Origin: Sphingomonas suaedae
GTDB lineage: Bacteria; Pseudomonadota; Alphaproteobacteria; Sphingomonadales; Sphingomonadaceae
Reading direction: 5' to 3'
Assembly (NCBI RefSeq): GCF_007833215.1
Contig: NZ_CP042239.1
Span: forward strand, 2,418,001-2,482,000
Length of the DNA: 64,000 nt
The notes beneath the pieces were generated by a model that was not told where the DNA came from, did not search any database, and was given only the letters and a program-made list of their open reading frames with translations. Shown piece after piece: positions 1 to 64,000 of the stretch; position 1 is the stretch's first letter, and every line of letters begins with the position of its first letter. The position numbers and the translations under genes are program-made.

Positions 1-972
1 CCGCTCGAAGACCTGCTGAGCTATATCGAGGCGTGCCTGCGCGTGTACAATCGCTATGGCCGCCGCGACAATATGTACAAGGCGCGGATCAAGATCCTGG
101 TCCATGAGATCGGCGCCGACAGCTATCGCGCGCAGGTCGAGGACGAGTTCGTCGCGGTCAAGAAGCTGGGGATCGACCCGCCCAAGGCGGAGTTCGACCG
201 GATCGCGGCATATTTCGCCGATCCTGCATTCGAAACCGGCCTGAGCGACGATCTCGACCGCAGCGACCCCGATTTCGCGGTCTGGCTCGACCAGAATGTG
301 GCTGCGCACAAGGCGCCCGGCTATGCGATCGTCAATATCAGCCTGAAGCCGACCGGTGGCATTCCCGGCGACGCATCGTCGGCGCAGATCGACGTGATGG
401 CCGACCTGGCCGAGCGCTACAGTTTCGACGAACTGCGCGTGACCCATGCGCAGAACATCGTGCTGCCGCATGTCCGCAAGGCGGACCTCTATGCGGTGTG
501 GCAGGCGCTGGTCGAAGCGCAGCTGGCCGACGCCAATCTCGACCTGATCAGCGACATCATCGCCTGCCCCGGCCTGGATTATTGCAGCCTCGCCAATGCG
601 CGCTCGATCCCCGTCGCGCAGAAGATCGCGACGCGCTTTTCCGATCTGGGACGCCAGCGCGAACTGGGTGAATTGAAGCTCAAGATCAGCGGCTGCATCA
701 ACGCCTGCGGCCACCACCATGCCGGGCATATCGGGATCCTGGGCGTCGACCGTAAGGGCGTGGAGAATTACCAGCTGTCACTCGGCGGATCGGGCGCAGA
801 GGATGTCTCGCTCGGCCAGATCACCGGGCCGGGGTTCAGCGAGGACGGCATCGTCGACGCGGTCGAACGCGCCACCGACGTCTATCTGCGCGAACGCGCC
901 GAGGGCGAGCGCTTCCTCGACACCTATCGCCGCATCGGCATGGCGCCGTTCAAGGAGGCGATCTATGGTTGA
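1..972 (+). CDS. cysI: Sulfite/nitrite reductase hemoprotein, C-terminal part (5' end outside window)
   Basis: The reading frame is open from base 1, so the gene begins upstream of the window; 323 C-terminal residues are visible. It belongs to the siroheme- and [4Fe-4S]-containing sulfite/nitrite reductase family. The cluster ligands are visible as a CX5C motif (ACPGLDYC, about nt 562-588) followed by a CX3C motif (GCINACGHHH, about nt 691-720). In assimilation it reduces sulfite to sulfide in the cytoplasm. It overlaps the DUF934 gene by 8 bp, and cysH follows, so an assimilatory sulfate reduction operon is likely. That context favours sulfite over nitrite as substrate. Confidence 0.92.
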   Translation, partial: PLEDLLSYIEACLRVYNRYGRRDNMYKARIKILVHEIGADSYRAQVEDEFVAVKKLGIDPPKAEFDRIAAYFADPAFETGLSDDLDRSDPDFAVWLDQNVAAHKAPGYAIVNISLKPTGGIPGDASSAQIDVMADLAERYSFDELRVTHAQNIVLPHVRKADLYAVWQALVEAQLADANLDLISDIIACPGLDYCSLANARSIPVAQKIATRFSDLGRQRELGELKLKISGCINACGHHHAGHIGILGVDRKGVENYQLSLGGSGAEDVSLGQITGPGFSEDGIVDAVERATDVYLRERAEGERFLDTYRRIGMAPFKEAIYG

Positions 973-1387
973 GCTGCGCTATCGCGACGACGCGCCGCAT
1001 GACGAGCCGGCGGTGACGCTCGACGCGTTTCTCGATCAGTCGAACGCGACCGCCGTGCGGCTGGAATCGGGTGAGGATGCGCGCGCGCTCCTGCCCTATC
1101 TGGACCGGTTGTCGCTGGTCGAGGTGAGCTTTCCCAAATTCCGCGACGGGCGCGGCTATTCGTCGGCGCGCATCCTGCGCGAAGCCGGCTATACGGGCGA
1201 ACTGCGCGCACAGGGCGACGTGCTGGTCGACCAGATTCCGCTGATGCGCCGCTGCGGCTTCGACAGTTTCGCGCCCGAAGCGCCGGTGGACGAAGCGGTG
1301 CTGGCCGCGAGCCTCGCGCGCTACGACGCCGTCTATCAGATCGCGGCGGACGGGCAGGTGCCGGTCTGGAAACGGCGGCATGGCTGA
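965..1387 (+). CDS. DUF934 family protein, sulfite reductase-associated
   Basis: This 140-residue protein starts at an ATG inside the end of cysI (8 bp overlap) and ends 8 bp into cysH, so all three genes look translationally coupled. The sequence (for example SFPKFRDGRGYSSARILRE) fits the DUF934 family, which is commonly encoded between cysI and cysH in alphaproteobacteria. The family has no firmly established activity; an accessory role in sulfite reduction, such as electron delivery or assembly, is inferred from position only. No membrane segment or signal peptide is visible. Confidence 0.85.
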   Translation: MVELRYRDDAPHDEPAVTLDAFLDQSNATAVRLESGEDARALLPYLDRLSLVEVSFPKFRDGRGYSSARILREAGYTGELRAQGDVLVDQIPLMRRCGFDSFAPEAPVDEAVLAASLARYDAVYQIAADGQVPVWKRRHG

Positions 1388-2150
1388 AGCGAGCGCACGC
1401 CGGATCGATCGGATCGATGTCGCGCCACGCTTTGGCGAGCGCGACGCGATTCGGCTGAACAACCTGTTCCGCGGCGTGCCGACGGAGGAGATGCTGCGCA
1501 CGGTCCTAGCCGAGTCGATGGTCGGCGACGTCGCCCTGGTCTCGTCGTTCGGCGCGGAGAGCGCGGCATTGCTGCACCTCGTCGCGTCGATCGACCCCAC
1601 GGTGCCGGTCCTGTTCCTCGATACCGGCAAGCATTTTCCCGAGACGCTCGCCTATCGCGACACGGTGGCGGAGCGGCTGGGGCTGCGCGACCTGCGCATC
1701 CTGACGCCCGATGCCGACGTGCTGGCGAAGAAGGACGAGAGCGGCTTGCGTTGGTCCTATGACCCCGACGGCTGCTGCGAGATTCGCAAGGTGCTCCCGC
1801 TCGACGCCGCGATGGCCGGGTTCGACGCCAGCATCACCGGGCGCAAGGCGTTCCAGGCGAGCACGCGCAACGCGCTTCCCCGGTTCGAGGTGGATGCCGC
1901 CGGCAAGCTTAAGGTGAATCCGCTGGCCGACTGGACCAAGGACGATATCGAAGCCTGGTTCGTGCGCCACGACCTGCCCCGCCATCCACTGGTCGAGCAG
2001 GGCTATCTGTCGATCGGCTGCGCGCCGTGCACCAGCAAGGTAAAGCCGGGCGAGGACCCCCGCTCGGGCCGCTGGGCCGGGTGGGACAAGACCGAATGCG
2101 GCATCCATACGCCGGTGAATGACGGCGACCCGGACCTGCCGGTGTTCTGA
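1380..2150 (+). CDS. cysH: Adenylyl-sulfate (APS) / PAPS reductase
   Basis: A 256-residue thioredoxin-dependent reductase that reduces activated sulfate to sulfite. The nucleotide-binding start SSFGAESAALLHLV and FLDTGKHFPETL are visible. A CC pair (GCCEIRKV, about residues 131-132) and a CX2C pair (GCAPCTSK) together form the four-cysteine [4Fe-4S] pattern of assimilatory APS reductases, so APS is more likely than PAPS as substrate. The C-terminal ECGIH motif carries the catalytic cysteine. The ATG overlaps the DUF934 stop region by 8 bp. It is the last gene of the operon and is followed by a large inverted repeat. Confidence 0.93.
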   Translation: MAEASARRIDRIDVAPRFGERDAIRLNNLFRGVPTEEMLRTVLAESMVGDVALVSSFGAESAALLHLVASIDPTVPVLFLDTGKHFPETLAYRDTVAERLGLRDLRILTPDADVLAKKDESGLRWSYDPDGCCEIRKVLPLDAAMAGFDASITGRKAFQASTRNALPRFEVDAAGKLKVNPLADWTKDDIEAWFVRHDLPRHPLVEQGYLSIGCAPCTSKVKPGEDPRSGRWAGWDKTECGIHTPVNDGDPDLPVF

Positions 2151-2156
2151 GCTTCT

Positions 2157-2278
2157 CCAAGCCCCTCCCCTTCTGGGGAGGGGTTGGGGTGGGGCGTCTC
2201 AGTCTCACCGAGACCGTTCGCCCGGAGGATAGGCCCCACCCCCAACCCCTCCCCTGAAGGGGAGGGGCTTAGCTTGGC
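2157..2278. terminator. Large inverted repeat between convergent cysH and dnaB
   Basis: CCAAGCCCCTCCCC at 2157 is mirrored by GGGGAGGGGCTTAGCTTGG ending at 2278. Each arm also folds on itself (CCCCTCCCC-TTCT-GGGGAGGGG and CCCCTCCCC-TGAA-GGGGAGGGG). The element fills the gap between two convergent genes, as expected for a bidirectional transcription stop or a REP-like repeat. No long T-run follows. Confidence 0.6.
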
Positions 2279-3793
2279 TTACTCGTACGGCTCGACCACC
2301 ATGTCGCCGGCATAGTCGCTGAAGCGGGTATAACTCGGTTCGAACTTGAGCAGCGTCTTGCCGGTCGCGCCGTGGCGTTGCTTGGCGATGATCAGTTCGG
2401 CGAGGCCATAGACGCGCTCCATGTCGAGCGCCCATTTGGCGTGATCCTCGAACGTCTTGGGGTCGTCGCCCTCGCGCGGGCGCTTGGGCTCGCGCGCGGC
2501 GACGTAATAATCCTCGCGGAACACGAACCAGACCATGTCGGCGTCCTGCTCGATCGAGCCCGATTCGCGCAGGTCCGACAGCATCGGGCGCTTGTCCTCG
2601 CGGCTTTCGACGGCACGGCTGAGCTGCGAGAGCGCGATGACGGGAACGTTGATGTCTTTGGCCAGCGTCTTGAGACCGCGGCTGATCTCCGAGATTTCCT
2701 GCACGCGGTTGCCGTCGCGGTTGTTGCCGCTGCCCTGGAGCAGCTGGAGATAGTCGACGATGACGAGGCCGAGCTCGCCGTCATGCTTGGACTGGAGGCG
2801 GCGCACGCGGCTGTGCAGCGCGCTGATCGTCAGGCCGGCGGTATCGTCGATATAGAGCGGGAGCTGTTCGAGGTCGGCGGCGGCCTGCGCCAGCTGGGCG
2901 AACTCCGCCTTGCTGATATTGCCCATGCGCAGCGCTTCGGACGGGATCTTCGACGATTCGGACAGGATGCGCAGCGCCAGCTGGTCTGCCGACATTTCGA
3001 GGCTGAAGAACGCGACCTTGGCGCCGATCGATTCCTTGGGGCTGATCCCCAGGCGGACATCGTCCATCATGCGGCGCGCGGCGTTGTAGGCGATGTTGGT
3101 GGCGAGCGAGGTCTTGCCCATGCCGGGACGCCCGGCGAGGATGATGAGATCGCTGTGGTGCAGGCCGCCGATCCGGCTGTTGACCGAATCGAAGCCGGTG
3201 GTGACGCCCGCGACGCCGCCGCCCGCGCTCTGCGCACGCTTGGCGTTTTCGAGCGCGATCTTGGTCGCTTCGTTGAACGATTTGACGTTGTTGGCGGTGC
3301 CGCCATCCGCCGCGACCTTGAACAACGCCTCTTCGGCGCGGTCGATCTGTTCGCGCGGGTTGACGTCCTCGCTGGTGTCGAGCGCCTTTTCGACCATGTC
3401 GCGACCGACCACGACCAGTTCGCGGAGCAGCGCGAGATCGTAGATCTGCCGGGCGAACTGCCGCGCGCCGATCAGGCCCGCACCCGATCCGGTGAGCTGC
3501 GCGAGATAGGCGGGCCCGCCGAGCTGGGCCATCCCCTCATCCTTTTCGAACAGCGGCTTCAGCGTCACCGGGGTCGCCAGCATGTCCTGCTTGCGCAGTG
3601 TCTTAATCGCGCGGAAGATTCGGCCGTGCACCGGCTCGAAGAAATGCTGGTCCTGGATCACCTCGACAATGTCGTCCGCCAGGCGGTTGTCGATCATCAT
3701 CGCGCCGAGCAGCGCGGCCTCCGCCTCCACATTCTGGGGCAGGCGCGGGGCGGCATCCGCCGATGCGGCGGGCAGGGTTGCGATCGTGGCCAT
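2279..3793 (-). CDS. dnaB: Replicative DNA helicase DnaB
   Basis: A 504-residue hexameric 5'-3' helicase of the replisome. The N-terminal domain (LPQNVEAEAALLGAMMIDN, residues about 16-34) is followed by the RecA-type motor with Walker A GRPGMGKTS and Walker B VIVDYLQLL. The ATG at 3793 is chosen because GGGAAAGGGG lies just upstream; a GTG at 3808 would add five residues. Length and domain order are normal and no intein is present. It is convergent with cysH and divergent from the UPF0262 gene. Confidence 0.96.
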   Translation of the reverse strand: MATIATLPAASADAAPRLPQNVEAEAALLGAMMIDNRLADDIVEVIQDQHFFEPVHGRIFRAIKTLRKQDMLATPVTLKPLFEKDEGMAQLGGPAYLAQLTGSGAGLIGARQFARQIYDLALLRELVVVGRDMVEKALDTSEDVNPREQIDRAEEALFKVAADGGTANNVKSFNEATKIALENAKRAQSAGGGVAGVTTGFDSVNSRIGGLHHSDLIILAGRPGMGKTSLATNIAYNAARRMMDDVRLGISPKESIGAKVAFFSLEMSADQLALRILSESSKIPSEALRMGNISKAEFAQLAQAAADLEQLPLYIDDTAGLTISALHSRVRRLQSKHDGELGLVIVDYLQLLQGSGNNRDGNRVQEISEISRGLKTLAKDINVPVIALSQLSRAVESREDKRPMLSDLRESGSIEQDADMVWFVFREDYYVAAREPKRPREGDDPKTFEDHAKWALDMERVYGLAELIIAKQRHGATGKTLLKFEPSYTRFSDYAGDMVVEPYE

Positions 3794-3885
3794 GCCCCCC
3801 TTTCCCACCCCGCGCGGCGCATCTCAACTGTGGATTACCTTCAATTCTGTGGACGAGGGGGCGACCTGCCCACTAGATGCGGCGC

Positions 3886-4368
3886 ATGGCCGATCCCCGG
3901 ATCATCGACGTCACGCTGGACGAGCGCACCATCTTGTGGCGTTCGGCGGATATCGAGCAGGAGCGGCGAATCGCGATCTTCGACCTGATCGAGGAGAACA
4001 GCTTCGCGCCGCAGCGCGCCTATCCCGACGGCTATGCCGGGCCGTATCGCGTGCACCTGACGGTGCAGGAAGGGCGGCTGGGGATCGAGATCAAGCGCGA
4101 GGATGATAGCGCGCTCGAAACGCTGATCCTTGGCCTCGCCGCATTCCGGCGGCCGATCCGCGACTATTTCGCGATCTGCGACAGCTATTTCCAGGCGATC
4201 CGCAGCGCGACCCCGGCGCAGATCGAGACGATCGACATGGCGCGGCGCGGCATCCATGACGATGCGGCGCGCGTGCTGATGGAGCGGCTGGAGGGGAAGA
4301 TCGCGATCGATCACCCCACCGCGCGACGGCTGTTCACGCTAATCTGCGTGCTGCACATAAAGGCATGA
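3886..4368 (+). CDS. UPF0262 family protein
   Basis: A 160-residue soluble protein matching the UPF0262 family, which is largely restricted to alphaproteobacteria. The segment starting MADPRIIDVTLDE and the middle ALETLILGLAAFRRPIRDYF are characteristic. Function is unknown. A second in-frame ATG at 3877 would add three residues. Its stop overlaps the start of the next gene (ATGA), so the two are probably co-expressed. Confidence 0.8.
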   Translation: MADPRIIDVTLDERTILWRSADIEQERRIAIFDLIEENSFAPQRAYPDGYAGPYRVHLTVQEGRLGIEIKREDDSALETLILGLAAFRRPIRDYFAICDSYFQAIRSATPAQIETIDMARRGIHDDAARVLMERLEGKIAIDHPTARRLFTLICVLHIKA

Positions 4369-5039
4369 AATGGGTGCGGATCTGGGCGGGGATCCTCCTT
4401 GCGCTGGCGCTGGTCGGCGTGTGCGGGTGGATGTTCGCCATCGCCTGGGCCCCGCCGCGCGCCGACTATGCCATCCAGGGCATCGACGTATCGGACGAGG
4501 ACGGCGCGGTCGACTGGTTCACGGTCAAGGCGGGCGATGTCGGCTTTGCCTATGCGCGCGCGACGATCGGCGCCGATGTGCGCGATGCGCTGTTCGCGGA
4601 CAATTGGGCCGGGATTTACGAGGCCGGGCTGCGGCGCGGGGCGATCCATGGTTTCTCGCTGTGCCAACTGGCGCGGGATCAGGCGGGCGCGTTCGTCGCG
4701 ACAGTACCGCGCGATCCCGACGCATTGCCCGCCGCGATCGACCTGTCGTTTCGCGACGACTGCCCCGCACGCCCCGAGCGCGACGTGGTGCTGGGCGAAA
4801 TCCGGACGCTCGCCGCGATCCTGGAAACGCACAGCGGCAAGCCGGTGGTGCTACGAATCGACCCCGAGTTCGAGGCGCAGTATCGGATCAGCGGCGCGAT
4901 CCCGCGCCCGCTGTGGAGCACGGGCCTGTTCTTTCCGCCGACCTATCTCGCCCGGCCCTGGCGGATGTGGCAGGCCAGTACGATCCGCCGAATCGAAGGG
5001 GTGGATCGCCCCGTCAACTGGAATGTCGTCGCACCATGA
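4365..5039 (+). CDS. GH25-like lysozyme-fold protein, probable active-site variant
   Basis: A 224-residue protein with an N-terminal membrane anchor or signal (residues 5-29) and a GH25-type domain: GIDVSDEDGAVDW at 39-51 and FAYARATIGAD at 61-71. GH25 enzymes cleave peptidoglycan glycan strands outside the cytoplasm. The family's active-site DxE (here expected near 126-128) reads IDLSF, so the general-acid Glu position is Ser128. Activity is therefore doubtful. It is coupled by ATGA overlaps to UPF0262 upstream and cytidine deaminase downstream. Confidence 0.72.
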   Translation: MKWVRIWAGILLALALVGVCGWMFAIAWAPPRADYAIQGIDVSDEDGAVDWFTVKAGDVGFAYARATIGADVRDALFADNWAGIYEAGLRRGAIHGFSLCQLARDQAGAFVATVPRDPDALPAAIDLSFRDDCPARPERDVVLGEIRTLAAILETHSGKPVVLRIDPEFEAQYRISGAIPRPLWSTGLFFPPTYLARPWRMWQASTIRRIEGVDRPVNWNVVAP

Positions 5040-5485
5040 GTGAAGCCGAAGCCCTCCGCCTGATCGCCGCCGCGCGGGAGGCTGCGCGCCATGCCCATGC
5101 GCCCTATTCCAACTTCGCCGTAGGCGCGGCGCTGCTGATGACCGACGGGAGCATCGTCACCGGCTGCAATTTCGAGAATGCGAGCTATGGCCTGTCGCTA
5201 TGCGCCGAGACGGTGGCGACGGCAAAGGCAAGTTCGGAAGGCCGGCTGCGCGAGGTGGTCGCCGTCGGGATTATCGGCGGGATGATGCAGGACGGCGTGG
5301 CGCACGGCGGCGACCCGATCCGGCCGTGCGGGCGATGCCGCCAGGTGCTCAACGAAGCGGCGCAGATGGGTGGGCGCGACCTGGCGGTGTACTGCGCCGG
5401 GGCGGAGGGCGATGCGTATGAGACGCATCGGCTGAGCGAGCTGTTGCCGCACGCCTTCGGGCCGGGGGATCTGGGGATCGAGTAG
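5036..5485 (+). CDS. cdd: Cytidine deaminase
   Basis: A 149-residue homotetrameric-type cytidine deaminase for pyrimidine salvage (cytidine/deoxycytidine to uridine/deoxyuridine). The zinc motifs are complete: CAETVA, where Cys and Glu replace the HxE arrangement, and PCGRCRQ with the two further zinc cysteines. NFAVGAALL near residue 25 is the substrate-binding segment. The ATG overlaps the preceding TGA. Confidence 0.93.
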   Translation: MSEAEALRLIAAAREAARHAHAPYSNFAVGAALLMTDGSIVTGCNFENASYGLSLCAETVATAKASSEGRLREVVAVGIIGGMMQDGVAHGGDPIRPCGRCRQVLNEAAQMGGRDLAVYCAGAEGDAYETHRLSELLPHAFGPGDLGIE

Positions 5486-5497
5486 ACCCCGCCGCCC

Positions 5498-5578
5498 GTT
5501 TGTGCTGAGCCTGTCGAAGCACCTTCACGCGCGCCTCGAACGACAGCCTTCCGCCCTTCGACAGGCTCAGGGCAAATG
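5498..5578. repeat. REP-like inverted repeat (GTGCTGAGCCTGTCGAAGCAC family)
   Basis: GTTTGTGCTGAGCCTGTCGAAG at 5498 is mirrored by CTTCGACAGGCTCAGGGCAAA at about 5556-5576. A second copy of the same family lies at 10630-10711. The spread of near-identical hairpins between unrelated genes fits a dispersed intergenic palindromic repeat rather than a gene-specific regulator. Confidence 0.65.
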
Positions 5579-5675
5579 GATGTGATGTGCGGCTCGATCC
5601 GTAATCTTCATCGCTTCGCGTATTCGTGCGACTCAATCGTTCCGTCGGCCGGAAATCCGCATTAGAGGCTGAGCT

Positions 5676-6230
5676 ATGAGCATTCTTTCCGACATCTGGA
5701 TTCGCGATCAGGCCCTCAACCACGGCATGATCGAGCCGTTTGTCGAGGCGCAGCGGCGGGAGGGGTGTATCTCGTACGGCCTGTCGTCGTACGGCTATGA
5801 CGCGCGGGTGGCGGACGAGTTCAAGATCTTCACCAATATCGACAGCGCAGTGGTGGACCCGAAGGACTTCTCGTCCACGAGTTTTGTCGATCGCCAGACC
5901 GATTGCTGCATCATCCCGCCGAACAGCTTCGCGCTGGCGCGCACGGTGGAGTATTTTCGTGTGCCGCGTGATGTGCTGGTCATCTGCCTTGGCAAGTCGA
6001 CCTATGCGCGGTGCGGAATCATCGTCAACGTGACGCCGCTCGAGCCCGAATGGGAGGGGCATGTCACGCTGGAGTTTTCGAACACCACCCCCCTGCCCGC
6101 GAAAATCTATGCGAATGAAGGCGCGTGCCAGTTCCTGTTCTTGCACGGCAACGAGCCGTGCGAGACGAGCTACGCCGATCGCGCGGGCAAATATATGGGG
6201 CAGCGCGGGGTCACGCTGCCGCGGTTATAA
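5676..6230 (+). CDS. dcd: dCTP deaminase
   Basis: A 184-residue trimeric enzyme converting dCTP to dUTP, the feed for dTMP synthesis. Signature segments are [15 protein letters not shown] near residues 33-47, [12 protein letters not shown] and [14 protein letters not shown], the last carrying the catalytic Glu. Length is normal for monofunctional bacterial Dcd. It is separated from cdd by the REP-like repeat and probably has its own promoter. Confidence 0.95.
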
Positions 6231-6315
6231 GGTCCGATCTGCCCTCCGCCGCGAATGGGGGTTGAGGGGGAGGGGCCCCATATTCTGGAGCGTGAGCGGG
6301 CCCAACTGAACGCCT

Positions 6316-6407
6316 CCCCGGCGTAGGCCGGGCTCCAGTTCCGAGCGGTTGCGGGAGCGGGATGCCGCCTCATAATCGTCGATACTGGACCCCGGCCTGC
6401 GCCGGGG
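6316..6407. repeat. REP-like inverted repeat
   Basis: CCCCGGCGTAGGCCGGGCTCCAGT at 6316 pairs with ACTGGACCCCGGCCTGCGCCGGGG at 6384. The 210-bp gap between dcd and the convergent TPR gene contains this element and no visible gene. It is a second repeat type, different in sequence from those at 5498 and 10630. Confidence 0.6.
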
Positions 6408-6440
6408 AACAGGGCGATGAAAATTCAGCCGCAAAGCGGT

Positions 6441-6803
6441 TTAGCGGACCGCCATCCGCGCCGCGTCGAGCTGGCGCAGGCCGCGCTTCGCGACCAGGTG
6501 CGATCCGGCGACGGCGCCGTCGCTGACGTCCATCGCAACCGATTTCTGATTCAGAACCTGCTGATACAGCGCCCGCGCCTCGGTCGCGCGGCCGGTGCGT
6601 GCATAGACGGCGGCGAGGTTGAGCAGCAGCTCTGGCCGGTCGCGATAGATTTTGCGCTCGGCGAGCAGCGCGCGTTCGGCGCTGTCATAATCGCCTGCCG
6701 CGATCGCCAAATGCGCTGCCGGCTGTTCGACGGTTTCGGCCTGCACCGCGGGCACCAGCGCCAGCGGCACAGCGAGGACAATTGAAGCGAGAATCTTACG
6801 CAT
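6441..6803 (-). CDS. Small secreted TPR-like protein
   Basis: A 120-residue protein with a Sec signal peptide (MRKILASIVLAVPLALVPAVQA, cleavage about residue 22) and two helical repeats resembling TPRs (AAGDYDSAERALLAE and LLLNLAAVYARTGRATEARAL). It is probably periplasmic. The start at 6803 has GGAGATGG upstream; earlier in-frame ATGs at 6812 and 6818 lie within or before that site. It follows exbD on the same strand but a strong terminator separates them. Function is unknown. Confidence 0.7.
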   Translation of the reverse strand: MRKILASIVLAVPLALVPAVQAETVEQPAAHLAIAAGDYDSAERALLAERKIYRDRPELLLNLAAVYARTGRATEARALYQQVLNQKSVAMDVSDGAVAGSHLVAKRGLRQLDAARMAVR

Positions 6804-6830
6804 TGCATCCATCTCCATTTATTACAGTTC

Positions 6831-6850
6831 AGTGACATATACGTGTCACT
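6831..6850. promoter_or_regulatory. Palindrome upstream of the TPR-like gene
   Basis: AGTGACATATACGTGTCACT has perfect 7-bp arms (AGTGACA/TGTCACT) and is followed 7 bp later by a partial third element, TGTCATAT. It lies 28 bp before the start codon of the minus-strand gene at 6803, a typical operator or upstream promoter position. The binding protein is not identifiable. Confidence 0.5.
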
Positions 6851-6912
6851 AATATGTCATATGGACAAGTGCGAATGCTGCAATCCGCTGCGCAATCGTC
6901 TGCGCCAGGCAC

Positions 6913-6941
6913 AAAAAAGGGGCGGCCCGAAAGCCGCCCCC
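6913..6941 (-). terminator. Rho-independent terminator of the tonB-exbB-exbD-exbD unit
   Basis: Read on the minus strand, GGGGCGGC-TTTCGG-GCCGCCCC is followed by six T residues. It sits 26 bp after the stop of the last exbD gene, ending the unit before the TPR-like gene. Confidence 0.9.
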
Positions 6942-6966
6942 ATTCGATCCGGGTCCCAAGACCCGA

Positions 6967-7395
6967 TCAGAAGTCGTTGCGATACTGCTCGTTGCCGACG
7001 AAGCCGAGCTTCGTGACCGAGGACCGCTTGATGACCGCCAGCACCTCGTCCACACGCTCGTAGCGGGCGTCCGGATTGGGCTGGAAGTGCAGTTCCGGCT
7101 CGGGCGAGATCTGGACGCTCTGGTCCAGATACTGACGCAGCGTCACAAGGTCGATCTCGCTGCCGTTCCAATAGACGCGGCCATCGGGCTCGATCGTGAT
7201 CTTGTTCTTCTGCGGCTCGATCGGAGGCGGATTCGGTTGGCCGATGTTCTGCGGCAGATCCACCTTCACCGCGTGGGTCTGGGCAGGAATGGTCACGATC
7301 AGCATGATGAGGAGAACGAGCATGACGTCGATCAGCGGCGTCGTGTTCATCTCCATCATCGGCTGGCCGTCTTCTTGGCCGGCGCTCATTGCCAT
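6967..7395 (-). CDS. exbD: ExbD/TolR biopolymer transport protein (second copy)
   Basis: A 142-residue inner-membrane protein with one N-terminal transmembrane helix containing the essential Asp (NTTPLIDVMLVLLI, residues 17-30) and a periplasmic domain. With ExbB it uses the proton gradient to energise TonB. It lies 25 bp after another exbD, so the operon encodes two ExbD-type subunits that differ clearly in the periplasmic part. This copy carries a Pro-rich linker (NPPPIEPQKN). Confidence 0.92.
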   Translation of the reverse strand: MAMSAGQEDGQPMMEMNTTPLIDVMLVLLIMLIVTIPAQTHAVKVDLPQNIGQPNPPPIEPQKNKITIEPDGRVYWNGSEIDLVTLRQYLDQSVQISPEPELHFQPNPDARYERVDEVLAVIKRSSVTKLGFVGNEQYRNDF

Positions 7396-7420
7396 GGCGT
7401 CTTACTCCTGAACTTCTGAC

Positions 7421-7891
7421 TTATTGCGGGGCGACCGACGGCTGCGAAATGAAGCCGACCTTCACGAAGCCTGCATTCTGCATCGTGTAGATCACGCCGC
7501 CGATGCACTTGTACGGCGTGTTGATGTCGCCGCGGATATGCACTTCGGGAATGTCGTCGGGCTTGATGTTGTCGCCCAGCCGATCGACCACCGCCTTCAG
7601 CGTATCGCTCGCGCGATCCAGCAGTTCGGTGCTGGTGATCGGGCTCATCTGCCAGAATACCTGACACGTCCCGTTCTCATCGGCGCGAACCGCGAGCAGC
7701 ACATTCTCCGGCTTGGTAACGGTCGGTTCGAACTGCACCTTGGGCAGTTCCAGCTCGACCGACTGAATCGCCACCGGAATCGCGATCAGAAAGATGATGA
7801 GGAGAACCAACATGACGTCCACCAGGGGCGTCGTGTTGATGTCCGACATCGGTTTTTCTTCGGCGCCACCGCCGCCTACACTCATCGCCAT
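7421..7891 (-). CDS. exbD: ExbD/TolR biopolymer transport protein (first copy)
   Basis: A 156-residue paralog of the adjacent ExbD. The transmembrane Asp is present (NTTPLVDVMLVLLI, residues 19-32). It has a longer periplasmic domain with two cysteines (NGTCQVFW and PYKCIGG) that could form a disulfide. It is encoded between exbB and the second exbD on the minus strand. Confidence 0.92.
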   Translation of the reverse strand: MAMSVGGGGAEEKPMSDINTTPLVDVMLVLLIIFLIAIPVAIQSVELELPKVQFEPTVTKPENVLLAVRADENGTCQVFWQMSPITSTELLDRASDTLKAVVDRLGDNIKPDDIPEVHIRGDINTPYKCIGGVIYTMQNAGFVKVGFISQPSVAPQ

Positions 7892-7993
7892 TGGCGCAAT
7901 CCTATCTTTCGCATCCTGTCCCCGGACCCATCCGGTCCGGCGGGTGACCGTGCGGCGCGACGCGCCGCCACCGCACGGCCCTCAGTCGAACCT

Positions 7994-8761
7994 TCAGGCC
8001 TTGGCAGTGGTCGCGACCGGCGGCGCCTTCGGCGCGGGCTTGGCGCCCTTGACGGCGGGACGGACGCGGCCGTCCGACGCCAGATAGCCGAGCACGTCGT
8101 TCGAGAAGCCGCTGAGGTCTTCGGCGATCGACTTGTTGCGGCGCTGGAGCCAGTTGTAGGCGAGCACTGCGGGAACCGCGACGACGAGGCCGAGCGCGGT
8201 CATGATCAGCGCTTCACCGACCGGGCCGGCAACGGTGCCGATCGACGCGTCGCCCGCCGCACCGATCTTGATCAGCGCGCGGAAGATGCCGACGACGGTA
8301 CCGAACAGACCGATGAACGGAGCCGTCGAACCGACGGTTGCGAGAAAAGCGAGACCGCTACCCAGCTGCGAGTTGATCGAGTCCTGCGAGCGCTGGAGCG
8401 AGCCGTGCAGCCAGTCATGCGCTTCGATCGGATCGGTCAGTTCCTTATACTGGTCCTGCGCCAGCAGCGCGTCGTCGACGATCTGGCGATAGGCCGAGTT
8501 CTTCTCGAGCTTCGCCGCGCCTTCGCGCAGGCTGCCCGACTGCCAGAACACGTTGCGCACGCGCTTATACTGGTTGAGCACCTTCTGCTGCTCGAACACC
8601 TTGGTGAACAGGATGTAGAGCGAGAAGAAGAGCATGCCGGTCAGGATGATGGCGGTGCTCCAGGCGATCACGCCGCCTTCGTTCATCGCATGGAGGATGT
8701 CGAAGTTCGCGGGAGACGCGGCCGGGGCAGCGGCACCGGCGGCGAGGATGGTGGTGAGCAT
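7994..8761 (-). CDS. exbB: MotA/TolQ/ExbB proton channel protein
   Basis: A 255-residue inner-membrane channel subunit. An N-terminal helix (about 29-52, WSTAIILTGMLFFSLYILF) is followed by a cytoplasmic loop and two helices; GLAFLATVGSTAPFIGLFGTVVGIF is the MotA/TolQ/ExbB signature. The C-terminus is Ala/Lys-rich. It is encoded between tonB and the two exbD genes and supplies energy to TonB-dependent receptors such as the one at 57.1-60.5 kb. Confidence 0.95.
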   Translation of the reverse strand: MLTTILAAGAAAPAASPANFDILHAMNEGGVIAWSTAIILTGMLFFSLYILFTKVFEQQKVLNQYKRVRNVFWQSGSLREGAAKLEKNSAYRQIVDDALLAQDQYKELTDPIEAHDWLHGSLQRSQDSINSQLGSGLAFLATVGSTAPFIGLFGTVVGIFRALIKIGAAGDASIGTVAGPVGEALIMTALGLVVAVPAVLAYNWLQRRNKSIAEDLSGFSNDVLGYLASDGRVRPAVKGAKPAPKAPPVATTAKA

Positions 8762-8838
8762 GTGCGGTTTCTTTCCCTTGAGATAAAGCGGATGTTGTTC
8801 AGGTCACCGGGTGGGCGCGCCTGGCGCGCCCGAACCCG

Positions 8839-9513
8839 TCAGTCTTCGAGCTGCCAGCGGAAGCGCAGCGACTTGGTGCTGGCGATCGGGTTGCCGGCTG
8901 CGTCCTTCGCTGGGGCATAGCGACCGCGACGGGTCACCAGGCTGCACGTCGCATTGTCGAGCGCGGACGATCCCGAGCCTGACGTGACGCGACACCCTTC
9001 GATCCGACCCTGGGTGTTGATCGTGAAGGTGATGCCAACCGATCCTTCGTCCCCTGCGCGGCGCGCGGCGGGCGGATAATCGTCGGGCGTGACCCACGAA
9101 CCCGGGTTGCCGCGTGCTGCCGCTGCCTGGCTGATGACAGGCGGGGGCGGCGGGGGCGGCGGCGCGGGCGGAGCCGGCGGCGCGGGCGGCGTCGGCGGCT
9201 GGCGGGGCGGGATCACGTCGGACAGGCTGATCGGCGGCGGGGGCGCCGGGACCTGAACGATCGGCTTCTGCACAACCACAGTGGTGGGCGGCGGCGGAAC
9301 CGGCGTGTCGGGCGGCGGCGGCGGCGGTGGAACTTCCTCGGGCGGAGGCGGAGGCTCGAGAACCTCGAAGACTTCCATCTCTTCCGCGGCTTCCTTGACA
9401 AATTTGTAGGCGAGCCCGGTTACAAATGCGTAACCGAGAATGGCGAGGATGACCGAGACGACAACGATCGCCACGATCCGACTGCCTCCTACATCACGAT
9501 CTGCGTAGGCCAT
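8839..9513 (-). CDS. tonB: TonB energy transducer
   Basis: A 224-residue protein with an N-terminal membrane anchor (residues about 11-34), a long Pro-rich periplasm-spanning region (about 47-130, many PPPP runs) and a C-terminal TonB domain (PPAARRAGDEGSVGITFTIN, then RVTSGSGSSALDNA). It connects the ExbBD motor to outer-membrane receptors. It is the first gene of the tonB-exbB-exbD-exbD unit. Confidence 0.95.
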   Translation of the reverse strand: MAYADRDVGGSRIVAIVVVSVILAILGYAFVTGLAYKFVKEAAEEMEVFEVLEPPPPPEEVPPPPPPPDTPVPPPPTTVVVQKPIVQVPAPPPPISLSDVIPPRQPPTPPAPPAPPAPPPPPPPPVISQAAAARGNPGSWVTPDDYPPAARRAGDEGSVGITFTINTQGRIEGCRVTSGSGSSALDNATCSLVTRRGRYAPAKDAAGNPIASTKSLRFRWQLED

Positions 9514-9638
9514 TCAGCAACTAAACTCCTTCGTTCGCCGCGCCGTTGCCCGGCACCTTGGCATCTTTATCGGCGTGGCTCGACCTGTCGGAAGCACGCG
9601 CTTCCGGTCCAAGTGCGGCGCGAGTCCTATCGCGGCGA

Positions 9639-9653
9639 TTTGCGTGACGCAAA
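9639..9653. promoter_or_regulatory. Perfect palindrome TTTGCGTGACGCAAA upstream of tonB
   Basis: A 15-bp palindrome with 7-bp arms lies in the 227-bp divergent gap between tonB (minus) and the secreted protein gene at 9741 (plus). A TATAAT hexamer at 9677-9682 downstream of it could serve the plus-strand gene. It does not resemble a Fur box. The regulator is unknown. Nothing else gene-like is seen in the gap. Confidence 0.45.
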
Positions 9654-9740
9654 CGCTTTGTCGGACGCAATAAACGTATAATCGGCGCGTGGCAGAAATA
9701 TTTCTGTATGCCGATGGGACAATCCGATAGGCTGTGCGCC

Positions 9741-10580
9741 ATGTTTCGGACCCGTATTGTTTTGCTTTCCGCCGCATTCTGTGCGGCTTCGCCTCATATG
9801 TTAACGCCGGTGGCGGCCCAGCGGATTGCCGAATCCGGCGTCGTGGTGCCGCGCTATGCGGAGGTCGCCGACCTGGTGCTCGGTTCGCCGGTCGTGGTCG
9901 ACGGACAGATTCGCAGCGCGGCGCGAATCAAGGGCGCGGAGGCGGCGGACGTCGCGCCGGGGCATGTCCGCTATTATGTCGAGGCGGACGTGCTGGCGCT
10001 GATTCGCGCCGGTTCGCCGATGCCCGCACGGATCGGCTATGTCGTCGATGTGCCACTAGACGCGCGCGGACGGGCACCCCGGCTCAACAAGCGGCGCGTG
10101 CTCGCCTTTGCCCGCCCCGTCGCGGGACGGCCGACAATGGTGCAGCTCACCACCCTCGATTCGCAGCGCGACTGGTCCGCGGAGCTGGACGCGATGGTTC
10201 GCCGTATCGTGCGCGAGGTGGTGGCGCCCGACGCGCCTCCGGCGGTCACCGGCCTCGGCAATGCCTTTCACGTTCCCGGCACATTGCCGGGCGAGGGGGA
10301 GACGCAGATCTTCGTCCAGACCGCGACCGGCGACCCGATTTCGCTGTCGATCCTGCGACGGCCGGGACAGGACCGGCGCTGGTCGGTCTCGCTGGGCGAG
10401 ATCGTCGATGAGGGCGCAGGCCCGCCGCCGCGCGACACCTTGCTGTGGTACCGGCTCGCCTGCGGCCTGCCGCGCACCCTGCCTGCCGAGAGCCTGTCAG
10501 CCGAGGATCCGGAGAATGCCCGCGTTGCGCGGGAGGATTACCGCTTCGTGCTCGACCAGCTGGGCAACTGCCGGGGTTAG
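9741..10580 (+). CDS. Secreted protein of unknown function
   Basis: A 279-residue protein with an N-terminal signal peptide (about residues 1-27, ending VAAQ). The rest is a soluble mixed sequence without a recognised motif. It contains two Cys near the C-terminus (LACGLP and LGNCRG) that could pair in the periplasm. The ATG at 9741 is chosen because it begins directly with the signal peptide; an earlier in-frame start at 9708 would bury it. It is divergent from tonB. Confidence 0.7.
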   Translation: MFRTRIVLLSAAFCAASPHMLTPVAAQRIAESGVVVPRYAEVADLVLGSPVVVDGQIRSAARIKGAEAADVAPGHVRYYVEADVLALIRAGSPMPARIGYVVDVPLDARGRAPRLNKRRVLAFARPVAGRPTMVQLTTLDSQRDWSAELDAMVRRIVREVVAPDAPPAVTGLGNAFHVPGTLPGEGETQIFVQTATGDPISLSILRRPGQDRRWSVSLGEIVDEGAGPPPRDTLLWYRLACGLPRTLPAESLSAEDPENARVAREDYRFVLDQLGNCRG

Positions 10581-10629
10581 GGCGTTCGTATTGCGACCGT
10601 CGGGCGTTTTATCTGACTCGCTCTCCGGT

Positions 10630-10711
10630 CGTTTGCCCTGGGCTTGTCGAAGGGCTGTACCCGGTCGTCACTGAGCGCGGGATCGGTGCTTCGCCAGGCT
10701 CAGCACAAACG
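10630..10711. repeat. REP-like inverted repeat, second copy
   Basis: CGTTTGCCCTGGGCTTGTCGAAGG at 10630 is mirrored by GTGCTTCGCCAGGCTCAGCACAAACG ending at 10711. It matches the family seen at 5498-5578, with arms swapped (the GTGC-type arm is on the right here). It fills most of the gap between two convergent genes. Confidence 0.6.
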
Positions 10712-10775
10712 GCACACTGAGTTGGGTTTGTGGCCGGGCGGGGAGCGGGCAGGTGCCGGCCTGGTCTGCGCCGAA

Positions 10776-11147
10776 CTATTTCCGGTGGCGCACCATGCGG
10801 ATGCCGATCTTCTCATCCGCTTCGGCTATGGCGAGCTTGACGATCTCCACCTCGACACGGCTGATCCGCGCGTCGCCGGTCATGAGCGTTTCCACGATAT
10901 GGTCGGCAACGCCCTCGATCAGGGTGAAATGCACGCCGGGCGGCAGCGCGCCGGTCGCAGCGTGTTTGAGATCGAGATAGGATTTCGACGCGCTGAGCGG
11001 CGTATCGGGAGCGAACTGGTCGATCGGGAGCAGATCGACGGTGATCGAGATGCGCAGCGGCTGGGGCAGGTGCGTCTCTTCGGAATAGACGCCGGTGAGG
11101 ACCTGGACTTCGAGATCGCGAACCTGAAGCTGAAGAAGATCGTGCAA
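10776..11147 (-). CDS. folB: Dihydroneopterin aldolase
   Basis: About 123 residues, the usual FolB length. FolB converts 7,8-dihydroneopterin to 6-hydroxymethyl-7,8-dihydropterin in folate synthesis. Recognisable segments are LTGVYSEETHLPQPLRISI near the N-terminus and HFTLIEGVADHIVETL, where the family has its conserved Glu. The start is uncertain: TTG at 11147, with GGAAGG 10 bp upstream, gives the family length, while a GTG at 11225 would add 26 residues not expected in FolB. Confidence 0.85.
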   Translation of the reverse strand: MHDLLQLQVRDLEVQVLTGVYSEETHLPQPLRISITVDLLPIDQFAPDTPLSASKSYLDLKHAATGALPPGVHFTLIEGVADHIVETLMTGDARISRVEVEIVKLAIAEADEKIGIRMVRHRK

Positions 11148-11315
11148 CGAACCATGCCCTTCCGGCGAAAATTGATCGCGCGCCCATAGCAGAACGCGCG
11201 GCGGCGGAAAGCCTTGTGCCGGCACACGCGCGCCGATTCGGCTTTGCGCGATGGCGACCGCCCGCTAAAGGCGCGCGCCCGGCATTGCGTTGCCGGATGG
11301 CTGGAGACCCGCCGC

Positions 11316-11855
11316 GTGTTCGAGCTTGCCCCCCTGTCCGCTGTCCCCGCCGATGCGGTCGAGCGCCTGCTCGACGCGGCGTTCGGCGCCGACCGGCATG
11401 GCCGCACCGCCTATCGCGTGCGCGACGGGGTCGATGCCGAGGCCGGTCTGTGCTTCGCCGCAGTCGCGGGCGATGCGTTGGTCGGCAGCATCCAGTGCTG
11501 GCCGGTGGCGCTGCACGGGGATGACGGCAGCGAGACGCCGATGGTGATGGTCGGCCCGGTCGCGGTATCACCCGCACACCAGAATATCGGCATCGGCCGC
11601 GCGCTGATGTGGCGTGCGATCCGCCGCGCGGGCGGCGAGGAGGGCGTCACGCGGATCGACGGCGGGGAGGCGCTGATGCTGATCGGCGACCCCGATTATT
11701 ACGACCAGTTCGGGTTCGACGCGAGCCATACGACCGACTGGCGGCTTCCGGGGCCGTTCGAGCGGCACCGTCTGCTCGCGCGGGGTGTGGTGCCGGACGT
11801 TGCGGGGCTGGTCGGCCCGCGTCGCCCCTTTGCTCAGAGGTCGAAAAGCGCTTAA
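11316..11855 (+). CDS. GNAT family N-acetyltransferase
   Basis: A 179-residue single-domain acetyltransferase. The acetyl-CoA binding region is visible as MVGPVAVSPAHQNIGIGRALM (about residues 77-97), with the Q/RxxGxG/A loop as QNIGIG. The C-terminal ALMLIGDPDYYDQFGF resembles the YhbS-like subgroup. Substrate is unknown. A GTG start at 11316 is preferred because GGAG precedes it by 9 bp and upstream residues do not resemble the family. Confidence 0.8.
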   Translation: MFELAPLSAVPADAVERLLDAAFGADRHGRTAYRVRDGVDAEAGLCFAAVAGDALVGSIQCWPVALHGDDGSETPMVMVGPVAVSPAHQNIGIGRALMWRAIRRAGGEEGVTRIDGGEALMLIGDPDYYDQFGFDASHTTDWRLPGPFERHRLLARGVVPDVAGLVGPRRPFAQRSKSA

Positions 11856-11865
11856 CGCCAAAGCC

Positions 11866-12429
11866 ATGCCGATGACGCCCCCGCCCGACCTTGCCAGCCT
11901 GTCGCTCGCCGAGATCGCGCGACTGGCCGAGGCGCAGAAACTGCCGCCGGTCGAAAGCTGGAACCCGGCACATTGCGGGCATAGCGACATGCGGATCGCG
12001 CGCGACGGGACCTGGTATCATCAGGGGTCGCCGATCGGGCGCGAGGCGATGGTGCGGTTGTTCGCATCGATCCTGCGGCGCGAGGCCGATGGCCGCCACG
12101 TGCTGGTGACCCCCGTCGAGAAGCTCGACATCGACGTCGAGGACGCCCCCTTTCTGGCGGTCGAGATGAAGCGCGAGGGCGCAGGCGCGACCGCAAGGCT
12201 GGCGTTCCGACTGAATACCGGGGATCTCGTTGCCGCCGGGCCGGATCATCCCATACGCTTCGAGGAGCGCGAAGATGGCCCCCACCCCTATCTGCGGGTT
12301 CGCGCGGGGCTGGAGGCGCTGATCGCACGCCCGGTCTATTATGAGCTCGCCACGCTCGCCCTCGACAATGGCTCCGATCCACCGGGCATCTGGAGCAACG
12401 GCGCGTTCTTTCCGATCGCGCCGGCATGA
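11866..12429 (+). CDS. DUF1285 domain protein
   Basis: A 187-residue protein matching DUF1285: GTWYHQGSPIGREAMVRLFASILRR is the typical centre, and VYYELATLALD lies near the C-terminus. No catalytic function is established for the family. It begins 10 bp after the GNAT gene and overlaps the Nudix gene by 4 bp (ATGA), so GNAT-DUF1285-Nudix-cca is probably one operon. Confidence 0.8.
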   Translation: MPMTPPPDLASLSLAEIARLAEAQKLPPVESWNPAHCGHSDMRIARDGTWYHQGSPIGREAMVRLFASILRREADGRHVLVTPVEKLDIDVEDAPFLAVEMKREGAGATARLAFRLNTGDLVAAGPDHPIRFEEREDGPHPYLRVRAGLEALIARPVYYELATLALDNGSDPPGIWSNGAFFPIAPA

Positions 12430-13040
12430 CGCTGGCCGACCGACTGCGTACCGCGCTCGATGCCGAGCATGAGACCGCGCCGGTCCTGCTGGCGGGCGAC
12501 GAGCGGGACCCCGGGCCGGAAGCGAATGGCGTGCCGACCCCGGCCGCAGTGCTGGTCGCGGTGACCGACCGCGCCGAGCCGGGGCTGATCCTGACCCAGC
12601 GCACCGATACGCTGCGCCGCCATGCCGGCCAGATCGCCTTTCCCGGCGGGCGGATCGATCCGCAGGACGATGGCGCGATCGCCGCCGCACTGCGCGAGGC
12701 TGAGGAGGAGATCGGCCTTGCCCGCGATGCGGTGCAGCTGGTCGGCACCGCCGACCGCTACCGCACCGTCACCGGGTTCGAGGTTCAGCCGGTGCTGGGA
12801 GTGATCCCGCCGGACCTGGCGCTTCGCCCGCAGCCGGAGGAGGTGGCGGCGATCTTCGAAGCGCCGCTCGCCTATCTGCTCGACCCCGCAAATCATGTCG
12901 AGGCGAGCGTCGAATGGCAGGGACGCGAGCGGCATTATTACGAGATCATGTGGCAGGACTTTAGGATCTGGGGGGCGACGGCGGCGATGCTGGTCAATCT
13001 GTCGCGGCGGCTGCGCCTGAGCGATTGGGGGTCGGCATGA
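12426..13040 (+). CDS. Nudix hydrolase, CoA pyrophosphatase-like
   Basis: A 204-residue Nudix protein. The Nudix box starts GGRIDPQDDGAIAAALRE and ends EAEEEIGL (residues about 74-98), with Asp at the usual first Glu position. QRTDTLRRHAGQIAFPGG just before it matches the UPF0035-type extension of CoA pyrophosphatases (NudL-like), which cleave CoA to 3',5'-ADP and phosphopantetheine. Substrate is inferred from that motif. It overlaps both neighbours by ATGA. Confidence 0.85.
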   Translation: MTLADRLRTALDAEHETAPVLLAGDERDPGPEANGVPTPAAVLVAVTDRAEPGLILTQRTDTLRRHAGQIAFPGGRIDPQDDGAIAAALREAEEEIGLARDAVQLVGTADRYRTVTGFEVQPVLGVIPPDLALRPQPEEVAAIFEAPLAYLLDPANHVEASVEWQGRERHYYEIMWQDFRIWGATAAMLVNLSRRLRLSDWGSA

Positions 13041-14245
13041 GGCTCCCCGCCGCCGACTGGCGCGCGCGTCCCGGCCTGGACCGGCTGACGGCAGCATTGG
13101 GCGATGGCAATGCGCGGTTCGTGGGCGGCGCGGTGCGCGACACGCTGCTCGGCATCGCCGTCTCCGACGTGGATATCGCCACGCCGCTCGATCCACAGGA
13201 GGTGATGCGGCAGCTTGAGGCTGCGGGCATCAAAGCCGTCCCCACCGGTATCGCCCATGGCACGATCACCGCGGTCAGCAGCGGCACGGTGGTCGAGGTA
13301 ACGACATTGCGCCGCGACGTTTCCACCGACGGGCGCCGCGCCACGGTCGCCTTTACCGACGACTGGCGCGAGGATGCGGCGCGGCGCGACTTCACGATCA
13401 ACGCGCTCTATGCCGACCCTGTGACGGGCGAGATCTTCGACTATTTCGGCGGCCTCGCCGATCTCGAGGCGCGCCATGTCCGCTTCATCGGCGATCCGTT
13501 GCAGCGCATTGCCGAGGATCATCTGCGCATCCTGCGCTTCTTCCGCTTCCTGGCGCGGTTCGGAGACACGCCCGACCCGGCATCGCTCGACGCCTGTACC
13601 GCGCGCGCCAACGACCTCATGGCGCTCTCACGCGAGCGGATCGCTGACGAGCTGCTCAAGCTGCTGGTCGCGCGCGATGCGGTGCGGATCGTCGCGCTGA
13701 TGGTGGAGCGGGGGATCTTCCGCCCGGTATTGCCCGAGATCACTGCGGACGGCGTCGCGCGGATGGCGGCGCTGGCGGCGCTGGAGGCGGCGACCGGGAT
13801 CGGCGCCGACCCGATCCGCCGGCTCGCCGCGCTGCTGCCGCGCGATCCGGCGCTGGGCGAACAGGTCGCCGCGCGGCTCAAACTCTCCAATGTCCAACGC
13901 AAGCGCACCGGGTCCGCGCTCATCGATCCGGCAGAGAACCCGGAATCGCTGGCCTATCGGGCGGGGCGCGAAGCGGCGATCGACCGGATCGCGCTGACGC
14001 CCGGACTGAGCGAAGAGGAGCGCCGCGCCGCGCTGATCCATCTGCGCGACTGGGTGGTGCCGATTTTGCCCATGTCGGGCGGCGCTTTGATCGCGCGCGG
14101 GCTTTCAAAAGGTCCCGAAGTCGCGCGGGCGCTGAGGCAAATCGAGGAACGCTGGATCGCCGAGCGCTTTCCCGATGCGGCGCGAGCGGGCGACATCGCG
14201 GATGAGGTGGTGGCTCAGGCGTTGCGTTCGGACAGCAGCGCGTAA
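13037..14245 (+). CDS. cca: CCA tRNA nucleotidyltransferase / poly(A) polymerase family
   Basis: A 402-residue class II nucleotidyltransferase that adds or repairs the CCA end of tRNAs. The head contains FVGGAVRDTLLG, SDVDIATPL with the metal-binding DxD, and RRDFTINALYAD (about residues 112-123); RILRFFRFLARFG follows. The start at 13037 overlaps the Nudix stop (ATGA). The last 31 bp overlap the 3' end of the convergent GGDEF-EAL gene. The organism encodes CCA in at least the tRNA at 24701, so repair is one likely role. Confidence 0.93.
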   Translation: MRLPAADWRARPGLDRLTAALGDGNARFVGGAVRDTLLGIAVSDVDIATPLDPQEVMRQLEAAGIKAVPTGIAHGTITAVSSGTVVEVTTLRRDVSTDGRRATVAFTDDWREDAARRDFTINALYADPVTGEIFDYFGGLADLEARHVRFIGDPLQRIAEDHLRILRFFRFLARFGDTPDPASLDACTARANDLMALSRERIADELLKLLVARDAVRIVALMVERGIFRPVLPEITADGVARMAALAALEAATGIGADPIRRLAALLPRDPALGEQVAARLKLSNVQRKRTGSALIDPAENPESLAYRAGREAAIDRIALTPGLSEEERRAALIHLRDWVVPILPMSGGALIARGLSKGPEVARALRQIEERWIAERFPDAARAGDIADEVVAQALRSDSSA

Positions 14246-15948
14246 GCCTCTTCGCCGCTCAGCGGACGCGAATAGAGAAAGCCCTGACCATAGTTGCAGC
14301 CGAGCGCGGCGAGCGTCTGGGCGAGCTCGTTGGTCTCGATCCCCTCCGCCGTGGTCTGCATCCCCAGCGCCTGGGCAAGGCTGAGGATCGCGCGGACGAT
14401 CGCCACCTTGTCGCGGTCGGCGAGCATCCCCGACACGAAGCTGCGGTCGATCTTCAGCACGTCGATCGGCAGCTTCTGAAGATAGGCGAGGTTGGAATAG
14501 CCGGTGCCGAAATCGTCCATCGCCAGCGTCGTGCCGAGCGCTTTGAGCGCGTGCATCGTCCGCGCGATGCGGTCGGGATCGGTGACCAGTGCGCTTTCGG
14601 TGAGTTCGAGCGTGATCTTGCGTCCGTCGACGCCATTTGCCGCCAGCGCCGCCTCCACCATCGGCGCGATCTGGTCGCGCTGAAGCTGAATTGCGGACAG
14701 GTTGACCGCGACCTTGGCGCCGCAATCGCCGCCCGCCAGCCGGTCCCATTGCGCGACCGTGCGCGCAGCCTCGTGCATCGCCCAGCGGCCCAGCGGAACG
14801 ATCAGCCCCGATTCCTCGGCAACCGGTATGAACTCGACCGGGGACAGCGCGACGCCCTGTTCGGTGGTCCAGCGCGCCAGCGCCTCGAACGAAACGATCC
14901 GGCCGGTAGCGAGATCGCAGATCGGCTGGAAGTTGAGCGACAGGGCGCCATTGTCGATCGCGCGCCGCAATTCGGTTTCGATGCTGAATTCCTGGCGGAC
15001 GACATCGAAGGCGCGGGTCTGATAGACTTCGGTCCGGCCCGACGCCTTGCTGCGCTTCATCGCGAATTGCGCGTGACGGATCAGCTCCTCGGCATCGTCA
15101 TGCCCGCCTTCGCCGATCGCAATACCGATCGCGCAATCGACCCTGATCTCGAAGTCCGAAAGGCGGAACGGCGTGGTCAGCGCATTCTGGATACGCTTGG
15201 CGACATGGAGCGCGTCCTGAAGCCCGTCATCGAGTTCGAGACGGATCGCGAACTCGTCGCCGCCGGTCCGCGCGAGGACATCATGGCCGCGCAGTGCGCC
15301 CTTGACCCGGCGCGCGACCGAGATCAGCAACTCGTCGCCCGCCAGACCGCCCATGCACGCATTGATCCGGCTGAATCGGTCGAGATTGATGATCAGGATC
15401 GCGAACTTGTCGACGCCAACGCGCTCGATCTCATTTTCCAGATCCTCGCCAAAGCCTGCCCTGTTAGGCAGACCGGTGAGGCTGTCGGTCAACATCTCGC
15501 GGCGCAGGCTGCGCTGAGTCCGCAGTTCGGAGGTGTGATCGACGAGCGTGACGAGGCAGCGATTCCCGCGCTTTTCGGTGCTGCGTCGCGCCAGCCTTAC
15601 CCGGAAGAAACGGGCATCGACCGCGTCGCCCAATTCCCAGTCGAACTCGCTTTCGGTCGCGTCCGACTGGAGAAATTCGGCAATCCGGTCGCCGAGCAAC
15701 CCGATCACCGGAGATTGATCGACCGTCGTGCCGAGGCCCGCGAGCCGGAAGGGGCGGTTCACCGTTTCGAAGCAGAAGCGGCCGTTTTGCCGTTCGACGA
15801 TCGCAGCCGGGATCGGAAGCAGGTTGAGGGCCTGCGCCGTGCTTGCCGGGCCAAGCGTCAGCGCTGCACACACGCGCCCGGTCTCGCCTGCGGGCAAGGC
15901 GGGCGCGGGGGCGGACTTATCCTTGCGGCGGCGGCGCGACAGAAACAT
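14215..15948 (-). CDS. GGDEF-EAL cyclic di-GMP protein with PAS-like N-terminus
   Basis: A 577-residue protein. The N-terminal about 150 residues resemble a PAS sensor (PIPAAIVERQNGRFCF, then VDHTSELRTQRSLRREML). A GGDEF domain with an intact ARTGGDEFAIRLE motif follows. The C-terminal EAL domain contains SFEALARW, AEESGLIVPLG, and DDFGTGYSNLAYL. Both synthesis and degradation motifs look intact, so its net effect cannot be told from sequence. No transmembrane segments are seen. It overlaps cca tail to tail by 31 bp. Confidence 0.92.
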   Translation of the reverse strand: MFLSRRRRKDKSAPAPALPAGETGRVCAALTLGPASTAQALNLLPIPAAIVERQNGRFCFETVNRPFRLAGLGTTVDQSPVIGLLGDRIAEFLQSDATESEFDWELGDAVDARFFRVRLARRSTEKRGNRCLVTLVDHTSELRTQRSLRREMLTDSLTGLPNRAGFGEDLENEIERVGVDKFAILIINLDRFSRINACMGGLAGDELLISVARRVKGALRGHDVLARTGGDEFAIRLELDDGLQDALHVAKRIQNALTTPFRLSDFEIRVDCAIGIAIGEGGHDDAEELIRHAQFAMKRSKASGRTEVYQTRAFDVVRQEFSIETELRRAIDNGALSLNFQPICDLATGRIVSFEALARWTTEQGVALSPVEFIPVAEESGLIVPLGRWAMHEAARTVAQWDRLAGGDCGAKVAVNLSAIQLQRDQIAPMVEAALAANGVDGRKITLELTESALVTDPDRIARTMHALKALGTTLAMDDFGTGYSNLAYLQKLPIDVLKIDRSFVSGMLADRDKVAIVRAILSLAQALGMQTTAEGIETNELAQTLAALGCNYGQGFLYSRPLSGEEAYALLSERNA

Positions 15949-16070
15949 CGCTCCCGCATTAGGGACATTTGGTTAAGCGCGACTAAAGGCGTTGCGTAAT
16001 TCTACGCAGTCGACGCGTGGTTGGGATTTTCAGCCCGGGCTGGACCGGCACCGGCTGGCTCAAAACGCCT

Positions 16071-18317
16071 CTAAAAGCGATTATCGCGCGGGAACCCCAT
16101 TGGCGGCATCCGTCCAGCCGCGCCACGTGCTGCGCGCCAAGGGGCAAGGTCCGTCTCACTGCGCATTCGCCCCTGTTCGCCGCCCATCCGCCAACTCAAC
16201 CCGTCGGCGAAGCGGAACGTGATCGCATCGGACAGGCCGCCGTCGCGATAGCGCTGAAGCTGCACCCCCTGCCCCCGCGCCAGTTCGGCGAGTTCGGCCA
16301 TCGGAAAGACCAGCATCTTGCGGTTGTCGCCGATCACCGCGACATAGTCATCCTCTGTCCTGACCGGCCGGACGATGCGCAGTGACGCACCCGCGCGCGG
16401 ATTAACGACCTGTTTGCCCTTGCGCGTTTCGGCGATCACATCGGCCGTCTTGACGAGGAAGCCACGCCCGTCGTTGGCCGCGACCAGCAGCCGTTCGGCG
16501 GCACTTGCGGGCAGCAGTCCGACAATACCCGTGCCGCCGTCGAGATCGATCATCAGCCGCACCGGCTCGCCAAAGCCACGCCCGCCGGGCAATTTGTCCG
16601 CCGCCAGCGTGTAGAAGCGGCCATTTTCCGCCGCGAGCAGCAGCTTGTCTGTCGTCTGGGCGTGGAAGGCGATGAACGGACCGTCGCCTTCCTTGAACTT
16701 CGCCGTATCGGCGCTCGCCAGATCGGCATGGCCCTTCATCGCGCGGATCCAGCCGCGCTGGGAGAGGATCACCGTGATCGGTTCCCGCTCGATCATCGCT
16801 TCGAGCGGGATTTCGCGCGCGGGCGCCGCCTCCGCCACCAATGTCCGCCGCGCGCCCAGCGCGGTTTCTGGGCCATAGCGGTCGCGGATCTTGGCCAGGT
16901 CGCGCTTCATCCGGGTGCGCTGTCGCGCCTCGCTCGACAGCAGCGCCTGAAGCTCGGCCTGTTCCTTGGCCAGCGCCTCACGCTCCTTGCGCAGCTCCAT
17001 TTCCTCGAGCTTGCGCAATGCGCGCAGCCGCATGTTGAGGATCGCTTCCGCCTGCCGGTCGGTGAGGTCGAACTCCGCCATCATCACCGGCTTTGGCTCA
17101 TCCTCGGTGCGGATGATCGCGATCACCCGGTCGAGATTGAGGAAGGCGATGATATAGCCGTCGAGCAGCTCCACCCGATCCGCGATCTTCTGCAGCCGAT
17201 GCTCGCTACGGCGGCGCAGGACGATGAACTGGTGATCGACCCAGGCAGATAGCGCCTGTTTGAGGCTCATCACCCGGGGCGTGCGGGTGTGATCGAGCAC
17301 GTTGAGGTTGAGCGACACCCGCGTTTCGAGATCGGAGAGGCGGAACAGACTATCGATCAGCGTCTGGGGATCGACGGTGCGCGCGCGCGGTTCCAGGACG
17401 ATGCGGATCTCCGCATCCGATTCGTCGCGGATATCGGCGAGGATCGGCAATTTCTTGTCGTTGATGAGCGCGGCGATCTGTTCGATCAGCTTGCCCTTCT
17501 GCACCCCATAGGGAATCTCGGTGACGACGATCTGCCACGTGCCACGGCCCTGATCCTCGAGCGCCCATTTGGCACGCACGCGGAAGGATCCGCGCCCGGT
17601 GGCATAGGATTCGGCGATCGAGGCCGGGCTGTCGACCACGATTCCACCGGTCGGGAAATCGGGGCCACGAACCAGTTCGAGCACCTGTTCGTCGCTCGCG
17701 GCGGGCTGTTCGATCAGCAGAATCGCGGCGTCGAGCAATTCGGCGGCATTGTGCGGCGGGATGCTGGTCGCCATGCCGACCGCGATGCCGCTCGCGCCGT
17801 TCGCCAGCAGGTTCGGGAACAGGCCCGGAAACAGCTCCGGTTCCTCGTCCTCGCCATTGTACGTCGGGCGAAAATCGACCGCGTTCTCGTCGAGACCGTC
17901 CATCAGGTCGATCGCGACCTGCGTCAGCCGCGCCTCGGTATAGCGATAGGCGGCGGCGTTATCGCCGTCGATATTGCCGAAATTACCCTGCCCGTCGACC
18001 AGCGGGTAGCGCAGCGCAAAGGTCTGGGCCAAACGGACCATCGCGTCATAGACCGACTGGTCGCCATGCGGATGATATTTGCCGATCACATCGCCGACGA
18101 CGCGCGCGCATTTCTTGTAGCCCTGGCTCGGGTCCAGCTTCAGCAGCCGCATCGCCCAGAGCAGGCGGCGATGCACCGGCTTCAGCCCGTCGCGCACATC
18201 CGGAAGCGACCGCGCGGTGATCGTCGACATCGCATAGACGAGATAGCGTTCGGAGAGTGCGCTGTCGAAGGGAGCATCGACGATCTGGTCGAAGGGATCG
18301 GTAAGGTCGGTGGCCAT
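16071..18317 (-). CDS. parC: DNA topoisomerase IV subunit A
   Basis: A 748-residue type IIA topoisomerase subunit that decatenates daughter chromosomes with ParE. The catalytic tyrosine lies in [10 protein letters not shown] (about residue 120). The quinolone-resistance region reads [12 protein letters not shown], with Gln where E. coli ParC has Ser80; this is probably a lineage trait. The ATG at 18317 ([11 protein letters not shown]) is chosen over one 25 codons upstream, whose extension does not resemble ParC. ParC rather than GyrA is favoured by length and the short C-terminal region. Confidence 0.92.
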
Positions 18318-18467
18318 CCCGAGGGCGATAGCAATGCCGCCGCCCGGGGACAAATCAGAAACGGTCGGCGCCGCGCCTTCCCGATTCGGCACAGCCGCGC
18401 AGACTCTCCCTTCCGGGCGTTAACCATTTCCCCTATCGTTTCGCCTGCGAACCGCGGGGGGAATCGA

Positions 18468-19340
18468 ATGCGAGTCGTTGCAGGATTGCTGGGGCTGTTG
18501 GCGCTGGCCGGGTGCGACAGCGCGCCCAAGCAAAAGGGGCAGGAGAAGATCAGCGGCGAGGCGGTCGCCGCGCTGACCGCGACCGGCGGGGCGTTCGACT
18601 ATCGCTATGCCTATAAGGTGCCGCCCGCTCAGGTTAAGGCAGTGGTCGAATCGCACGCCAAGGGCTGCGACAAGCTGGGTCCCGCGCGGTGCCGCATTCT
18701 GGCGATGCGCTATCGTGTCGACGATGCGAACAAGATCGCTGCGACGCTCACCTTCCGGATCGACCCCGCGGTCGCGCGCAATTTCGGCGAGGCGGCGACC
18801 AAGGTTGTTGTGGGGGGTGGCGGCGCGCTGGTCGAGACCGAGATTGCGGGCGCCGATGCGACCGCTTCTGCCCGGTCGAACATGCTGGTCAACCGGCTCC
18901 GCGAACAGCTCGCGAATGCGCGCGTTTCCGACGATCCGGTACAGCGGACCCGCGCGCAGCGGCTCCAGACCGCGCTCGACGTGATCGCCGAATCGGAGGC
19001 CGATGTGGGCGAGACGATGGCGACCGCGCCGGTACTCATCACCTACAGTTCCGGCACGCCCGCGCCAGGACTCAATGGCTCCGCAGATGCCAGCTTTCGC
19101 GATGCCGGGAACACGCTGGTCACCTCGACCGCCGCACTCGCCCAGGGGCTGGCGGCAGTCAGCCCGTTGTTGTTGCTATTGCTGTTGCTGCTCATCGGGG
19201 CGCTGGGCCTGCGTGTGTTGATCAATCGGACCGCAGCGCCCATCGCCGCCGGTGGCGAAATCGACTCCTATCGCGATGACGACGGGGAGCCTGAACGACG
19301 AAACGCCATCAGTCGCTGGTTCAATCGCGACGAAAGCTGA
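18468..19340 (+). CDS. Lipoprotein related to the DUF4349 family
   Basis: A 290-residue protein with a lipobox (LLALAGC, Cys about residue 16) and a C-terminal membrane helix (LLLLLLLLLIGALGLRVLI, about 232-250). The middle region resembles its neighbour at 19454 (a YRYAYKVP or YIYRVGYRLP strand, then a Cys-containing segment, then a coiled stretch). The pair looks like an old tandem duplication. GGGGGGAA precedes the ATG. The function is not known. Confidence 0.7.
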   Translation: MRVVAGLLGLLALAGCDSAPKQKGQEKISGEAVAALTATGGAFDYRYAYKVPPAQVKAVVESHAKGCDKLGPARCRILAMRYRVDDANKIAATLTFRIDPAVARNFGEAATKVVVGGGGALVETEIAGADATASARSNMLVNRLREQLANARVSDDPVQRTRAQRLQTALDVIAESEADVGETMATAPVLITYSSGTPAPGLNGSADASFRDAGNTLVTSTAALAQGLAAVSPLLLLLLLLLIGALGLRVLINRTAAPIAAGGEIDSYRDDDGEPERRNAISRWFNRDES

Positions 19341-19453
19341 TCTGTCGACGTCAGATTGTGGCAGAAATGGGGCATTGCCCCATCCGCGGCGCTGTGATGT
19401 GATGTCGCGGTGCCCCGATATCGGGGGCTTACGCGGTTGCCGGAGGGGATGCC

Positions 19454-20350
19454 ATGCGCTGGATAACAGGATCGCCAATGCTGATTGGCCTCGCGCTGCT
19501 CAGCGCCTGCGGGCAGGCGGATCAGCAGCAGGATGTCGCCGTGGCGGAGGAGGCCGCGATGGAGGCGCCGATGGCCGAGACCGCGGCGCCCAAGGCGGGT
19601 GAAGGCGATGCCGTCGCCACCACCGCGCCAGTCGCAGTCACCCTGCCCCGCATCGCCTATATCTATCGCGTCGGCTATCGCCTGCCGGGCGATGCGATCC
19701 CCGCACTGCAACAGGCGCATGTCGCGCTGTGCGACAAGATGGGCGCAGCGCGCTGTCAGGTCGCCGGGCTGCAGCGGTCCGGCGGCGAGGCCGATTACGG
19801 CAATGGCACGCTGAAGCTGCGGGTCGAGAGCAAGAGTGCGCGCGCCTTTCTCGACACCCTCAACAAGGTCGCGTCGGACAAGGGCGGTCGCCCGGTCGAT
19901 ACGGCGATCGAGGCGGAGGACGTGTCCAAGCAGATGGTCGACGCCGAAGCGCGCATCCGTCAGCGCGAACTGCTCGTCGGCCGCCTGACCGAAATTCTGC
20001 GCACCCGTCAGGGCGGCGTCGGCGATCTGGTCGCCGCCGAACGCGCGGTGGCGGAGGCGCAGGAGGAGCTGGATCAGGCGAAGGGATGGCTGACCGAGCT
20101 TCGCGGACGGGTCGCCTTCTCGACGATCGAGATCGGCTATAACGCGCAGGCCGCCGATGCCGGCGGGTTCGGCGCGCAGATCGGGGATACGCTGGCCGAT
20201 TCGGGCAGCCTGTTCCTGATCGGGCTTCGCGGGCTGCTCACCGTCCTGATTGTACTCGCCCCATGGGTGCTGGTGTTCGGTCCGCTGATCTGGCTGGCCT
20301 TGCGCTGGCGGCGGCGGCGTAACCGGGTCGTTCCGCCGCCGAGCGATTGA
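19454..20350 (+). CDS. DUF4349-type lipoprotein
   Basis: A 298-residue lipoprotein with lipobox LLSACG (Cys about residue 18), an Ala/Glu-rich linker, a core with a predicted coiled coil (QMVDAEARIRQRELLVGRL ... AERAVAEAQEELDQAK), and a C-terminal membrane helix followed by RWRRRRNR. This matches the DUF4349 layout of an extracytoplasmic coiled-coil domain anchored at both ends. It is probably linked with the preceding gene 113 bp upstream. Function is unknown. Confidence 0.75.
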   Translation: MRWITGSPMLIGLALLSACGQADQQQDVAVAEEAAMEAPMAETAAPKAGEGDAVATTAPVAVTLPRIAYIYRVGYRLPGDAIPALQQAHVALCDKMGAARCQVAGLQRSGGEADYGNGTLKLRVESKSARAFLDTLNKVASDKGGRPVDTAIEAEDVSKQMVDAEARIRQRELLVGRLTEILRTRQGGVGDLVAAERAVAEAQEELDQAKGWLTELRGRVAFSTIEIGYNAQAADAGGFGAQIGDTLADSGSLFLIGLRGLLTVLIVLAPWVLVFGPLIWLALRWRRRRNRVVPPPSD

Positions 20351-20436
20351 TTGCGCGCTCGACCAGGTTTCGATATAGGCCCGGACCGAAGCCCCGGCGC
20401 CGCGCGGAGACCGCGCCGCCGGGGCACCGCGTTTTT
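20351..20436 (+). promoter_or_regulatory. Putative purC promoter with hairpin-T5 leader
   Basis: TTGCGC (20351-20356), a 17-bp spacer and TATAGG (20374-20379) make a plausible promoter. Just downstream GCCCCGGCG (20391-20399) pairs with CGCCGGGGC (20417-20425), with further inner pairing. TTTTT follows at 20432-20436, 18 bp before the purC ATG. The hairpin could end transcription from the lipoprotein gene or act as an attenuator in the purC leader. Confidence 0.45.
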
Positions 20437-20453
20437 GAAGGACCCGACCCGCC

Positions 20454-21233
20454 ATGGCACGCCGCCGCCAGATCTATGAGGGCAAGGCCAAGATCCTCTA
20501 CGAAGGCCCCGAACCCGGCACGCTGATCCAGTATTTCAAGGACGACGCGACCGCGTTCAACGCCCAGAAAAAGGGCACGATCAACGGCAAGGGCGTCCTG
20601 AACAACCGGATTTCCGAGCATATCTTCACGCTGCTCGGCAATATCGGCATCCCGACCCACTTTATCCGCCGCCTGAACATGCGCGAGCAGCTGATCCGCC
20701 AGGTCGAGATCGTCCCGATCGAGGTGGTGGTGCGCAACGTCGTCGCCGGGTCGCTGGCCAAGAAGCTGGGGATCGAGGAAGGCACGCCGCTGCCGCGCAC
20801 GATCATCGAATATTATTTCAAGGACGATGCGCTGGGCGATCCGCTGGTCACCGACGAGCACATCCTGTGCTTCGGCTGGGCGAGCCAGGAAGAGCTGCAC
20901 GACATGGCCGACATGGCGATCCGCGTGAACGACTTCATGTCGGGCCTGTTCGCCGGGATCGGCATCCGGCTGGTCGACTTCAAGCTGGAGTTCGGGCGGA
21001 TCTGGGACAATGACTATGCCCGGATCATCCTGGCCGACGAGATCAGTCCCGATGGCTGCCGCTTGTGGGACATGGCGAGCGGCGAGAAGCTGGACAAGGA
21101 CCGGTTCCGCCGCGACCTGGGCGGCGAGGTCGAAGCCTATCAGGAAGTCGCGCGCCGGCTGGGCCTGTTGCCGGAGGGCGCCGATTCGGCGGTGCTCGAC
21201 CTGGAAACCCATCGCAAGAAGCGCGGGAAGTAG
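20454..21233 (+). CDS. purC: Phosphoribosylaminoimidazole-succinocarboxamide synthase
   Basis: A 259-residue SAICAR synthetase, catalysing ATP-dependent condensation of CAIR with aspartate in purine synthesis. [12 protein letters not shown] at residues 6-17 is the ATP-binding start, and [25 protein letters not shown] is diagnostic. The length is normal. It lies close to purS-purQ, separated by a repeat and a small minus-strand gene. Confidence 0.96.
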
Positions 21234-21242
21234 TCTTTGGCA

Positions 21243-21350
21243 CGTCATCCCCGCGAACGCGGGGACCCATCTCCCGGACGTTCCACCAGCACAACTGTTG
21301 CGTTGGAGGACCAGCGCACGAGATGGGTCCCCGCTTTCGCGGGGATGACG
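21243..21350. repeat. Intergenic inverted repeat (CGTCATCCCCGCGAACGCGGGGA type)
   Basis: CGTCATCCCCGCGAACGCGGGGACCCATCTC at 21243 is mirrored almost perfectly by GAGATGGGTCCCCGCTTTCGCGGGGATGACG at 21320-21350. Each arm also folds alone. This is a common style of dispersed repeat in sphingomonads and other proteobacteria. It lies downstream of purC, where it may also stop transcription. Confidence 0.65.
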
Positions 21351-21369
21351 GTGGGATGCTACGCGCCGC

Positions 21370-21519
21370 TTACCCCTTCGCCTTCAGACCGGCGATGATC
21401 CCGAAGATGAAGGAACAGATCAGCGCGATCTGAACCTGCCCGCTCGGGTCGCTCCACCCGAAATAGTCCCTGCCGAACGCCGCCAGCGCGACGAACAGGG
21501 TGATCGCCAGAAATGCCAT
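21370..21519 (-). CDS. Small membrane protein (49 residues)
   Basis: A short minus-strand gene encodes 49 residues starting MAFLAITLFVALAAFGRDYF and ending FIFGIIAGLKAKG. Two hydrophobic helices (about 2-16 and 31-45) flank a short loop GRDYFGWSDPSGQ. A strong ribosome binding site GGAGG lies 8 bp before the ATG, which supports a real gene despite its size. It is convergent with purC and divergent from purS. Function is unknown. Confidence 0.7.
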   Translation of the reverse strand: MAFLAITLFVALAAFGRDYFGWSDPSGQVQIALICSFIFGIIAGLKAKG

Positions 21520-21665
21520 CTCGCCAACCTCCAGGACCGCGCCCCGCCCCTGCGGCGGCGACTCGGCACTGCCGAGTGTCGCCGAAGCCGGTAAATGGGC
21601 GATGAAATCTTGAACCCGCGTGGCGTTAGGCCCATAGGGCGCGGCAAATCCCCGGAGGAAATTCC

Positions 21666-21896
21666 ATGAAGCTGCGCATCGTCGTCACCCTGAAGAACGG
21701 CGTGCTGGACCCGCAGGGCAAGGCGATCGAACACGCACTCGGCTCACTCGGCTTTTCTGGCGTGGGCGAAGTGCGGGTCGGCAAGCTGATCGAACTCGAC
21801 GTTGCCGACGGCATCACCGACACGGATATCGATGCGATGTGCACCAAACTGCTCGCCAACACCGTGATCGAGAATTACCGGGTAGAAAAACAGTGA
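21666..21896 (+). CDS. purS: Phosphoribosylformylglycinamidine synthase subunit PurS
   Basis: A 76-residue small subunit of the three-part FGAM synthase (PurS-PurQ-PurL). The layout [21 protein letters not shown] and [11 protein letters not shown] is typical. GGAGGAAATTCC precedes the ATG. A hairpin with a 2-nt bulge (about 21556-21584) lies in the upstream gap. purQ overlaps its stop by 4 bp; purL is not in the window. Confidence 0.93.
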
Positions 21897-22558
21897 AGAC
21901 CGCCGTCATCGTCTTTCCCGGATCGAATTGCGACCGCGACCTGGCGGTGGCGATCGAGAGCGTGACCGGCCGCAAGCCGGAGATGGTCTGGCATGGCGAG
22001 AGCGACCTTCCAGACGGCCTTGGCCTGATCGCGCTGCCCGGGGGCTTTTCCTATGGCGACTATCTGCGCTGCGGCGCGATCGCGGCGCGATCTCCGGTGG
22101 TGCGCGCGGTGGTCGAGGCGGCGAATCGCGGCGTGCCGGTCATCGGCATCTGCAACGGGTTTCAGGTGCTGACCGAAACCGGGCTGTTGCCGGGCGCGCT
22201 GATGCGCAACGAGGGACTGAACTTCGTCTGCCGTGATGTCGATCTGACCGTCGAGAACAGCCAGTCGATCTTCACCAGCCGCTATGATGCGGGTGAGACG
22301 ATCTCGATCCCGGTCGCGCATCATGACGGCAATTACTTCGCCGATGCGGATACGCTCGACCGGATCGAGGGCGAGGGCCGCGTTGCCTTCCGCTATGCGG
22401 GCAGCGTCAACGGCAGCGCACGGCAAATCGCAGGCATCGTCAATGCCAGCGGCAATGTGCTGGGCATGATGCCGCATCCCGAACGCAAGATCGAAGCCGC
22501 GCATGGCGGCACCGACGGACGCCGCCTGTTCGAAGGGCTGCTCGAAGCGGTGGCTTGA
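21893..22558 (+). CDS. purQ: Phosphoribosylformylglycinamidine synthase subunit PurQ
   Basis: A 221-residue class I glutamine amidotransferase that releases ammonia from glutamine for FGAM synthesis. The nucleophile is in [11 protein letters not shown] (Cys about residue 86) and the C-terminal catalytic pair is in MMPHPERK. The GTG start overlaps the purS stop (GTGA) and gives the normal beginning [16 protein letters not shown]. Confidence 0.95.
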
Positions 22559-22573
22559 CTGTGATGAACGGTA

Positions 22574-22645
22574 CCAGCCCGCTCCCCCACCCGGCCACCC
22601 GGCGCCAGTCTATTCTATGGATGGCCGGGTGGGGGAGGGGGCTGG
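22574..22645. repeat. Inverted repeat between purQ and the FNR-like gene
   Basis: CCAGCCCGCTCCCCCACCCGGCCA at about 22574 pairs with TGGCCGGGTGGGGGAGGGGGCTGG at about 22622-22645. It may terminate purQ or be another dispersed repeat; no T-run follows. Confidence 0.5.
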
Positions 22646-22661
22646 ACCCGCAGCACCTCAT

Positions 22662-23357
22662 ATGAACGCACCGATCGTTTGCGATACCTGCCCGGTCGCC
22701 GATCGCGCGGTCTGTTCGGCTTTGTCGCCCGAGGATCGCGGCGAGCTGGCCCGGATCGGCCATCATCGCCGCTATGTGCGTGGTGAGACAATCATCGCGG
22801 CAGGCGATTCGGCGACGGTCTGCGCGACTCTGACCCGGGGCGCGGCGAAGATGTCGACCATCGATCGCGACGGGACCGAGCGGATCGTCGCACTGGTCCA
22901 TCCCGCGGGAATGCTGGGCCAGTTGTTCGCCTCAACCGCGACGCTGCACGTCACCGCGCTGACCGACAGCGAGGCGTGCCTGTTTCCAGCCTCGCGGGTT
23001 GCCGCGCTCAGCGATGCGCGTCCGGCGCTCGCCCGCCGCCTGCCCGATGAGGTCAGTCGCGAGCTGGACGAAAGCCGCGCGCTGATCGACCTGATTTCCA
23101 AGCGCCAGGCCAAGGGGCGGGTCGCTGCACTGATCCTCGCTTTCGCGCGGGCAGCTAGCCCCGCGCCCTGCCATGACGCCGAGAGCTTCGAGCTACCGCT
23201 GACGCGCGGGGAGATGGCGCAATTGCTTGGGCTGACGATCGAGACGGTCAGCCGTACGCTGACCGCCCTCGAAACCGCTGGCTTGATCGCGCGGCGGGGC
23301 AGCCACGGCATCGCGATTCGCGACCGCGCCGCGCTGGACGATCTTGCCGCAGGATAA
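22662..23357 (+). CDS. Crp/Fnr family regulator with FNR-type cysteine cluster
   Basis: A 231-residue regulator with an N-terminal cysteine motif CDTCPVADRAVC (Cys 7, 10, 18; CX2CX7C), a cyclic-nucleotide-binding-like beta barrel and a C-terminal winged helix (RGEMAQLLGLTIETVSRTLTAL). The recognition helix carries the ExxSR pattern of FNR proteins. Extra Cys in the barrel (TVCATL, SEACLF) could be the fourth [4Fe-4S] ligand. It is probably an oxygen-responsive activator of the FnrN/FnrL type. It is convergent with a membrane protein gene that has an FNR-like box. Confidence 0.85.
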   Translation: MNAPIVCDTCPVADRAVCSALSPEDRGELARIGHHRRYVRGETIIAAGDSATVCATLTRGAAKMSTIDRDGTERIVALVHPAGMLGQLFASTATLHVTALTDSEACLFPASRVAALSDARPALARRLPDEVSRELDESRALIDLISKRQAKGRVAALILAFARAASPAPCHDAESFELPLTRGEMAQLLGLTIETVSRTLTALETAGLIARRGSHGIAIRDRAALDDLAAG

Positions 23358-23390
23358 AAGAAAAGCGGGCGAACCCGAGGGCTCGCCCGC
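23356..23390 (-). terminator. Rho-independent terminator after the membrane protein gene
   Basis: On the minus strand GCGGGCGA (23390-23383) pairs with TCGCCCGC (23372-23365) and is followed by TTTTCTTTTAT. It ends the gene at 23412-23837 and overlaps the very end of the convergent FNR-like gene. Confidence 0.8.
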
Positions 23391-23411
23391 CGGAGGGGGA
23401 GGTTTGGTTGA

Positions 23412-23837
23412 TCAGACTGCGAAACGGATCGCGGCGACGATAAGACCCCAGAGCACCAGCATCGCGGGCATGATCATCACCTGGACGATCGCCCCGCCCG
23501 CAGTCACGGACCCCGATCCACTGGGAAGCCCTTCGGCGATGAATTCGCTCCAGCCCGGCTTGCGCCCCTCGCCCGGCGCAATCCGCGCCCACCAAGCGGG
23601 GACGACGAATGCCGCCGCCAGAAACACTGCGAAGATGACGAAGGGGATGGCCAGCCCCTTTTCGCCAAAGGCGGCCCACATGATGCCGAGATAGGCAAAG
23701 AAGCCCGCGAACACGCCGATATGGAGCGCCGGGTGCAGGTCGAATACATGCTCGCCGCGATTGCGGCGCAGGGGTGCAGCGGGCGCCGCCACTGAGACGG
23801 CTTCCTGGAAGCGTTCCTGCCGAACGGCCATGTTCAT
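23412..23837 (-). CDS. Conserved membrane protein of unknown function
   Basis: A 141-residue protein with a polar N-terminal third (to about residue 38) and three hydrophobic helices (about 39-55, 63-82 and 116-138). No known family motif is recognised. GGAG lies 7 bp before the ATG at 23837. Its placement beside the FNR-like regulator and downstream of an FNR-like palindrome suggests oxygen-linked expression, which is an inference. Confidence 0.65.
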   Translation of the reverse strand: MNMAVRQERFQEAVSVAAPAAPLRRNRGEHVFDLHPALHIGVFAGFFAYLGIMWAAFGEKGLAIPFVIFAVFLAAAFVVPAWWARIAPGEGRKPGWSEFIAEGLPSGSGSVTAGGAIVQVMIMPAMLVLWGLIVAAIRFAV

Positions 23838-23889
23838 CGTCAGTCTCCTGTTGATGGAGCGACGATGCGCCGATCATCCGGCGCGCACT

Positions 23890-23903
23890 TTGCGATCCGT
23901 CAA
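23890..23903. promoter_or_regulatory. Candidate FNR-type box
   Basis: TTGCGATCCGTCAA has the TTG-N8-CAA skeleton of FNR/FixK sites (consensus TTGAT-N4-ATCAA) but lacks the inner AT pairs. It lies 53 bp before the ATG of the membrane protein at 23837 and overlaps the stop of the upstream gene. Confidence 0.35.
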
Positions 23904-24622
23904 ACCCGGGTACGGAACGGCGTGAAGTCGGTTCCCTCGTCGAACACGTCGACACCCTCGCGCTTTTTCAGGAACCCGACCACGGCATAGGTGACGGGGG
24001 TCAGCACAACCTCCCACAGCACCTTGAGGCCCCAATTGGTAACCATCACGATCAGCACCTGCTCGGTCGTCCACACGCCGAGAAAGGCGAGCGGGTAGAA
24101 GATCAGGCTGTCGATGCCCTGGCCGAACACGGTCGAGCCGATGGTGCGGCTCCACAGATGTTTGCCGCCGGTCCACAGCTTCATCCGCGCGAGGACGTAG
24201 GAATTGACGAACTCGCCTGCCCAAAAGGCGATCATCGACGCGCCGACGATCCGCCACACCTGCCCGAACGCAGCCTCATACACCTCCTGCCCCTCCCAGC
24301 CGGGCGCGGGGGGCATCGCCACGATCACCCAGCACATGACGGCGGCGAAGAAGGTCGCGGCAAACCCCGCCCAGATGACGCGGCGCGCGCGCGCGTAGCC
24401 GTAGATTTCGGTCAGCACGTCGCCGATGACATAGGACAAGGGGAAGAACAGGATGCCGGCGCCAAAGGTAAGGCCGCCCAGCGTCGCCACTTTGGCCGCG
24501 CCCACCACATTGGACAGGACGAGGATGACGCAGAACGCGGCCATCACATAGTCGTAGTAACGGAAATGCCCGCCTGCGACCTGCCCCGCATTGATCCGTA
24601 CCGGTGCCGCCTCTTCGCCCAT
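23900..24622 (-). CDS. yhhQ: Queuosine precursor transporter (YhhQ/VUT family)
   Basis: A 240-residue inner-membrane protein with about six hydrophobic helices. GILFFPLSYVIGDVLTEIYGY and FWAGEFVNSYVLARMK are the DUF165/VUT signatures. Family members import queuosine precursors (preQ0/preQ1) for tRNA modification. The ATG at 24622 (MGEEAAPV) is preferred over 24646, with GGGG upstream. Confidence 0.88.
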   Translation of the reverse strand: MGEEAAPVRINAGQVAGGHFRYYDYVMAAFCVILVLSNVVGAAKVATLGGLTFGAGILFFPLSYVIGDVLTEIYGYARARRVIWAGFAATFFAAVMCWVIVAMPPAPGWEGQEVYEAAFGQVWRIVGASMIAFWAGEFVNSYVLARMKLWTGGKHLWSRTIGSTVFGQGIDSLIFYPLAFLGVWTTEQVLIVMVTNWGLKVLWEVVLTPVTYAVVGFLKKREGVDVFDEGTDFTPFRTRV

Positions 24623-24700
24623 CGCCAACCCCGTGATAGCCCGCATGGACTATGATCGCGGTTCCCCGCCCACGCAATCCGCGCTAACGGGTCGAAACGC

Positions 24701-24777
24701 GCGCCCGTAGCTCAGTTGGATAGAGCACGAGCCTTCTAAGCTTGGGGCCGCAGGTTCGAATCCTGCCGGGCGCGCCA
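24701..24777 (+). tRNA. tRNA-Arg (anticodon TCT)
   Basis: A full cloverleaf can be drawn. The acceptor stem is GCGCCCG/CGGGCGC and the D arm is GCTC-AGTTGGATA-GAGC. The anticodon stem is CGAGC/GCTTG with loop CTTCTAA, giving anticodon TCT at 24735-24737. The T arm is GCAGG-TTCGAAT-CCTGC, followed by G and an encoded CCA. It reads AGA/AGG-type arginine codons, which are rare in this GC-rich genome. Confidence 0.96.
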
Positions 24778-24782
24778 TTTCT

Positions 24783-25793
24783 TCAATCGCAGGCCCGGCG
24801 TATCTCGGCGAGGCCGTCCTCCCAGCTCACGCGTGCGCCGTATCCCAATTCCGACTGGGCTTTTCCGATGTCGACCGTGAAATCCTTGCCGATCAGGCGC
24901 AGCATCTGGCGCGTGATCGGCGGCTCGCCCTCGAGGCGAAACGTGCGCCAGAAAAAGCCCATGCCCCCCGCCAACGCCCAGGCGATCCCAAAGGGCACCG
25001 CGCGCTCGCCGGGATCGACGCCGCGCGTCGCCAGAAGCGGCGCGATCACGCTCTTCAGCGTCCGGTCGCGCCCGTCGCTCACGAAATAGGCCTCGCCGCC
25101 GCGGCCACGGTCGGCTGCGAGCATCAATGCATGGCACAGATTGTCGACGTGACAAGTCGACATGGCCTGGCCCCCACCGCCAACCCATCGGAACCGGCCT
25201 GCGGTGACGGTGTGCGCCATCTCGTCGAGCGTCGTCATGCCCGCGCCCCAGATGAAGGGCGGACGGACCGCGATCGTTTCGAACCCCGCGCGAGACCCGT
25301 TCGCATCGAGCAGCAGCCGTTCGGCGCGCGCCTTGGATGCCGAATAGGGGGCATAACGTTTGAAGCGGAGAGGCTCCTCTTCGCGAACCGAGTGCATCGG
25401 TTCCGGCTTGCCCATCACGACCGCGGCGGCGCTCACCATCACCACCCGGCGCACCCCAGGCGTCGCGCGCGCCGCTTCGACGACCGCGCGTGTTCCTCCG
25501 ACATTGATCCGCTCGAACAGCTTATTCCGACCCCATAGTTTGAAGTGGGCGGCGACGTGGAAAACGACCTCGCAACCGTGCATCCCGACCGCCAAAGCCT
25601 GCCCGTCGGTCAGATCGCCCCGTACCGGCTCAGCGCCGAGCGCAGCTACCTTGCGCAATGCGCCTTCGCTGCGTCCGAGGGCGCGAACCGACCATCCTTC
25701 GGCGACAAGCCGACCGATGAGCCGGACGCCAACAAAGCCGGAGCCTCCGGTGACGAACGCAGTACGGGATATCGTTGGGATAGGCTGTTCCAT
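24783..25793 (-). CDS. Extended SDR NAD(P)-dependent oxidoreductase/epimerase family
   Basis: A 336-residue Rossmann protein. The cofactor motif is VTGGSGFVG (about residues 13-21) and the catalytic motif is YSASKARAE (YxxxK). VFHVAAHFKLWGRN and the C-terminal region resemble dihydroflavonol reductase or 3-beta-hydroxysteroid dehydrogenase-like members. The substrate cannot be assigned. The ATG at 25793 has AAGGA upstream. It is divergent from a TetR gene with a shared operator, so it is probably the regulated target. Confidence 0.85.
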   Translation of the reverse strand: MEQPIPTISRTAFVTGGSGFVGVRLIGRLVAEGWSVRALGRSEGALRKVAALGAEPVRGDLTDGQALAVGMHGCEVVFHVAAHFKLWGRNKLFERINVGGTRAVVEAARATPGVRRVVMVSAAAVVMGKPEPMHSVREEEPLRFKRYAPYSASKARAERLLLDANGSRAGFETIAVRPPFIWGAGMTTLDEMAHTVTAGRFRWVGGGGQAMSTCHVDNLCHALMLAADRGRGGEAYFVSDGRDRTLKSVIAPLLATRGVDPGERAVPFGIAWALAGGMGFFWRTFRLEGEPPITRQMLRLIGKDFTVDIGKAQSELGYGARVSWEDGLAEIRRACD

Positions 25794-25832
25794 CAGGCGT
25801 TCCTTTGGCGACAACGCGGAGCCGCGTTACAT

Positions 25833-25856
25833 CGAACAAATTTCATAATCTGTTCG
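25833..25856. promoter_or_regulatory. TetR-type palindromic operator in the SDR/tetR gap
   Basis: CGAACAAATT (25833-25842) and AATCTGTTCG (25847-25856) form a 24-bp palindrome with 10-bp arms, one mismatch and a 4-bp centre. It lies 40 bp before the SDR start and 39 bp before the TetR start, as expected for an autoregulated divergent pair. Confidence 0.7.
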
Positions 25857-25894
25857 TTATTGCAACACTGTCTTTTGCGATCTAGGTACGGCGG

Positions 25895-26494
25895 ATGAAC
25901 AATGCGCCGATTGCCGACGACCCAGTTCGCGCCCGCATCCTCGACGCCGCGGTCGAGCAGCTGCGCCGCTATGGCGGAGCGAAGACAAATGTCGTCGACA
26001 TCGCGCGGGCGATGGGCACCTCGCACACCACGCTCTATCGCCACTTCCGCTCAAAGGCCGAGATTTTCGACGCAGTGGTCGAGCAGGCCATGCGCGATGA
26101 GGCGGCAATGGCATCCGCCTTCGTCGAGGCGGACGGCCCAGCCGCCGAGCGGCTGGAGGCGATGGTGCTGGCGCTCCAGACGCGCAAGCGCGAGCGACTG
26201 GCCGGCGATCCGGAAATCTACGCGCTCTATCGCCGGATCATGGAGGAGCGGCCAGAGATCATCGCAGCCTATGGGCGCGCCATGACCGGACTGGTCGAGC
26301 GCATCCTCGACGACGGCGTGCAGCGCGGCGAGTTCCGGATCGACGATGTCGCCACCGCCGCCGGGGTGGTGCGCGATGCGGTCACGGTGTTCGTGCACCC
26401 GGTACATGTCGAAGCCGCCATGCGAGCCGGTCTGCCGATCGAGGATATGGCCCGAGCCGTGGTGCGCACCCTGGTTAAGGCGTTCGCTGCCTGA
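25895..26494 (+). CDS. TetR/AcrR family regulator
   Basis: A 199-residue repressor-type protein. The N-terminal HTH is RARILDAAVEQLRRYGGAKT followed by VVDIARAMGTSHTTLYRHFRSKAEIF. The C-terminal ligand domain is all-helical and not identifiable by ligand. It is divergent from the SDR gene across a 24-bp palindrome. Probably it represses the SDR gene and itself. Confidence 0.88.
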   Translation: MNNAPIADDPVRARILDAAVEQLRRYGGAKTNVVDIARAMGTSHTTLYRHFRSKAEIFDAVVEQAMRDEAAMASAFVEADGPAAERLEAMVLALQTRKRERLAGDPEIYALYRRIMEERPEIIAAYGRAMTGLVERILDDGVQRGEFRIDDVATAAGVVRDAVTVFVHPVHVEAAMRAGLPIEDMARAVVRTLVKAFAA

Positions 26495-26585
26495 CGGGTC
26501 GGTGCGACTTGAGCTAAGTGTGCCGTAGCAGTGGAGTCTGGCTGCGACCGAACGGAAAGGTGGGCGACGCCGACGAGCGGCTTTA

Positions 26586-26599
26586 TGGTAGCGCAAACT
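26586..26599. promoter_or_regulatory. Degenerate XylR-like site upstream of the flavoenzyme gene
   Basis: TGGTAGCGCAAACT matches TGTTAGCGCTAACA at 11 of 14 positions but breaks the invariant TAGCGCTA core. It lies 81 bp before the start at 26680. It may be a weak or relic site, or chance. Confidence 0.25.
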
Positions 26600-26679
26600 G
26601 CGAGATAAGCGCGTTATGTTTATCCTGCGCGGGCGCCAACCACGCCGCGCAAAGCGAAGGGTTTCGGGGGGAGGACGCG

Positions 26680-27843
26680 ATGCCGCACTTTGGCGATTAT
26701 CAGCACCAGATCTATTTCGCGGGCCTTCAGGGCGTGCTCCCAACGACCCCTGTCGATTTCGCCAGCCTTGAAAAGCGCGCCGAGGCGGCGATGGCGCCGT
26801 CGCTGCTGAACTATGTTCAGGGCGGGTGCGGGGACGAGCAGACGCAGCGGGCCAATGCCGATGCGTTTCGCCATTGGGGCATCGTGCCGCGGATGATGGT
26901 CGATTGCGCGACCCGTGACCTGTCAGTCGAACTGTTGGGAATGAAGCTCCCCTCCCCGCTGTTCATGGCCCCGGTCGGCGTGACGGGCATGTGCACGCAG
27001 GACGGGCATGGCGATATCGCCGCCGCGCGCGCAGCGGCGATGACCGGGGTGCCACTCACCGTCTCGACGCTGACCAACGATCCGCTGGAGGATGTCGCGG
27101 CGGCGATGGGCGACACGCCGGGAATGTTCCAGCTCTATACGCCCAAGGACCCCGAACTTGCGGCGAGCCTGGTCAGTCGCGCCGAGGCGGCAGGGTATAA
27201 GGCGATCGTGGTGACGCTCGACACCTGGGTCACCGGGTGGCGGCCGCGCGACCTCAACACCGCCAGCTTCCCGCAGCTGCGCGGGCATGTCCTGTCCAAC
27301 TACTGGTCCGACCCGCGCTTTCAAAAGATGCTGGCCAAGCCCGTGGCTGAGGACCCGCGCGCGGCGGTGATGACCTGGGCCGCGACCTTCGGCCGCGTAC
27401 TGAGCTGGGCCGACATGAAGTGGCTGCGCTCGCTGACCAAATTGCCGCTCGTCCTCAAGGGCATCTGCCACCCAGACGATGCGCGCCGCGCGATCGATGA
27501 GGGCGCCGACGGCATCTATTGCTCCAACCATGGCGGGCGTCAGGCCAATGGCGGGATCGCCGCGATCGACCTGTTGCCCGATGTCGTCGCAGCGGCGGGC
27601 GACGTGCCGGTGCTGTTCGATTCGGGCATCCGGTCGGGAAGCGATGTTGCCAAGGCGCTGGCGCTCGGCGCGACTGCGGTCGGCGTGGGCCGCCCCTATT
27701 GTTACGGCCTGGCGCTTGGCGGCGCGGAGGGCGCGGCGCATGTCCTGCGATCGATCCTGGCCGAGGCCGATCTGCTGATGGCGGTCGACGGATTTCCGAA
27801 CATCGCGGCGTTGCGCGCGGCGGGAGCACGGCGGCTGCCCTAG
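26680..27843 (+). CDS. FMN-dependent alpha-hydroxy-acid oxidase, lactate 2-monooxygenase-like
   Basis: A 387-residue TIM-barrel flavoenzyme. The active-site HGGRQ motif is in YCSNHGGRQANGG (about residues 283-295), and PLFMAPVGVTGM and VLFDSGIRSGSD bind FMN. GWRPRDLNTA and LSNYWSDPRFQ resemble lactate 2-monooxygenase, which turns L-lactate into acetate and CO2, more than the membrane-bound LldD. The start is set by GGGGGGAGG upstream of the ATG. It lies just before the xylan locus; membership is uncertain. Confidence 0.82.
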   Translation: MPHFGDYQHQIYFAGLQGVLPTTPVDFASLEKRAEAAMAPSLLNYVQGGCGDEQTQRANADAFRHWGIVPRMMVDCATRDLSVELLGMKLPSPLFMAPVGVTGMCTQDGHGDIAAARAAAMTGVPLTVSTLTNDPLEDVAAAMGDTPGMFQLYTPKDPELAASLVSRAEAAGYKAIVVTLDTWVTGWRPRDLNTASFPQLRGHVLSNYWSDPRFQKMLAKPVAEDPRAAVMTWAATFGRVLSWADMKWLRSLTKLPLVLKGICHPDDARRAIDEGADGIYCSNHGGRQANGGIAAIDLLPDVVAAAGDVPVLFDSGIRSGSDVAKALALGATAVGVGRPYCYGLALGGAEGAAHVLRSILAEADLLMAVDGFPNIAALRAAGARRLP

Positions 27844-27912
27844 TTCGGTTCAGCTGTGCTGAACGGCGGCGCTGGCCCGCTCCTACAATCAACCCGATTG
27901 ACCAGCGTTGTC

Positions 27913-27926
27913 TGATAGCGCTACCA
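27913..27926. promoter_or_regulatory. XylR operator, GH5 operon
   Basis: TGATAGCGCTACCA carries the TAGCGCTA core shared by all six sites of the locus (11 of 14 to the best copy). It lies 50 bp before the GH5 start on the plus strand. Confidence 0.75.
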
Positions 27927-27975
27927 ATCGAGTCGCGACCGCCCGCCAGTGGCCGGAGCAGAGATGGAGAGAGCT

Positions 27976-28965
27976 ATGATCGGGCTTATTGCGCTTGCCG
28001 CGATGCTTGCCGCCGGACCGCAGGCGGCACCCGCCCGCACCGACAAATTGCCGGTCGGCACCTGTATCAACATCGGCAACACGTTCGAGCCGCCGGCCGA
28101 ATCGGCCTGGGGCGGCAAGCCGCTGGCCGGTGACGATATGGCGATCATTGCCAAGGCGGGGTTCAAGACGGTGCGCCTGCCGGTGCGGTGGGACACCCAT
28201 GCCGGGAAGGGGCCGGACTTCAAGATCGACGAAGCCTATATGAAGCGCATCCGCACCGCGGTGGAACAAGCGCGCGCGGCGGGGCTGAACGTGATCCTCA
28301 ACAGCCATCATTTCGATGCGATCCACAAGGACCCGCTGGGCAGCGCGCCGCAGCTGGCGGCGATGTGGCGCCAGATCGCGGCGCGGTTCGCCGACATGCC
28401 GCGCGAGCATGTCTGGTTCGAGATCGAGAACGAGCCGCACGACAAGTTCAACCACAGCAATTTGCTCGCCGTACTCACCCCGGCCCTGAAGGCCATTCGC
28501 GAGACCAATCCCGACCGACCGGTCATCATCGGCGGCGAATTCTGGAGCGGAATCGACAGTCTGGCGACGCTGCCGCTGCCCGACGATCCCCATATCGTCC
28601 CGACCTTTCACTATTATGAGCCGTTCGACTTCACCCATCAGGGCGCGAGCTGGGTCAACCCCGCGCCGCCGCTGGGGCGAAGCTATGGCAGTGCCGAGGA
28701 CGCGGAACGGCTGAAGCGCGATGTCGCGAAGATCCGCGCCTATGTCGCGCGCACCGGCAAGACGCCCTTCATGGGCGAAACCGGCGCGCATACGACCACC
28801 AGCCTCGATCAGCGCGTCGACTATCACCGCGCGGTTACCGCTGCGTTCGGCCCGCTGGACATCGGCATGTGCGCCTGGGCGTACAGCAACACCTTCCCCT
28901 TTTACGACAAGGAGAAGAAGCAATGGCTGCCGGGTCTTCGCGGTGCGATGGGGTTGCCCGAATGA
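27976..28965 (+). CDS. Glycoside hydrolase family 5 (cellulase-type)
   Basis: A 329-residue secreted glycanase. The signal peptide is residues 1-20 (MIGLIALAAMLAAGPQAAPA). The GH5 barrel starts with GTCINIGNTFE; the acid/base is Glu153 in EIENEPHD and the nucleophile is Glu268 in FMGETGAH. The ATG at 27976 is chosen for GGAGAG upstream; in-frame starts at 27949 and 27964 exist. Substrate is probably a beta-1,4-glycan, but the subfamily was not resolved. It is coupled by ATGA to the next gene and preceded by a XylR site. Confidence 0.88.
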   Translation: MIGLIALAAMLAAGPQAAPARTDKLPVGTCINIGNTFEPPAESAWGGKPLAGDDMAIIAKAGFKTVRLPVRWDTHAGKGPDFKIDEAYMKRIRTAVEQARAAGLNVILNSHHFDAIHKDPLGSAPQLAAMWRQIAARFADMPREHVWFEIENEPHDKFNHSNLLAVLTPALKAIRETNPDRPVIIGGEFWSGIDSLATLPLPDDPHIVPTFHYYEPFDFTHQGASWVNPAPPLGRSYGSAEDAERLKRDVAKIRAYVARTGKTPFMGETGAHTTTSLDQRVDYHRAVTAAFGPLDIGMCAWAYSNTFPFYDKEKKQWLPGLRGAMGLPE

Positions 28966-30089
28966 AGCGCGCTCTGATCGCCGCAGTGGCGCTGGCCGCG
29001 CTCGTCCCGGGCGCTGCTCAGGCGCAGCAAGCACAGCCGACGCCGGAACTTCAGGCGCTGGACGATGCGTTGCCGGGAACCTTGATCAACGATCCGTCGC
29101 GGATGGACTGGAACTTCTACGGCACCGACCAGACGACCAGGAACGTGAAGGACCCTGCCATTCCAGGCGGGGGCGCGGCGGTGCAGGTGACCGTCGCGCG
29201 CGCCGGCGCCAATATCTATGACAGCGGCGCCAATGTGCCGATACGCACCGGGATCGTGGCCGGGCGCGACTATACCGTGGCCTTCTATGCCCGGACGCTG
29301 AAATCCGAAGCGGCGGACGGCAAGGGCCGGATCGGCGTGCGATTCCAGCAAAACGCCGCCCCCTATCCCGGCTTTGGCGATCAGACGCTGGAGGTCGGGA
29401 GCGACTGGGCGCTTTACGAGGTGACCACGCGTGCCGACAAGGCGATCCCGGCCGGGCAGGCGATCGTCGGGCTTCAGCTCGCCGGCGCCAAGCAGGTGAT
29501 CGAGATCGGCCAGGCGATCATCGTCGAGGGCGCGACCAGCATCCGCACGGTCAAGCGCGTCGAGACCGCCGCCGCCCCCGACCCCGAACTTCCGCCGCAG
29601 CTGAAGGACAAGGGGCGGATGCTCAACGATCCGGCCAATCGCGACTGGGGGATCTATGGGGAGGGGCAGACGACCAAGCCCACCGTCACCAACGTCTATG
29701 GCCGGGTGGGGACGCTGTTCAGCGTATCCGCCGCGGGAAGCGCACCGCATGTCTCGGGTGCCAGCATCGCACTGAACAACGGGATCAAGGAGGGCGACAT
29801 CCTGACCATCGCGGTGCTCGCCCGCACACTGTCCGCGGCGACGCCGGACGGTCATGGGCTGTTGTCGGTCCGCATCCAGAAGAACGCCGCGCCCTATGAC
29901 GGTTTCCTCGACAAGCAGGTCAAGGTCGGGCCGAACTGGAGGCTCTACCAGTTTCGGACGCAGTCCGGCATGGACATCGCCGAGGGCACCGCACAGCTGA
30001 CGCTGCATACCGGGGCCGCGCGCCAGGAGATCGAGATCGGACCCGTTTATGTCATCCGCGAAGAACCGGTGCTGGTGCCGGCGAACTGA
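28962..30089 (+). CDS. Secreted protein of two tandem carbohydrate-binding-like repeats
   Basis: A 375-residue protein with a signal peptide (1-22, ending AQAQ) and an internal duplication. Repeat 1 (about 42-190) begins LINDPSRMDWNFYG and contains RFQQNAAPYPGF; repeat 2 (about 218-370) begins MLNDPANRDWGIYG and contains RIQKNAAPYDGF. The beta-rich sequence resembles CBM4/9-type jelly rolls. No catalytic domain is present. It starts within the GH5 stop codon, so it may supply binding modules in trans to the GH5 enzyme or the receptor. Confidence 0.75.
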   Translation: MKRALIAAVALAALVPGAAQAQQAQPTPELQALDDALPGTLINDPSRMDWNFYGTDQTTRNVKDPAIPGGGAAVQVTVARAGANIYDSGANVPIRTGIVAGRDYTVAFYARTLKSEAADGKGRIGVRFQQNAAPYPGFGDQTLEVGSDWALYEVTTRADKAIPAGQAIVGLQLAGAKQVIEIGQAIIVEGATSIRTVKRVETAAAPDPELPPQLKDKGRMLNDPANRDWGIYGEGQTTKPTVTNVYGRVGTLFSVSAAGSAPHVSGASIALNNGIKEGDILTIAVLARTLSAATPDGHGLLSVRIQKNAAPYDGFLDKQVKVGPNWRLYQFRTQSGMDIAEGTAQLTLHTGAARQEIEIGPVYVIREEPVLVPAN

Positions 30090-30153
30090 AGCGCTCGCCC
30101 GGCGCGTCGATCGCGACGGTGCGGACGACCGTGCAACCTGCTAGCGAGAAGCC

Positions 30154-31638
30154 ATGAACGCACCCGTCGCCAGCATCGTCATCGTCGGTGGGGGCACCGC
30201 CGGATGGATGGCGGCAGCTGCCGCAGCACGCTTTCTCAACGATGGCAGGCGCACCGTCACTCTGATCGAATCCGACGCGATCGGAACGGTCGGCGTCGGC
30301 GAAGCGACGATCCCGCCGATCCGCGAGTTCAACCACCGGCTGGGCATCGGCGAGCGCGACTTCATCCGCGAGACCGGCGCAACGATCAAGCTGGGTATCG
30401 AGTTCGTGAACTGGGCGCGGCAGGGCGACCACTACCTCCACCCGTTCGGCGACGTCGGCCACGACTTCGAGGGCGTCGCCTTTCACCAATTCTGGCTGAA
30501 GCACCGGATCGGCGCGCTCGAAGACTATTGGATGTCGGCGCAGATGGCGCGGCGGGACCGCTTCACCCACCCTGCCGCCGACCCGCGCTCGCCGCTGGGC
30601 GGGCTGGCCTATGCCTATCATTTCGACGCCGGACTCTATGCCGCCTTTCTGCGCCGCCGGGCCGAGGCGGGCGGCGTCCGTCGGGTCGAGGGGCGGATCG
30701 CCAGCGTCGAGCGGGATGGCGAGAGCGGCCATGTCACGGCGGTGGTGCTCGACGATGGACGGTGCGTCGCGGGCGATTTCTTTATCGATTGTTCGGGCTT
30801 TCGCAGCCTGTTGCTCGGCGACGCGCTTGGGGTCGGCTATTGCGACTGGTCGCACTGGCTGCCCTGCGACCGCGCGATCGCGGTGCCGTGCGAACGGGTC
30901 GATCCGCTGACGCCGCTGACGCGATCGACCGCGCATGGCTTTGGCTGGCAATGGCGCATCCCTCTGCAGCATCGCACCGGCAACGGGATCGTCTATGCGA
31001 GTGCGTTCGGAAGCGAGGACGACACGCGCGAGACCTTGCTCGCCAATCTCGATGCGCCCGCGACCGATGCGCCGCGCAGCCTGTCCTTCACCGCCGGGGT
31101 GCGCGAGCGTCAGTGGGAGGGAAATGTCGTTTCATTGGGGCTTTCGGCGGGGTTCATCGAGCCGCTCGAATCGACCAGCATCCATCTCATTCAGACCGGC
31201 ATCGCCAAACTGATGTGGCTGTTCCCCGACCGCGACATGGGGCCGCGCGGGCGCGACGAATATAACCGGCTGATGCATGAAGCCTATGAATATGTCCGGG
31301 ACTTCATCGTGCTGCACTACAAGGCGACGGAGCGCCGCGACACGGCGTTCTGGCGCCATGTCGGGGAGATGGCGATCCCGGACAGTCTTGCCGGAAAGCT
31401 GGAATTGTGGCGCGAGCGCGGGCGGGTGCGGCGCTTCGACCATGACCTGTTCGGCGTGCCGAGCTGGGTCGCGGTACTGCTAGGCCAGCGGATCGAGCCG
31501 CAGGGGCACGACCCGCTGGTCGATTCGATGGACGATGGCCGCGTCACTTCCGCGATGCGGCACATCGCCGCGACCTATGCCGAGGTGGCCGGGGAGCTTC
31601 CCGGCCATGCCGACCAGATCGCGGCGATGATCCGTTAG
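30154..31638 (+). CDS. Flavin-dependent tryptophan halogenase family protein (Hal1)
   Basis: A 494-residue FAD-dependent protein without a signal peptide, so it is presumably cytoplasmic. FAD motif GGGTAGW lies at 12-18, Lys79 in ATIKLGIEF matches the catalytic Lys of the family, WQWRIP lies at 265-270 and Glu339 in EPLESTS matches the second catalytic residue. Family members chlorinate or brominate indoles using FADH2 and O2; the substrate here is unknown. It follows the binding-repeat gene by 64 bp and probably belongs to the GH5 operon. It ends 1 bp from the convergent GH3 gene. Confidence 0.9.
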   Translation: MNAPVASIVIVGGGTAGWMAAAAAARFLNDGRRTVTLIESDAIGTVGVGEATIPPIREFNHRLGIGERDFIRETGATIKLGIEFVNWARQGDHYLHPFGDVGHDFEGVAFHQFWLKHRIGALEDYWMSAQMARRDRFTHPAADPRSPLGGLAYAYHFDAGLYAAFLRRRAEAGGVRRVEGRIASVERDGESGHVTAVVLDDGRCVAGDFFIDCSGFRSLLLGDALGVGYCDWSHWLPCDRAIAVPCERVDPLTPLTRSTAHGFGWQWRIPLQHRTGNGIVYASAFGSEDDTRETLLANLDAPATDAPRSLSFTAGVRERQWEGNVVSLGLSAGFIEPLESTSIHLIQTGIAKLMWLFPDRDMGPRGRDEYNRLMHEAYEYVRDFIVLHYKATERRDTAFWRHVGEMAIPDSLAGKLELWRERGRVRRFDHDLFGVPSWVAVLLGQRIEPQGHDPLVDSMDDGRVTSAMRHIAATYAEVAGELPGHADQIAAMIR

Positions 31639-31639
31639 C

Positions 31640-34099
31640 TTACGGGCAGGCGATGACCTTGTCCGCCGCATTGCCGAGCGCGACGCGGGCAAGACTGAAG
31701 GTGAAGGCACCCTCGCTGCGCAGCGTGAATGGGGAAGCGACGCGGCCGAGGTTCGCGCCGCCCTTGGCAAAGCATTTGAGCGGCACGCCATAGCTGGTCC
31801 ATTCGCCCGGCGCCGCCGTCTCGATCGGGGTCGCGCGCACAGCGGCATCGCCCATACGGAACTGCACCGAACCAGCAGGCTTGGCATCCACGCGCATCGT
31901 CGCGACCAGCAGGACGTCGCCATTGACCTCACGCGTCAGGTCGAGCGGCGCTTGCGTCGCGAGCGCGACATCGGCTGGGCCGGATGCGATCGCGAAGCGG
32001 CGCGCGCCTTCCTGCACCACATGGTTGACCGCCGTCACCCGCACGCGCCCGCTGGCGGCGTCCGCCGGGACCGCGGTGATCCGCGTCGAATCGCCGGTTC
32101 CGCCCAGCACCTGGAGCGACCAGGACGCCGACGGCACGCCATTGGCGAAATAGACGTTGCCGGCGTCCTCGTCCGCCACGCCCGATTCCTCGGACAGCGG
32201 CTTCCACGGCATGGCGCCGCCTGCCAGCGTCAGGCCGTGGCCGAACGGGAACAGCACCGGGCCGTCCGCGCGCGCGGTCGCGGGCCAGGCTGCGGGCAGC
32301 TTGCCGACGAAGTCATAGGGCGCGCGGCGATCTCTGCGCTGGACCAGCAGGTCGGCGATGCCCGCCCCTTCCGATCCCGGCAGCCAGGCGACGACGAACG
32401 CATCGGCGACGTTGAGCTCCGGGTTCATGAACAGCGGGCGGCCGGTGACCATCACCGCGACGACCGGGATGCCCTGCGCCTTGAGCGCCTTCATCGTCTC
32501 ATACGGCTTGCGCAGTTCGGGGCGCAGCTGGAGCGTCTTGAGGTCGCCCTGAAACTCGGCATAGGGCGTCTCGCCGAACACGACGATCGCGACATCGGGC
32601 TTCTTCGCGAACTTGCCGTCGGGCGCCAGTTCGGCGCTGCCGCCAGTGGCGGTAACCGCATTCTCGAGCCCCTTCCAGATCGAGGTCGCGCCAGGGAAGT
32701 TGGCGTTGGTGACGTCGGTGCCCTGCCAGGTCAGCGTCCAGCCGCCCGACTGGCGGCCGATATCGTCCGCCGCGTCCCCGGCGACCAGCACATGCGCGCC
32801 CGCCTTCACCGGCAGCACCGATCCGCTGTTCTTGAGCAGCACCAGCGACTTGCGCACCGCGTCGCGCGCGATCGCACGGTGATCGGCATGGCCGAGCAGC
32901 GACCAGTCACCGGCATATTTGCGTGAGGAGGGCTTGCCCGCTTCGAACAGTCCCAGCCGCATCTTGACGCGCAGGATGCGCGCGACCGCATCGTCGAGGC
33001 GCGCCATCGGCACCTCGCCCGACTTCACCTGCGCCAGCAGCGAGTTCCACAGCGGCTTCCAGCTGTCGGGCGCCATGTATATGTCGAGCCCGGCGTTGAT
33101 CGCCTTGGGGCAGGACGCGTTGGTGCAGCCTTCGACCTGGCCGTGTGCGTTCCAGTCGGAGACGAGGAAGCCGCCGAAATTCATGCGATCCTTGAGCACA
33201 TCGGTGAGCAGCCCCTTGTGGCCCGTCATCTTGGTGCCGTTCCAGCTCGAGAAGCTGACCATCACCGTCGCCACGCCCTGCTCGATCGCGGGGATATAGG
33301 GGGCACCGTGGACGTCGCGCAGTTCCGCTTCGCTGATCCGCGCATCGCCCTGATCGCGTCCTTCATGCGTGCCGCCATCCGCGAGGAAATGCTTGGTCGA
33401 TGCGATGACGTACGGACCCGACAGCAGGTTGGTGCCATTGCCCGGCCCCTGCAACCCGCGCACCATCCGCTCGACATAGGAAGCGACCAGTTTCGGGTCG
33501 GAGGAATAGCCTTCATAGGCGCGGCCCCAGCGGAAATCGCGCGGGACGGTGACGGTGGGGGCGAAGGTCCATTCCTGGCCGGTCGCGCGGATTTCCAGCG
33601 CGGTCGCCTGCGCAATTTTCTCGATCAGGTCCGGGTCGCGCATCGCGCCCAGGCCGATATTGTGCGGGAACAGCGTCGCGCCGATGATGTTGCTGTGGCC
33701 ATGGACCGCGTCGGTGCCCCAGATCACCGGAATGCCGACGCGCCCGCCGCTCTTGTCGATCGACGCTTCGTAGAATTCGTCGGCGAGCTGCAGCCATTTG
33801 GGTGCGAGGGCGAAGTCGTCGCCATAGGGGCCGCTGCTGCCGCCATTGAGCACCGAACCTAGATGATAGGTACGCACATCCTCCGGCGTGACGGCGGAGA
33901 TGTCGGCCTGAACCACCTGCCCGACCTTCTCCTCCACGCTCATCTTGGCGATGAGCGCCTTGATGCGCGCCTCGACAGCGTTGTCGGTCTGCTGCGGCCA
34001 GGTCGGCGACGGCCAGATCTCGGGATTGACCTTGCTCTCTTGCGCGGCGACCGGCGCGGCGAGCGCGGCGCCGAGCGCCAGAACCAACAGCTTCTTCAT
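31640..34099 (-). CDS. Glycoside hydrolase family 3 with C-terminal domain (ExoP-type)
   Basis: An 819-residue secreted enzyme with a signal peptide (1-20, ending VAAQ). The GH3 N-domain contains WGTDAVHGHSNI and the nucleophile Asp315 in FLVSDWNAH. The second domain includes KSLVLLKNSGSVLP. The C-terminal about 180 residues form a beta-rich module, as in exo-1,4/1,3-beta-glucosidases of the ExoP group. GGAGGGGA precedes the ATG. It is the last gene of the GH43-Hal2-Hal-like-GH3 operon, starting within the stop of the Hal-like gene. It is likely a beta-glucosidase or beta-xylosidase. Confidence 0.9.
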   Translation of the reverse strand: MKKLLVLALGAALAAPVAAQESKVNPEIWPSPTWPQQTDNAVEARIKALIAKMSVEEKVGQVVQADISAVTPEDVRTYHLGSVLNGGSSGPYGDDFALAPKWLQLADEFYEASIDKSGGRVGIPVIWGTDAVHGHSNIIGATLFPHNIGLGAMRDPDLIEKIAQATALEIRATGQEWTFAPTVTVPRDFRWGRAYEGYSSDPKLVASYVERMVRGLQGPGNGTNLLSGPYVIASTKHFLADGGTHEGRDQGDARISEAELRDVHGAPYIPAIEQGVATVMVSFSSWNGTKMTGHKGLLTDVLKDRMNFGGFLVSDWNAHGQVEGCTNASCPKAINAGLDIYMAPDSWKPLWNSLLAQVKSGEVPMARLDDAVARILRVKMRLGLFEAGKPSSRKYAGDWSLLGHADHRAIARDAVRKSLVLLKNSGSVLPVKAGAHVLVAGDAADDIGRQSGGWTLTWQGTDVTNANFPGATSIWKGLENAVTATGGSAELAPDGKFAKKPDVAIVVFGETPYAEFQGDLKTLQLRPELRKPYETMKALKAQGIPVVAVMVTGRPLFMNPELNVADAFVVAWLPGSEGAGIADLLVQRRDRRAPYDFVGKLPAAWPATARADGPVLFPFGHGLTLAGGAMPWKPLSEESGVADEDAGNVYFANGVPSASWSLQVLGGTGDSTRITAVPADAASGRVRVTAVNHVVQEGARRFAIASGPADVALATQAPLDLTREVNGDVLLVATMRVDAKPAGSVQFRMGDAAVRATPIETAAPGEWTSYGVPLKCFAKGGANLGRVASPFTLRSEGAFTFSLARVALGNAADKVIACP

Positions 34100-35205
34100 C
34101 AAATCCCCTCCATCATACGGATGATCTTCGTTTCGGCGACTGCGCGGGCGGTTGGATCGATGCGCTCGGGGCGCACCCCCTGGGCAAGCCACCAGCCGAT
34201 CCACTCGCCCGGCGTCACCGGGTCCCAGTCGCGATAGGGCATACGCCCCCGCGCGGCAAAGCCGGTGCGCAAGTTCGCGAGATCGGGCGTCGCCAGGCCG
34301 TTCCACCGCTCGGTCGCCCAGTCCAGCAGCCGCCCGTGCGCGATGGCGGTGCGGCGATTATATTCCGCGGCCTCGCGCGGTGAGGGCTCGGCATGCGGCA
34401 TGAACTCGATCGCGCGCAGGATATCGCCGTGCGCGGCAGAAAGAGCATGGCCGTCGAATGGCTCGGCCACCAGCGTAGCTTCGCCCAGCGCGATGCGGTT
34501 GCCGGCGCGCGGCGCGGGATGACGCCCCGGCGGCAAGCCGGCCCCCCGAGACAGGCGCCAGCCCCAGGGCGGGCTGCGCCACTCGACTGCCCCGGCGCCG
34601 GTCGCGATCGTCTCGCCCTCGGGCGCGCCGCTCGAGATCGGCTGGGCGACCAGCGATGGCAGGTGGGCGGACCAGTCGGTCCAGTCGTCGCCGGGCGCGG
34701 CGCAATCGAGGAGCAGGTCCGCCTCCGGCACGTCCGACGCCCGCGCGATATCCAGCGCCGCCGCCATCTCGGCGAGCAGCGCCGAATAGGCCGCCATGTC
34801 GAAACGTACTCCGAACGGTTCCGCGTCGCGCGCAGCCAGCGTCGGCCATGGCATTGTCCGGCCAGTGCGTTCGCGTTCGCTGCGCAGCCATAGCTGGTGC
34901 AGCGCGACGCCATCGACATGCGGGATCGCACCGGGCGGGGCGAGTTGGACGCCGTCGAGCTCCACCCGCCGGATCGCCACCGCGCCGGTGCGGCGGATGA
35001 ACAGCGCCTGGTCCAGCCCGATCGCGCGGTGAAAGCCGTCGATCGTCAGCGTCGCCGCGCCGATCCGATCGAGCAGCGCGTTGGGACTGACGGGGCGCTC
35101 GACCAATGTGATGCGGGCAGCGGGCAGAGCGCGGCGAAAGGCGATGGCGGCCGACAGCGCGATCACGCCGCTGCCCAGGACCGCGACGCGCGCGACCGCG
35201 CTCAT
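34099..35205 (-). CDS. Degenerate tryptophan-halogenase-like protein (Hal-like)
   Basis: At 368 residues it is about 130 shorter than intact relatives. Homology shows in TLVERPVS, FIRRTGA and in DCAAPGDDWTDWSAHLP, which parallels DCSG...DWSHWLP of Hal1. The FAD loop is GSGVIAL instead of GGGTAGW; the catalytic Lys position (residue 78) is Ile; WxWxIP is WGWRLS (214-219); EPLES is EPFDG. It is thus probably not a halogenase, yet the frame is open and it is coupled by ATGA/TGATG overlaps to Hal2 and GH3. A binding or partner role is possible. Confidence 0.8.
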   Translation of the reverse strand: MSAVARVAVLGSGVIALSAAIAFRRALPAARITLVERPVSPNALLDRIGAATLTIDGFHRAIGLDQALFIRRTGAVAIRRVELDGVQLAPPGAIPHVDGVALHQLWLRSERERTGRTMPWPTLAARDAEPFGVRFDMAAYSALLAEMAAALDIARASDVPEADLLLDCAAPGDDWTDWSAHLPSLVAQPISSGAPEGETIATGAGAVEWRSPPWGWRLSRGAGLPPGRHPAPRAGNRIALGEATLVAEPFDGHALSAAHGDILRAIEFMPHAEPSPREAAEYNRRTAIAHGRLLDWATERWNGLATPDLANLRTGFAARGRMPYRDWDPVTPGEWIGWWLAQGVRPERIDPTARAVAETKIIRMMEGI

Positions 35206-36707
35206 ACGCCGCTCCAGGCGCCATGCGCGCGCAAGGCAGTTGCATGATCGGGCATTGCCGCCACACGCTGCGCGATACTGCCCGCAATCTCGTCAAGCGT
35301 GCGGGTCAGGGCCGGGGCGGTCGGATTGTCCGCGCGGGGATCGTAGCGCTCCGGCAGCTGCCCCTGCCCCAGATAGACCGCGACCCAACTGGGTTCGAGG
35401 AACAGGCCTTCTCCATATTTCTCGATCCGGCCGCTCTCGCGCCACAGCTCCAGCTTTTCGGCGAGGCTGTCTGGCACCGCCATGGTGCGGACATGGTTCC
35501 AGAAGTCCGAATCATCGCGGGTCGTCGCGTGATAATGGAGGATCAGAAAGTCGCGGACGCGGTCATATTCATAATCGACCGTGGCATTGAATGCGACGCG
35601 GTCGGCGGGGTCGATCCGGCGCTCCGGAAACAATTCGATCAGCCGCATCACCGCCATTTGCGCAAGGTGGATGCTCGTCGATTCGAGCGGTTCCAGGAAG
35701 CCGCTGGCAAGGCCGATACTGACGACATTGCCGACCCAGCTTTGGGCCCGCCGCCCGGCGCGGAAGCGCAGGATGCGCGGCTCGGCTTGTCGCGCGCCCT
35801 CGACCGCGCCCAGGATCGCGTCGCACGCCGCATCCTCCGGCAGGAAGGCGCTCGAAAAAACATAGCCATTGCCGACGCGATGCTGCAGCGGGATGCGCCA
35901 GCGCCAGCCCGCGCTCATCGCGGTGGCGCGGGTATAGGGCTCGATCGGTCCTGGCATACTCTGCGTCGGAAGCGCCGCGGCGCGGTCGCAGGGCAGCCAG
36001 TGCGACCAATCCTCCCACGCCGCGTCCATCGCCCCCCCGATCAGCAATGCGCGGAAACCCGAGCAATCGATGAACAGGTCGCCCGCAATCCGCTCGCCGC
36101 TGTCGAGCACCAGCTCCGTGACGTCGCCGCTTTCGCCGGCGCGTTCGACGCCGATGACCCGCCCCTCGGTGCGAACCGCGCCGCGCGCCTCGCTATAGCC
36201 GCGCAGCATCGGCGCCAACTTGGTCGCGTCGAACTGGTACGCCCAGCCATAGCTGGTCGCGAGAAAGTCACCATCGGCGGGGGGGAAGGCGAAACGATTG
36301 GCCCGCGCCGCCACGATGGGGAGCGAATAGTCCTCAAGGCTCCGCCGCGATCCTTCTTCCCGCGCGCGCAGCCAGTAATGGTGAAACCCGACCCCCGCCA
36401 GATCGACGCCATAGGCGCCGAACGGGTGAACATAGCGGTCGCCGATCGCACCGAAATCGCGGAAGTCGATCCCCAGCTTGAAGGTGGCGTTGGTGGCGCG
36501 CATCATCTCGGCCTCGTCGATGCCGAGCCGCTGGAGAAACGCGCGCAGGTGGGGCAGCGTCGCCTCCCCCACCCCGACGATGCCGATCTCCTCGGATTCG
36601 ATCAGGCGCACGTCCGCCACGCCGGGCAGGAACCGCGCGAGGGCGGATGCGGTCATCCACCCTGCGGTTCCGCCCCCGACGATGACGACGCGCACCGGAT
36701 CGATCAT
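35202..36707 (-). CDS. Flavin-dependent tryptophan halogenase family protein (Hal2)
   Basis: A 501-residue protein with GGGTAGW at 11-17, Lys77 in ATFKLGIDF, WRWRIP at 268-273 and Glu342 in EPLESTS, all family catalytic features. No signal peptide is seen. The ATG at 36707 overlaps the GH43 stop (ATGA), and its own stop overlaps the start of the degenerate paralog. Translation is therefore tied to that of a secreted beta-xylosidase. The natural substrate is unknown. Confidence 0.9.
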   Translation of the reverse strand: MIDPVRVVIVGGGTAGWMTASALARFLPGVADVRLIESEEIGIVGVGEATLPHLRAFLQRLGIDEAEMMRATNATFKLGIDFRDFGAIGDRYVHPFGAYGVDLAGVGFHHYWLRAREEGSRRSLEDYSLPIVAARANRFAFPPADGDFLATSYGWAYQFDATKLAPMLRGYSEARGAVRTEGRVIGVERAGESGDVTELVLDSGERIAGDLFIDCSGFRALLIGGAMDAAWEDWSHWLPCDRAAALPTQSMPGPIEPYTRATAMSAGWRWRIPLQHRVGNGYVFSSAFLPEDAACDAILGAVEGARQAEPRILRFRAGRRAQSWVGNVVSIGLASGFLEPLESTSIHLAQMAVMRLIELFPERRIDPADRVAFNATVDYEYDRVRDFLILHYHATTRDDSDFWNHVRTMAVPDSLAEKLELWRESGRIEKYGEGLFLEPSWVAVYLGQGQLPERYDPRADNPTAPALTRTLDEIAGSIAQRVAAMPDHATALRAHGAWSGV

Positions 36708-38341
36708 GGCGTTCCCGATGCCGCGTGCGGGCCGACGACCAGTCCCATGAACAGCCCGGCATGAATGGTGGCGAGCCGCGACACGTCGATGTTGCGCGCG
36801 ATGCTGCGCCATGCGGTTTCGCCGACCGGGCGCCAGTCGGCCTGTGCGACGCCCTTGTCGAAGCTCAGTTTCAGCTCGACCTCGCTCGCCCCGCCACGCG
36901 GAACCGAGGCGATCGTCACGCCATTCTCCGGTTCGTCCTTTGAGATTCGGCGCCGCACGACCAGCTTGTCGCCTTCAAGCCCCACGAACATCAAGTGATT
37001 CTCGTCGGCGACCGCAAGCAACCCCGCGCGATCCGACGCCCCCTTGGGATCGAAGGCCACACGCGTCGTCCAGCTGGCCTCCGCGTGGCGCATACGCTTG
37101 CCGATATAACTCGGCTGGGCGAGCGCCCCAGCCGCGACCGGGCGTGCGTCGAGCGTCAGCGACCCATTCGCGATCCGCCACCATGGCGCGCCCTTTGGCG
37201 TGCGCAGCATCAGCCAGTCATCGGTGAGCTTCGGCGCATCGAACTCCTCGCGCCAGTCGCGCGCCTCGCCGCGCGAGGCGGGGAGTTTCGGTCGCGCGAC
37301 GCTGGCGGGAAGCGGCGTGCGGGGCGGCAGGATCGATGGCCAGCCGTCCTTCCAGGTCACCGGCAGCAGGAAGGTCTCACGGCCCAGCAACGTCTCCTGC
37401 CCGCGGAACGGGCGCGTGGCGAGGAATACCGCCCACCAGCTGCCGTCGTCCAGCTTCACGAAATCGGCGTGACCGGTTGCCTGTACCGGGTTCGGGCGAT
37501 CGTCGGGCAGGTCGCGCTGGGTCAGGATCGGGTTGACCGGGCCTGGCGTGTAGGGGCCGGTCAGCGTGCGCGCGCGATAGATGGTCTGCGCGTGCTGATC
37601 CGCCGTCCCGCCCTCGGCAGCCGACAGGTAATACCAGCCATCGACCTTGTAGATATGCGGCCCCTCCGCCCAGATCGGCTTGGTTGACGGGTCGACCCCC
37701 TTGTCCACCAGCAGGTGGCGCGGCCCCTTCATCTTGTAGGTCGCGAGGTCGATCTCCTGCAGCCACAAGGCCCGGTGTCCGTCATATTCGGGCTTTCCTG
37801 GTGGCGCGTCGTTGTTGACGATCCAGGCGCGGCCGTTCTCGAAATAGATCGACGGATCGATCCCGCCAAAACTGAGCCAATGTGGTCCGCTCCACGGCCC
37901 GACCGGATCCTTTGCGGTCAGCATGAAATTGTCGCTGCACCCGACGCAGGTGTTGAGGATGTAATAGGTACCGTCATGATATTCGATCGTCGGCGCGAAG
38001 ACCCCGCGATCCAGCGCCAGCCCGCTAAAATCGAGCATCTCCGGACGGTCGATCGCGTTGCCGATCTGACGCCAGTTGACGAGGTCGCGGCTATGATAGA
38101 CCGGAATTCCCGGGAACCAGGCAAAGGTCGATGTGACGAGGTAGAAATCCTGCCCCACCTTCACGATCGACGGGTCGGGGCGGAAGCCGGGCAGCACCGG
38201 ATTCGCGAAATGCCCCGGCGGAAGCTCACGCGGCTCTGCCTCTGCCGCATAAGCGACATAGTCGAATCGTGCGCTTCCCTGCTGCGCAGCAACCGGTGCA
38301 GCAGCGATCAGCATCGACAACAGCGCGCAAAAACCCTTCAT
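36704..38341 (-). CDS. Glycoside hydrolase family 43 beta-xylosidase
   Basis: A 545-residue secreted enzyme with signal peptide 1-20. The five-bladed propeller carries Asp56 (FRPDPSIVK, base), Asp162 (GGIDPSIYF) and Glu226 (IWAEGPH, acid). The C-terminal part (about 365-545) is a beta-sandwich typical of GH43 beta-xylosidases. It releases xylose (or arabinose) from xylo-oligosaccharides. AGGGAGCAGG precedes the ATG at 38341. It heads the minus-strand operon and shares a divergent gap with xylX containing a XylR site. Confidence 0.92.
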   Translation of the reverse strand: MKGFCALLSMLIAAAPVAAQQGSARFDYVAYAAEAEPRELPPGHFANPVLPGFRPDPSIVKVGQDFYLVTSTFAWFPGIPVYHSRDLVNWRQIGNAIDRPEMLDFSGLALDRGVFAPTIEYHDGTYYILNTCVGCSDNFMLTAKDPVGPWSGPHWLSFGGIDPSIYFENGRAWIVNNDAPPGKPEYDGHRALWLQEIDLATYKMKGPRHLLVDKGVDPSTKPIWAEGPHIYKVDGWYYLSAAEGGTADQHAQTIYRARTLTGPYTPGPVNPILTQRDLPDDRPNPVQATGHADFVKLDDGSWWAVFLATRPFRGQETLLGRETFLLPVTWKDGWPSILPPRTPLPASVARPKLPASRGEARDWREEFDAPKLTDDWLMLRTPKGAPWWRIANGSLTLDARPVAAGALAQPSYIGKRMRHAEASWTTRVAFDPKGASDRAGLLAVADENHLMFVGLEGDKLVVRRRISKDEPENGVTIASVPRGGASEVELKLSFDKGVAQADWRPVGETAWRSIARNIDVSRLATIHAGLFMGLVVGPHAASGTP

Positions 38342-38407
38342 CCTGCTCCCTCTCACCTATCGTGCCGGTTCTTTCCCGATCCGCACCGCCCTTTTTCGCG
38401 GACGGCC

Positions 38408-38444
38408 TTGACACCTTCATAGGAGCATGATGTTAGCGCTATCA
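38408..38444. promoter_or_regulatory. XylR operator and promoter, xylX operon / GH43 operon
   Basis: TTGACA at 38408-38413 is followed 17 bp later by TGTTAGCGCTATCA (38431-38444), so the operator covers the expected -10 of a plus-strand promoter for xylX. The same site could control the divergent GH43 operon. Confidence 0.75.
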
Positions 38445-38473
38445 AGAAGAATGAGGACGGAGGGGTTCTGACG

Positions 38474-39613
38474 ATGGCCGTCTCGCTTGCGGGTCTCTTG
38501 CCGGACGATTGGCACATGGGGAACTTCCTCGGCCGTATCGATCTGGGCGATGGTCCGGTACCGGTTCTGATCGCCGATGGTGCGCTGCACGACCTTACCC
38601 CCAGCAGCGCGAGCGTCTCGGGCGCGATCGAACGCGGCCACACGACCCCGCAGCATGGACGCCGCATCGCGGACCTCGACGCCCGCGACCCGCAGCTTCC
38701 CGACGGCGCGACATTGCTCGCCCCGATCGATCTTCAGTGCATCAAGGCGGCGGGCGTCACCTTCGCCGTTTCTGCGATCGAGCGGGTGATCGAAGAGCGC
38801 GCGCGCGGGGACGCCAGCCAGGCGGCGGCGATCCGCGGGCGGCTGGAGGAGCGGGTCGGCAGCGGCATCCGCGCGGTCGTCCCCGGTTCGCCCGAAGCCG
38901 CCGAACTCAAGCGCGCGCTGATCGAAGACGGCATGTGGTCGCAATATCTGGAGGTCGCGATCGGCCCGGATGCGGAAGTCTTTACCAAGTCCCCCGTTCT
39001 GTCGGGGGTGGGGCACGGCGCACCGATCGGGGTGCGATCGGATTCGAGCTGGAACAACCCCGAACCGGAAATCGTCCTTGCCGTATCGAGCCGCGGTGAA
39101 ACGGTCGGGGCGATGCTGGGCAACGACGTCAATCTGCGCGATTTCGAGGGGCGTTCGGCGCTGTTGCTGGGCAAGGCCAAGGACAATACCGCGTCCTGCG
39201 CGCTGGGTCCCTTCATCCGCCTGTTCGACGACGACTTCACCATCGACGACGTGCGCAGCGCCGACGTCGGATTGACGATCGAGGGCACGGACGGCTTCCG
39301 GCTCACCGGCACCAGCCGGATGAGCGAGATCAGCCGCGACCCGCTCGACATCGCCGCCCAGGCGATGAGCGAGCATCACTATCCCGACGGGTTCGTGCTG
39401 TTCCTCGGCACGCTGTTCGCGCCGACGCAGGATCGCGATGTTGTGGGCGGCGGGTTCACGCACAAGATCGGCGATCGGGTGACCATCGCCTCGCCCCGGC
39501 TCGGCACGCTCGCCAATACGGTGACGACATCGAAAAATGCGCCCATATGGGAAATTGGAATCAGCGTTTTTGTTCGTGACCTCGTCCGTCGTGGACTCGC
39601 CGACCGGATCTGA
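38474..39613 (+). CDS. xylX: 2-keto-3-deoxy-D-xylonate dehydratase (FAH family)
   Basis: A 379-residue fumarylacetoacetate-hydrolase-fold enzyme. NNPEPEIVLAVSSRG and GNDVNLRDFEGRSALLLGKA are the family's metal and substrate segments. It resembles Caulobacter XylX, which converts 2-keto-3-deoxyxylonate to 2-oxoglutarate semialdehyde in the Weimberg pathway. Context is decisive, because the other four pathway enzymes are encoded nearby. It is the first gene of xylX-xylA-xylB-xylC-esterase. Confidence 0.92.
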   Translation: MAVSLAGLLPDDWHMGNFLGRIDLGDGPVPVLIADGALHDLTPSSASVSGAIERGHTTPQHGRRIADLDARDPQLPDGATLLAPIDLQCIKAAGVTFAVSAIERVIEERARGDASQAAAIRGRLEERVGSGIRAVVPGSPEAAELKRALIEDGMWSQYLEVAIGPDAEVFTKSPVLSGVGHGAPIGVRSDSSWNNPEPEIVLAVSSRGETVGAMLGNDVNLRDFEGRSALLLGKAKDNTASCALGPFIRLFDDDFTIDDVRSADVGLTIEGTDGFRLTGTSRMSEISRDPLDIAAQAMSEHHYPDGFVLFLGTLFAPTQDRDVVGGGFTHKIGDRVTIASPRLGTLANTVTTSKNAPIWEIGISVFVRDLVRRGLADRI

Positions 39614-39639
39614 ACTCTGAATTGCAGGAATTGCGCATC

Positions 39640-41073
39640 ATGAAGCTGACCCACCTCATCAATGGCGAGCGCGTCGCCGTCGACGCGCCGCTGGAAAGCC
39701 GCAACCCGTCCAACACCGACGAGGTCGTTGCGACCTTTGCCGCAGGCGATGCTGCAACCGTCGACCAGGCGGTTCAGGCCGCGCGTGCCGCGCAGCCCGG
39801 CTGGGCGTCCGCCTCGCCCGAAGTCCGCGCCGATCTGCTCGACAAGGTTGCCGCCACGATCATGGCGCGCGCCGCCGAGCTCGGCGAACTGCTCGCGCGT
39901 GAGGAAGGCAAGACCCGCGCCGAGGGCATGGGCGAGGTGATGCGCGCCGCGCGCATCTTCCGCTATTTCGGTGGGGAAGCGCTGCGCCGCCATGGGCTGA
40001 CGCTCGAATCGACGCGGCCGGGTCTCGACGTCGCCACCTATCGCGAGGCGGTGGGCGTCGTCGGCCTGATCACCCCGTGGAACTTCCCGATCGCGATCCC
40101 CGCCTGGAAGGCCGCGCCCGCGCTCGCCTTTGGCAACACCGTCGTGATCAAGCCCGCCAATGTCACCCCGGCGGTCGCGAGCGCGCTCGCCGACATCATC
40201 CAGGAATGCGGCGCGCCTCCCGGCGTGTTCAACATGGTGCTGGGCCAGGGCGGCGTCGGCCAGGCGATCGTCGATCACCCGGGCATCGACGCGATCAGCT
40301 TCACCGGCTCGCAGGGCGTCGGCGCCAAGGTCGGCATGGGCGCGATGACGCGGCAGGCCCGCGTTCAGCTCGAGATGGGCGGCAAGAACCCGCTGGTCGT
40401 GCTCGCCGACGCCGATCTCGACAAGGCCGTGGCCATCGCGCTCGACGGCGGCTTCTTCCAGACCGGCCAGCGCTGCACCGCGTCGAGCCGGGTGATCGTC
40501 GAGGATGCGATCCATGACCGCTTCGTCGAAGCGCTCGCCGAGCGCGCGAAGGGGCTCAAGGTCGGCGCGGCGCTCGCCTCCGACACCCAGGTCGGCCCGG
40601 CATCGAGCGAGAGCCAGTTCGAGCAGAATCTCCGCTATGTCCGCCTCGCGGTCGAGGAAGGCGGCCGTCTCGCCAGCGGCGGCGCCGACCCGCTCAAGCT
40701 CGACACGCCCGGCTATTTCATGGCGCCGACGCTGATCGCGGACACCGATCCGGACATGACGATCAACCGCGAGGAAGTGTTCGGCCCCGTCGTCTCGACC
40801 GTCCGCGCGCGCGACTATGAGCACGCGCTGGAGATCGCCAACCAGGGCGAGTTCGGCCTGTCCTCCGGCATCGTCACCACCAGCCACAAATACGCGCGCG
40901 ATTTTCGCAAGCGGATCCGCGCCGGCATGGTGATGGTCAATCTGCCGACCGCAGGCGTCGACTATCACGTGCCCTTCGGCGGCACGCGCAAATCCAGCTA
41001 TGGCGCGCGCGAACAGGGGTTCGCGGCGGTCGAATTCTACACCACCGTCAAGACCGTCTATTCGGGGGATTGA
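39640..41073 (+). CDS. xylA: 2-oxoglutarate semialdehyde dehydrogenase (aldehyde dehydrogenase family)
   Basis: A 477-residue NAD(P)-dependent dehydrogenase oxidising 2-oxoglutarate semialdehyde to 2-oxoglutarate, the last Weimberg step. The catalytic Asn148 is in ITPWNFP, Glu245 in LEMGGKNP and Cys279 in TGQRCTAS. The ATG at 39640 has AGGA about 10 bp upstream; a TTG at 39622 is the alternative. The symbol follows Caulobacter usage and is not xylose isomerase. It lies 26 bp after xylX. Confidence 0.92.
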   Translation: MKLTHLINGERVAVDAPLESRNPSNTDEVVATFAAGDAATVDQAVQAARAAQPGWASASPEVRADLLDKVAATIMARAAELGELLAREEGKTRAEGMGEVMRAARIFRYFGGEALRRHGLTLESTRPGLDVATYREAVGVVGLITPWNFPIAIPAWKAAPALAFGNTVVIKPANVTPAVASALADIIQECGAPPGVFNMVLGQGGVGQAIVDHPGIDAISFTGSQGVGAKVGMGAMTRQARVQLEMGGKNPLVVLADADLDKAVAIALDGGFFQTGQRCTASSRVIVEDAIHDRFVEALAERAKGLKVGAALASDTQVGPASSESQFEQNLRYVRLAVEEGGRLASGGADPLKLDTPGYFMAPTLIADTDPDMTINREEVFGPVVSTVRARDYEHALEIANQGEFGLSSGIVTTSHKYARDFRKRIRAGMVMVNLPTAGVDYHVPFGGTRKSSYGAREQGFAAVEFYTTVKTVYSGD

Positions 41074-41105
41074 GCTTGTTGCAGACGTCCACCGGATCGG
41101 CCGCG

Positions 41106-41864
41106 ATGCGCGCCATCTATCCCAGCCTTCGCGACCGCCACGTCCTGATCACCGGCGGCGCTTCGGGGATCGGCGAGGGGCTGGTCGAGGCATTCGTTGC
41201 ACAGGGCAGCCGGGTCAGCTTCGTCGATGTCCAGCGCGAGGCGGGCGAGGCACTCGCCACGCGGTTGACACCGGGAGCATCGCATTCTCCGCGCTTTGCC
41301 ACGTGCGACCTCACCGACATCGCCGCGCTCCAGGCCTGCATCGGTGGACTGATCGCCGAACAGGGATCGGTCGATATCCTGCTCAACAATGCCGCGAGCG
41401 ACGACCGGCACGCGATCGGCGATGTGACCCCGACCTATTGGGATGAGCGGATGGCGGTCAATCTGCGCCATCTGTTCTTCACCGCCCAGGCGGTGATCCC
41501 GGGCATGAAGGAAGCAGGCGGCGGCGTCATCATCAACTTCGGATCGATCAGCTGGCATCTCGGCCTGCCCGACCTGATCCTGTACCAGACCGCCAAGGCG
41601 GCGATCGAGGGGATGACGCGCAGCCTCGCGCGCGACCTGGGCGGCGACGGTATCCGCGTCTGCACCATCGTCCCCGGCAACGTCCAGACGCCCCGTCAGG
41701 AGCGCTGGTACACGCCCGAAGGCGAAGCGGAGATCGTCGCGGCCCAGGCCCTGAAAGGCCGCATTCAGCCCGCCGACATCGCCGCGATGGCGACGTTCCT
41801 CGCCTCCGACGACGCGCGCATGTGCACCGCGCACAATTATTGGGTGGATGCCGGATGGCGATGA
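41106..41864 (+). CDS. xylB: D-xylose 1-dehydrogenase (SDR family)
   Basis: About 252 residues. It oxidises D-xylose to xylonolactone with NAD. Cofactor motif ITGGASGIGEG is at about 17-27, catalytic YQTAKAAIEGMTRSLAR follows, and NFGSISWHLGLPDL and WYTPEGEAEIV closely match Caulobacter XylB. The start is uncertain. ATG 41106 gives the known length; TTG codons at 41070 and 41076 lie closer to a GGGGGA and would overlap or touch the xylA end. Confidence 0.92.
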   Translation: MRAIYPSLRDRHVLITGGASGIGEGLVEAFVAQGSRVSFVDVQREAGEALATRLTPGASHSPRFATCDLTDIAALQACIGGLIAEQGSVDILLNNAASDDRHAIGDVTPTYWDERMAVNLRHLFFTAQAVIPGMKEAGGGVIINFGSISWHLGLPDLILYQTAKAAIEGMTRSLARDLGGDGIRVCTIVPGNVQTPRQERWYTPEGEAEIVAAQALKGRIQPADIAAMATFLASDDARMCTAHNYWVDAGWR

Positions 41865-42733
41865 AGGACATACCGGTAGCCGCGCGCCTCGGCGCGACGT
41901 TGGGCGAAGGCCCGGTCTGGGACGCGGAGCGCAGCTGCCTGTGGTTCGTCGATATCAAGGGGAAGAAACTCCACCGGTTCGATCCTGAGACCGGCGCGCT
42001 CGCCAGCACCGATGCGCCCGGCGAAATCGGCTGGGCACTCCCCGCCGACAATGGTCGCCTGTTGTGCGGGCTCCAGACCGGGCTGCACTGGTTCGATACC
42101 GGCACCCGCGCCTTCACCTTCTGGCGCGCGGTCGAGCCCGACCTTCCCGGCAACCGGCTCAACGACGCGTGCACTGACGCGCAGGGACGCGTCTGGTTCG
42201 GGTCGATGGACAATTCGGAAGCGGGTGCGACGGGCTGGTTCTATCGCCTGGATGCCGGGCAGATCGACCGGGTCGGGCCGGGGCCGGTGAGCATCACCAA
42301 CGGCCCGGCAGTGTCACCCGGCGGCGATCGCATCTATTTCACCGACACGGTCGGTCGCCGCATCTGGCAGGCCGCGCTGCATGAGGATGGATCGCTGGGC
42401 GACGCGCGCCCCTATCTGACCTTTACCGGCGACGAAGGCTATCCGGACGGATCGATCACCGATGCGGAGGGAAATGTCTGGGTCGGGTTCTTTGCCGGGC
42501 ATGGCGCGCGACGCTTCGACCCCGCCGGTCGCGAGATCGAGTTCGTTCGGCTGCCCGTCGCCAATGTCACCAAGCTGGCGTTCGGCGGCGAGGGACTGAA
42601 GACGCTGTATGCCACCACAGCCGCCAAGGGGCTGAGCGCCGAACAGCGCGCGGCACAGCCCCATGCGGGCGATTTGTTCGCGTTCGAGGCCGATACGCCC
42701 GGCCACGCGCTCGCCCCGGCGCACGTCGCGTGA
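41861..42733 (+). CDS. xylC: Xylonolactonase (SMP-30/gluconolactonase family)
   Basis: A 290-residue six-bladed propeller hydrolase opening xylonolactone to xylonate. LGEGPVWD, NRLNDACTDAQGRVWFGSMD, SITNGPAVSPGG and GYPDGSITDAEGNVWVG are the metal-binding and family segments. The ATG at 41861 overlaps the xylB stop (ATGA); 41855 is an alternative in-frame start. It overlaps the esterase region through GTGA at 42730. Confidence 0.92.
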   Translation: MKDIPVAARLGATLGEGPVWDAERSCLWFVDIKGKKLHRFDPETGALASTDAPGEIGWALPADNGRLLCGLQTGLHWFDTGTRAFTFWRAVEPDLPGNRLNDACTDAQGRVWFGSMDNSEAGATGWFYRLDAGQIDRVGPGPVSITNGPAVSPGGDRIYFTDTVGRRIWQAALHEDGSLGDARPYLTFTGDEGYPDGSITDAEGNVWVGFFAGHGARRFDPAGREIEFVRLPVANVTKLAFGGEGLKTLYATTAAKGLSAEQRAAQPHAGDLFAFEADTPGHALAPAHVA

Positions 42734-42744
42734 GGGGCTTGGGC

Positions 42745-44628
42745 ATGAGGGGCGTGGCTGCGCTGCTCGCCGCCGCGGCCTTCGTCCCCCTGCCCGCCGC
42801 CGCGCAGATCGCGTTCGCCCCCGCCATCGGCGATCAGGGCGTGCTCCAGCGCGACAAGCCGATCGTGATCGAGGGCGAGGCCGCTCCCGGCACGTCCCTG
42901 ACCGTCACGCTGAGCGACACGATCGCCCAGGCAAAGGCCGACGAGAGCGGTCAATGGCGCGCCATCCTTCCAGCGATGAAGGCAGGCGGCCCCTATCGCC
43001 TGCGCGCCGCGACCGGCGGCGAAGCAGTCGAGGCAAATGGCGTGATGGTCGGCGATGTCTGGCTGTGTTCGGGCCAGTCGAACATGGAATTTCCGGTCCG
43101 CCGCGCGCTCGATTTCGACAATCAGATGAACAGCGCCGCCGATCCGATGCTGCGGCTGTTGACCGTGCCAAAGGCAACATCGACCCGGCCGCTGCGCAAG
43201 TTCGGCGAACCCGCCGCGTGGCAGGCCTCGACGCGCGAGACCGCGCCCGAATTTTCCGCCGCCTGCTGGTATATGGCGCGCGCCTTGCGCAAGGCTGCGC
43301 CCGATGTCGCGGTGGGGCTGATCGATGCAAGCTGGGGCGGCACCGCGATCCGCGCCTGGCTCGATCCGGTTGCGACACGCCGCATCTACGGCCCGGAAGA
43401 TGCTGTGCTGCTCGAAACCTATGACCGCGACCCACTTGCCGCGAACACTGCATTTGCGCCGCGCTGGATCGACTGGTGGCGGACACAGGGCAGCGTCGAA
43501 CCCTGGCGTACGCCCGATGCGGTCAAATGGTCGCCAGTCCCCGGCGTGGGACCATGGGACAGCCTTGGCGAGGCTCCGCTTCAAGGCTTTACCGGCTGGG
43601 TGTGGTTCCGCCGCAGCGTTACGCTGACGCCCGAACAGGCGCGCGGCGGCGCGACGCTGTCGCTGGGTATTATCGACGATGGCGATCAGGCGTTCGTCAA
43701 CGGCAAGCCGGTGGGCAACAGCTTCGGCTGGTCCAACCCGCGCGATTACATCGTTCCGGGAAGCTACTGGAAGGCCGGGGCGAACGAGGTCGTCGTCGCG
43801 GTGTGGAACAGCTATGGCACCGGCGGCTTCATGGGCCCGGCCGAGCGGCTGAAGCTCACGCTATCCGACGGGTCGAGCATCCCGCTGGGCGACCAGTGGC
43901 ACTACTGGATTTCGGCCGCAAAGGGCGCGCCGCCCCGTCCGCCATGGGATACGATCGCAGGCCTTGGCCTGATCGGCAATGCGATGGTCGCGCCGCTGGG
44001 CGGAATCGGGCTGAGGGGCGTCGCCTGGTATCAGGGCGAAAGCGATTCCGGCCAGACCGGCTATGATGTCCGGCTTCGCGGCCTGATCGACGGCTATCGC
44101 CGCCAGTTTTCCGATCCGGCGCTGCAGGTGCTGGTCGTCGGGCTGGCAGGCTATGGTGCCCCCGCCCCCATGCCGGTCGAGAGCGGCTGGGCGAAGTTGC
44201 GCGACGAGCAGCGCCGCGCTGTTGCGGCCACCCCGGGAACGGCGCTGGTGTCGGCCATCGACCTTGGATCGCGCACCGATATCCATCCGGGGGACAAGAA
44301 CGAACTCGGCAAGCGGCTTGCCCGCGCGGCGTTGGGAAAGCCGGGGCCGCAGGCGGTGTCGGCGCGGCGTGACGGTAGCGATGTGGTCGTATCGTTCAAC
44401 GGCGTGGAGGGCGCGCTGGCGGGGTGGAGTGGCGCCCCGATCGGGTTCGAACTGTGCGCGCAGAGCTGTCGCTTCGCGCGCGCCACCGCCGAAGGCACGA
44501 CCGTTCGGGTGCTGGGCGACGGGCAGCCGGTGACGCGGATACGCTATGGCTGGGCCGACACGCCGGTGGTGAATCTGTACGACGCGGCGAACATGACGCC
44601 GACCTCGTTCGAACTGGCGGTGGAGTAG
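42745..44628 (+). CDS. Secreted SGNH carbohydrate esterase (sialate O-acetylesterase-like, probable acetylxylan esterase)
   Basis: A 627-residue enzyme with signal peptide 1-20. The SGNH blocks are split. The nucleophile Ser112 is in WLCSGQSNMEF, GVAWYQGES provides the third block, and DIHPGDKNELG carries the Asp-His pair. A jelly-roll-like segment (about 270-390) is inserted between them. In a xylan locus it most likely removes acetyl groups from xylose units. A GTG at 42730 overlaps the xylC stop, but ATG 42745 has AGGGG 7 bp upstream. Confidence 0.85.
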   Translation: MRGVAALLAAAAFVPLPAAAQIAFAPAIGDQGVLQRDKPIVIEGEAAPGTSLTVTLSDTIAQAKADESGQWRAILPAMKAGGPYRLRAATGGEAVEANGVMVGDVWLCSGQSNMEFPVRRALDFDNQMNSAADPMLRLLTVPKATSTRPLRKFGEPAAWQASTRETAPEFSAACWYMARALRKAAPDVAVGLIDASWGGTAIRAWLDPVATRRIYGPEDAVLLETYDRDPLAANTAFAPRWIDWWRTQGSVEPWRTPDAVKWSPVPGVGPWDSLGEAPLQGFTGWVWFRRSVTLTPEQARGGATLSLGIIDDGDQAFVNGKPVGNSFGWSNPRDYIVPGSYWKAGANEVVVAVWNSYGTGGFMGPAERLKLTLSDGSSIPLGDQWHYWISAAKGAPPRPPWDTIAGLGLIGNAMVAPLGGIGLRGVAWYQGESDSGQTGYDVRLRGLIDGYRRQFSDPALQVLVVGLAGYGAPAPMPVESGWAKLRDEQRRAVAATPGTALVSAIDLGSRTDIHPGDKNELGKRLARAALGKPGPQAVSARRDGSDVVVSFNGVEGALAGWSGAPIGFELCAQSCRFARATAEGTTVRVLGDGQPVTRIRYGWADTPVVNLYDAANMTPTSFELAVE

Positions 44629-44635
44629 CGAAACA

Positions 44636-44659
44636 ATCCTCCCCCGCCAGGGGGAGGAT
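44636..44659. terminator. Terminator hairpin between convergent esterase and xylD genes
   Basis: ATCCTCCCCC-GCCA-GGGGGAGGAT is a perfect 10-bp stem with a 4-nt loop in the 41-bp gap between two convergent genes. No T-run follows on either side, but position and stability suggest a transcription block. Confidence 0.7.
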
Positions 44660-44669
44660 AGAGCAGACG

Positions 44670-46448
44670 TCAATGATTATGCCGCGGCAGCGTCTTCGAC
44701 GTCTGGCGATAGTCCAGCGCGAATTCGAGCACCGCGCCCTCGCTCAGCTGCCCGGTCTTTTCGCGCGCCAGCTGTTCCCACGGCGTGTTGCTCGCCGGAA
44801 CCTGCGGCACCCCGTCGCCCTGGCGCCGCTCGATCTCGCCAGCGTCGACCAGCATGTCGCAGCGGCGCGTGTTCAAGTCGATGCGGATCGTGTCGCCCGT
44901 GCGCAGCCAGGCGAGCCCGCCGCCCGCCGCGCTTTCGGGCGAGGCGTTGAGGATCGATGGGCTGTCCGATGTCCCCGACTGGCGCCCGTCGCCCAATGTC
45001 GGAAGCCAGTTCACGCCCGTACGGATCAATGCGTCGGGCGGCTGCATATTGACCACCTCCGCAGATCCGGGCCAGCCGAGCACGCCGGACGAGCGCATCA
45101 CCAGGATGCAGTCGGCGTCGATGTTCAGCGCGGGATCGTTGATGCGGTGATGGTAATCGTCCGATCCGTCGAACACGATCGCGCGCGCCTCGAAGATATT
45201 CTCCGCGCCGGGCCGCGAGAGATAGCGGCGGCGGAATTCGGGCGAGATCACCGATGTCTTCATGATTGCGAAATCGAACAGATTGCCGCGCAGCACGAGG
45301 AACCCCGCATTCTCCTGAAGCGGCTCGGCAAAGGGCCGGATCACCTCACGGTCGTTGCTCTCCGCTCCCGCCAGATTGTCGGCGATGCTGCGCCCTGTGA
45401 CCGTCAGGCAGCCGCCGTGGAGCTTCCCCGCCTCCAGCAATTCCCACATGGCTGCGGGCACCCCGCCCGCGCGGTGGAAGCGCTCGCCGAGATATTTGCC
45501 CGCCGGCTGCATGTTGACCAGCAGCGGCAAATGGTAGCCGTGATCGTACCAGACCTCCGGCTCCAGCTCGATCCCGGCATGGCGCGCCATCGCGACGATA
45601 TGCGGCTGGGCGTTGGACGATCCGCCGCAGACGGTGACGGTTGCGATCGCATTGAGAAAAGCCTCGCGCGTCAGGATCCGCGACGGGCGCAGATCCTCGC
45701 GCACCATGTCCACGATCCGCTGCCCGGTGCGATAGGCGATCTGGCCGCGTTCGCGATAGGGCGCGGGGATCGCCGCGCAGCCGGTTAAAGACAGGCCCAA
45801 AGCCTCCGCCACCGCGTTCATCGTCGAGGCGGTGCCCATCGAATTGCAATGTCCGGCCGACGGCGCGCTGCTCGTCGCGCGGCGCAGGAATTCCGCCTCG
45901 TCGATCTCGCCCGCCGCCAGCGCGCGGCGGCTGCGCCAGATGACGGTCCCGGACCCGACCAGCTCGCCCTCATGCCAGCCATCGAGCATCGGCCCTCCGG
46001 AGAGGACGATGGCGGGGATGTCGACCGTGGTCGCCGCCATTACCTGACTGGGCGTGGTCTTGTCGCAGCCGGTCGTGAGCACCACGCCGTCGATCGGATA
46101 GCCGTTGAGCAGTTCGACCAGACCGAGATAGGCGAGGTTGCGGTCGAGCGCGGCGGTCGGACGGCGGCAATTCTCGAAAATCGGATGGACCGGGAATTCG
46201 ATCGGGATGCCGCCCGCGTCGCGGATCCCGTCGCGCACCCGCTTCGCGAGGTCGAGATGGATGCGGTTGCACGGGGACAGGTCGCTGCCCGATTGGGCGA
46301 TGCCGATGATCGGCTTGCCGGACTGAAGCTCCTCGGGCGTTACCCCATAATTCATGAACCGCTCCAGATAGAGCGCGGTCATGTCCCAGCGTTCGGGATT
46401 GTCGAACCAGTCGCGTGAGCGCAGGCGCACGCAGTTACCGTCAGTCAT
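44670..46448 (-). CDS. xylD: D-xylonate dehydratase (IlvD/EDD family)
   Basis: A 592-residue Fe-S dehydratase converting xylonate to 2-keto-3-deoxyxylonate. Probable cluster ligands are Cys60 (DLSPCNRIH), Cys128 (TTGCDKTT) and Cys201 (AGHCNSMG), the pattern of pentonate/sugar-acid dehydratases. The ATG at 46448 lies 8 bp inside the 3' end of xylR, so the two are probably co-transcribed. This splits the Weimberg genes over two opposing operons. Confidence 0.93.
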   Translation of the reverse strand: MTDGNCVRLRSRDWFDNPERWDMTALYLERFMNYGVTPEELQSGKPIIGIAQSGSDLSPCNRIHLDLAKRVRDGIRDAGGIPIEFPVHPIFENCRRPTAALDRNLAYLGLVELLNGYPIDGVVLTTGCDKTTPSQVMAATTVDIPAIVLSGGPMLDGWHEGELVGSGTVIWRSRRALAAGEIDEAEFLRRATSSAPSAGHCNSMGTASTMNAVAEALGLSLTGCAAIPAPYRERGQIAYRTGQRIVDMVREDLRPSRILTREAFLNAIATVTVCGGSSNAQPHIVAMARHAGIELEPEVWYDHGYHLPLLVNMQPAGKYLGERFHRAGGVPAAMWELLEAGKLHGGCLTVTGRSIADNLAGAESNDREVIRPFAEPLQENAGFLVLRGNLFDFAIMKTSVISPEFRRRYLSRPGAENIFEARAIVFDGSDDYHHRINDPALNIDADCILVMRSSGVLGWPGSAEVVNMQPPDALIRTGVNWLPTLGDGRQSGTSDSPSILNASPESAAGGGLAWLRTGDTIRIDLNTRRCDMLVDAGEIERRQGDGVPQVPASNTPWEQLAREKTGQLSEGAVLEFALDYRQTSKTLPRHNH

Positions 46449-47550
46449 CAGGGCTCCGATTGCGCGCAACGCGGCTGACCAGCGTCGGCGCCGAATCGGA
46501 ATCGCGACGGACCAGCGTATAGGGCAGGGTTTTCTGCTCGACCTCGAGCCGTTCGCCGGTGCGCTTGGCCTTGAGGATGCGCACCGTGGCCGACACCGCC
46601 CAGGCGGTCATCGCGCGGATCGGCTGGCGAATGGTGGTGAGTTCGGGCCAGATCGTGCTTGCCATCGCGGTATCGTCAAAGCCGCAGACGGTGATGTCAT
46701 TGGGGACATCCAGATGCAGCCGGTGCGCGACCGCCACCGTCGCGGCGGCCATGTCGTCGTTCGACGCGAAGATCGCGGTCGGGCGCGGATCGACCGAGAT
46801 CAGTTGCTCCGACGCCTGCATCCCGGAACGATAGGTGAAGCGCCCCTGCGCGATCAGCTCCTCGCGGATCGGTATTCCGGCGGCCTCCAGCGCGGCCTTA
46901 TAGCCGTTGAGGCGGCGCCCGCTCGACACCTGTTCGGGGTTGCCGATGATGAAGCCGATACGCTTGTGGCCAAGGTCGATGATGTGGCGCGTCATGTCGT
47001 ACGCGGCCTGGAAATCGTCGATCAGCACCGCAGCGTGCGATCCGCTCGCCTTGCCCGGTCCCACCGCAATCGCCACCGCCCCGGCATTGGTGACGAGATC
47101 GAGCACGCTCTGATCGTCGCACAAGGGCGGCGGAAGGATGAACCCCTTGATCCCGCCATCGATCAGGTGATGGACGAGCGACTTGGCTTCCGCGACATTT
47201 TCACAATTCTGGACGACCAGATGGACGTCAGCGCGGCTCGCCTCCTCCAGCGCGCCCATCAGGAATTCGCTGAGATAGGACGCGGAGGGGTTGTCGAACA
47301 TCAGCGCGATGCGCAGCTGTTCGCCGCCGGCCAGGCTGCGCGCCGCGCGGTTGGGCGCGAAGTTGAGCTTGGCGATCGCCGCCAGCACCTGCTCCCGGGT
47401 CGTCTCGCGCACATTGCCTTCGCCGTTGATCACCCGGCTGACCGTCATGGGCGAACAGCGCGCCTCGGCCGCGACATCGGCGATGGTGGGAGCGCCGCCA
47501 CGGCGGCGGGACGAACGGGGTTTGGCGGATGAGGCAGGAGGCATGGTCAT
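46441..47550 (-). CDS. xylR: LacI-family regulator of the xylan/xylose locus
   Basis: A 369-residue repressor. The HTH is PTIADVAAEARCSPMTVSRVI (about residues 21-41), followed by the hinge FAPNRAARSLAGG and a periplasmic-binding-protein-like sugar domain. It is directly upstream of xylD and has a XylR palindrome 41 bp before its own start. It most likely represses the locus and is released by xylose or a xylan-derived sugar. An alternative ATG lies two codons downstream. Confidence 0.9.
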   Translation of the reverse strand: MTMPPASSAKPRSSRRRGGAPTIADVAAEARCSPMTVSRVINGEGNVRETTREQVLAAIAKLNFAPNRAARSLAGGEQLRIALMFDNPSASYLSEFLMGALEEASRADVHLVVQNCENVAEAKSLVHHLIDGGIKGFILPPPLCDDQSVLDLVTNAGAVAIAVGPGKASGSHAAVLIDDFQAAYDMTRHIIDLGHKRIGFIIGNPEQVSSGRRLNGYKAALEAAGIPIREELIAQGRFTYRSGMQASEQLISVDPRPTAIFASNDDMAAATVAVAHRLHLDVPNDITVCGFDDTAMASTIWPELTTIRQPIRAMTAWAVSATVRILKAKRTGERLEVEQKTLPYTLVRRDSDSAPTLVSRVARNRSPDD

Positions 47551-47590
47551 CGCACATACGCCCCGTTTGCCTGCAGCGGCAAGCGTGCGA

Positions 47591-47604
47591 TGTTAGCGCT
47601 ACTC
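47591..47604. promoter_or_regulatory. XylR operator, xylR-xylD operon
   Basis: TGTTAGCGCTACTC keeps the left half and the invariant TAGCGCTA core. It lies between the GH67 stop (47624) and the xylR start (47550), pointing to autoregulation of xylR and control of xylD. Confidence 0.72.
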
Positions 47605-47623
47605 ATCTCGAACTTCGGCCCCC

Positions 47624-49636
47624 TCATTGGCCCGGCGCCTCGGGAAAACGTTGCGCCTGATACCAGTTGAGCGGATGCGTCGGCGCGGCATGGCCGGGGG
47701 GCAGCGCGCGGCCGGATATCGCGGACCAATAGGCGAGGCTGGCGTCGCGCCACCATCGTGCCTCATGCGCTTGAATTTTCAGGAAATCCGCCACGGCGCG
47801 GTGGCGCTGTGCATCGATGTGCGGCGCCTGTTCGGCCCAGGTCACGCCCATGCGATCGACCGTCGCGACGCCGCGATCGTAGCGGCGCGGAAGCTCCTCC
47901 CACAAGGTTCGTCCGCTCGACATGCGATAGTCCCACGGGACATGGCGGAACCACAAGAGCAATTCCTCATCCGCGAGCAGCCGCTTCGCGACGTCAGGCG
48001 CATATTGGGCGAGCGCGTCGCTGCCGGTGCCGGTGCGGTCGAAGCCGATGCCGTCCCGGTCCGCGCGGTGGTAATAGACCGGGTTCCATTCGGGTCGGTC
48101 GAGGTCGGCGACCCAGGGCGCCGGGCCGTAATGATGGCCGGTCCCCATGACATGCGCGAGGCCCAGCGGGGTCATGTAATCGACCACCGCCTCACGGCTG
48201 CCGAGCATCATCGGCACCACCGCGCGGAGAAACGCAGGATCGCGGCTGAAGGTCAGCGCCGCCCATTCGCGCGCGATTTGATCGCTGGGCAAGCGGGGGT
48301 TCCAGGCGAGGCGACCGAAGGCGTACCAGTTCGCCTGGTCGAAATCCGATCCGGTCCAGTTGCGGTCGCTGCCGGTGTTGGCGACTCCGGCGATCGCGCT
48401 CACCTTCTCCGCCACCGTGCCGCCGCGCCCGGTATCGGCGTCGAGCACCTCCTCGAACAGCGGGGCGAGAAAGGCGAGGTGGGAGGCAAAGCCGAGATAT
48501 TCCTTGGTGATCTGGAACTCGATCGCCAGCTGCGTCTTCGGCATCGCGCCGAACAGCGGGTGAAAGGGCTCGCGCGGCTGGAAGTCGATGGGTCCGTTCT
48601 TGACCTGTACGATCACATTGGATGCGAATTTTCCGTCGAGCGGCTGGAATTCGGTGAACGCCTGTTTCGCGCGGTCTTCCTTGTTCTCGGCGGCATAGAC
48701 GAAGGCGCGCCAGATCACCACGCCGCGCGCGCCGATCGCAGCGGCCAGCATGTTCGCGCCATCGGCATGGCTGCGGCCATAATCCTGCGGGCCGGGCTGG
48801 CCCTCGGAGTTCGCCTTGACCAGAAAGCCGCCGAAATCGGGAATCGCGGCGTAGAGTTCGTCTGTCTTCGCCTTCCACCAGGCGCGCACCGCCGGGTCGA
48901 GCGGGTCGGCGGTGGTGAGCCCGCCAATGTCGCGCGGCGCGGAGAAGCGGGCCGACACATAGACTCGGATGCCCCAAGGCCGGAACCTATCCGCCAGCGC
49001 CTTTGCCTTGGCGATGTAGCGCGGCTCCAGCATCATCGCGCGCGCGTTGACATTGTTGATGACGACGCCGTTGATCCCGACCGACGCATTGGCGCGCGCA
49101 TAATCGGTCATCCGCACATCGACCCGATCGGGCAGATGCCACCAGTCGAAGATCGAGCGACCGGCATAGCCGCGTTCGACATGCCCGTCGGGATCGTCCC
49201 AATGGTTGAGCATCCGCAGCGTGTAGGCAGGCGCTTCGTCGAGTTTGATGGACGCCAGCGGCTTGCCCTGCCCAAGTTCGCGCAGCAGCGCAAAGGCACC
49301 GTAGAGCAGCCCGATATCGCTGGCCGAGCTGATCTTTGCGCCATTGACCCGGAATGCGCCTTCACGCTGCGCTGGGGTCGCCAGTTTGCGCAGGGTGATT
49401 GCGGCGGTGGAAGCAAGGCGCAGCTCGGCAAGGCCGCGCTGCAATTCGTCGCGCGCCAGTCGGGCAGTCGGTGAATCGCTGCCGATCAGCGTGACGGTTG
49501 CGGACTTATGCTGCGCAGCATCGGCGAGCGGCGCATTGCGCAACCACAGGCGATAGCCGTCCTCCGCATGGGCAGCAGCTGCGCAGAAAAGCGACGTTGC
49601 AATCAACGACAGGGCGCAAAGTCGCGCGATCATCAT
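47624..49636 (-). CDS. Alpha-glucuronidase, glycoside hydrolase family 67
   Basis: A 670-residue secreted enzyme with a signal peptide (about 1-24). It removes (4-O-methyl)glucuronic acid from the non-reducing ends of xylo-oligosaccharides. Recognisable GH67 segments are LNHWDDPDGHVERGYAG, GGFLVKANSEGQPGPQDYGR (active-site region) and LGLAHVMGTGHHYGPAPW. Two adjacent ATGs at 49636 and 49633 follow AGGGTGAGG. It is divergent from the GH3 pair across a perfect XylR site. Confidence 0.92.
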   Translation of the reverse strand: MMIARLCALSLIATSLFCAAAAHAEDGYRLWLRNAPLADAAQHKSATVTLIGSDSPTARLARDELQRGLAELRLASTAAITLRKLATPAQREGAFRVNGAKISSASDIGLLYGAFALLRELGQGKPLASIKLDEAPAYTLRMLNHWDDPDGHVERGYAGRSIFDWWHLPDRVDVRMTDYARANASVGINGVVINNVNARAMMLEPRYIAKAKALADRFRPWGIRVYVSARFSAPRDIGGLTTADPLDPAVRAWWKAKTDELYAAIPDFGGFLVKANSEGQPGPQDYGRSHADGANMLAAAIGARGVVIWRAFVYAAENKEDRAKQAFTEFQPLDGKFASNVIVQVKNGPIDFQPREPFHPLFGAMPKTQLAIEFQITKEYLGFASHLAFLAPLFEEVLDADTGRGGTVAEKVSAIAGVANTGSDRNWTGSDFDQANWYAFGRLAWNPRLPSDQIAREWAALTFSRDPAFLRAVVPMMLGSREAVVDYMTPLGLAHVMGTGHHYGPAPWVADLDRPEWNPVYYHRADRDGIGFDRTGTGSDALAQYAPDVAKRLLADEELLLWFRHVPWDYRMSSGRTLWEELPRRYDRGVATVDRMGVTWAEQAPHIDAQRHRAVADFLKIQAHEARWWRDASLAYWSAISGRALPPGHAAPTHPLNWYQAQRFPEAPGQ

Positions 49637-49683
49637 CCTCACCCTTTCGCCGCGCGCGAAACCCATTGCTGGCCGGTCGCGGG

Positions 49684-49723
49684 TTGACAAGCTCCGTCCC
49701 GTCATATCATGTTAGCGCTAACA
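49684..49723. promoter_or_regulatory. XylR operator (perfect palindrome) and promoter, GH67 / GH3 divergent gap
   Basis: TGTTAGCGCTAACA at 49710-49723 is a perfect 14-bp palindrome. TTGACA at 49684-49689 and a TATCAT at 49705-49710 suggest a plus-strand promoter whose -10 region touches the operator. GH67 lies on the other side. Confidence 0.8.
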
Positions 49724-49757
49724 ATAAAGTGTCGTTTTGACGACCCGAGGGGATGAA

Positions 49758-52169
49758 ATGATGCGAAAGGCCTGGGTCGCCCTGTTGCTGGCGAGCGTAT
49801 CCGTCACATCTCATGCGATTGCGGGTCATGCCGTTGCGGGGTCGCGGCTCTCAGCTTCGCAAGCGGACCCTACCGCCCGCCCCCCCGCCGACGCGCCGTA
49901 TCGCAACGCGGCGCTGCCGCTGGAACAGCGCGTCGCCGACCTGCTGGCGCGGATGACGCTGGAGGAAAAGATCGCCCAGATCACATCGGTCTGGGACACC
50001 AAGGTCGAGATCCAGGATGCGCAGGACCGGTTCGATTCGGCGAAGGCGAAGGCGAAACATCCGCACGGCATCGGCCAGCTCGCCCGCCCGTCGGATCGCC
50101 AGGGGCCAGTCTCGCCCCGCGTCGCGCCACCGCGCAGCATCGCCGAGAGCATCGATTATGTGAATGCGGTGCAGAAATGGGCGGTCGAGGGCACGCGGCT
50201 CGGCATCCCAGTGCTGTTCCATGAAGAGGCGCTGCACGGGCTGGCCGCGCAGGATGCGACGAGTTTCCCCCAGGCGATCGGGCTTGCCTCGACCTGGGAC
50301 CCCGATCTGGTCCGCGAGATCAACGCGATGGTCGCGCGCGAAGTGCGCACGCGGGGCGTGCATCTCGTCCTTTCGCCGGTGGTCGATGTCGCGCGCGACC
50401 CGCGCTGGGGGCGGATCGAAGAGACGTTCGGCGAGGACCCGCACCTCGTTTCCGAAATGGGCGTCGCCGCGGTGGAGGGGCTACAGGGCCCGAACCGTGC
50501 CCGCACGCTGGCACCGGGCAAGGTATTTGCGACGCTCAAACACATGACCGGCCATGGCCAGCCCGAAAGCGGCACCAATATCGGCCCCGCGCCGATCGCC
50601 GAACGCACGCTGCGCGAGATTTTCTTTCCCCCGTTCGAGGCGGTCGTCACCCGCACCGGGGTCGAGGCGCTGATGGCGAGCTATAACGAGATCGACGGCG
50701 TGCCGAGCCATGCGAACCAATGGCTGCTGGGCGACGTACTGCGCGGCGAATGGAAGTTTCCCGGCGCGGTGGTGAGCGACTATTATGCCATCGAGCAGAT
50801 GGTCAGTATCCACAGGATCGCGCCGTCGAATGCCGCCGCCGCCCAGCTGGCGCTTGCCGCGGGCGTCGACAGCGAACTGCCCAATGCCACCGCCTATTCG
50901 ACCCTGATCGACGCGGTGCGCAAGGGCGAGGTGAGCCAAGGGGCGATCGACACCGCGACTGCGCGGATGCTGAGCATCAAGTTCCGCGCCGGGCTGTTCG
51001 AAAATCCCTATGCACGGGTCGAGGATACCCGGATCAACCATGATGCTGCGGCGGTGGCGCTGGCGCGCAAGGCGGCGGAGAAGTCGCTCGTGCTGCTCAA
51101 GAATGAAGGCGGCGCACTGCCGCTTGCGCTCGACAGCCAGCAGACGATCGCGGTGATCGGTCCCAATGCGGATGTCGCGCGGCTGGGCGGCTATTACGGC
51201 ATTCCGCCCGAGAAGATCACGCCGCTTCAGGGGATCCGCGCGCTGGTCGGCGACAAGGCGAAGATCGTCCATGCGCAGGGCGTGAAGATCACCGAGGATG
51301 ACGATTGGTGGGCCGACGAGGTCAAGCGCGCCGACCCGGCCGAGAATCGCGAGCGCATCGCCCAGGCGGTCGAGACGGCACGCGCCGCGGACACCATCCT
51401 GTTGTTCATCGGCGACACCGAACAGACCAGCCGCGAAGCCTGGGCCGACGCGCATCTCGGCGACCGCGCCAGCCTCGATCTGGTCGGCGAGCAGATCGAA
51501 CTGTTCGATGCCATGAAGGCGCTGGGCAAGAAGCTGGTCGTCGTCCTCGTCAACGGCCGCCCCCCCTCCTATCCCAGGATCGCCGAGCAGGCCGATGCGA
51601 TCCTAGAAACCTGGTATGCCGGCGAGCAGCAGGGCCATGCGATTGCCGACGCGCTGTTCGGGCGGGTCAATCCGGGCGGCAAGCTGCCGGTGACGGTTGC
51701 GCGGCATGTCGGCCAGCTACCGATGACCTACAACGTCAAGCCGAGCGCACAGCGCGGCTATCTGTTCGACACCACCGCGCCGCTCTACCCGTTCGCCTTT
51801 GGGCTGAGCTACACCCGCTTTACTCTGTCGCCGCCGCGCCTTTCCGCGTCGTCGATCAAGGCGGGGGACAGCGTCGATGTGCTGGTCGATGTGACCAATA
51901 GCGGAGCACGTGAGGGCGATGAAGTGGTGCAGCTCTATCTGCGCGACAAGATCGCATCGGTCACCCGGCCGGTGAAGGAATTGAAGGCATTCCGCCGTAT
52001 CACGCTGAAGCCCGGCGAGACGCGCACGGTGAAGCTCACACTCGGCGCCGATGCCTTCCGCATCTGGAATATCGATATGAAACGGGTGATCGAACCCGGG
52101 GAGTTCGACATCATGACCGGTGCCGATTCCGCAAACCTCCAGACCGTGACGCTCACGGTGGCCCCATGA
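49758..52169 (+). CDS. Glycoside hydrolase family 3 beta-xylosidase/glucosidase (copy A)
   Basis: An 803-residue secreted GH3 with a signal peptide (about 1-28). The N-domain contains LFHEEALHGL and KHMTGHGQPESG. The nucleophile is Asp341 in AVVSDYYAIEQM; SLVLLKNEGGALP opens the second domain and a C-terminal fibronectin-III-like domain begins about residue 690. GAGGGG precedes the ATG at 49758. It most likely releases xylose from xylo-oligosaccharides. It is coupled by ATGA to a second GH3. Confidence 0.92.
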   Translation: MMRKAWVALLLASVSVTSHAIAGHAVAGSRLSASQADPTARPPADAPYRNAALPLEQRVADLLARMTLEEKIAQITSVWDTKVEIQDAQDRFDSAKAKAKHPHGIGQLARPSDRQGPVSPRVAPPRSIAESIDYVNAVQKWAVEGTRLGIPVLFHEEALHGLAAQDATSFPQAIGLASTWDPDLVREINAMVAREVRTRGVHLVLSPVVDVARDPRWGRIEETFGEDPHLVSEMGVAAVEGLQGPNRARTLAPGKVFATLKHMTGHGQPESGTNIGPAPIAERTLREIFFPPFEAVVTRTGVEALMASYNEIDGVPSHANQWLLGDVLRGEWKFPGAVVSDYYAIEQMVSIHRIAPSNAAAAQLALAAGVDSELPNATAYSTLIDAVRKGEVSQGAIDTATARMLSIKFRAGLFENPYARVEDTRINHDAAAVALARKAAEKSLVLLKNEGGALPLALDSQQTIAVIGPNADVARLGGYYGIPPEKITPLQGIRALVGDKAKIVHAQGVKITEDDDWWADEVKRADPAENRERIAQAVETARAADTILLFIGDTEQTSREAWADAHLGDRASLDLVGEQIELFDAMKALGKKLVVVLVNGRPPSYPRIAEQADAILETWYAGEQQGHAIADALFGRVNPGGKLPVTVARHVGQLPMTYNVKPSAQRGYLFDTTAPLYPFAFGLSYTRFTLSPPRLSASSIKAGDSVDVLVDVTNSGAREGDEVVQLYLRDKIASVTRPVKELKAFRRITLKPGETRTVKLTLGADAFRIWNIDMKRVIEPGEFDIMTGADSANLQTVTLTVAP

Positions 52170-54547
52170 ATCGCCGCGCCGCTCTGCGCCTGCTGGGACA
52201 GGCTTCCGCCGCGACCGTCGCCATCGCCTTCGCCCCCGCTGCCCATGCCCTCGCAGCCCCGCTCTACAAGGATGCGCGCGCCCCGATCCCGGCGCGCGTC
52301 GCCGATCTGCTGGGACGGATGACGCTGGAGGAGAAGGTCGGCCAGATGATCGCCATCTGGGCGCGCAAGGCGGAGGTGATCGACGAGCTCGCCTTCAACC
52401 CCGCCAAGGCGAGCGCCGCCTATCCGCATGGCATCGGCCATGTCACCCGCCCGTCGGACAAGCGCGGCGTGCCGGGGATCACCGGTGCTTCGGGCGGCAC
52501 CGCCGCGCGCTGGCGCACCCCGCGCCAGACGGTCGAGTTCGTCAACGCGATGCAGCGCTGGGCGCTCAACGATACCCGGCTCGGCATTCCGGTCCTGTTC
52601 CACGAGGAATCGCTGCACGGCTATATGGCGACCGACGCGACGATGTTCCCACAGGCGATCGCCCTCGCCGGCACGTTCGACCGCGACCTGATGCGCCGCG
52701 TGCAATCGGTGATCGCGCGCGAGACACGCGCGCGCGGCGTCCCCTACGTCCTCTCCCCCGTGGTCGATATCGTGCGCGACCCGCGCTGGGGACGGATCGA
52801 GGAGACGTTCGGCGAATGCCCCTATCTCGTCGCGGAGATGGGCGTTGCGGCGGTCGAGGGGCTGCAAGGGCCGGGCAAGTTCGATCGCCTCGCCCCCGGC
52901 AAGGTCTATGCGACGCTCAAGCACATGACCGGCCACGGCCAGCCCGAGAGCGGCGTCAATGTCGGCCCGGCGCAACTGTCCGAGCGCGAGCTGCGCGAAT
53001 ATTTCTTCCCGCCGTTCCGCGAGATCGTGAAGCGCACGTCGATCGCCGCGGTGATGCCGAGCTATAACGAGATCGACGGCGTGCCGAGCCATGCCAACAC
53101 CTGGCTGCTCGGCGACATCCTGCGCGGCGAGTGGGGCTTCGACGGGCTGATCTCGAGCGATTATGGCGCGGTCAACGAGCTGGAAACGATCCACCATATC
53201 GCCGCCGATCTCGAACAGACGGCGCGACTCGCGCTGGCGGCCGGCGTCGACAGCGAGCTGCCCGACGGCGCGGCCTATCGCACGCTGGTCGATCAGGTGA
53301 AGGCAGGCAAGGTCGCGGTCGCGGCGATCGACCGCGCGGTGGCGCGGATGCTCGCCCTCAAGTTCCGCGCCGGGCTGTTCGAAAATCCCTATGGCGACGC
53401 GACGCTCGCCGAGCGCATCACCGGCAACCCGCAAGCCCGCGCGCTGGCGCTCGAGGCGGCGCGCAAGTCGCTGTGCCTGCTCACCAATGACGGGACGCTG
53501 CCGTTCGCGGAAGACAAGGTCCGCAAGCTCGCCGTGATCGGCCCCAACCACGCGATCGCGCGGCTGGGCGGCTATTCGAGCGTGCCGAAACAGACCGTCA
53601 GCCTGATCGAGGGGCTGCGCACGCTGGTCGGCGACCGCGTCGAACTGCTCACCGCGCAGGGCGTGTTCATCACGCAGAGCGAAGACCGGTCGGCGGACGA
53701 GATCCTGCTCGCCGATCCCGTGAAGAACCGCGAGCTGATCGCGCAGGCGGTCGAGATCGCGAAGGGCGCGGACGCGATCGTGCTGGCGATCGGCGATACC
53801 GAACAGACCAGCCGCGAGGGTTTCGCCAAGACCCATCTCGGCGATCGCACCGGCGTCGATCTCGTCGGCGAGCAGAATGAACTGGTCGCGGCGATGGCCG
53901 CGCTGGGCAAGCCGCTGGTGATCGCCGCGATCAACGGCCGCCCGCCAAGCTGGCCCGCAGTGGTCGGCAAGGCCAACGCCGTGCTCGAATGCTGGTATCC
54001 CGGGCAAGAGGGTGGCGCCGCAATGGCCGAGGCGCTGTTCGGTCGAGTCAATCCCGGCGCCAAGCTGCCGGTCACGGTGATCCGCGATTCAGGACAGGTG
54101 CCCTATTTCTACAATCACAAGCCTTCGGCTCGGCGGGGCTATCTCTTCGCCGACAAGTCGCCCCTGTTCGCGTTCGGCCACGGCCTGAGCTACACCAGCT
54201 TCGACATCGGGACGCCGGCGCTGTCTTCGCCGACGATGGCACGTGATGGCAGCGTCACGGTCGAGGTCGCGGTGCGCAACACGGGCGAGCGCGTGGGCGA
54301 CGAAGTGGTGCAGCTCTATATCAGCCGCCGCACTGCATCGGTGACGCAGCCGGTGCTGCAGCTCAAGGGATTCGAGCGGGTGTCACTCCAGCCGGGCGAG
54401 ACGCGCGCCGTTCGCTTCACCCTTCCCGCCGAAACTTTCGCGCTATGGGATGCGGAAATGCGCGAGACGGTCGAGCCCGGCGACGTTGATATCCGCGTCG
54501 GCAACAATTCTGTATCGCTCAAGTCCACCCTGCTCACCATCATCTGA
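52166..54547 (+). CDS. Glycoside hydrolase family 3 beta-xylosidase/glucosidase (copy B)
   Basis: A 793-residue paralog of copy A with the same domain order. The nucleophile is Asp332 in LISSDYGAVNEL. The N-terminus NRRAALRLLGQ followed by a hydrophobic stretch resembles a Tat signal, unlike copy A, so the two may use different export routes. It shares long identical motifs with copy A (HMTGHGQPESG, MASYNEIDGVPSHAN-type), fitting tandem duplication. Confidence 0.92.
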   Translation: MNRRAALRLLGQASAATVAIAFAPAAHALAAPLYKDARAPIPARVADLLGRMTLEEKVGQMIAIWARKAEVIDELAFNPAKASAAYPHGIGHVTRPSDKRGVPGITGASGGTAARWRTPRQTVEFVNAMQRWALNDTRLGIPVLFHEESLHGYMATDATMFPQAIALAGTFDRDLMRRVQSVIARETRARGVPYVLSPVVDIVRDPRWGRIEETFGECPYLVAEMGVAAVEGLQGPGKFDRLAPGKVYATLKHMTGHGQPESGVNVGPAQLSERELREYFFPPFREIVKRTSIAAVMPSYNEIDGVPSHANTWLLGDILRGEWGFDGLISSDYGAVNELETIHHIAADLEQTARLALAAGVDSELPDGAAYRTLVDQVKAGKVAVAAIDRAVARMLALKFRAGLFENPYGDATLAERITGNPQARALALEAARKSLCLLTNDGTLPFAEDKVRKLAVIGPNHAIARLGGYSSVPKQTVSLIEGLRTLVGDRVELLTAQGVFITQSEDRSADEILLADPVKNRELIAQAVEIAKGADAIVLAIGDTEQTSREGFAKTHLGDRTGVDLVGEQNELVAAMAALGKPLVIAAINGRPPSWPAVVGKANAVLECWYPGQEGGAAMAEALFGRVNPGAKLPVTVIRDSGQVPYFYNHKPSARRGYLFADKSPLFAFGHGLSYTSFDIGTPALSSPTMARDGSVTVEVAVRNTGERVGDEVVQLYISRRTASVTQPVLQLKGFERVSLQPGETRAVRFTLPAETFALWDAEMRETVEPGDVDIRVGNNSVSLKSTLLTII

Positions 54548-54553
54548 GGTTCC

Positions 54554-55765
54554 ATGCCCAGGATCGTTTCCGCACGCGTCATCGTCACCTGCCCCGGGCG
54601 CAATTTCGTCACGTTGAAGATTGATTGCGACGACGGCAGCACCGGGCTGGGTGATGCGACGCTCAACGGGCGCGAGCTGGCGGTCGCGAGCTATCTCACA
54701 GACCATGTGATCCCGTGCCTGATCGGCCGCGACGCGCAGCGGATCGAGGATATCTGGCAGTATCTCTATAAGGGCGCCTATTGGCGGCGCGGGCCGGTGA
54801 CGATGAGCGCGATCGCCGCCGTCGACACCGCGCTGTGGGACATCAAGGGCAAGATCGCCGGGCTGCCGCTCTACCAGCTGCTGGGCGGGGCGATGCGCGA
54901 AGGGTGTATGGTCTATGGCCATGCCAATGGCGCGACGATCGAGGATACGATCGAGGCCGCGCTCGAGTACCAGCGGCAGGGGTACAAGGCGATCCGGCTG
55001 CAATCGGGCGTACCGGGGCTCGCCTCGACCTATGGCGTGAGCAAGGACCGCTATTTCTACGAACCCGCTGATGCCGATCTGCCGACCGAGAATGTCTGGT
55101 CGAGCGAGAAATACCTCCGCTCGGTCCCGCCGCTCTTCGCTGCGGCGCGCGAAGCGCTCGGCTGGGATGTGCACCTGCTGCACGACGTCCACCACCGGCT
55201 GACCCCGATCGAGGCGGCGCGGCTGGGCAAGGATCTCGAGCCCTATCGCCCGTTCTGGATCGAGGATTCGACCCCGGCCGAAAATCAGGCGAATTTCCGA
55301 CTGATCCGCCAGCACAGCACGACGCCGCTCGCGGTGGGGGAGGTGTTCAATTCGATCTGGGATTGCAAGGGGCTGATCGAGGAGCAGCTGATCGACTATA
55401 TCCGCGCGACCGTGGTCCACGCCGGCGGCATCACCCATCTGCGCCGGATCGCTGCGTTCGCCGATCTGCACAATGTCCGCACCGGCTGTCACGGCGCGAC
55501 CGACCTGTCGCCGGTGTGTATGGCCGCCGCGCTGCACTTCGGCCTGTCGGTGCCCAATTTCGGGGTGCAGGAATATATGCGCCACACTGACGAGACCGAT
55601 GCGGTGTTCCCGCACGGCTACAGCTTCGTCGACGGGATGATGCATCCCGGCGACGCTCCTGGTCTGGGGGTCGAGCTCGACGAGAGCCTGGCCGCCACCT
55701 TCCCCTACAAACGTGCCTATCTGCCGGTGAACCGGCGCGAGGACGGCACGATGCACGACTGGTAA
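54554..55765 (+). CDS. manD: D-mannonate dehydratase, enolase superfamily (ManD)
   Basis: A 403-residue enolase-superfamily enzyme. Metal ligands Asp211 (LLHDVHHR), Glu237 (FWIEDSTPA) and Glu263 (AVGEVFNS) and catalytic Arg148, Tyr160 and His213 match characterised ManD enzymes with a one-residue offset. It dehydrates D-mannonate to 2-keto-3-deoxygluconate. In this locus it would serve glucuronate released by GH67, but uronate isomerase, fructuronate reductase and KDG kinase/aldolase genes are not in the window. It starts 6 bp after GH3 copy B. Confidence 0.9.
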
Positions 55766-55781
55766 GCCAAGGAGCCCCTCG

Positions 55782-56930
55782 ATGACCCCGACCCGCCGCC
55801 AGACCCTGTCCGGGCTTGCCGCCCTGCCCCTCGTCGCCGCGCTTCCTGCCCGCGCGCGGAACAAGCCCGCGACGATTCAGGCGGCGGCGCTGGCCAGCGG
55901 GCGCCGTTTTGGCAGTGCGGTCGCCTGGGCGCCGCCAGGCGCGGATGCGGGGTCGTTCAACAACCCCGCCTATGCAGAAATCGTTGCGCGCGAATGCGGG
56001 CTGATCGTGCCCGAGAATGAGATGAAATGGCAGTCGATCCGGCCCTCGGCGACCGAATATCGGTTCGACCGGCTCGACGCGATGGTCACATGGGCGCGCG
56101 GCAAGGGGATCGGCGTGCGCGGTCACACCCTGCTCTGGCATCGACCGAAATGGTTTCCGGCGTGGCTCAACAATCACGATTTCGGCACCTCGCCGAAAGC
56201 GGCGGCGGAGAAGCTGCTGGGTGAGCATGTCCGCACCGTGATGGGGCGGTACAAGGAAACGATCACCAGCTGGGACGTGGTGAACGAGGCGGTCGATCCG
56301 GAGACGTCGGGCCTCGTCGAAACCTCGCTATCCAAGGCGTTCGGCGGAGTCGAACCCGCGCTCGACTTCGCCTTCCACATCGCCCGCGCGCAGGCGCCCG
56401 ACGCCGAGCTGGTCTATAACGACTATATGAGCTGGGAGCCGGGCAACGAGAAACACCGCGCCGGCGTGCTCAAGCTGCTCGAAGGCTTCCGCAAGCGCGG
56501 CGTGCCGGTCGATACGCTTGGCATCCAGAGCCATATCGAGATGTTCACGCTCGACCCCAGGACCGGTCTTGGCCCGCGGCAGGAGCGCGAATGGCGCGCC
56601 TTTATCGATGAGGCCGTCGGCATGGGCTACAAGCTGATGATTACCGAGCTGGACGTGAAGGACAATGCGCTGCCGGGCGATCCGGCGGTGCGTGATGCGG
56701 GGGTCGTCGCCTATCTGCGCGCCTATATGGAGCTGATGCTGTCCTATCCCCAGCTGCGCGACGTGCTCGCCTGGGGTATGGTCGACAAATATAGCTGGCT
56801 GCAGGGATTTTCGCCGCGCAAGGACGGACTGCCGCTGCGCTGCTGTCCTTACGACAGTGCGTTTCGACCCAAGCCGATGCGGGACGAATTGATCCGGCTG
56901 TTCGCAGCGGCCGCGCCGGCAGCCTCATAA
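55782..56930 (+). CDS. Endo-1,4-beta-xylanase, glycoside hydrolase family 10
   Basis: A 382-residue secreted endoxylanase. TPTRRQTLSGLAAL at the start is a Tat-like signal. The barrel shows VPENEMKWQSI, HTLLWH, acid/base Glu169 in WDVVNEAVD and nucleophile Glu289 in ITELDVKD. It cleaves the xylan backbone internally. It is the last gene of GH3-GH3-manD-GH10 and is the only clear endoxylanase in the window. Confidence 0.95.
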   Translation: MTPTRRQTLSGLAALPLVAALPARARNKPATIQAAALASGRRFGSAVAWAPPGADAGSFNNPAYAEIVARECGLIVPENEMKWQSIRPSATEYRFDRLDAMVTWARGKGIGVRGHTLLWHRPKWFPAWLNNHDFGTSPKAAAEKLLGEHVRTVMGRYKETITSWDVVNEAVDPETSGLVETSLSKAFGGVEPALDFAFHIARAQAPDAELVYNDYMSWEPGNEKHRAGVLKLLEGFRKRGVPVDTLGIQSHIEMFTLDPRTGLGPRQEREWRAFIDEAVGMGYKLMITELDVKDNALPGDPAVRDAGVVAYLRAYMELMLSYPQLRDVLAWGMVDKYSWLQGFSPRKDGLPLRCCPYDSAFRPKPMRDELIRLFAAAAPAAS

Positions 56931-57050
56931 CGACGGGGGCCAAGGCCTGGCTTCCGCATTGATCGCCATCCTTCCGCACGCCGGTTGACCCGCGCGTTCG
57001 CCCCGTCGCGCGTCGGACGATATACGCCCACACCGCGCCCCTCCTCCCCC

Positions 57051-57086
57051 CAAAAGAAAAGGCCGCCGCCTGGGAAGGCGACGGCC
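57051..57086 (-). terminator. Rho-independent terminator of the TonB-dependent receptor gene
   Basis: On the minus strand GGCCGTCGCC-TTCCCA-GGCGGCGGCC is followed by TTTTCTTTTG. It lies 23 bp after the receptor stop. The rest of the 178-bp gap to GH10 shows nothing gene-like. Confidence 0.88.
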
Positions 57087-57108
57087 GGGAGGTTGGGAAG
57101 ACTCGTGA

Positions 57109-60100
57109 TTAGAAGTTGAAGCGGATCATGCCGGTGATGCGGCGGTCGTTCATGTACCAGCCGCGCGGGACGAGCCGGATGTCGCCATTCTGGTCGGTCA
57201 CCGCCGCGCTCGTCTTCGTCACCGAGTTGGTGAGGTTCACGCCCTGGATCCCGAGCTTGAGCTGCGGCGTGATCGACACGGTGATCGATGCATCGAGCTG
57301 GCCGTAATCCTCCTGGAAGATCGGATCGAACGGCGTGATCACATCGCGCAGCGTCAGCAGATATTGTGAGCGCCAGCTATAGGATGCACGCGCCGAGACT
57401 GGCCCGATATCGATGAACGGAGTGATGTTGAACTGGTGCTCCGACAGCCCCTGAAGCGGGAAGTTCGCCCCCGTGATCGTCGGCTGGCGCCCCGCTGCCA
57501 CATCGGGATCGGTCTCGGACAAGGTGCTCTGCGGCACGCCGTCGCTCGACACATAGGTGTAGTTCGCCTGCAGGCCGAGCCCCTTAAGCGGGCCTGGCAG
57601 GAAGTCGAACACCTGCTGATAGGCGATCTCGAAGCCCTTGATCTTGCCGACGTCCGGCGAGTTGATCGGCGTCGTCACGACGGCTTCGAAGGTTTCGCCA
57701 TTGTTGGTGAAGGTGCGACGCACGGTGCTGTTGGTCAGCACATTGTGCAGTTCCTTGTAGAAGAACGATGCCGTCAGCTGACCGACCCGCGAGAAATACC
57801 ATTCCGCGGTGAGATCGAAGCTGTCGGCCTCTGTCGGGAGCAGTTCGGGATTGCCCGCGTTGAAGGTGCCCTGGATCGAAACCTGTCCGGGAGCAATCAC
57901 ACCATCCGACCCGAACGAGCCCGTTCCCGGCGCGACCGGCGTGACGACAACCGGAATCTGGTTGCCATTTGCGTCGACCTGCGGCCGCGCGGTCACGCCT
58001 ACCGGGAAATAGTTGCGCACCAGGCCGAGCGCGGGCGGCGCTACGCCCTTCGAATAGGCGGCACGGAACTGAAGACCGCCACCGACTTCGAGTTTCAGGT
58101 TAAGGCTCGGCAGCCAATAGTCATAGTCCAGATCGAAATTGTTCGGAACGATCGCGCCGTTCAGATAATTGGTGATCTGGGTCAGCTGAGCCGGCGACAG
58201 CGCGCACAGCGCATTGACCGTAGCACCCGCGCCCGACAGCACATTGTTGATCGATTCCTGGCAGGTGGCGTCGGTCGGCAGATCGGTCGGGAACGGGAAT
58301 TCGACAAAGCCTTCCGACTTGCGGTTGGTCGTGGTGTAGCGCACCCCGACATTGCCGCTGAGCTTCATCCCGCTATCGAATTCGCTGCCGAAGCGCAGCA
58401 TCAGATACGCCGCCTTGTTCTGCTCACGCTGCGGGTTGATTTCGCCCGCCGTGAACGGCTGGCCCGGAAGCGCGTTGGGACGATCCGCCAGCGAACGCCA
58501 GCCACCATTGATGATCTCGCCATTCGGACCGGTCGTGGTGGGTTCCCACTCCCGGTTTATGCGGTTCGCATAGTCGATATAGGCTTGGTAATAGGTCGCG
58601 GTGTTGCTGTTGTAGAACGGCCGACACTGGCCGTTCATCGGATTGCCCACCGAATTGCGGAAGAAATCGCTGAAGCAGAATTGCTGATAGCCCTGGAGCG
58701 GTGCGCCGCCGCTGCCGCCCTGAACGCCGTCGACCGGATCGTCCAGCCACACCGGCCCGCCATTGCCCCACTGCTCGCTCAGACGACCCCAATTATAGGT
58801 CGAGAAGCGAGCGACCTGATCGCGATCGGCATAGCGCCCACCGACGCGGACCGACTTGAAAAAGCCGTCGTCGGGAAAAGACAGTTCGGCGTCGAGACGG
58901 AAGGCATCGGAATTGCCGGTGCTCGCCTCGATATGGTCCATCGCCGAGCGATAGAAGCTGTTGTACGGATCCGCGAAACTCTGATGCGAGCCGGTATAAT
59001 AGGACGGATAGTCCGCCGAGCCTCCCGGCGTGCCGGTGCAGGGCAGAGTGGGGCAGCTTTGCGGCGCGCGGAATTCCACCGTGGGGAACGCACTCCCGTT
59101 CAGACCGATCGCGACATCCTGATAGGACGAGGTCCAGAGGCCGTTATCCATGATGTCGACGAACGAATCGACATGCTGATAGTCCGCGCTGATGCTGAAA
59201 TTGTCGGAGACCTGATAGCGGAAGTTGAACGAATAATCGTCGGTCACCGCGCGCTCATTGTGATCGCGACGGATATTGTTCGACTGAAGCCCGAATGCCG
59301 GCGTGCGGATATTGCCCGCAGTGTTCTGATCGTCGCGCCAGCCGGTCGGTCCCGTGATGACCCCGCTTTCGAACAGACCCGAGGAGTCGAAGAGGATCGA
59401 CGTGCCGTCGCGGGCACGCGAGTCGCCGTTGGACTCGACGTTATCGGTTGCGATCTCGATCGTGTGCTCGGTCCATGCCTGTCGCGCGTCGGAGCGCAGG
59501 AACTGGAAGGTCGCCTCTGCACGGCGATCGTTGCTGCGCCACTGGGCAGCGGCGGCATAGCCGAAGCGCCGACGCTCGAACTCCTGCGTGCCGATCACCG
59601 CGCCGCGCGGGAACAGCCCGCTACCCGTCTGAGTCGCGGTTCCGAACGGCACCACGTCGGTGCGGCTGCCGTCAGAATAGATCGGGCGAACGCGGAAGCT
59701 GGAAACCTGGAAGCGATCCGCACGCGAGAAGAGCTGCGAATAGGAGGCGCTACCGAGCAGGCCGATCTCGCCGATCCCGGTATCCCAGGTATTGCTGACC
59801 ACAAACGCTGCGGTTGGCGACGTCTTCTGGATGAAATCCGAATAGTTGAGCTCGAGCGAACCCGCCATCACGAAGCCCTTCTTGTCGAAGGGAAGCCGGG
59901 TACGCAGATTGACGACGCCGGCGATGCCGCCCTCGACGCGGTCGGCCGACGGGCTTTTGAACACATCGACGCCGCCGAGCAGTTCGGACGGGACATCGGC
60001 GAAGCTCAATGCGCGGCCATTGTTCGCTGTGAACGCTTCACGCCCGTTAAATTCCGAGCGAACATAGGTAAGGCCGCGCACCACGACGCCTGACCCCTCG

Positions 60101-60468
60101 ACCGAGAAGTGATCGGGATCGATGCCCGCTGCGAAGCGATTGATCGAAATGCCCGGAATACGCTGAAGCGTCTCGGTCACCGATCGGTCGGGCAGCGCAC
60201 CGATATCCTCGGCCGTGACCGAATCGACAATCGTGTCGGAGGTACGCTTGCGCTGCTGCGCGCTCTGCAACGATTCACGAAAACCCGTAACGACAACGGT
60301 GTCCGGATCGGTCGGCGCATCCTGCGCCTCGTCCGCAGGTGCCGTCTGCGCATATGCCGCCGACGGCAGTGCGAACGCTGTCATCAGCGCCGCCGTCGAA
60401 ACACCGATTCCCCAAGTCGCGCGACCATACCGGCCCTCCGCGCGCGCACGATTCCGCCAAATCGACAT
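57109..60468 (-). CDS. TonB-dependent receptor for xylan oligosaccharides
   Basis: An 1119-residue outer-membrane transporter with a signal peptide (about 1-40, ending SAAYAQ). A TonB-box-like TVVVTG and the plug domain (IGALPDRSVTETLQRIPGISI, GVVVRGLTYV) follow. The rest is the large beta barrel, and the chain ends in RFNF, the usual outer-membrane C-terminal aromatic. Size fits the oligosaccharide-type receptors of sphingomonads and Caulobacter. A XylR site lies upstream and GAGGAGGGG precedes the ATG. Substrate is inferred from the locus. Confidence 0.93.
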   Translation of the reverse strand: MSIWRNRARAEGRYGRATWGIGVSTAALMTAFALPSAAYAQTAPADEAQDAPTDPDTVVVTGFRESLQSAQQRKRTSDTIVDSVTAEDIGALPDRSVTETLQRIPGISINRFAAGIDPDHFSVEGSGVVVRGLTYVRSEFNGREAFTANNGRALSFADVPSELLGGVDVFKSPSADRVEGGIAGVVNLRTRLPFDKKGFVMAGSLELNYSDFIQKTSPTAAFVVSNTWDTGIGEIGLLGSASYSQLFSRADRFQVSSFRVRPIYSDGSRTDVVPFGTATQTGSGLFPRGAVIGTQEFERRRFGYAAAAQWRSNDRRAEATFQFLRSDARQAWTEHTIEIATDNVESNGDSRARDGTSILFDSSGLFESGVITGPTGWRDDQNTAGNIRTPAFGLQSNNIRRDHNERAVTDDYSFNFRYQVSDNFSISADYQHVDSFVDIMDNGLWTSSYQDVAIGLNGSAFPTVEFRAPQSCPTLPCTGTPGGSADYPSYYTGSHQSFADPYNSFYRSAMDHIEASTGNSDAFRLDAELSFPDDGFFKSVRVGGRYADRDQVARFSTYNWGRLSEQWGNGGPVWLDDPVDGVQGGSGGAPLQGYQQFCFSDFFRNSVGNPMNGQCRPFYNSNTATYYQAYIDYANRINREWEPTTTGPNGEIINGGWRSLADRPNALPGQPFTAGEINPQREQNKAAYLMLRFGSEFDSGMKLSGNVGVRYTTTNRKSEGFVEFPFPTDLPTDATCQESINNVLSGAGATVNALCALSPAQLTQITNYLNGAIVPNNFDLDYDYWLPSLNLKLEVGGGLQFRAAYSKGVAPPALGLVRNYFPVGVTARPQVDANGNQIPVVVTPVAPGTGSFGSDGVIAPGQVSIQGTFNAGNPELLPTEADSFDLTAEWYFSRVGQLTASFFYKELHNVLTNSTVRRTFTNNGETFEAVVTTPINSPDVGKIKGFEIAYQQVFDFLPGPLKGLGLQANYTYVSSDGVPQSTLSETDPDVAAGRQPTITGANFPLQGLSEHQFNITPFIDIGPVSARASYSWRSQYLLTLRDVITPFDPIFQEDYGQLDASITVSITPQLKLGIQGVNLTNSVTKTSAAVTDQNGDIRLVPRGWYMNDRRITGMIRFNF

Positions 60469-60522
60469 CCACCCCTCCTCGTTTCGAGAGCCTTTTGGCC
60501 CTTCTGCCCTGTTGCGCCCTCA

Positions 60523-60536
60523 AGGTAGCGCTAACA
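60523..60536. promoter_or_regulatory. XylR operator, receptor / Hal3 divergent gap
   Basis: AGGTAGCGCTAACA is the palindrome with a complete right half and core. It lies 55 bp upstream of the receptor start on the minus strand. It could also affect Hal3 on the plus strand. Confidence 0.75.
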
Positions 60537-60576
60537 TTTCATCGTCTTAAGCGAATGCGCAGCTTTCGGCAAGAGA

Positions 60577-60634
60577 TGTTGTGCGCTACCAGAAAGAAAA
60601 TGACGCAGATGTTGCATGAATGCTGCTGCAACAT
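60577..60634. promoter_or_regulatory. Degenerate XylR-like site and ATGTTGCA palindrome upstream of Hal3
   Basis: TGTTGTGCGCTACCA (60577-60591) resembles the XylR site with one inserted base. Further down, ATGTTGCA (60609-60616) and TGCAACAT (60627-60634) form perfect 8-bp arms around 10 bp, ending 18 bp before the Hal3 GTG. The second element could be an operator or an mRNA hairpin. Neither binder is known. Confidence 0.4.
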
Positions 60635-60652
60635 GAAGAGGGGGAGAGGCGC

Positions 60653-62170
60653 GTGGCGGAACGGGTTCGATCGATCGTGATCGCAGGCGGCGGAACAGCG
60701 GGGTGGATGACCGCCGCGGCTCTGGCTCGAGTGCTGGGGCGCGACTATGCCACGATCACGCTGGTCGAATCGGATGCGATCGGAACAGTGGGCGTCGGCG
60801 AGGCGACGATCCCCCAGATCGGCACATTCAATCGGCTGCTCGGCATCGACGAAAACGACTTTCTCCGTCGCACCAAGGGCAGTTTCAAGCTGGGCATAGA
60901 GTTTGTCGACTGGGGCGGGCTGGGCCGACGCTATTTCCACCCGTTCGGCAAATATGGGATCGATATGGAGGGCGTCTCCTTTCACGCCTATTGGCAGCGG
61001 CTGGCGGGCGATCCGCAATTCGCCCCCGAGTTCGGCGATGTCGATACCTTTTCGCTGATGGCGAGCGCGGCGCGTGCCAATCGCTTCATGCCGCCGATCG
61101 ACGCCGGCAACTCGCCACTGTCGAGTATCGCCTATGCCTATCATTTCGATGCGGGCCTCTATGCCCTCTATCTGCGCGAGATCGCTGAAGCGATGGGCGT
61201 CAATCGGGTCGAGGGGCGCATCGTCGATGTCGAGCGTAACGGCGAGAGCGGCCATATCGACGCGGTCGCGCTCGACTCGGGGCAGCGTATCGAGGGCGAA
61301 TTGTTCGTCGATTGCTCGGGATTCATCGGGCTGCTGATCGGCAAGACGCTCGGCGTTCCCTATATCGACTGGTCGGCGCACCTGCCCTGCAACCGCGCGG
61401 TCGCAGTGCCATGCGCATCAGCCCCCGGCCCACTCACTCCCTATACCCGCTCGACCGCGCACCGCGCCGGATGGCAGTGGCGCATTCCGCTTCAGCACCG
61501 GACGGGAAACGGCATGGTCTATTGCAGCGACTATATCAGCGACGATGAGGCGGCGGCCACCTTGCTCGCCAATCTCGATGGAGAGGCGCTGGCCGATCCC
61601 CGTTTCCTGCGCTTCACCACCGGACATCGCCAGCGGTTCTGGGAGGCGAATTGCGTGTCGATCGGCTTATCGTCTGGCTTCATGGAGCCGCTCGAATCGA
61701 CCAGCATCTGGATGATCCAGACCGGCATTGCGCGCCTGCTTTCGAATTTCCCGGACAGCAGCTTCGCGGAAGCGGATCGCGCCCGCTACAACCGGTTGAT
61801 GATCGAGGAGAGCGAGTTGATCCGCGACTTCCTGATCCTCCACTATCATCTCACCGATCGCACCGATTCGCCCTTTTGGGACTATTGCCGGACGATGGAG
61901 ATTCCCGAGCGGCTGGCCGAAAAGATGCGCGTGTTCGCCACCTCGGGCCGCTGTTTTCGCGAGCATGAGGAATTGTTCAACGACACCAGCTGGTTTGCGG
62001 TGATGGTGGGCCAGGGGATGCGTTGGGCGCGGCACGATCCGGTGGCCGAACTGTTGTCGCTCGCCGAAACGCGGGACCGCCTGGCGCATATCGCGGGCGC
62101 GGTTCGCGCATCGGTCGACTACATGCCCGACCATGCCGACTATATCCGACAGAATTGCGCCGCAGCCTGA
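60653..62170 (+). CDS. Flavin-dependent tryptophan halogenase family protein (Hal3)
   Basis: A 505-residue protein with GGGTAGW at 12-18, Lys79 in GSFKLGIEF, WQWRIP at 274-279 and Glu348 in EPLESTS. No signal peptide is present. The GTG at 60653 is preferred because GGGGGAGAGG precedes it; an ATG at 60620 lies inside the upstream palindrome. It is divergent from the TonB-dependent receptor, an arrangement seen repeatedly for this branch of the family. The natural substrate is unknown. Confidence 0.9.
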   Translation: MAERVRSIVIAGGGTAGWMTAAALARVLGRDYATITLVESDAIGTVGVGEATIPQIGTFNRLLGIDENDFLRRTKGSFKLGIEFVDWGGLGRRYFHPFGKYGIDMEGVSFHAYWQRLAGDPQFAPEFGDVDTFSLMASAARANRFMPPIDAGNSPLSSIAYAYHFDAGLYALYLREIAEAMGVNRVEGRIVDVERNGESGHIDAVALDSGQRIEGELFVDCSGFIGLLIGKTLGVPYIDWSAHLPCNRAVAVPCASAPGPLTPYTRSTAHRAGWQWRIPLQHRTGNGMVYCSDYISDDEAAATLLANLDGEALADPRFLRFTTGHRQRFWEANCVSIGLSSGFMEPLESTSIWMIQTGIARLLSNFPDSSFAEADRARYNRLMIEESELIRDFLILHYHLTDRTDSPFWDYCRTMEIPERLAEKMRVFATSGRCFREHEELFNDTSWFAVMVGQGMRWARHDPVAELLSLAETRDRLAHIAGAVRASVDYMPDHADYIRQNCAAA

Positions 62171-62172
62171 TA

Positions 62173-62213
62173 CAAAAAGGGGCGGGGATTACCCCCGCCC
62201 CACCCCCTTTTTC
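62173..62213. terminator. Bidirectional terminator between Hal3 and the MFS transporter
   Basis: GGGGCGGGG-ATTA-CCCCCGCCCC is flanked by AAAAA on the left and CCCCCTTTTT on the right, so it gives a hairpin followed by T residues on both strands. It separates two convergent genes. Confidence 0.88.
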
Positions 62214-62224
62214 GGAATTGGGGT

Positions 62225-63634
62225 TCAGCCTTCCATTTCCTCCAGCTCGCGTCCCGCGGTTTCCTTGATGAAGGCGCGGACGAGGAAGAAGCTGATCGCC
62301 GCACATACCGCATAGAAGCTGTAGGTGATCGTGAGACCCAGACCCGCGGCCATGATCGGGAAGGTCTGCGCGATCAGATAGTTGGATCCCCATTGTGCGA
62401 AGCCCGCCACGGCAAGCGCCGATCCGCGGATCTGGTTGGGGAACATCTCGCCGAGCATCACCCACATCACCGGGCCCCAGCTGACGTTGAAGAAAATGAC
62501 ATAGAGGTTCGCCGCGATCACCGCGAGCATCCCCATCTGCGACGACAGGACGAGCTGGCCATCGGCGTCGAGCGAGCCTTGGCTGAACGCATAGACCATC
62601 GTGAACAAGGTCGCCGCCATGCCGAGCGAACCCGCCATCAGCAGCGGCTTGCGCCCGATCTTGTCGACCAGCAGCACGGTGACGAAACATGCGGCGATCG
62701 ACACCACGCCCGATCCGATATTGATCAACAGCGCATCATTCTCGGTGAACCCGGCGAGCTGCCACAATGTCGCGCCATAATAGAAGATCACATTGATCCC
62801 GACGAGCTGCTGGAACACCGCGAGCAACAGGCCCGCCCACACGATGCCGCGCACCCCGCCCTTGGCAGGATCGATCAGGTCGGACAGGCGCGGGCGGTGA
62901 TCGGCGGAGAAGCTCTCGCGGATCTCGACCAGCTTGCGCGTGGCGGTATCGGCGCCGAACAGGCTGGTGAGCACCTTCATCGCCTCGTCCTCACGCTTTT
63001 TCGACACCAGATAGCGCGGGCTTTCCGGAATGAAGATCAGCGCGACGAGGAACACCGCTGCGGGGATCGCCTGCATCAGATACATCCAGCGCCACGCCTC
63101 GAGCCCGAGCCAGAAGCCGCTGGTCGAGCTGCCCGCGCTCTGCGCCAGATAGTAATTGACGACGAACGCGGCGGTGAGGCCGGTGATGATCATGATCTGC
63201 TGTACCGTGGTCATCCGGCCGCGGATATTGGCGGGCGCGACTTCGGAGATGTAGGCGGGCGAAAGGACGCTCGCCGCGCCGACCGCCATACCGCCCATGA
63301 TGCGCGCGATCACGAAGATCGGCTGGGAAGGTGCAAAGCCCTGGATCAGCGCGCCGATCAGGAACAGCACTGCCGCCAGCATCATCACGTTACGCCGCCC
63401 CATGAGGTCGGCGAGCCGCCCGGCGAGAAAGGCGCCCAGGGTGCAGCCGATCAGCAACGACCCGACGGTGAAGCCAAGCCCCGCCTCGTCGAGCGTATAG
63501 GCGGTCTTGAGCCCCTCCTGCGTGCCGTTCACCGCGCCGCTGTCATAGCCGAACAACAGCCCGCCGATCGTGGCCACTGCGACGATCGCGGTAATCAGGC
63601 CCATATTGGCCTGCGCCGCCGTGGTTTTGGTCAA
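62225..63634 (-). CDS. Sugar-porter MFS transporter (xylose:H+ symporter-like)
   Basis: A 469-residue inner-membrane protein with 12 hydrophobic helices. Sugar-porter signatures are GGLLFGYDSGAVNG, GRLADLMGRRNVM, PESPRYLV, QQLVGINVIFYYG and MLGEMFPNQIRG. It probably imports xylose or short xylo-sugars. A TTG start at 63634 is chosen because GGAG lies 7 bp upstream; the next ATG would remove ten residues. A XylR palindrome lies 45 bp before the start. Confidence 0.9.
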   Translation of the reverse strand: MTKTTAAQANMGLITAIVAVATIGGLLFGYDSGAVNGTQEGLKTAYTLDEAGLGFTVGSLLIGCTLGAFLAGRLADLMGRRNVMMLAAVLFLIGALIQGFAPSQPIFVIARIMGGMAVGAASVLSPAYISEVAPANIRGRMTTVQQIMIITGLTAAFVVNYYLAQSAGSSTSGFWLGLEAWRWMYLMQAIPAAVFLVALIFIPESPRYLVSKKREDEAMKVLTSLFGADTATRKLVEIRESFSADHRPRLSDLIDPAKGGVRGIVWAGLLLAVFQQLVGINVIFYYGATLWQLAGFTENDALLINIGSGVVSIAACFVTVLLVDKIGRKPLLMAGSLGMAATLFTMVYAFSQGSLDADGQLVLSSQMGMLAVIAANLYVIFFNVSWGPVMWVMLGEMFPNQIRGSALAVAGFAQWGSNYLIAQTFPIMAAGLGLTITYSFYAVCAAISFFLVRAFIKETAGRELEEMEG

Positions 63635-63678
63635 AGCCCCTCTCCTTTTCCTGGCACACGGCTTGGCGCCGCGCTTGA

Positions 63679-63692
63679 TGTTAGCGCTAACT
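63679..63692. promoter_or_regulatory. XylR operator, MFS transporter gene
   Basis: TGTTAGCGCTAACT differs from the perfect palindrome only at the last base. It lies upstream of the minus-strand transporter start at 63634 and marks the right end of the regulon in this window. Confidence 0.78.
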
Positions 63693-63781
63693 ATGCCGGG
63701 ATTCGCGCCGCGCGCAAGGGGCTGTGATGTGTGCCGCGTGCGGATTGCGCCGCGACATATTGCGCACAATCAGAAGCGCCT

Positions 63782-64000
63782 TCAAGCGCGCCAGTCGATC
63801 CAGTCGCCATAGGGGTGGCATATGGCGAGCACGCGCCGTTCGCCCGCCGGCCAGCGGGTCAATACAAGCTGCACTTCGTCACGCGCCGGGGTCCACTCAA
63901 AGCTGATTCGCGCCAGCGGACGGTCGGCGGTCGCACGCGCCCCGGCCGAGTCGATCGCATCAACCACGGCCTGGCGATTTACAGCGCCGAGATATTGCAG
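63782..64000 (-). CDS. C-terminal fragment of a protein starting beyond the window (possibly DUF2332)
   Basis: The minus-strand frame stays open to base 64000, giving the last 72 residues of a longer protein (from LQYLGAVNRQAV to CHPYGDWIDWRA). The ending ICHPYGDWIDW and the segment LTRWPAGERRVLA resemble the C-terminus of DUF2332 proteins; this is a weak impression. No function can be given. Confidence 0.5.
   Translation of the reverse strand: MQYLGAVNRQAVVDAIDSAGARATADRPLARISFEWTPARDEVQLVLTRWPAGERRVLAICHPYGDWIDWRA

Follow-up and report, generated by a model that had tools for sequence, protein, structure and literature searches.

A xylan utilization locus with four halogenase-family genes

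The analyzed window is a 64,000-nucleotide stretch of Sphingomonas suaedae DNA. Profile searches identify in it the genes of a xylan locus: GH5, a CBM4_9 protein, three GH3 enzymes, GH43, GH67, GH10, an SGL lactonase, IlvD/EDD, a LacI-family regulator, a SASA esterase, an aldehyde dehydrogenase, MR_MLE, a TIGR01782 receptor, and a sugar MFS transporter. Within the locus lie four tryptophan-halogenase-family (PF04820) genes, as an earlier note on this DNA had reported, a number that is right only if a catalytically dead paralogue is counted. The title of that note speaks of four such genes; its text describes three. The main features are given here, with predicted operators scored by mismatches to TGTTAGCGCTAACA.

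27913..27926, no strand: predicted LacI/XylR-type operator, 2 mismatches, 36 bp before the GH5-CBM-Hal1 run
27949..28965, plus strand: GH5, upstream of Hal1 (PF00150, 158.7 bits)
28869..30089, plus strand: CBM4_9-containing protein, directly upstream of Hal1 (PF02018, 28.2 bits)
30154..31638, plus strand: Hal1, position C, putative intact halogenase (PF04820, 615.5 bits; K79, E339)
31640..34099, minus strand: GH3 with Exop_C domain (PF00933, PF01915, PF18559)
34099..35205, minus strand: position B, catalytically dead halogenase paralogue (pseudo-halogenase), 368 aa (PF04820, 54.9 bits)
35202..36707, minus strand: Hal2, position A, putative intact BrvH-type flavin-dependent halogenase (PF04820, 603.5 bits; K77, E342, WRWRIP)
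36704..38356, minus strand: GH43, which opens the GH43-Hal2-B-GH3 run (PF04616, 303.6 bits)
38431..38444, no strand: predicted operator, 1 mismatch, preceding both GH43-Hal2-B-GH3 and the gene at 38474
46441..47550, minus strand: LacI-family regulator (PF00356)
47591: predicted operator upstream of the LacI-family regulator, 3-mismatch site
47624..49705, minus strand: GH67 alpha-glucuronidase (PF07488, 452.9 bits)
49710..49723, no strand: predicted operator, 0 mismatches, between GH67 and GH3
49737..54547, plus strand: two GH3 enzymes (profile search)
54554..56930, plus strand: MR_MLE enolase-superfamily protein and GH10 xylanase (profile search)
57109..60468, minus strand: TonB-dependent receptor TIGR01782 (TonB-Xanth-Caul; 650.5 bits, cut-off 310)
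60523..60536, no strand: predicted operator, 2 mismatches, between the receptor and Hal3
60653..62170, plus strand: Hal3, position D, putative intact halogenase, divergent from the receptor (PF04820, 618.1 bits; K79, E348)
62225..63769, minus strand: sugar MFS transporter (PF00083, 375.6 bits)

Each Hal gene is grouped with glycosidases or divergent from the receptor, as the earlier note described: GH5-CBM-Hal1, GH43-Hal2-dead gene-GH3, and the receptor/Hal3 gap. The starts it gave for Hal1 and Hal3 fit, whereas 35202 is the stop end of Hal2, a minus-strand gene spanning 35202–36707. The Hal2 ATG (36707) overlaps the GH43 stop by 4 bp, the start of position B lies inside the Hal2 stop codon (a 4-bp ATGA overlap), and a candidate ATG of the GH3 gene at 31640..34099 overlaps the stop of position B by 1 bp.

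Direct motif reading bears out that the FAD motif, the catalytic Lys, WxWxIP, and the Glu of EPLES are kept in all three Hal proteins: GGGTAGW at 12, K79, WQWRIP at 265, and E339 in Hal1; GGGTAGW at 11, K77, WRWRIP at 268, and E342 in Hal2; and GGGTAGW at 12, K79, WQWRIP at 274, and E348 in Hal3, which starts with GTG at 60653. In each case 6frl, 6y1w, and 9luq are the top three PDB matches. Judged by motifs and nearest sequences, Hal1, Hal2, and Hal3 are BrvH-type flavin-dependent halogenases; three of the four halogenase relatives appear functional.

Position B, a catalytically dead paralogue of a conserved kind

The product of position B (34099–35205) contains no GGGTAGW, KLGI, EPLEST, or WxWxIP string. 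GSGVIAL stands in place of the FAD motif and EPFDGH at the position of the Glu; the catalytic Lys and Glu of a functional flavin-dependent halogenase are lacking. Its PF04820 score compares with 231.9–338.4 bits for three other B proteins; it is of the shortest, most diverged sort of B, with a nearest identity of 37%. A profile alignment of B with A nevertheless covers 487 columns at probability 100 (hhalign), and an AlphaFold2 model of the window's B (mean pLDDT 81.2, pTM 0.85) finds its best solved-fold match in BrvH (6frl; Foldseek TM 0.76 by query length, E 5e-19). On alignment and model, B belongs to the PF04820 homology and fold family despite its missing catalytic residues.

The B clade has a tree support of 100. 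Among 120 listed homologues, 119 lack the catalytic Lys, only P0101 keeps both Lys and Glu, and 35 retain the Glu; the name ‘tryptophan 7-halogenase’ can therefore cover proteins without the catalytic Lys. In relatives, dN/dS is 0.13–0.47 for B and 0.09–0.28 for A (13 pairs, sharing members), and this kind of gene is kept there by purifying selection. For the B family, a reading as a pseudogene in decay or an artefact of sequencing is rejected on these ratios, 407 homologues (E<=1e-5), and open reading frames. The earlier note missed that the fourth gene is catalytically dead, lies behind Hal2-type genes, and is of a conserved kind.

Since the Lys position is Arg in 95/120 of the listed homologues and the GxGxxG glycines are retained in 104/120, B appears constrained. 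B might then be a neofunctionalized flavoenzyme or flavin carrier serving the neighbouring halogenases rather than a passive subunit, a role with which the lack of a flavin reductase among the 25 commonest neighbour families also agrees. However, the FAD motif is lost in other B genes (GRDAPLW in L093, GRTADVW in L094), the window's B falls about 90 residues short of its own-genome paralogue in L049, and some Caulobacter B genes (L129, L133, L136) have the Lys without the Glu. Because motif losses differ between B genes in this way, the clade has no single common new active site, and we regard a flavin-handling role as unlikely.

Four lineages and the A-B pair in relatives

Trees assign the window's four genes to four lineages, one each: A (Hal2), B (the dead gene), C (Hal1), and D (Hal3). 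Hal2 falls in the A clade with support of 80, 98, and 97 in three trees, Hal3 in a D clade of 15 (support 99), and Hal1 clusters mostly with genes that lie directly behind B in relatives. In a congener (G102) the same receptor as the window's stands divergent from a contiguous A-B-C-D-GH43 block, ringed by GH10, MR_MLE, GH67, GH3, LacI, MFS, and IlvD; in G110, A-B-C lie together and D is at the receptor.

The pairing of A with B was examined in the best 80 of 595 A relatives, so that the counts describe A-like loci. These hold 57 B genes; the tree placed 50 of them, and the other 7, which are short, were assigned on motif loss alone. Two PSE-labelled genes stand outside the 55-row clade: L158 was counted, and the near-intact L163 left out. 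Fifty-five B genes lie directly behind an intact A (<=400 bp), and the other two start at a contig end. The spacing is an exact 4-bp overlap in 32 of the 55, within –8 to +12 bp in 19, and 32–194 bp in 4. Loci L085–L104 were chosen from a genome profile search, many because they held arrays; among the first 15 B genes from that search, 13 overlapped by 4 bp and two did not (+31, +5). In a FastTree analysis, one side of 63 rows takes in the 55 A partners and six reference partners; its remaining two rows are from L154, whose B-position gene retains Lys and Glu. With starts as called, 4-bp overlaps join A to B in 25/49, B to the next halogenase in 26/37, and other halogenase pairs in 16/38; because they also join other pairs, the A-B overlap is not special.

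Co-distance of neighbouring genes can arise from joint inheritance alone. Across 33 loci, the highest distance correlation is that of A with B (Spearman 0.77; partial 0.66 once the receptor is accounted for), with partial correlations of 0.13 for A-receptor given B and 0.38 for B-receptor given A.

Besides B, intact halogenases number at least three in 24, at least two in 23, and at least one in 9 of the 56 B loci among the best 80 of 595, counts that are lower bounds owing to cut stretches. With profiles built from two seeds each, Cupin_8-type genes occur in 22/56 B loci and 3/24 loci without B, and no SapC was found in the best 80 of 595 A-like loci.

Linkage to the receptor and predicted regulation

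Halogenase matches occur in 36/59 genomes (own included), of which we used the own genome and 12 of the 35 others, chosen for their few contigs. The counts leave out PF04820 rows that were degenerate or weak and receptor pieces below the cut-off; split receptor rows were merged. In these 13 genomes, 39/46 intact halogenases lie <=10 kb from a TIGR01782 receptor (2.65 expected) and 26/46 lie <=1 kb from one (0.67 expected), which substantiates the suggestion that such halogenases occur near TonB-dependent receptors; by the same counts, their co-occurrence with carbohydrate loci is far from random. In a search starting from the receptor, 17/17 close homologues had a halogenase in the 1.5-kb flank (118 genomes, own included). 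The link to glycan uptake holds, although of all partners the receptor is the one most tightly associated.

There are exceptions. Hal1 and Hal2 lie 20–26 kb from the TIGR01782 receptor, one lone own-genome halogenase is 120 kb from the nearest, two A-B pairs stand by a receptor of a different type (own-genome L049, and L117), and among the best 80 of 595 A-like loci 11/56 B loci have no receptor in the stretch, several being cut by contig ends.

The window's receptor belongs to a clade of 57 that holds none of 32 unlinked receptors, and halogenase sets follow receptor clades; in this tree L163 was mislabelled as with B and L087 as without B (score cut), errors that cancel and leave the counts unchanged. 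We compared Trp and Tyr residues between 84 halogenase-linked and 32 unlinked receptors, sets that come from different searches and include clade effects. W560 (100%) and W567 (98%) mark the window receptor's clade of 57, against 3% of the 32 unlinked receptors and 0% in the 18 receptors of the other linked clade, so a receptor Trp is unsupported as a general halogenation target. No Trp or Tyr in this comparison is common to both linked clades and rare elsewhere; therefore a common receptor target is not visible.

At <=3 mismatches, TGTTAGCGCTAACA, which we take to be the XylR box known from Caulobacter and Xanthomonas, matches 7 sites in the window (0.51 expected; 0/100 shuffles reach 7). Each of the three Hal units has a predicted LacI-type operator in front of it, in agreement with the XylR sites claimed earlier. 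At the same threshold, such operators occur in 27/32 divergent receptor/halogenase gaps, window included; one of the 32 gaps comes from the L049 receptor row starting at 12330, a doubtful frame. The LacI-family regulator (46441..47550) is likely to be what binds these predicted operators.

Such operators would also fit a reading in which the halogenases act on small molecules of aromatic or indole type made during feeding, giving a signal or a defensive bromo-indole or releasing hypohalous acid, with the receptor link being co-regulation only. All halogenation residues are retained in Hal1, Hal2, and Hal3, and BrvH and its Xanthomonas relatives halogenate indole or indole derivatives, according to the accessible text of two reports (PMC5945002; PMC7336383). 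One diffusible product is hard to fit, however, to loci that each hold as many as three active lineages as well as a dead one, and to halogenase sets that track receptor clades, and we consider this reading possible but rather doubtful.

Glycan context

The earlier note suggested a role in glycan use, such as modification of an aromatic, lignin-linked part of xylan or of a feruloyl oligosaccharide. The carbohydrate and receptor association stands on the 13-genome linkage; the aromatic part does not fare as well. The own-genome xylan locus holds GH43, GH3, GH10, and GH67, and the same families occur among B-locus neighbours (5, 5, 4, and 2, respectively, of 94 scanned proteins), as the aromatic-xylan reading would have it. 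Among neighbours of loci without B, however, GH13 occurs in 15 of 83 scanned proteins. (The census scanned 94 proteins from 30 B loci and 83 from 21 loci without B, out of 243 and 192 calls, picked by hand, mostly by length; figures cover the 25 commonest families.) In 6 of 8 annotated plasmid regions examined, out of 51 records, halogenases 48–58% identical to Hal3 adjoin receptors with sucrose-type (GH68, GH32), starch-type (GH13/GH97), or fucosidase sets. Own-genome halogenases also lie beside GH20/amidohydrolase and GH13 genes, and own-genome A-B pairs beside GH20/amidohydrolase genes (L052) and GH31/GH43 (L049). Because relatives sit in sucrose- and starch-type loci, whose glycans carry no ferulate, an aromatic xylan substrate is disfavoured and, in our judgement, very improbable. 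By the neighbour censuses and operator scan, A-B loci lean to hemicellulose enzymes and the LacI-type operator.

A proposed heteromeric halogenase

The best explanation, to which we give a probability of about 0.5, is that the xylan locus holds a four-lineage block in which A and B make up one heteromeric halogenase, with a large aromatic substrate belonging to the uptake system. A receptor-linked block (A, C, and D active, B dead) would have been split up inside the xylan locus, its lineages probably induced together with that locus by the LacI-family regulator. A and B may be co-produced by translational coupling and would most likely form one heteromeric flavin-dependent halogenase. In it A would do the chemistry, with FADH2, O2, and halide yielding hypohalous acid channelled to the catalytic Lys, and B, keeping the fold without the catalytic residues, would serve to recognize the substrate or to regulate.

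The probable target is an electron-rich aromatic ring carried by a large molecule that many glycan uptake systems share; a candidate is a peptide or protein of the uptake system, which would be handled in the cytoplasm. We consider this more likely than an aromatic constituent of xylan. We favour a large substrate because BrvH is poor on indole and has an active site that could admit larger substrates, as the accessible text of PMC5945002 describes, because QhpG is a weak relative, and because of the distribution of Cupin_8-type genes. A more specific version, in which an obligate live/dead complex of glycan TonB-dependent uptake in Alpha- and Gammaproteobacteria halogenates a system protein, be it the receptor or one of its partners, on aromatic side chains ahead of export or in the course of it, tuned by receptor clade, strikes us as quite improbable. 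BrvH-type halogenases have been studied as biocatalysts, with native substrates unknown in the accessible text of the reports (PMC5945002; PMC7336383). Receptor-linked loci and a conserved dead partner of one lineage yield a concrete hypothesis: A acts with B, on a substrate among the uptake proteins.

Comparison with known systems

BrvH of Brevundimonas (6frl) resembles Hal2 (474 bits over 487 residues, all catalytic motifs), but lies outside the A and B clades, grouping with two SapC-type own-genome halogenases (support 92). A second halogenase gene with 42.7% identity adjoins brvH, and the accessible text of that report mentions neither a dead partner nor a receptor (PMC5945002). Xcc4156 of Xanthomonas (6y1w), whose native substrate is unknown in the accessible text (PMC7336383), resembles Hal3 (508.6 bits), but groups with L053_11108 of an own-genome SapC/Cupin_8-type locus (support 100) and not with the window's four. 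The best PDB match of Hal1 is 9luq, the tryptophan halogenase of Pseudoalteromonas sp. L11 (486.1 bits). In an alignment to PrnA, the fold and the catalytic residues agree with those of the free-tryptophan halogenases (PrnA, RebH, and PyrH), but these score lower (about 248–296 bits vs 444–509 for BrvH, Xcc4156, and 9luq); the accessible text of PMC8269204 assigns enzymes of the BrvH type to a group that lacks the Trp4 binding motif.

The halogenases weakly match the profile of QhpG (NF049967, an FDH-like monooxygenase) at 23.2–33.1 bits, far below its curated cut-off of 240, which rejects identity with this peptide-Trp monooxygenase; the window's B has no match. The substrate of QhpG is a protein Trp. 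A defence system was likewise rejected, PADLOC giving no match for P0001 and P0003. Among the matches listed, we found no open-licence literature tying such halogenases to TonB receptors of glycan loci, and none combining “halogenase” with “pseudoenzyme”.

Xylan CUT/PUL-like loci with TIGR01782 receptors are alike in receptor, GH10/GH67/GH43/GH3 enzymes, LacI regulator, and sugar MFS transporter. To our knowledge, halogenase-family genes are not part of their described core, and the window's locus differs from them by carrying four.

Halogenase genes of the xylan locus

The host genome is a single contig of 4.15 Mb, of which the window covers G000:C1:2418001-2482000. It encodes four halogenase-family genes in the xylan locus:

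30154-31638, + strand, Hal1, strong Pfam Trp_halogenase match
34099-35205, - strand, B, dead halogenase paralogue, weak Pfam Trp_halogenase match
35202-36707, - strand, Hal2, strong Pfam Trp_halogenase match
60653-62170, + strand, Hal3, strong Pfam Trp_halogenase match

Reading the proteins confirmed the earlier note's claim that Hal1, Hal2 and Hal3 all retain the FAD motif GGGTAGW, WxWxIP, the EPLEST Glu and the catalytic Lys (K79, K77 and K79, respectively); B has none of these strings. The surrounding genes encode GH5, CBM4_9, three GH3, GH43, GH67 and GH10 proteins, a SASA esterase, SGL lactonase, IlvD/EDD dehydratase, aldehyde dehydrogenase and MR_MLE protein, together with a LacI regulator, a sugar MFS protein and a TonB-dependent receptor (TIGR01782), which, from the established roles of these families, make up a glucuronoxylan locus.

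GH43 and Hal2 overlap by 4 bp, as do Hal2 and B, and B overlaps GH3 by 1 bp if GH3 starts at the ATG at 34099; these overlaps predict coupling of the four genes. The palindrome TGTTAGCGCTAACA (≤3 mismatches) has 7 sites in the window vs 0.51 expected, a number reached in 0 of 100 shuffles. Predicted operators precede the GH5-CBM-Hal1 and GH43-Hal2-B-GH3 runs and occupy the GH67/GH3 and receptor/Hal3 gaps, so the proposed site upstream of each halogenase unit was recovered as a prediction. A 3-mismatch match at 26586-26599, within an FMN-dependent dehydrogenase gene (26518-27843), is probably due to chance. Across B-containing loci, window counted, the operator is predicted in 27 of 32 divergent receptor/halogenase gaps and absent from five. 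Among other loci of the host genome, at 2 mismatches, L048 has one predicted operator and L049, L050, L052 and L053 have zero.

A conserved pair of intact and dead halogenases

The 15 degenerate genes collected first group together with support 100, and the 15 partners that precede them, lineage A, form a clade of their own (support 80). Using the A-partner alignment as query, we fetched the best 80 of 595 loci, in which 56 loci hold 57 degenerate genes; an intact A halogenase lies directly upstream of 55, and the other two start at a contig end. Spacing within these 55 pairs is an exact 4-bp overlap in 32, -8 to +12 bp in 19 and 32-194 bp in four, and a further halogenase lies downstream of 40 of the 57 degenerate genes. 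Besides B, 24 of the 56 loci show at least three intact halogenases, 23 at least two and nine at least one. The A side of the tree comprises 63 rows (55 partners, six references and two from locus L154); the gene in the B position of L154 (9524-11047) keeps both catalytic Lys and Glu, and possibly reflects the condition from which the dead clade arose.

Among 120 listed B homologues of 407 (P0005-P0124), 119 lack the catalytic Lys, its position being Arg in 95, His in 15, Leu in nine and Lys in one; the catalytic Glu is kept in 35 and the FAD glycines in 104. Those that are named carry the source name tryptophan (7-)halogenase, except P0115. dN/dS was below 1 in all 13 B pairs tested. B retains the halogenase fold, because the well-formed AlphaFold2 model of the window B (pLDDT 81.2, pTM 0.85) best matches BrvH, Xcc4156, PyrH and PrnA among solved structures (TM 0.72-0.76 by query length). 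The window B is strongly diverged and ~90 residues shorter than its L049 paralogue, and may be decaying in this genome.

The host genome encodes 11 full-length PF04820 genes and three degenerate ones, each of the latter found as two pieces in the profile search; all three overlap the stop of an upstream intact halogenase by 4 bp.

Block order and taxonomic spread

In a 77-protein tree, Hal2 belongs to lineage A (support 98) and Hal1 groups with mostly C genes (support 97-99). Hal3 lies within a 15-member D group (support 99), two genes of which are located directly behind B, and the dead gene is placed on the side of the B sequences. In the congener G102, the receptor and A-B-C-D-GH43 form a single run within a xylan locus. 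Since these lineages are contiguous in relatives, the window contains the block in split form. In G110, D adjoins the receptor and A-B-C lies elsewhere; the 60-kb stretch retrieved from G063 contains three intact halogenases and lacks B.

By record title, B loci occur in Sphingomonadales, Caulobacterales, Maricaulales, Azospirillaceae and Parvularculales, in the gammaproteobacterial Alteromonadales, Cellvibrionales, Steroidobacterales and Woeseiales, and in two further records, one titled Bacillus and the other Arthrobacter. The halogenase-receptor loci of these two records (Bacillus sp. 2B10, L188; Arthrobacter sp. TPD3018, L125) are sphingomonad-like, and the records are probably mislabelled or contaminated.

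Linkage to TonB-dependent receptors

The 46 intact halogenases counted in 13 genomes include 26 that lie ≤1 kb from a TIGR01782 receptor vs 0.67 expected under uniform placement, and 39 that lie ≤10 kb away vs 2.65 expected; for Hal1 and Hal2 the distances are 26 and 20 kb. A search from the receptor across 118 genomes of the order, the host included, gave matches at E≤1e-150 in 17, and each of these has a halogenase within the 1.5-kb flank. Of the 56 B loci, 28 have the receptor and its nearest halogenase on opposite strands and 17 have both on one strand; in the other 11, the stretch contains no receptor. A halogenase lies ≤6 kb from six of the 18 TIGR01782 receptors of the host genome.

One receptor clade of 57 takes 50 of 54 receptors from loci labelled with B and seven from loci labelled B-free, and the 32 unlinked receptors all fall outside it; two wrong labels cancel in these counts. 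The four with-B receptors outside this clade come from L049 (two rows, one of them a doubtful frame), L117 and L136 (a second receptor). A separate clade consists of 18 receptors from loci that lack B. Receptor clades thus appear, on this tree, to follow halogenase-locus type.

Elsewhere in the host genome, L051 holds a solitary intact halogenase (10169-11671; G000:C1:3282669-3284171) close to a PilZ-domain gene, with no TIGR01782 receptor nearer than 120 kb; a neighbour resembles ssb by its letters. L048 and L053 encode a second type of halogenase, scoring about 420 bits. SapC and Cupin_8/JmjC-like genes lie beside the L048 receptor by Pfam and are assigned to L053 from similarity of layout; L053 also holds an Xcc4156-like gene.

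Glycan preference

Neighbours of B loci include GH43 (5), GH3 (5), GH10 (4), GH9 (3), GH97 (3) and GH67 (2) among 94 proteins scanned, vs GH13 (15), GH97 (3) and GH31 (2) among 83 at halogenase loci without B. Four halogenase-family genes accompany GH43/GH9 on a Niveispirillum plasmid and GH9/GH1 on a Sphingomonas parapaucimobilis plasmid. Of the host's other A-B pairs, L052 has GH20/amidohydrolase genes alongside and L049 GH31/GH43/epimerase/MR_MLE genes, and annotated plasmid halogenase loci include sucrose-type (GH68, GH32), starch-type and fucosidase sets. The suggested tie to xylan therefore holds in part: the block leans to hemicellulose, but with such mixed neighbours the halogenases are not xylan-specific.

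Proposed mechanism and relation to known halogenases

Because Hal1, Hal2 and Hal3 keep every halogenation residue, they would halogenate, and this is their likely chemistry; BrvH is described as preferring bromide (PMC5945002). Most simply, B would be a non-catalytic subunit of A, given the constant gene order, the coupling, the correlated A and B distances (Spearman 0.77, n=33) and catalytic loss under purifying selection. The partial correlation with the receptor is higher for B (0.38) than for A (0.13), a hint that B recognises some receptor-specific feature. Three observations favour a large substrate: the BrvH site is open, the halogenases are weakly related to QhpG, an FDH-like monooxygenase, and Cupin_8-type genes are more frequent in B loci (22 of 56 vs 3 of 24 others). 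Comparison of the receptors found no target residue common to both halogenase-linked clades.

Among the open-licence papers searched, we found none that ties such halogenases to the TonB receptors in glycan loci, nor any that joins 'halogenase' with 'pseudoenzyme'. These enzymes belong to a known kind; what appears to be a new variation is the conserved pairing of an intact with a dead member, together with its linkage to receptors.
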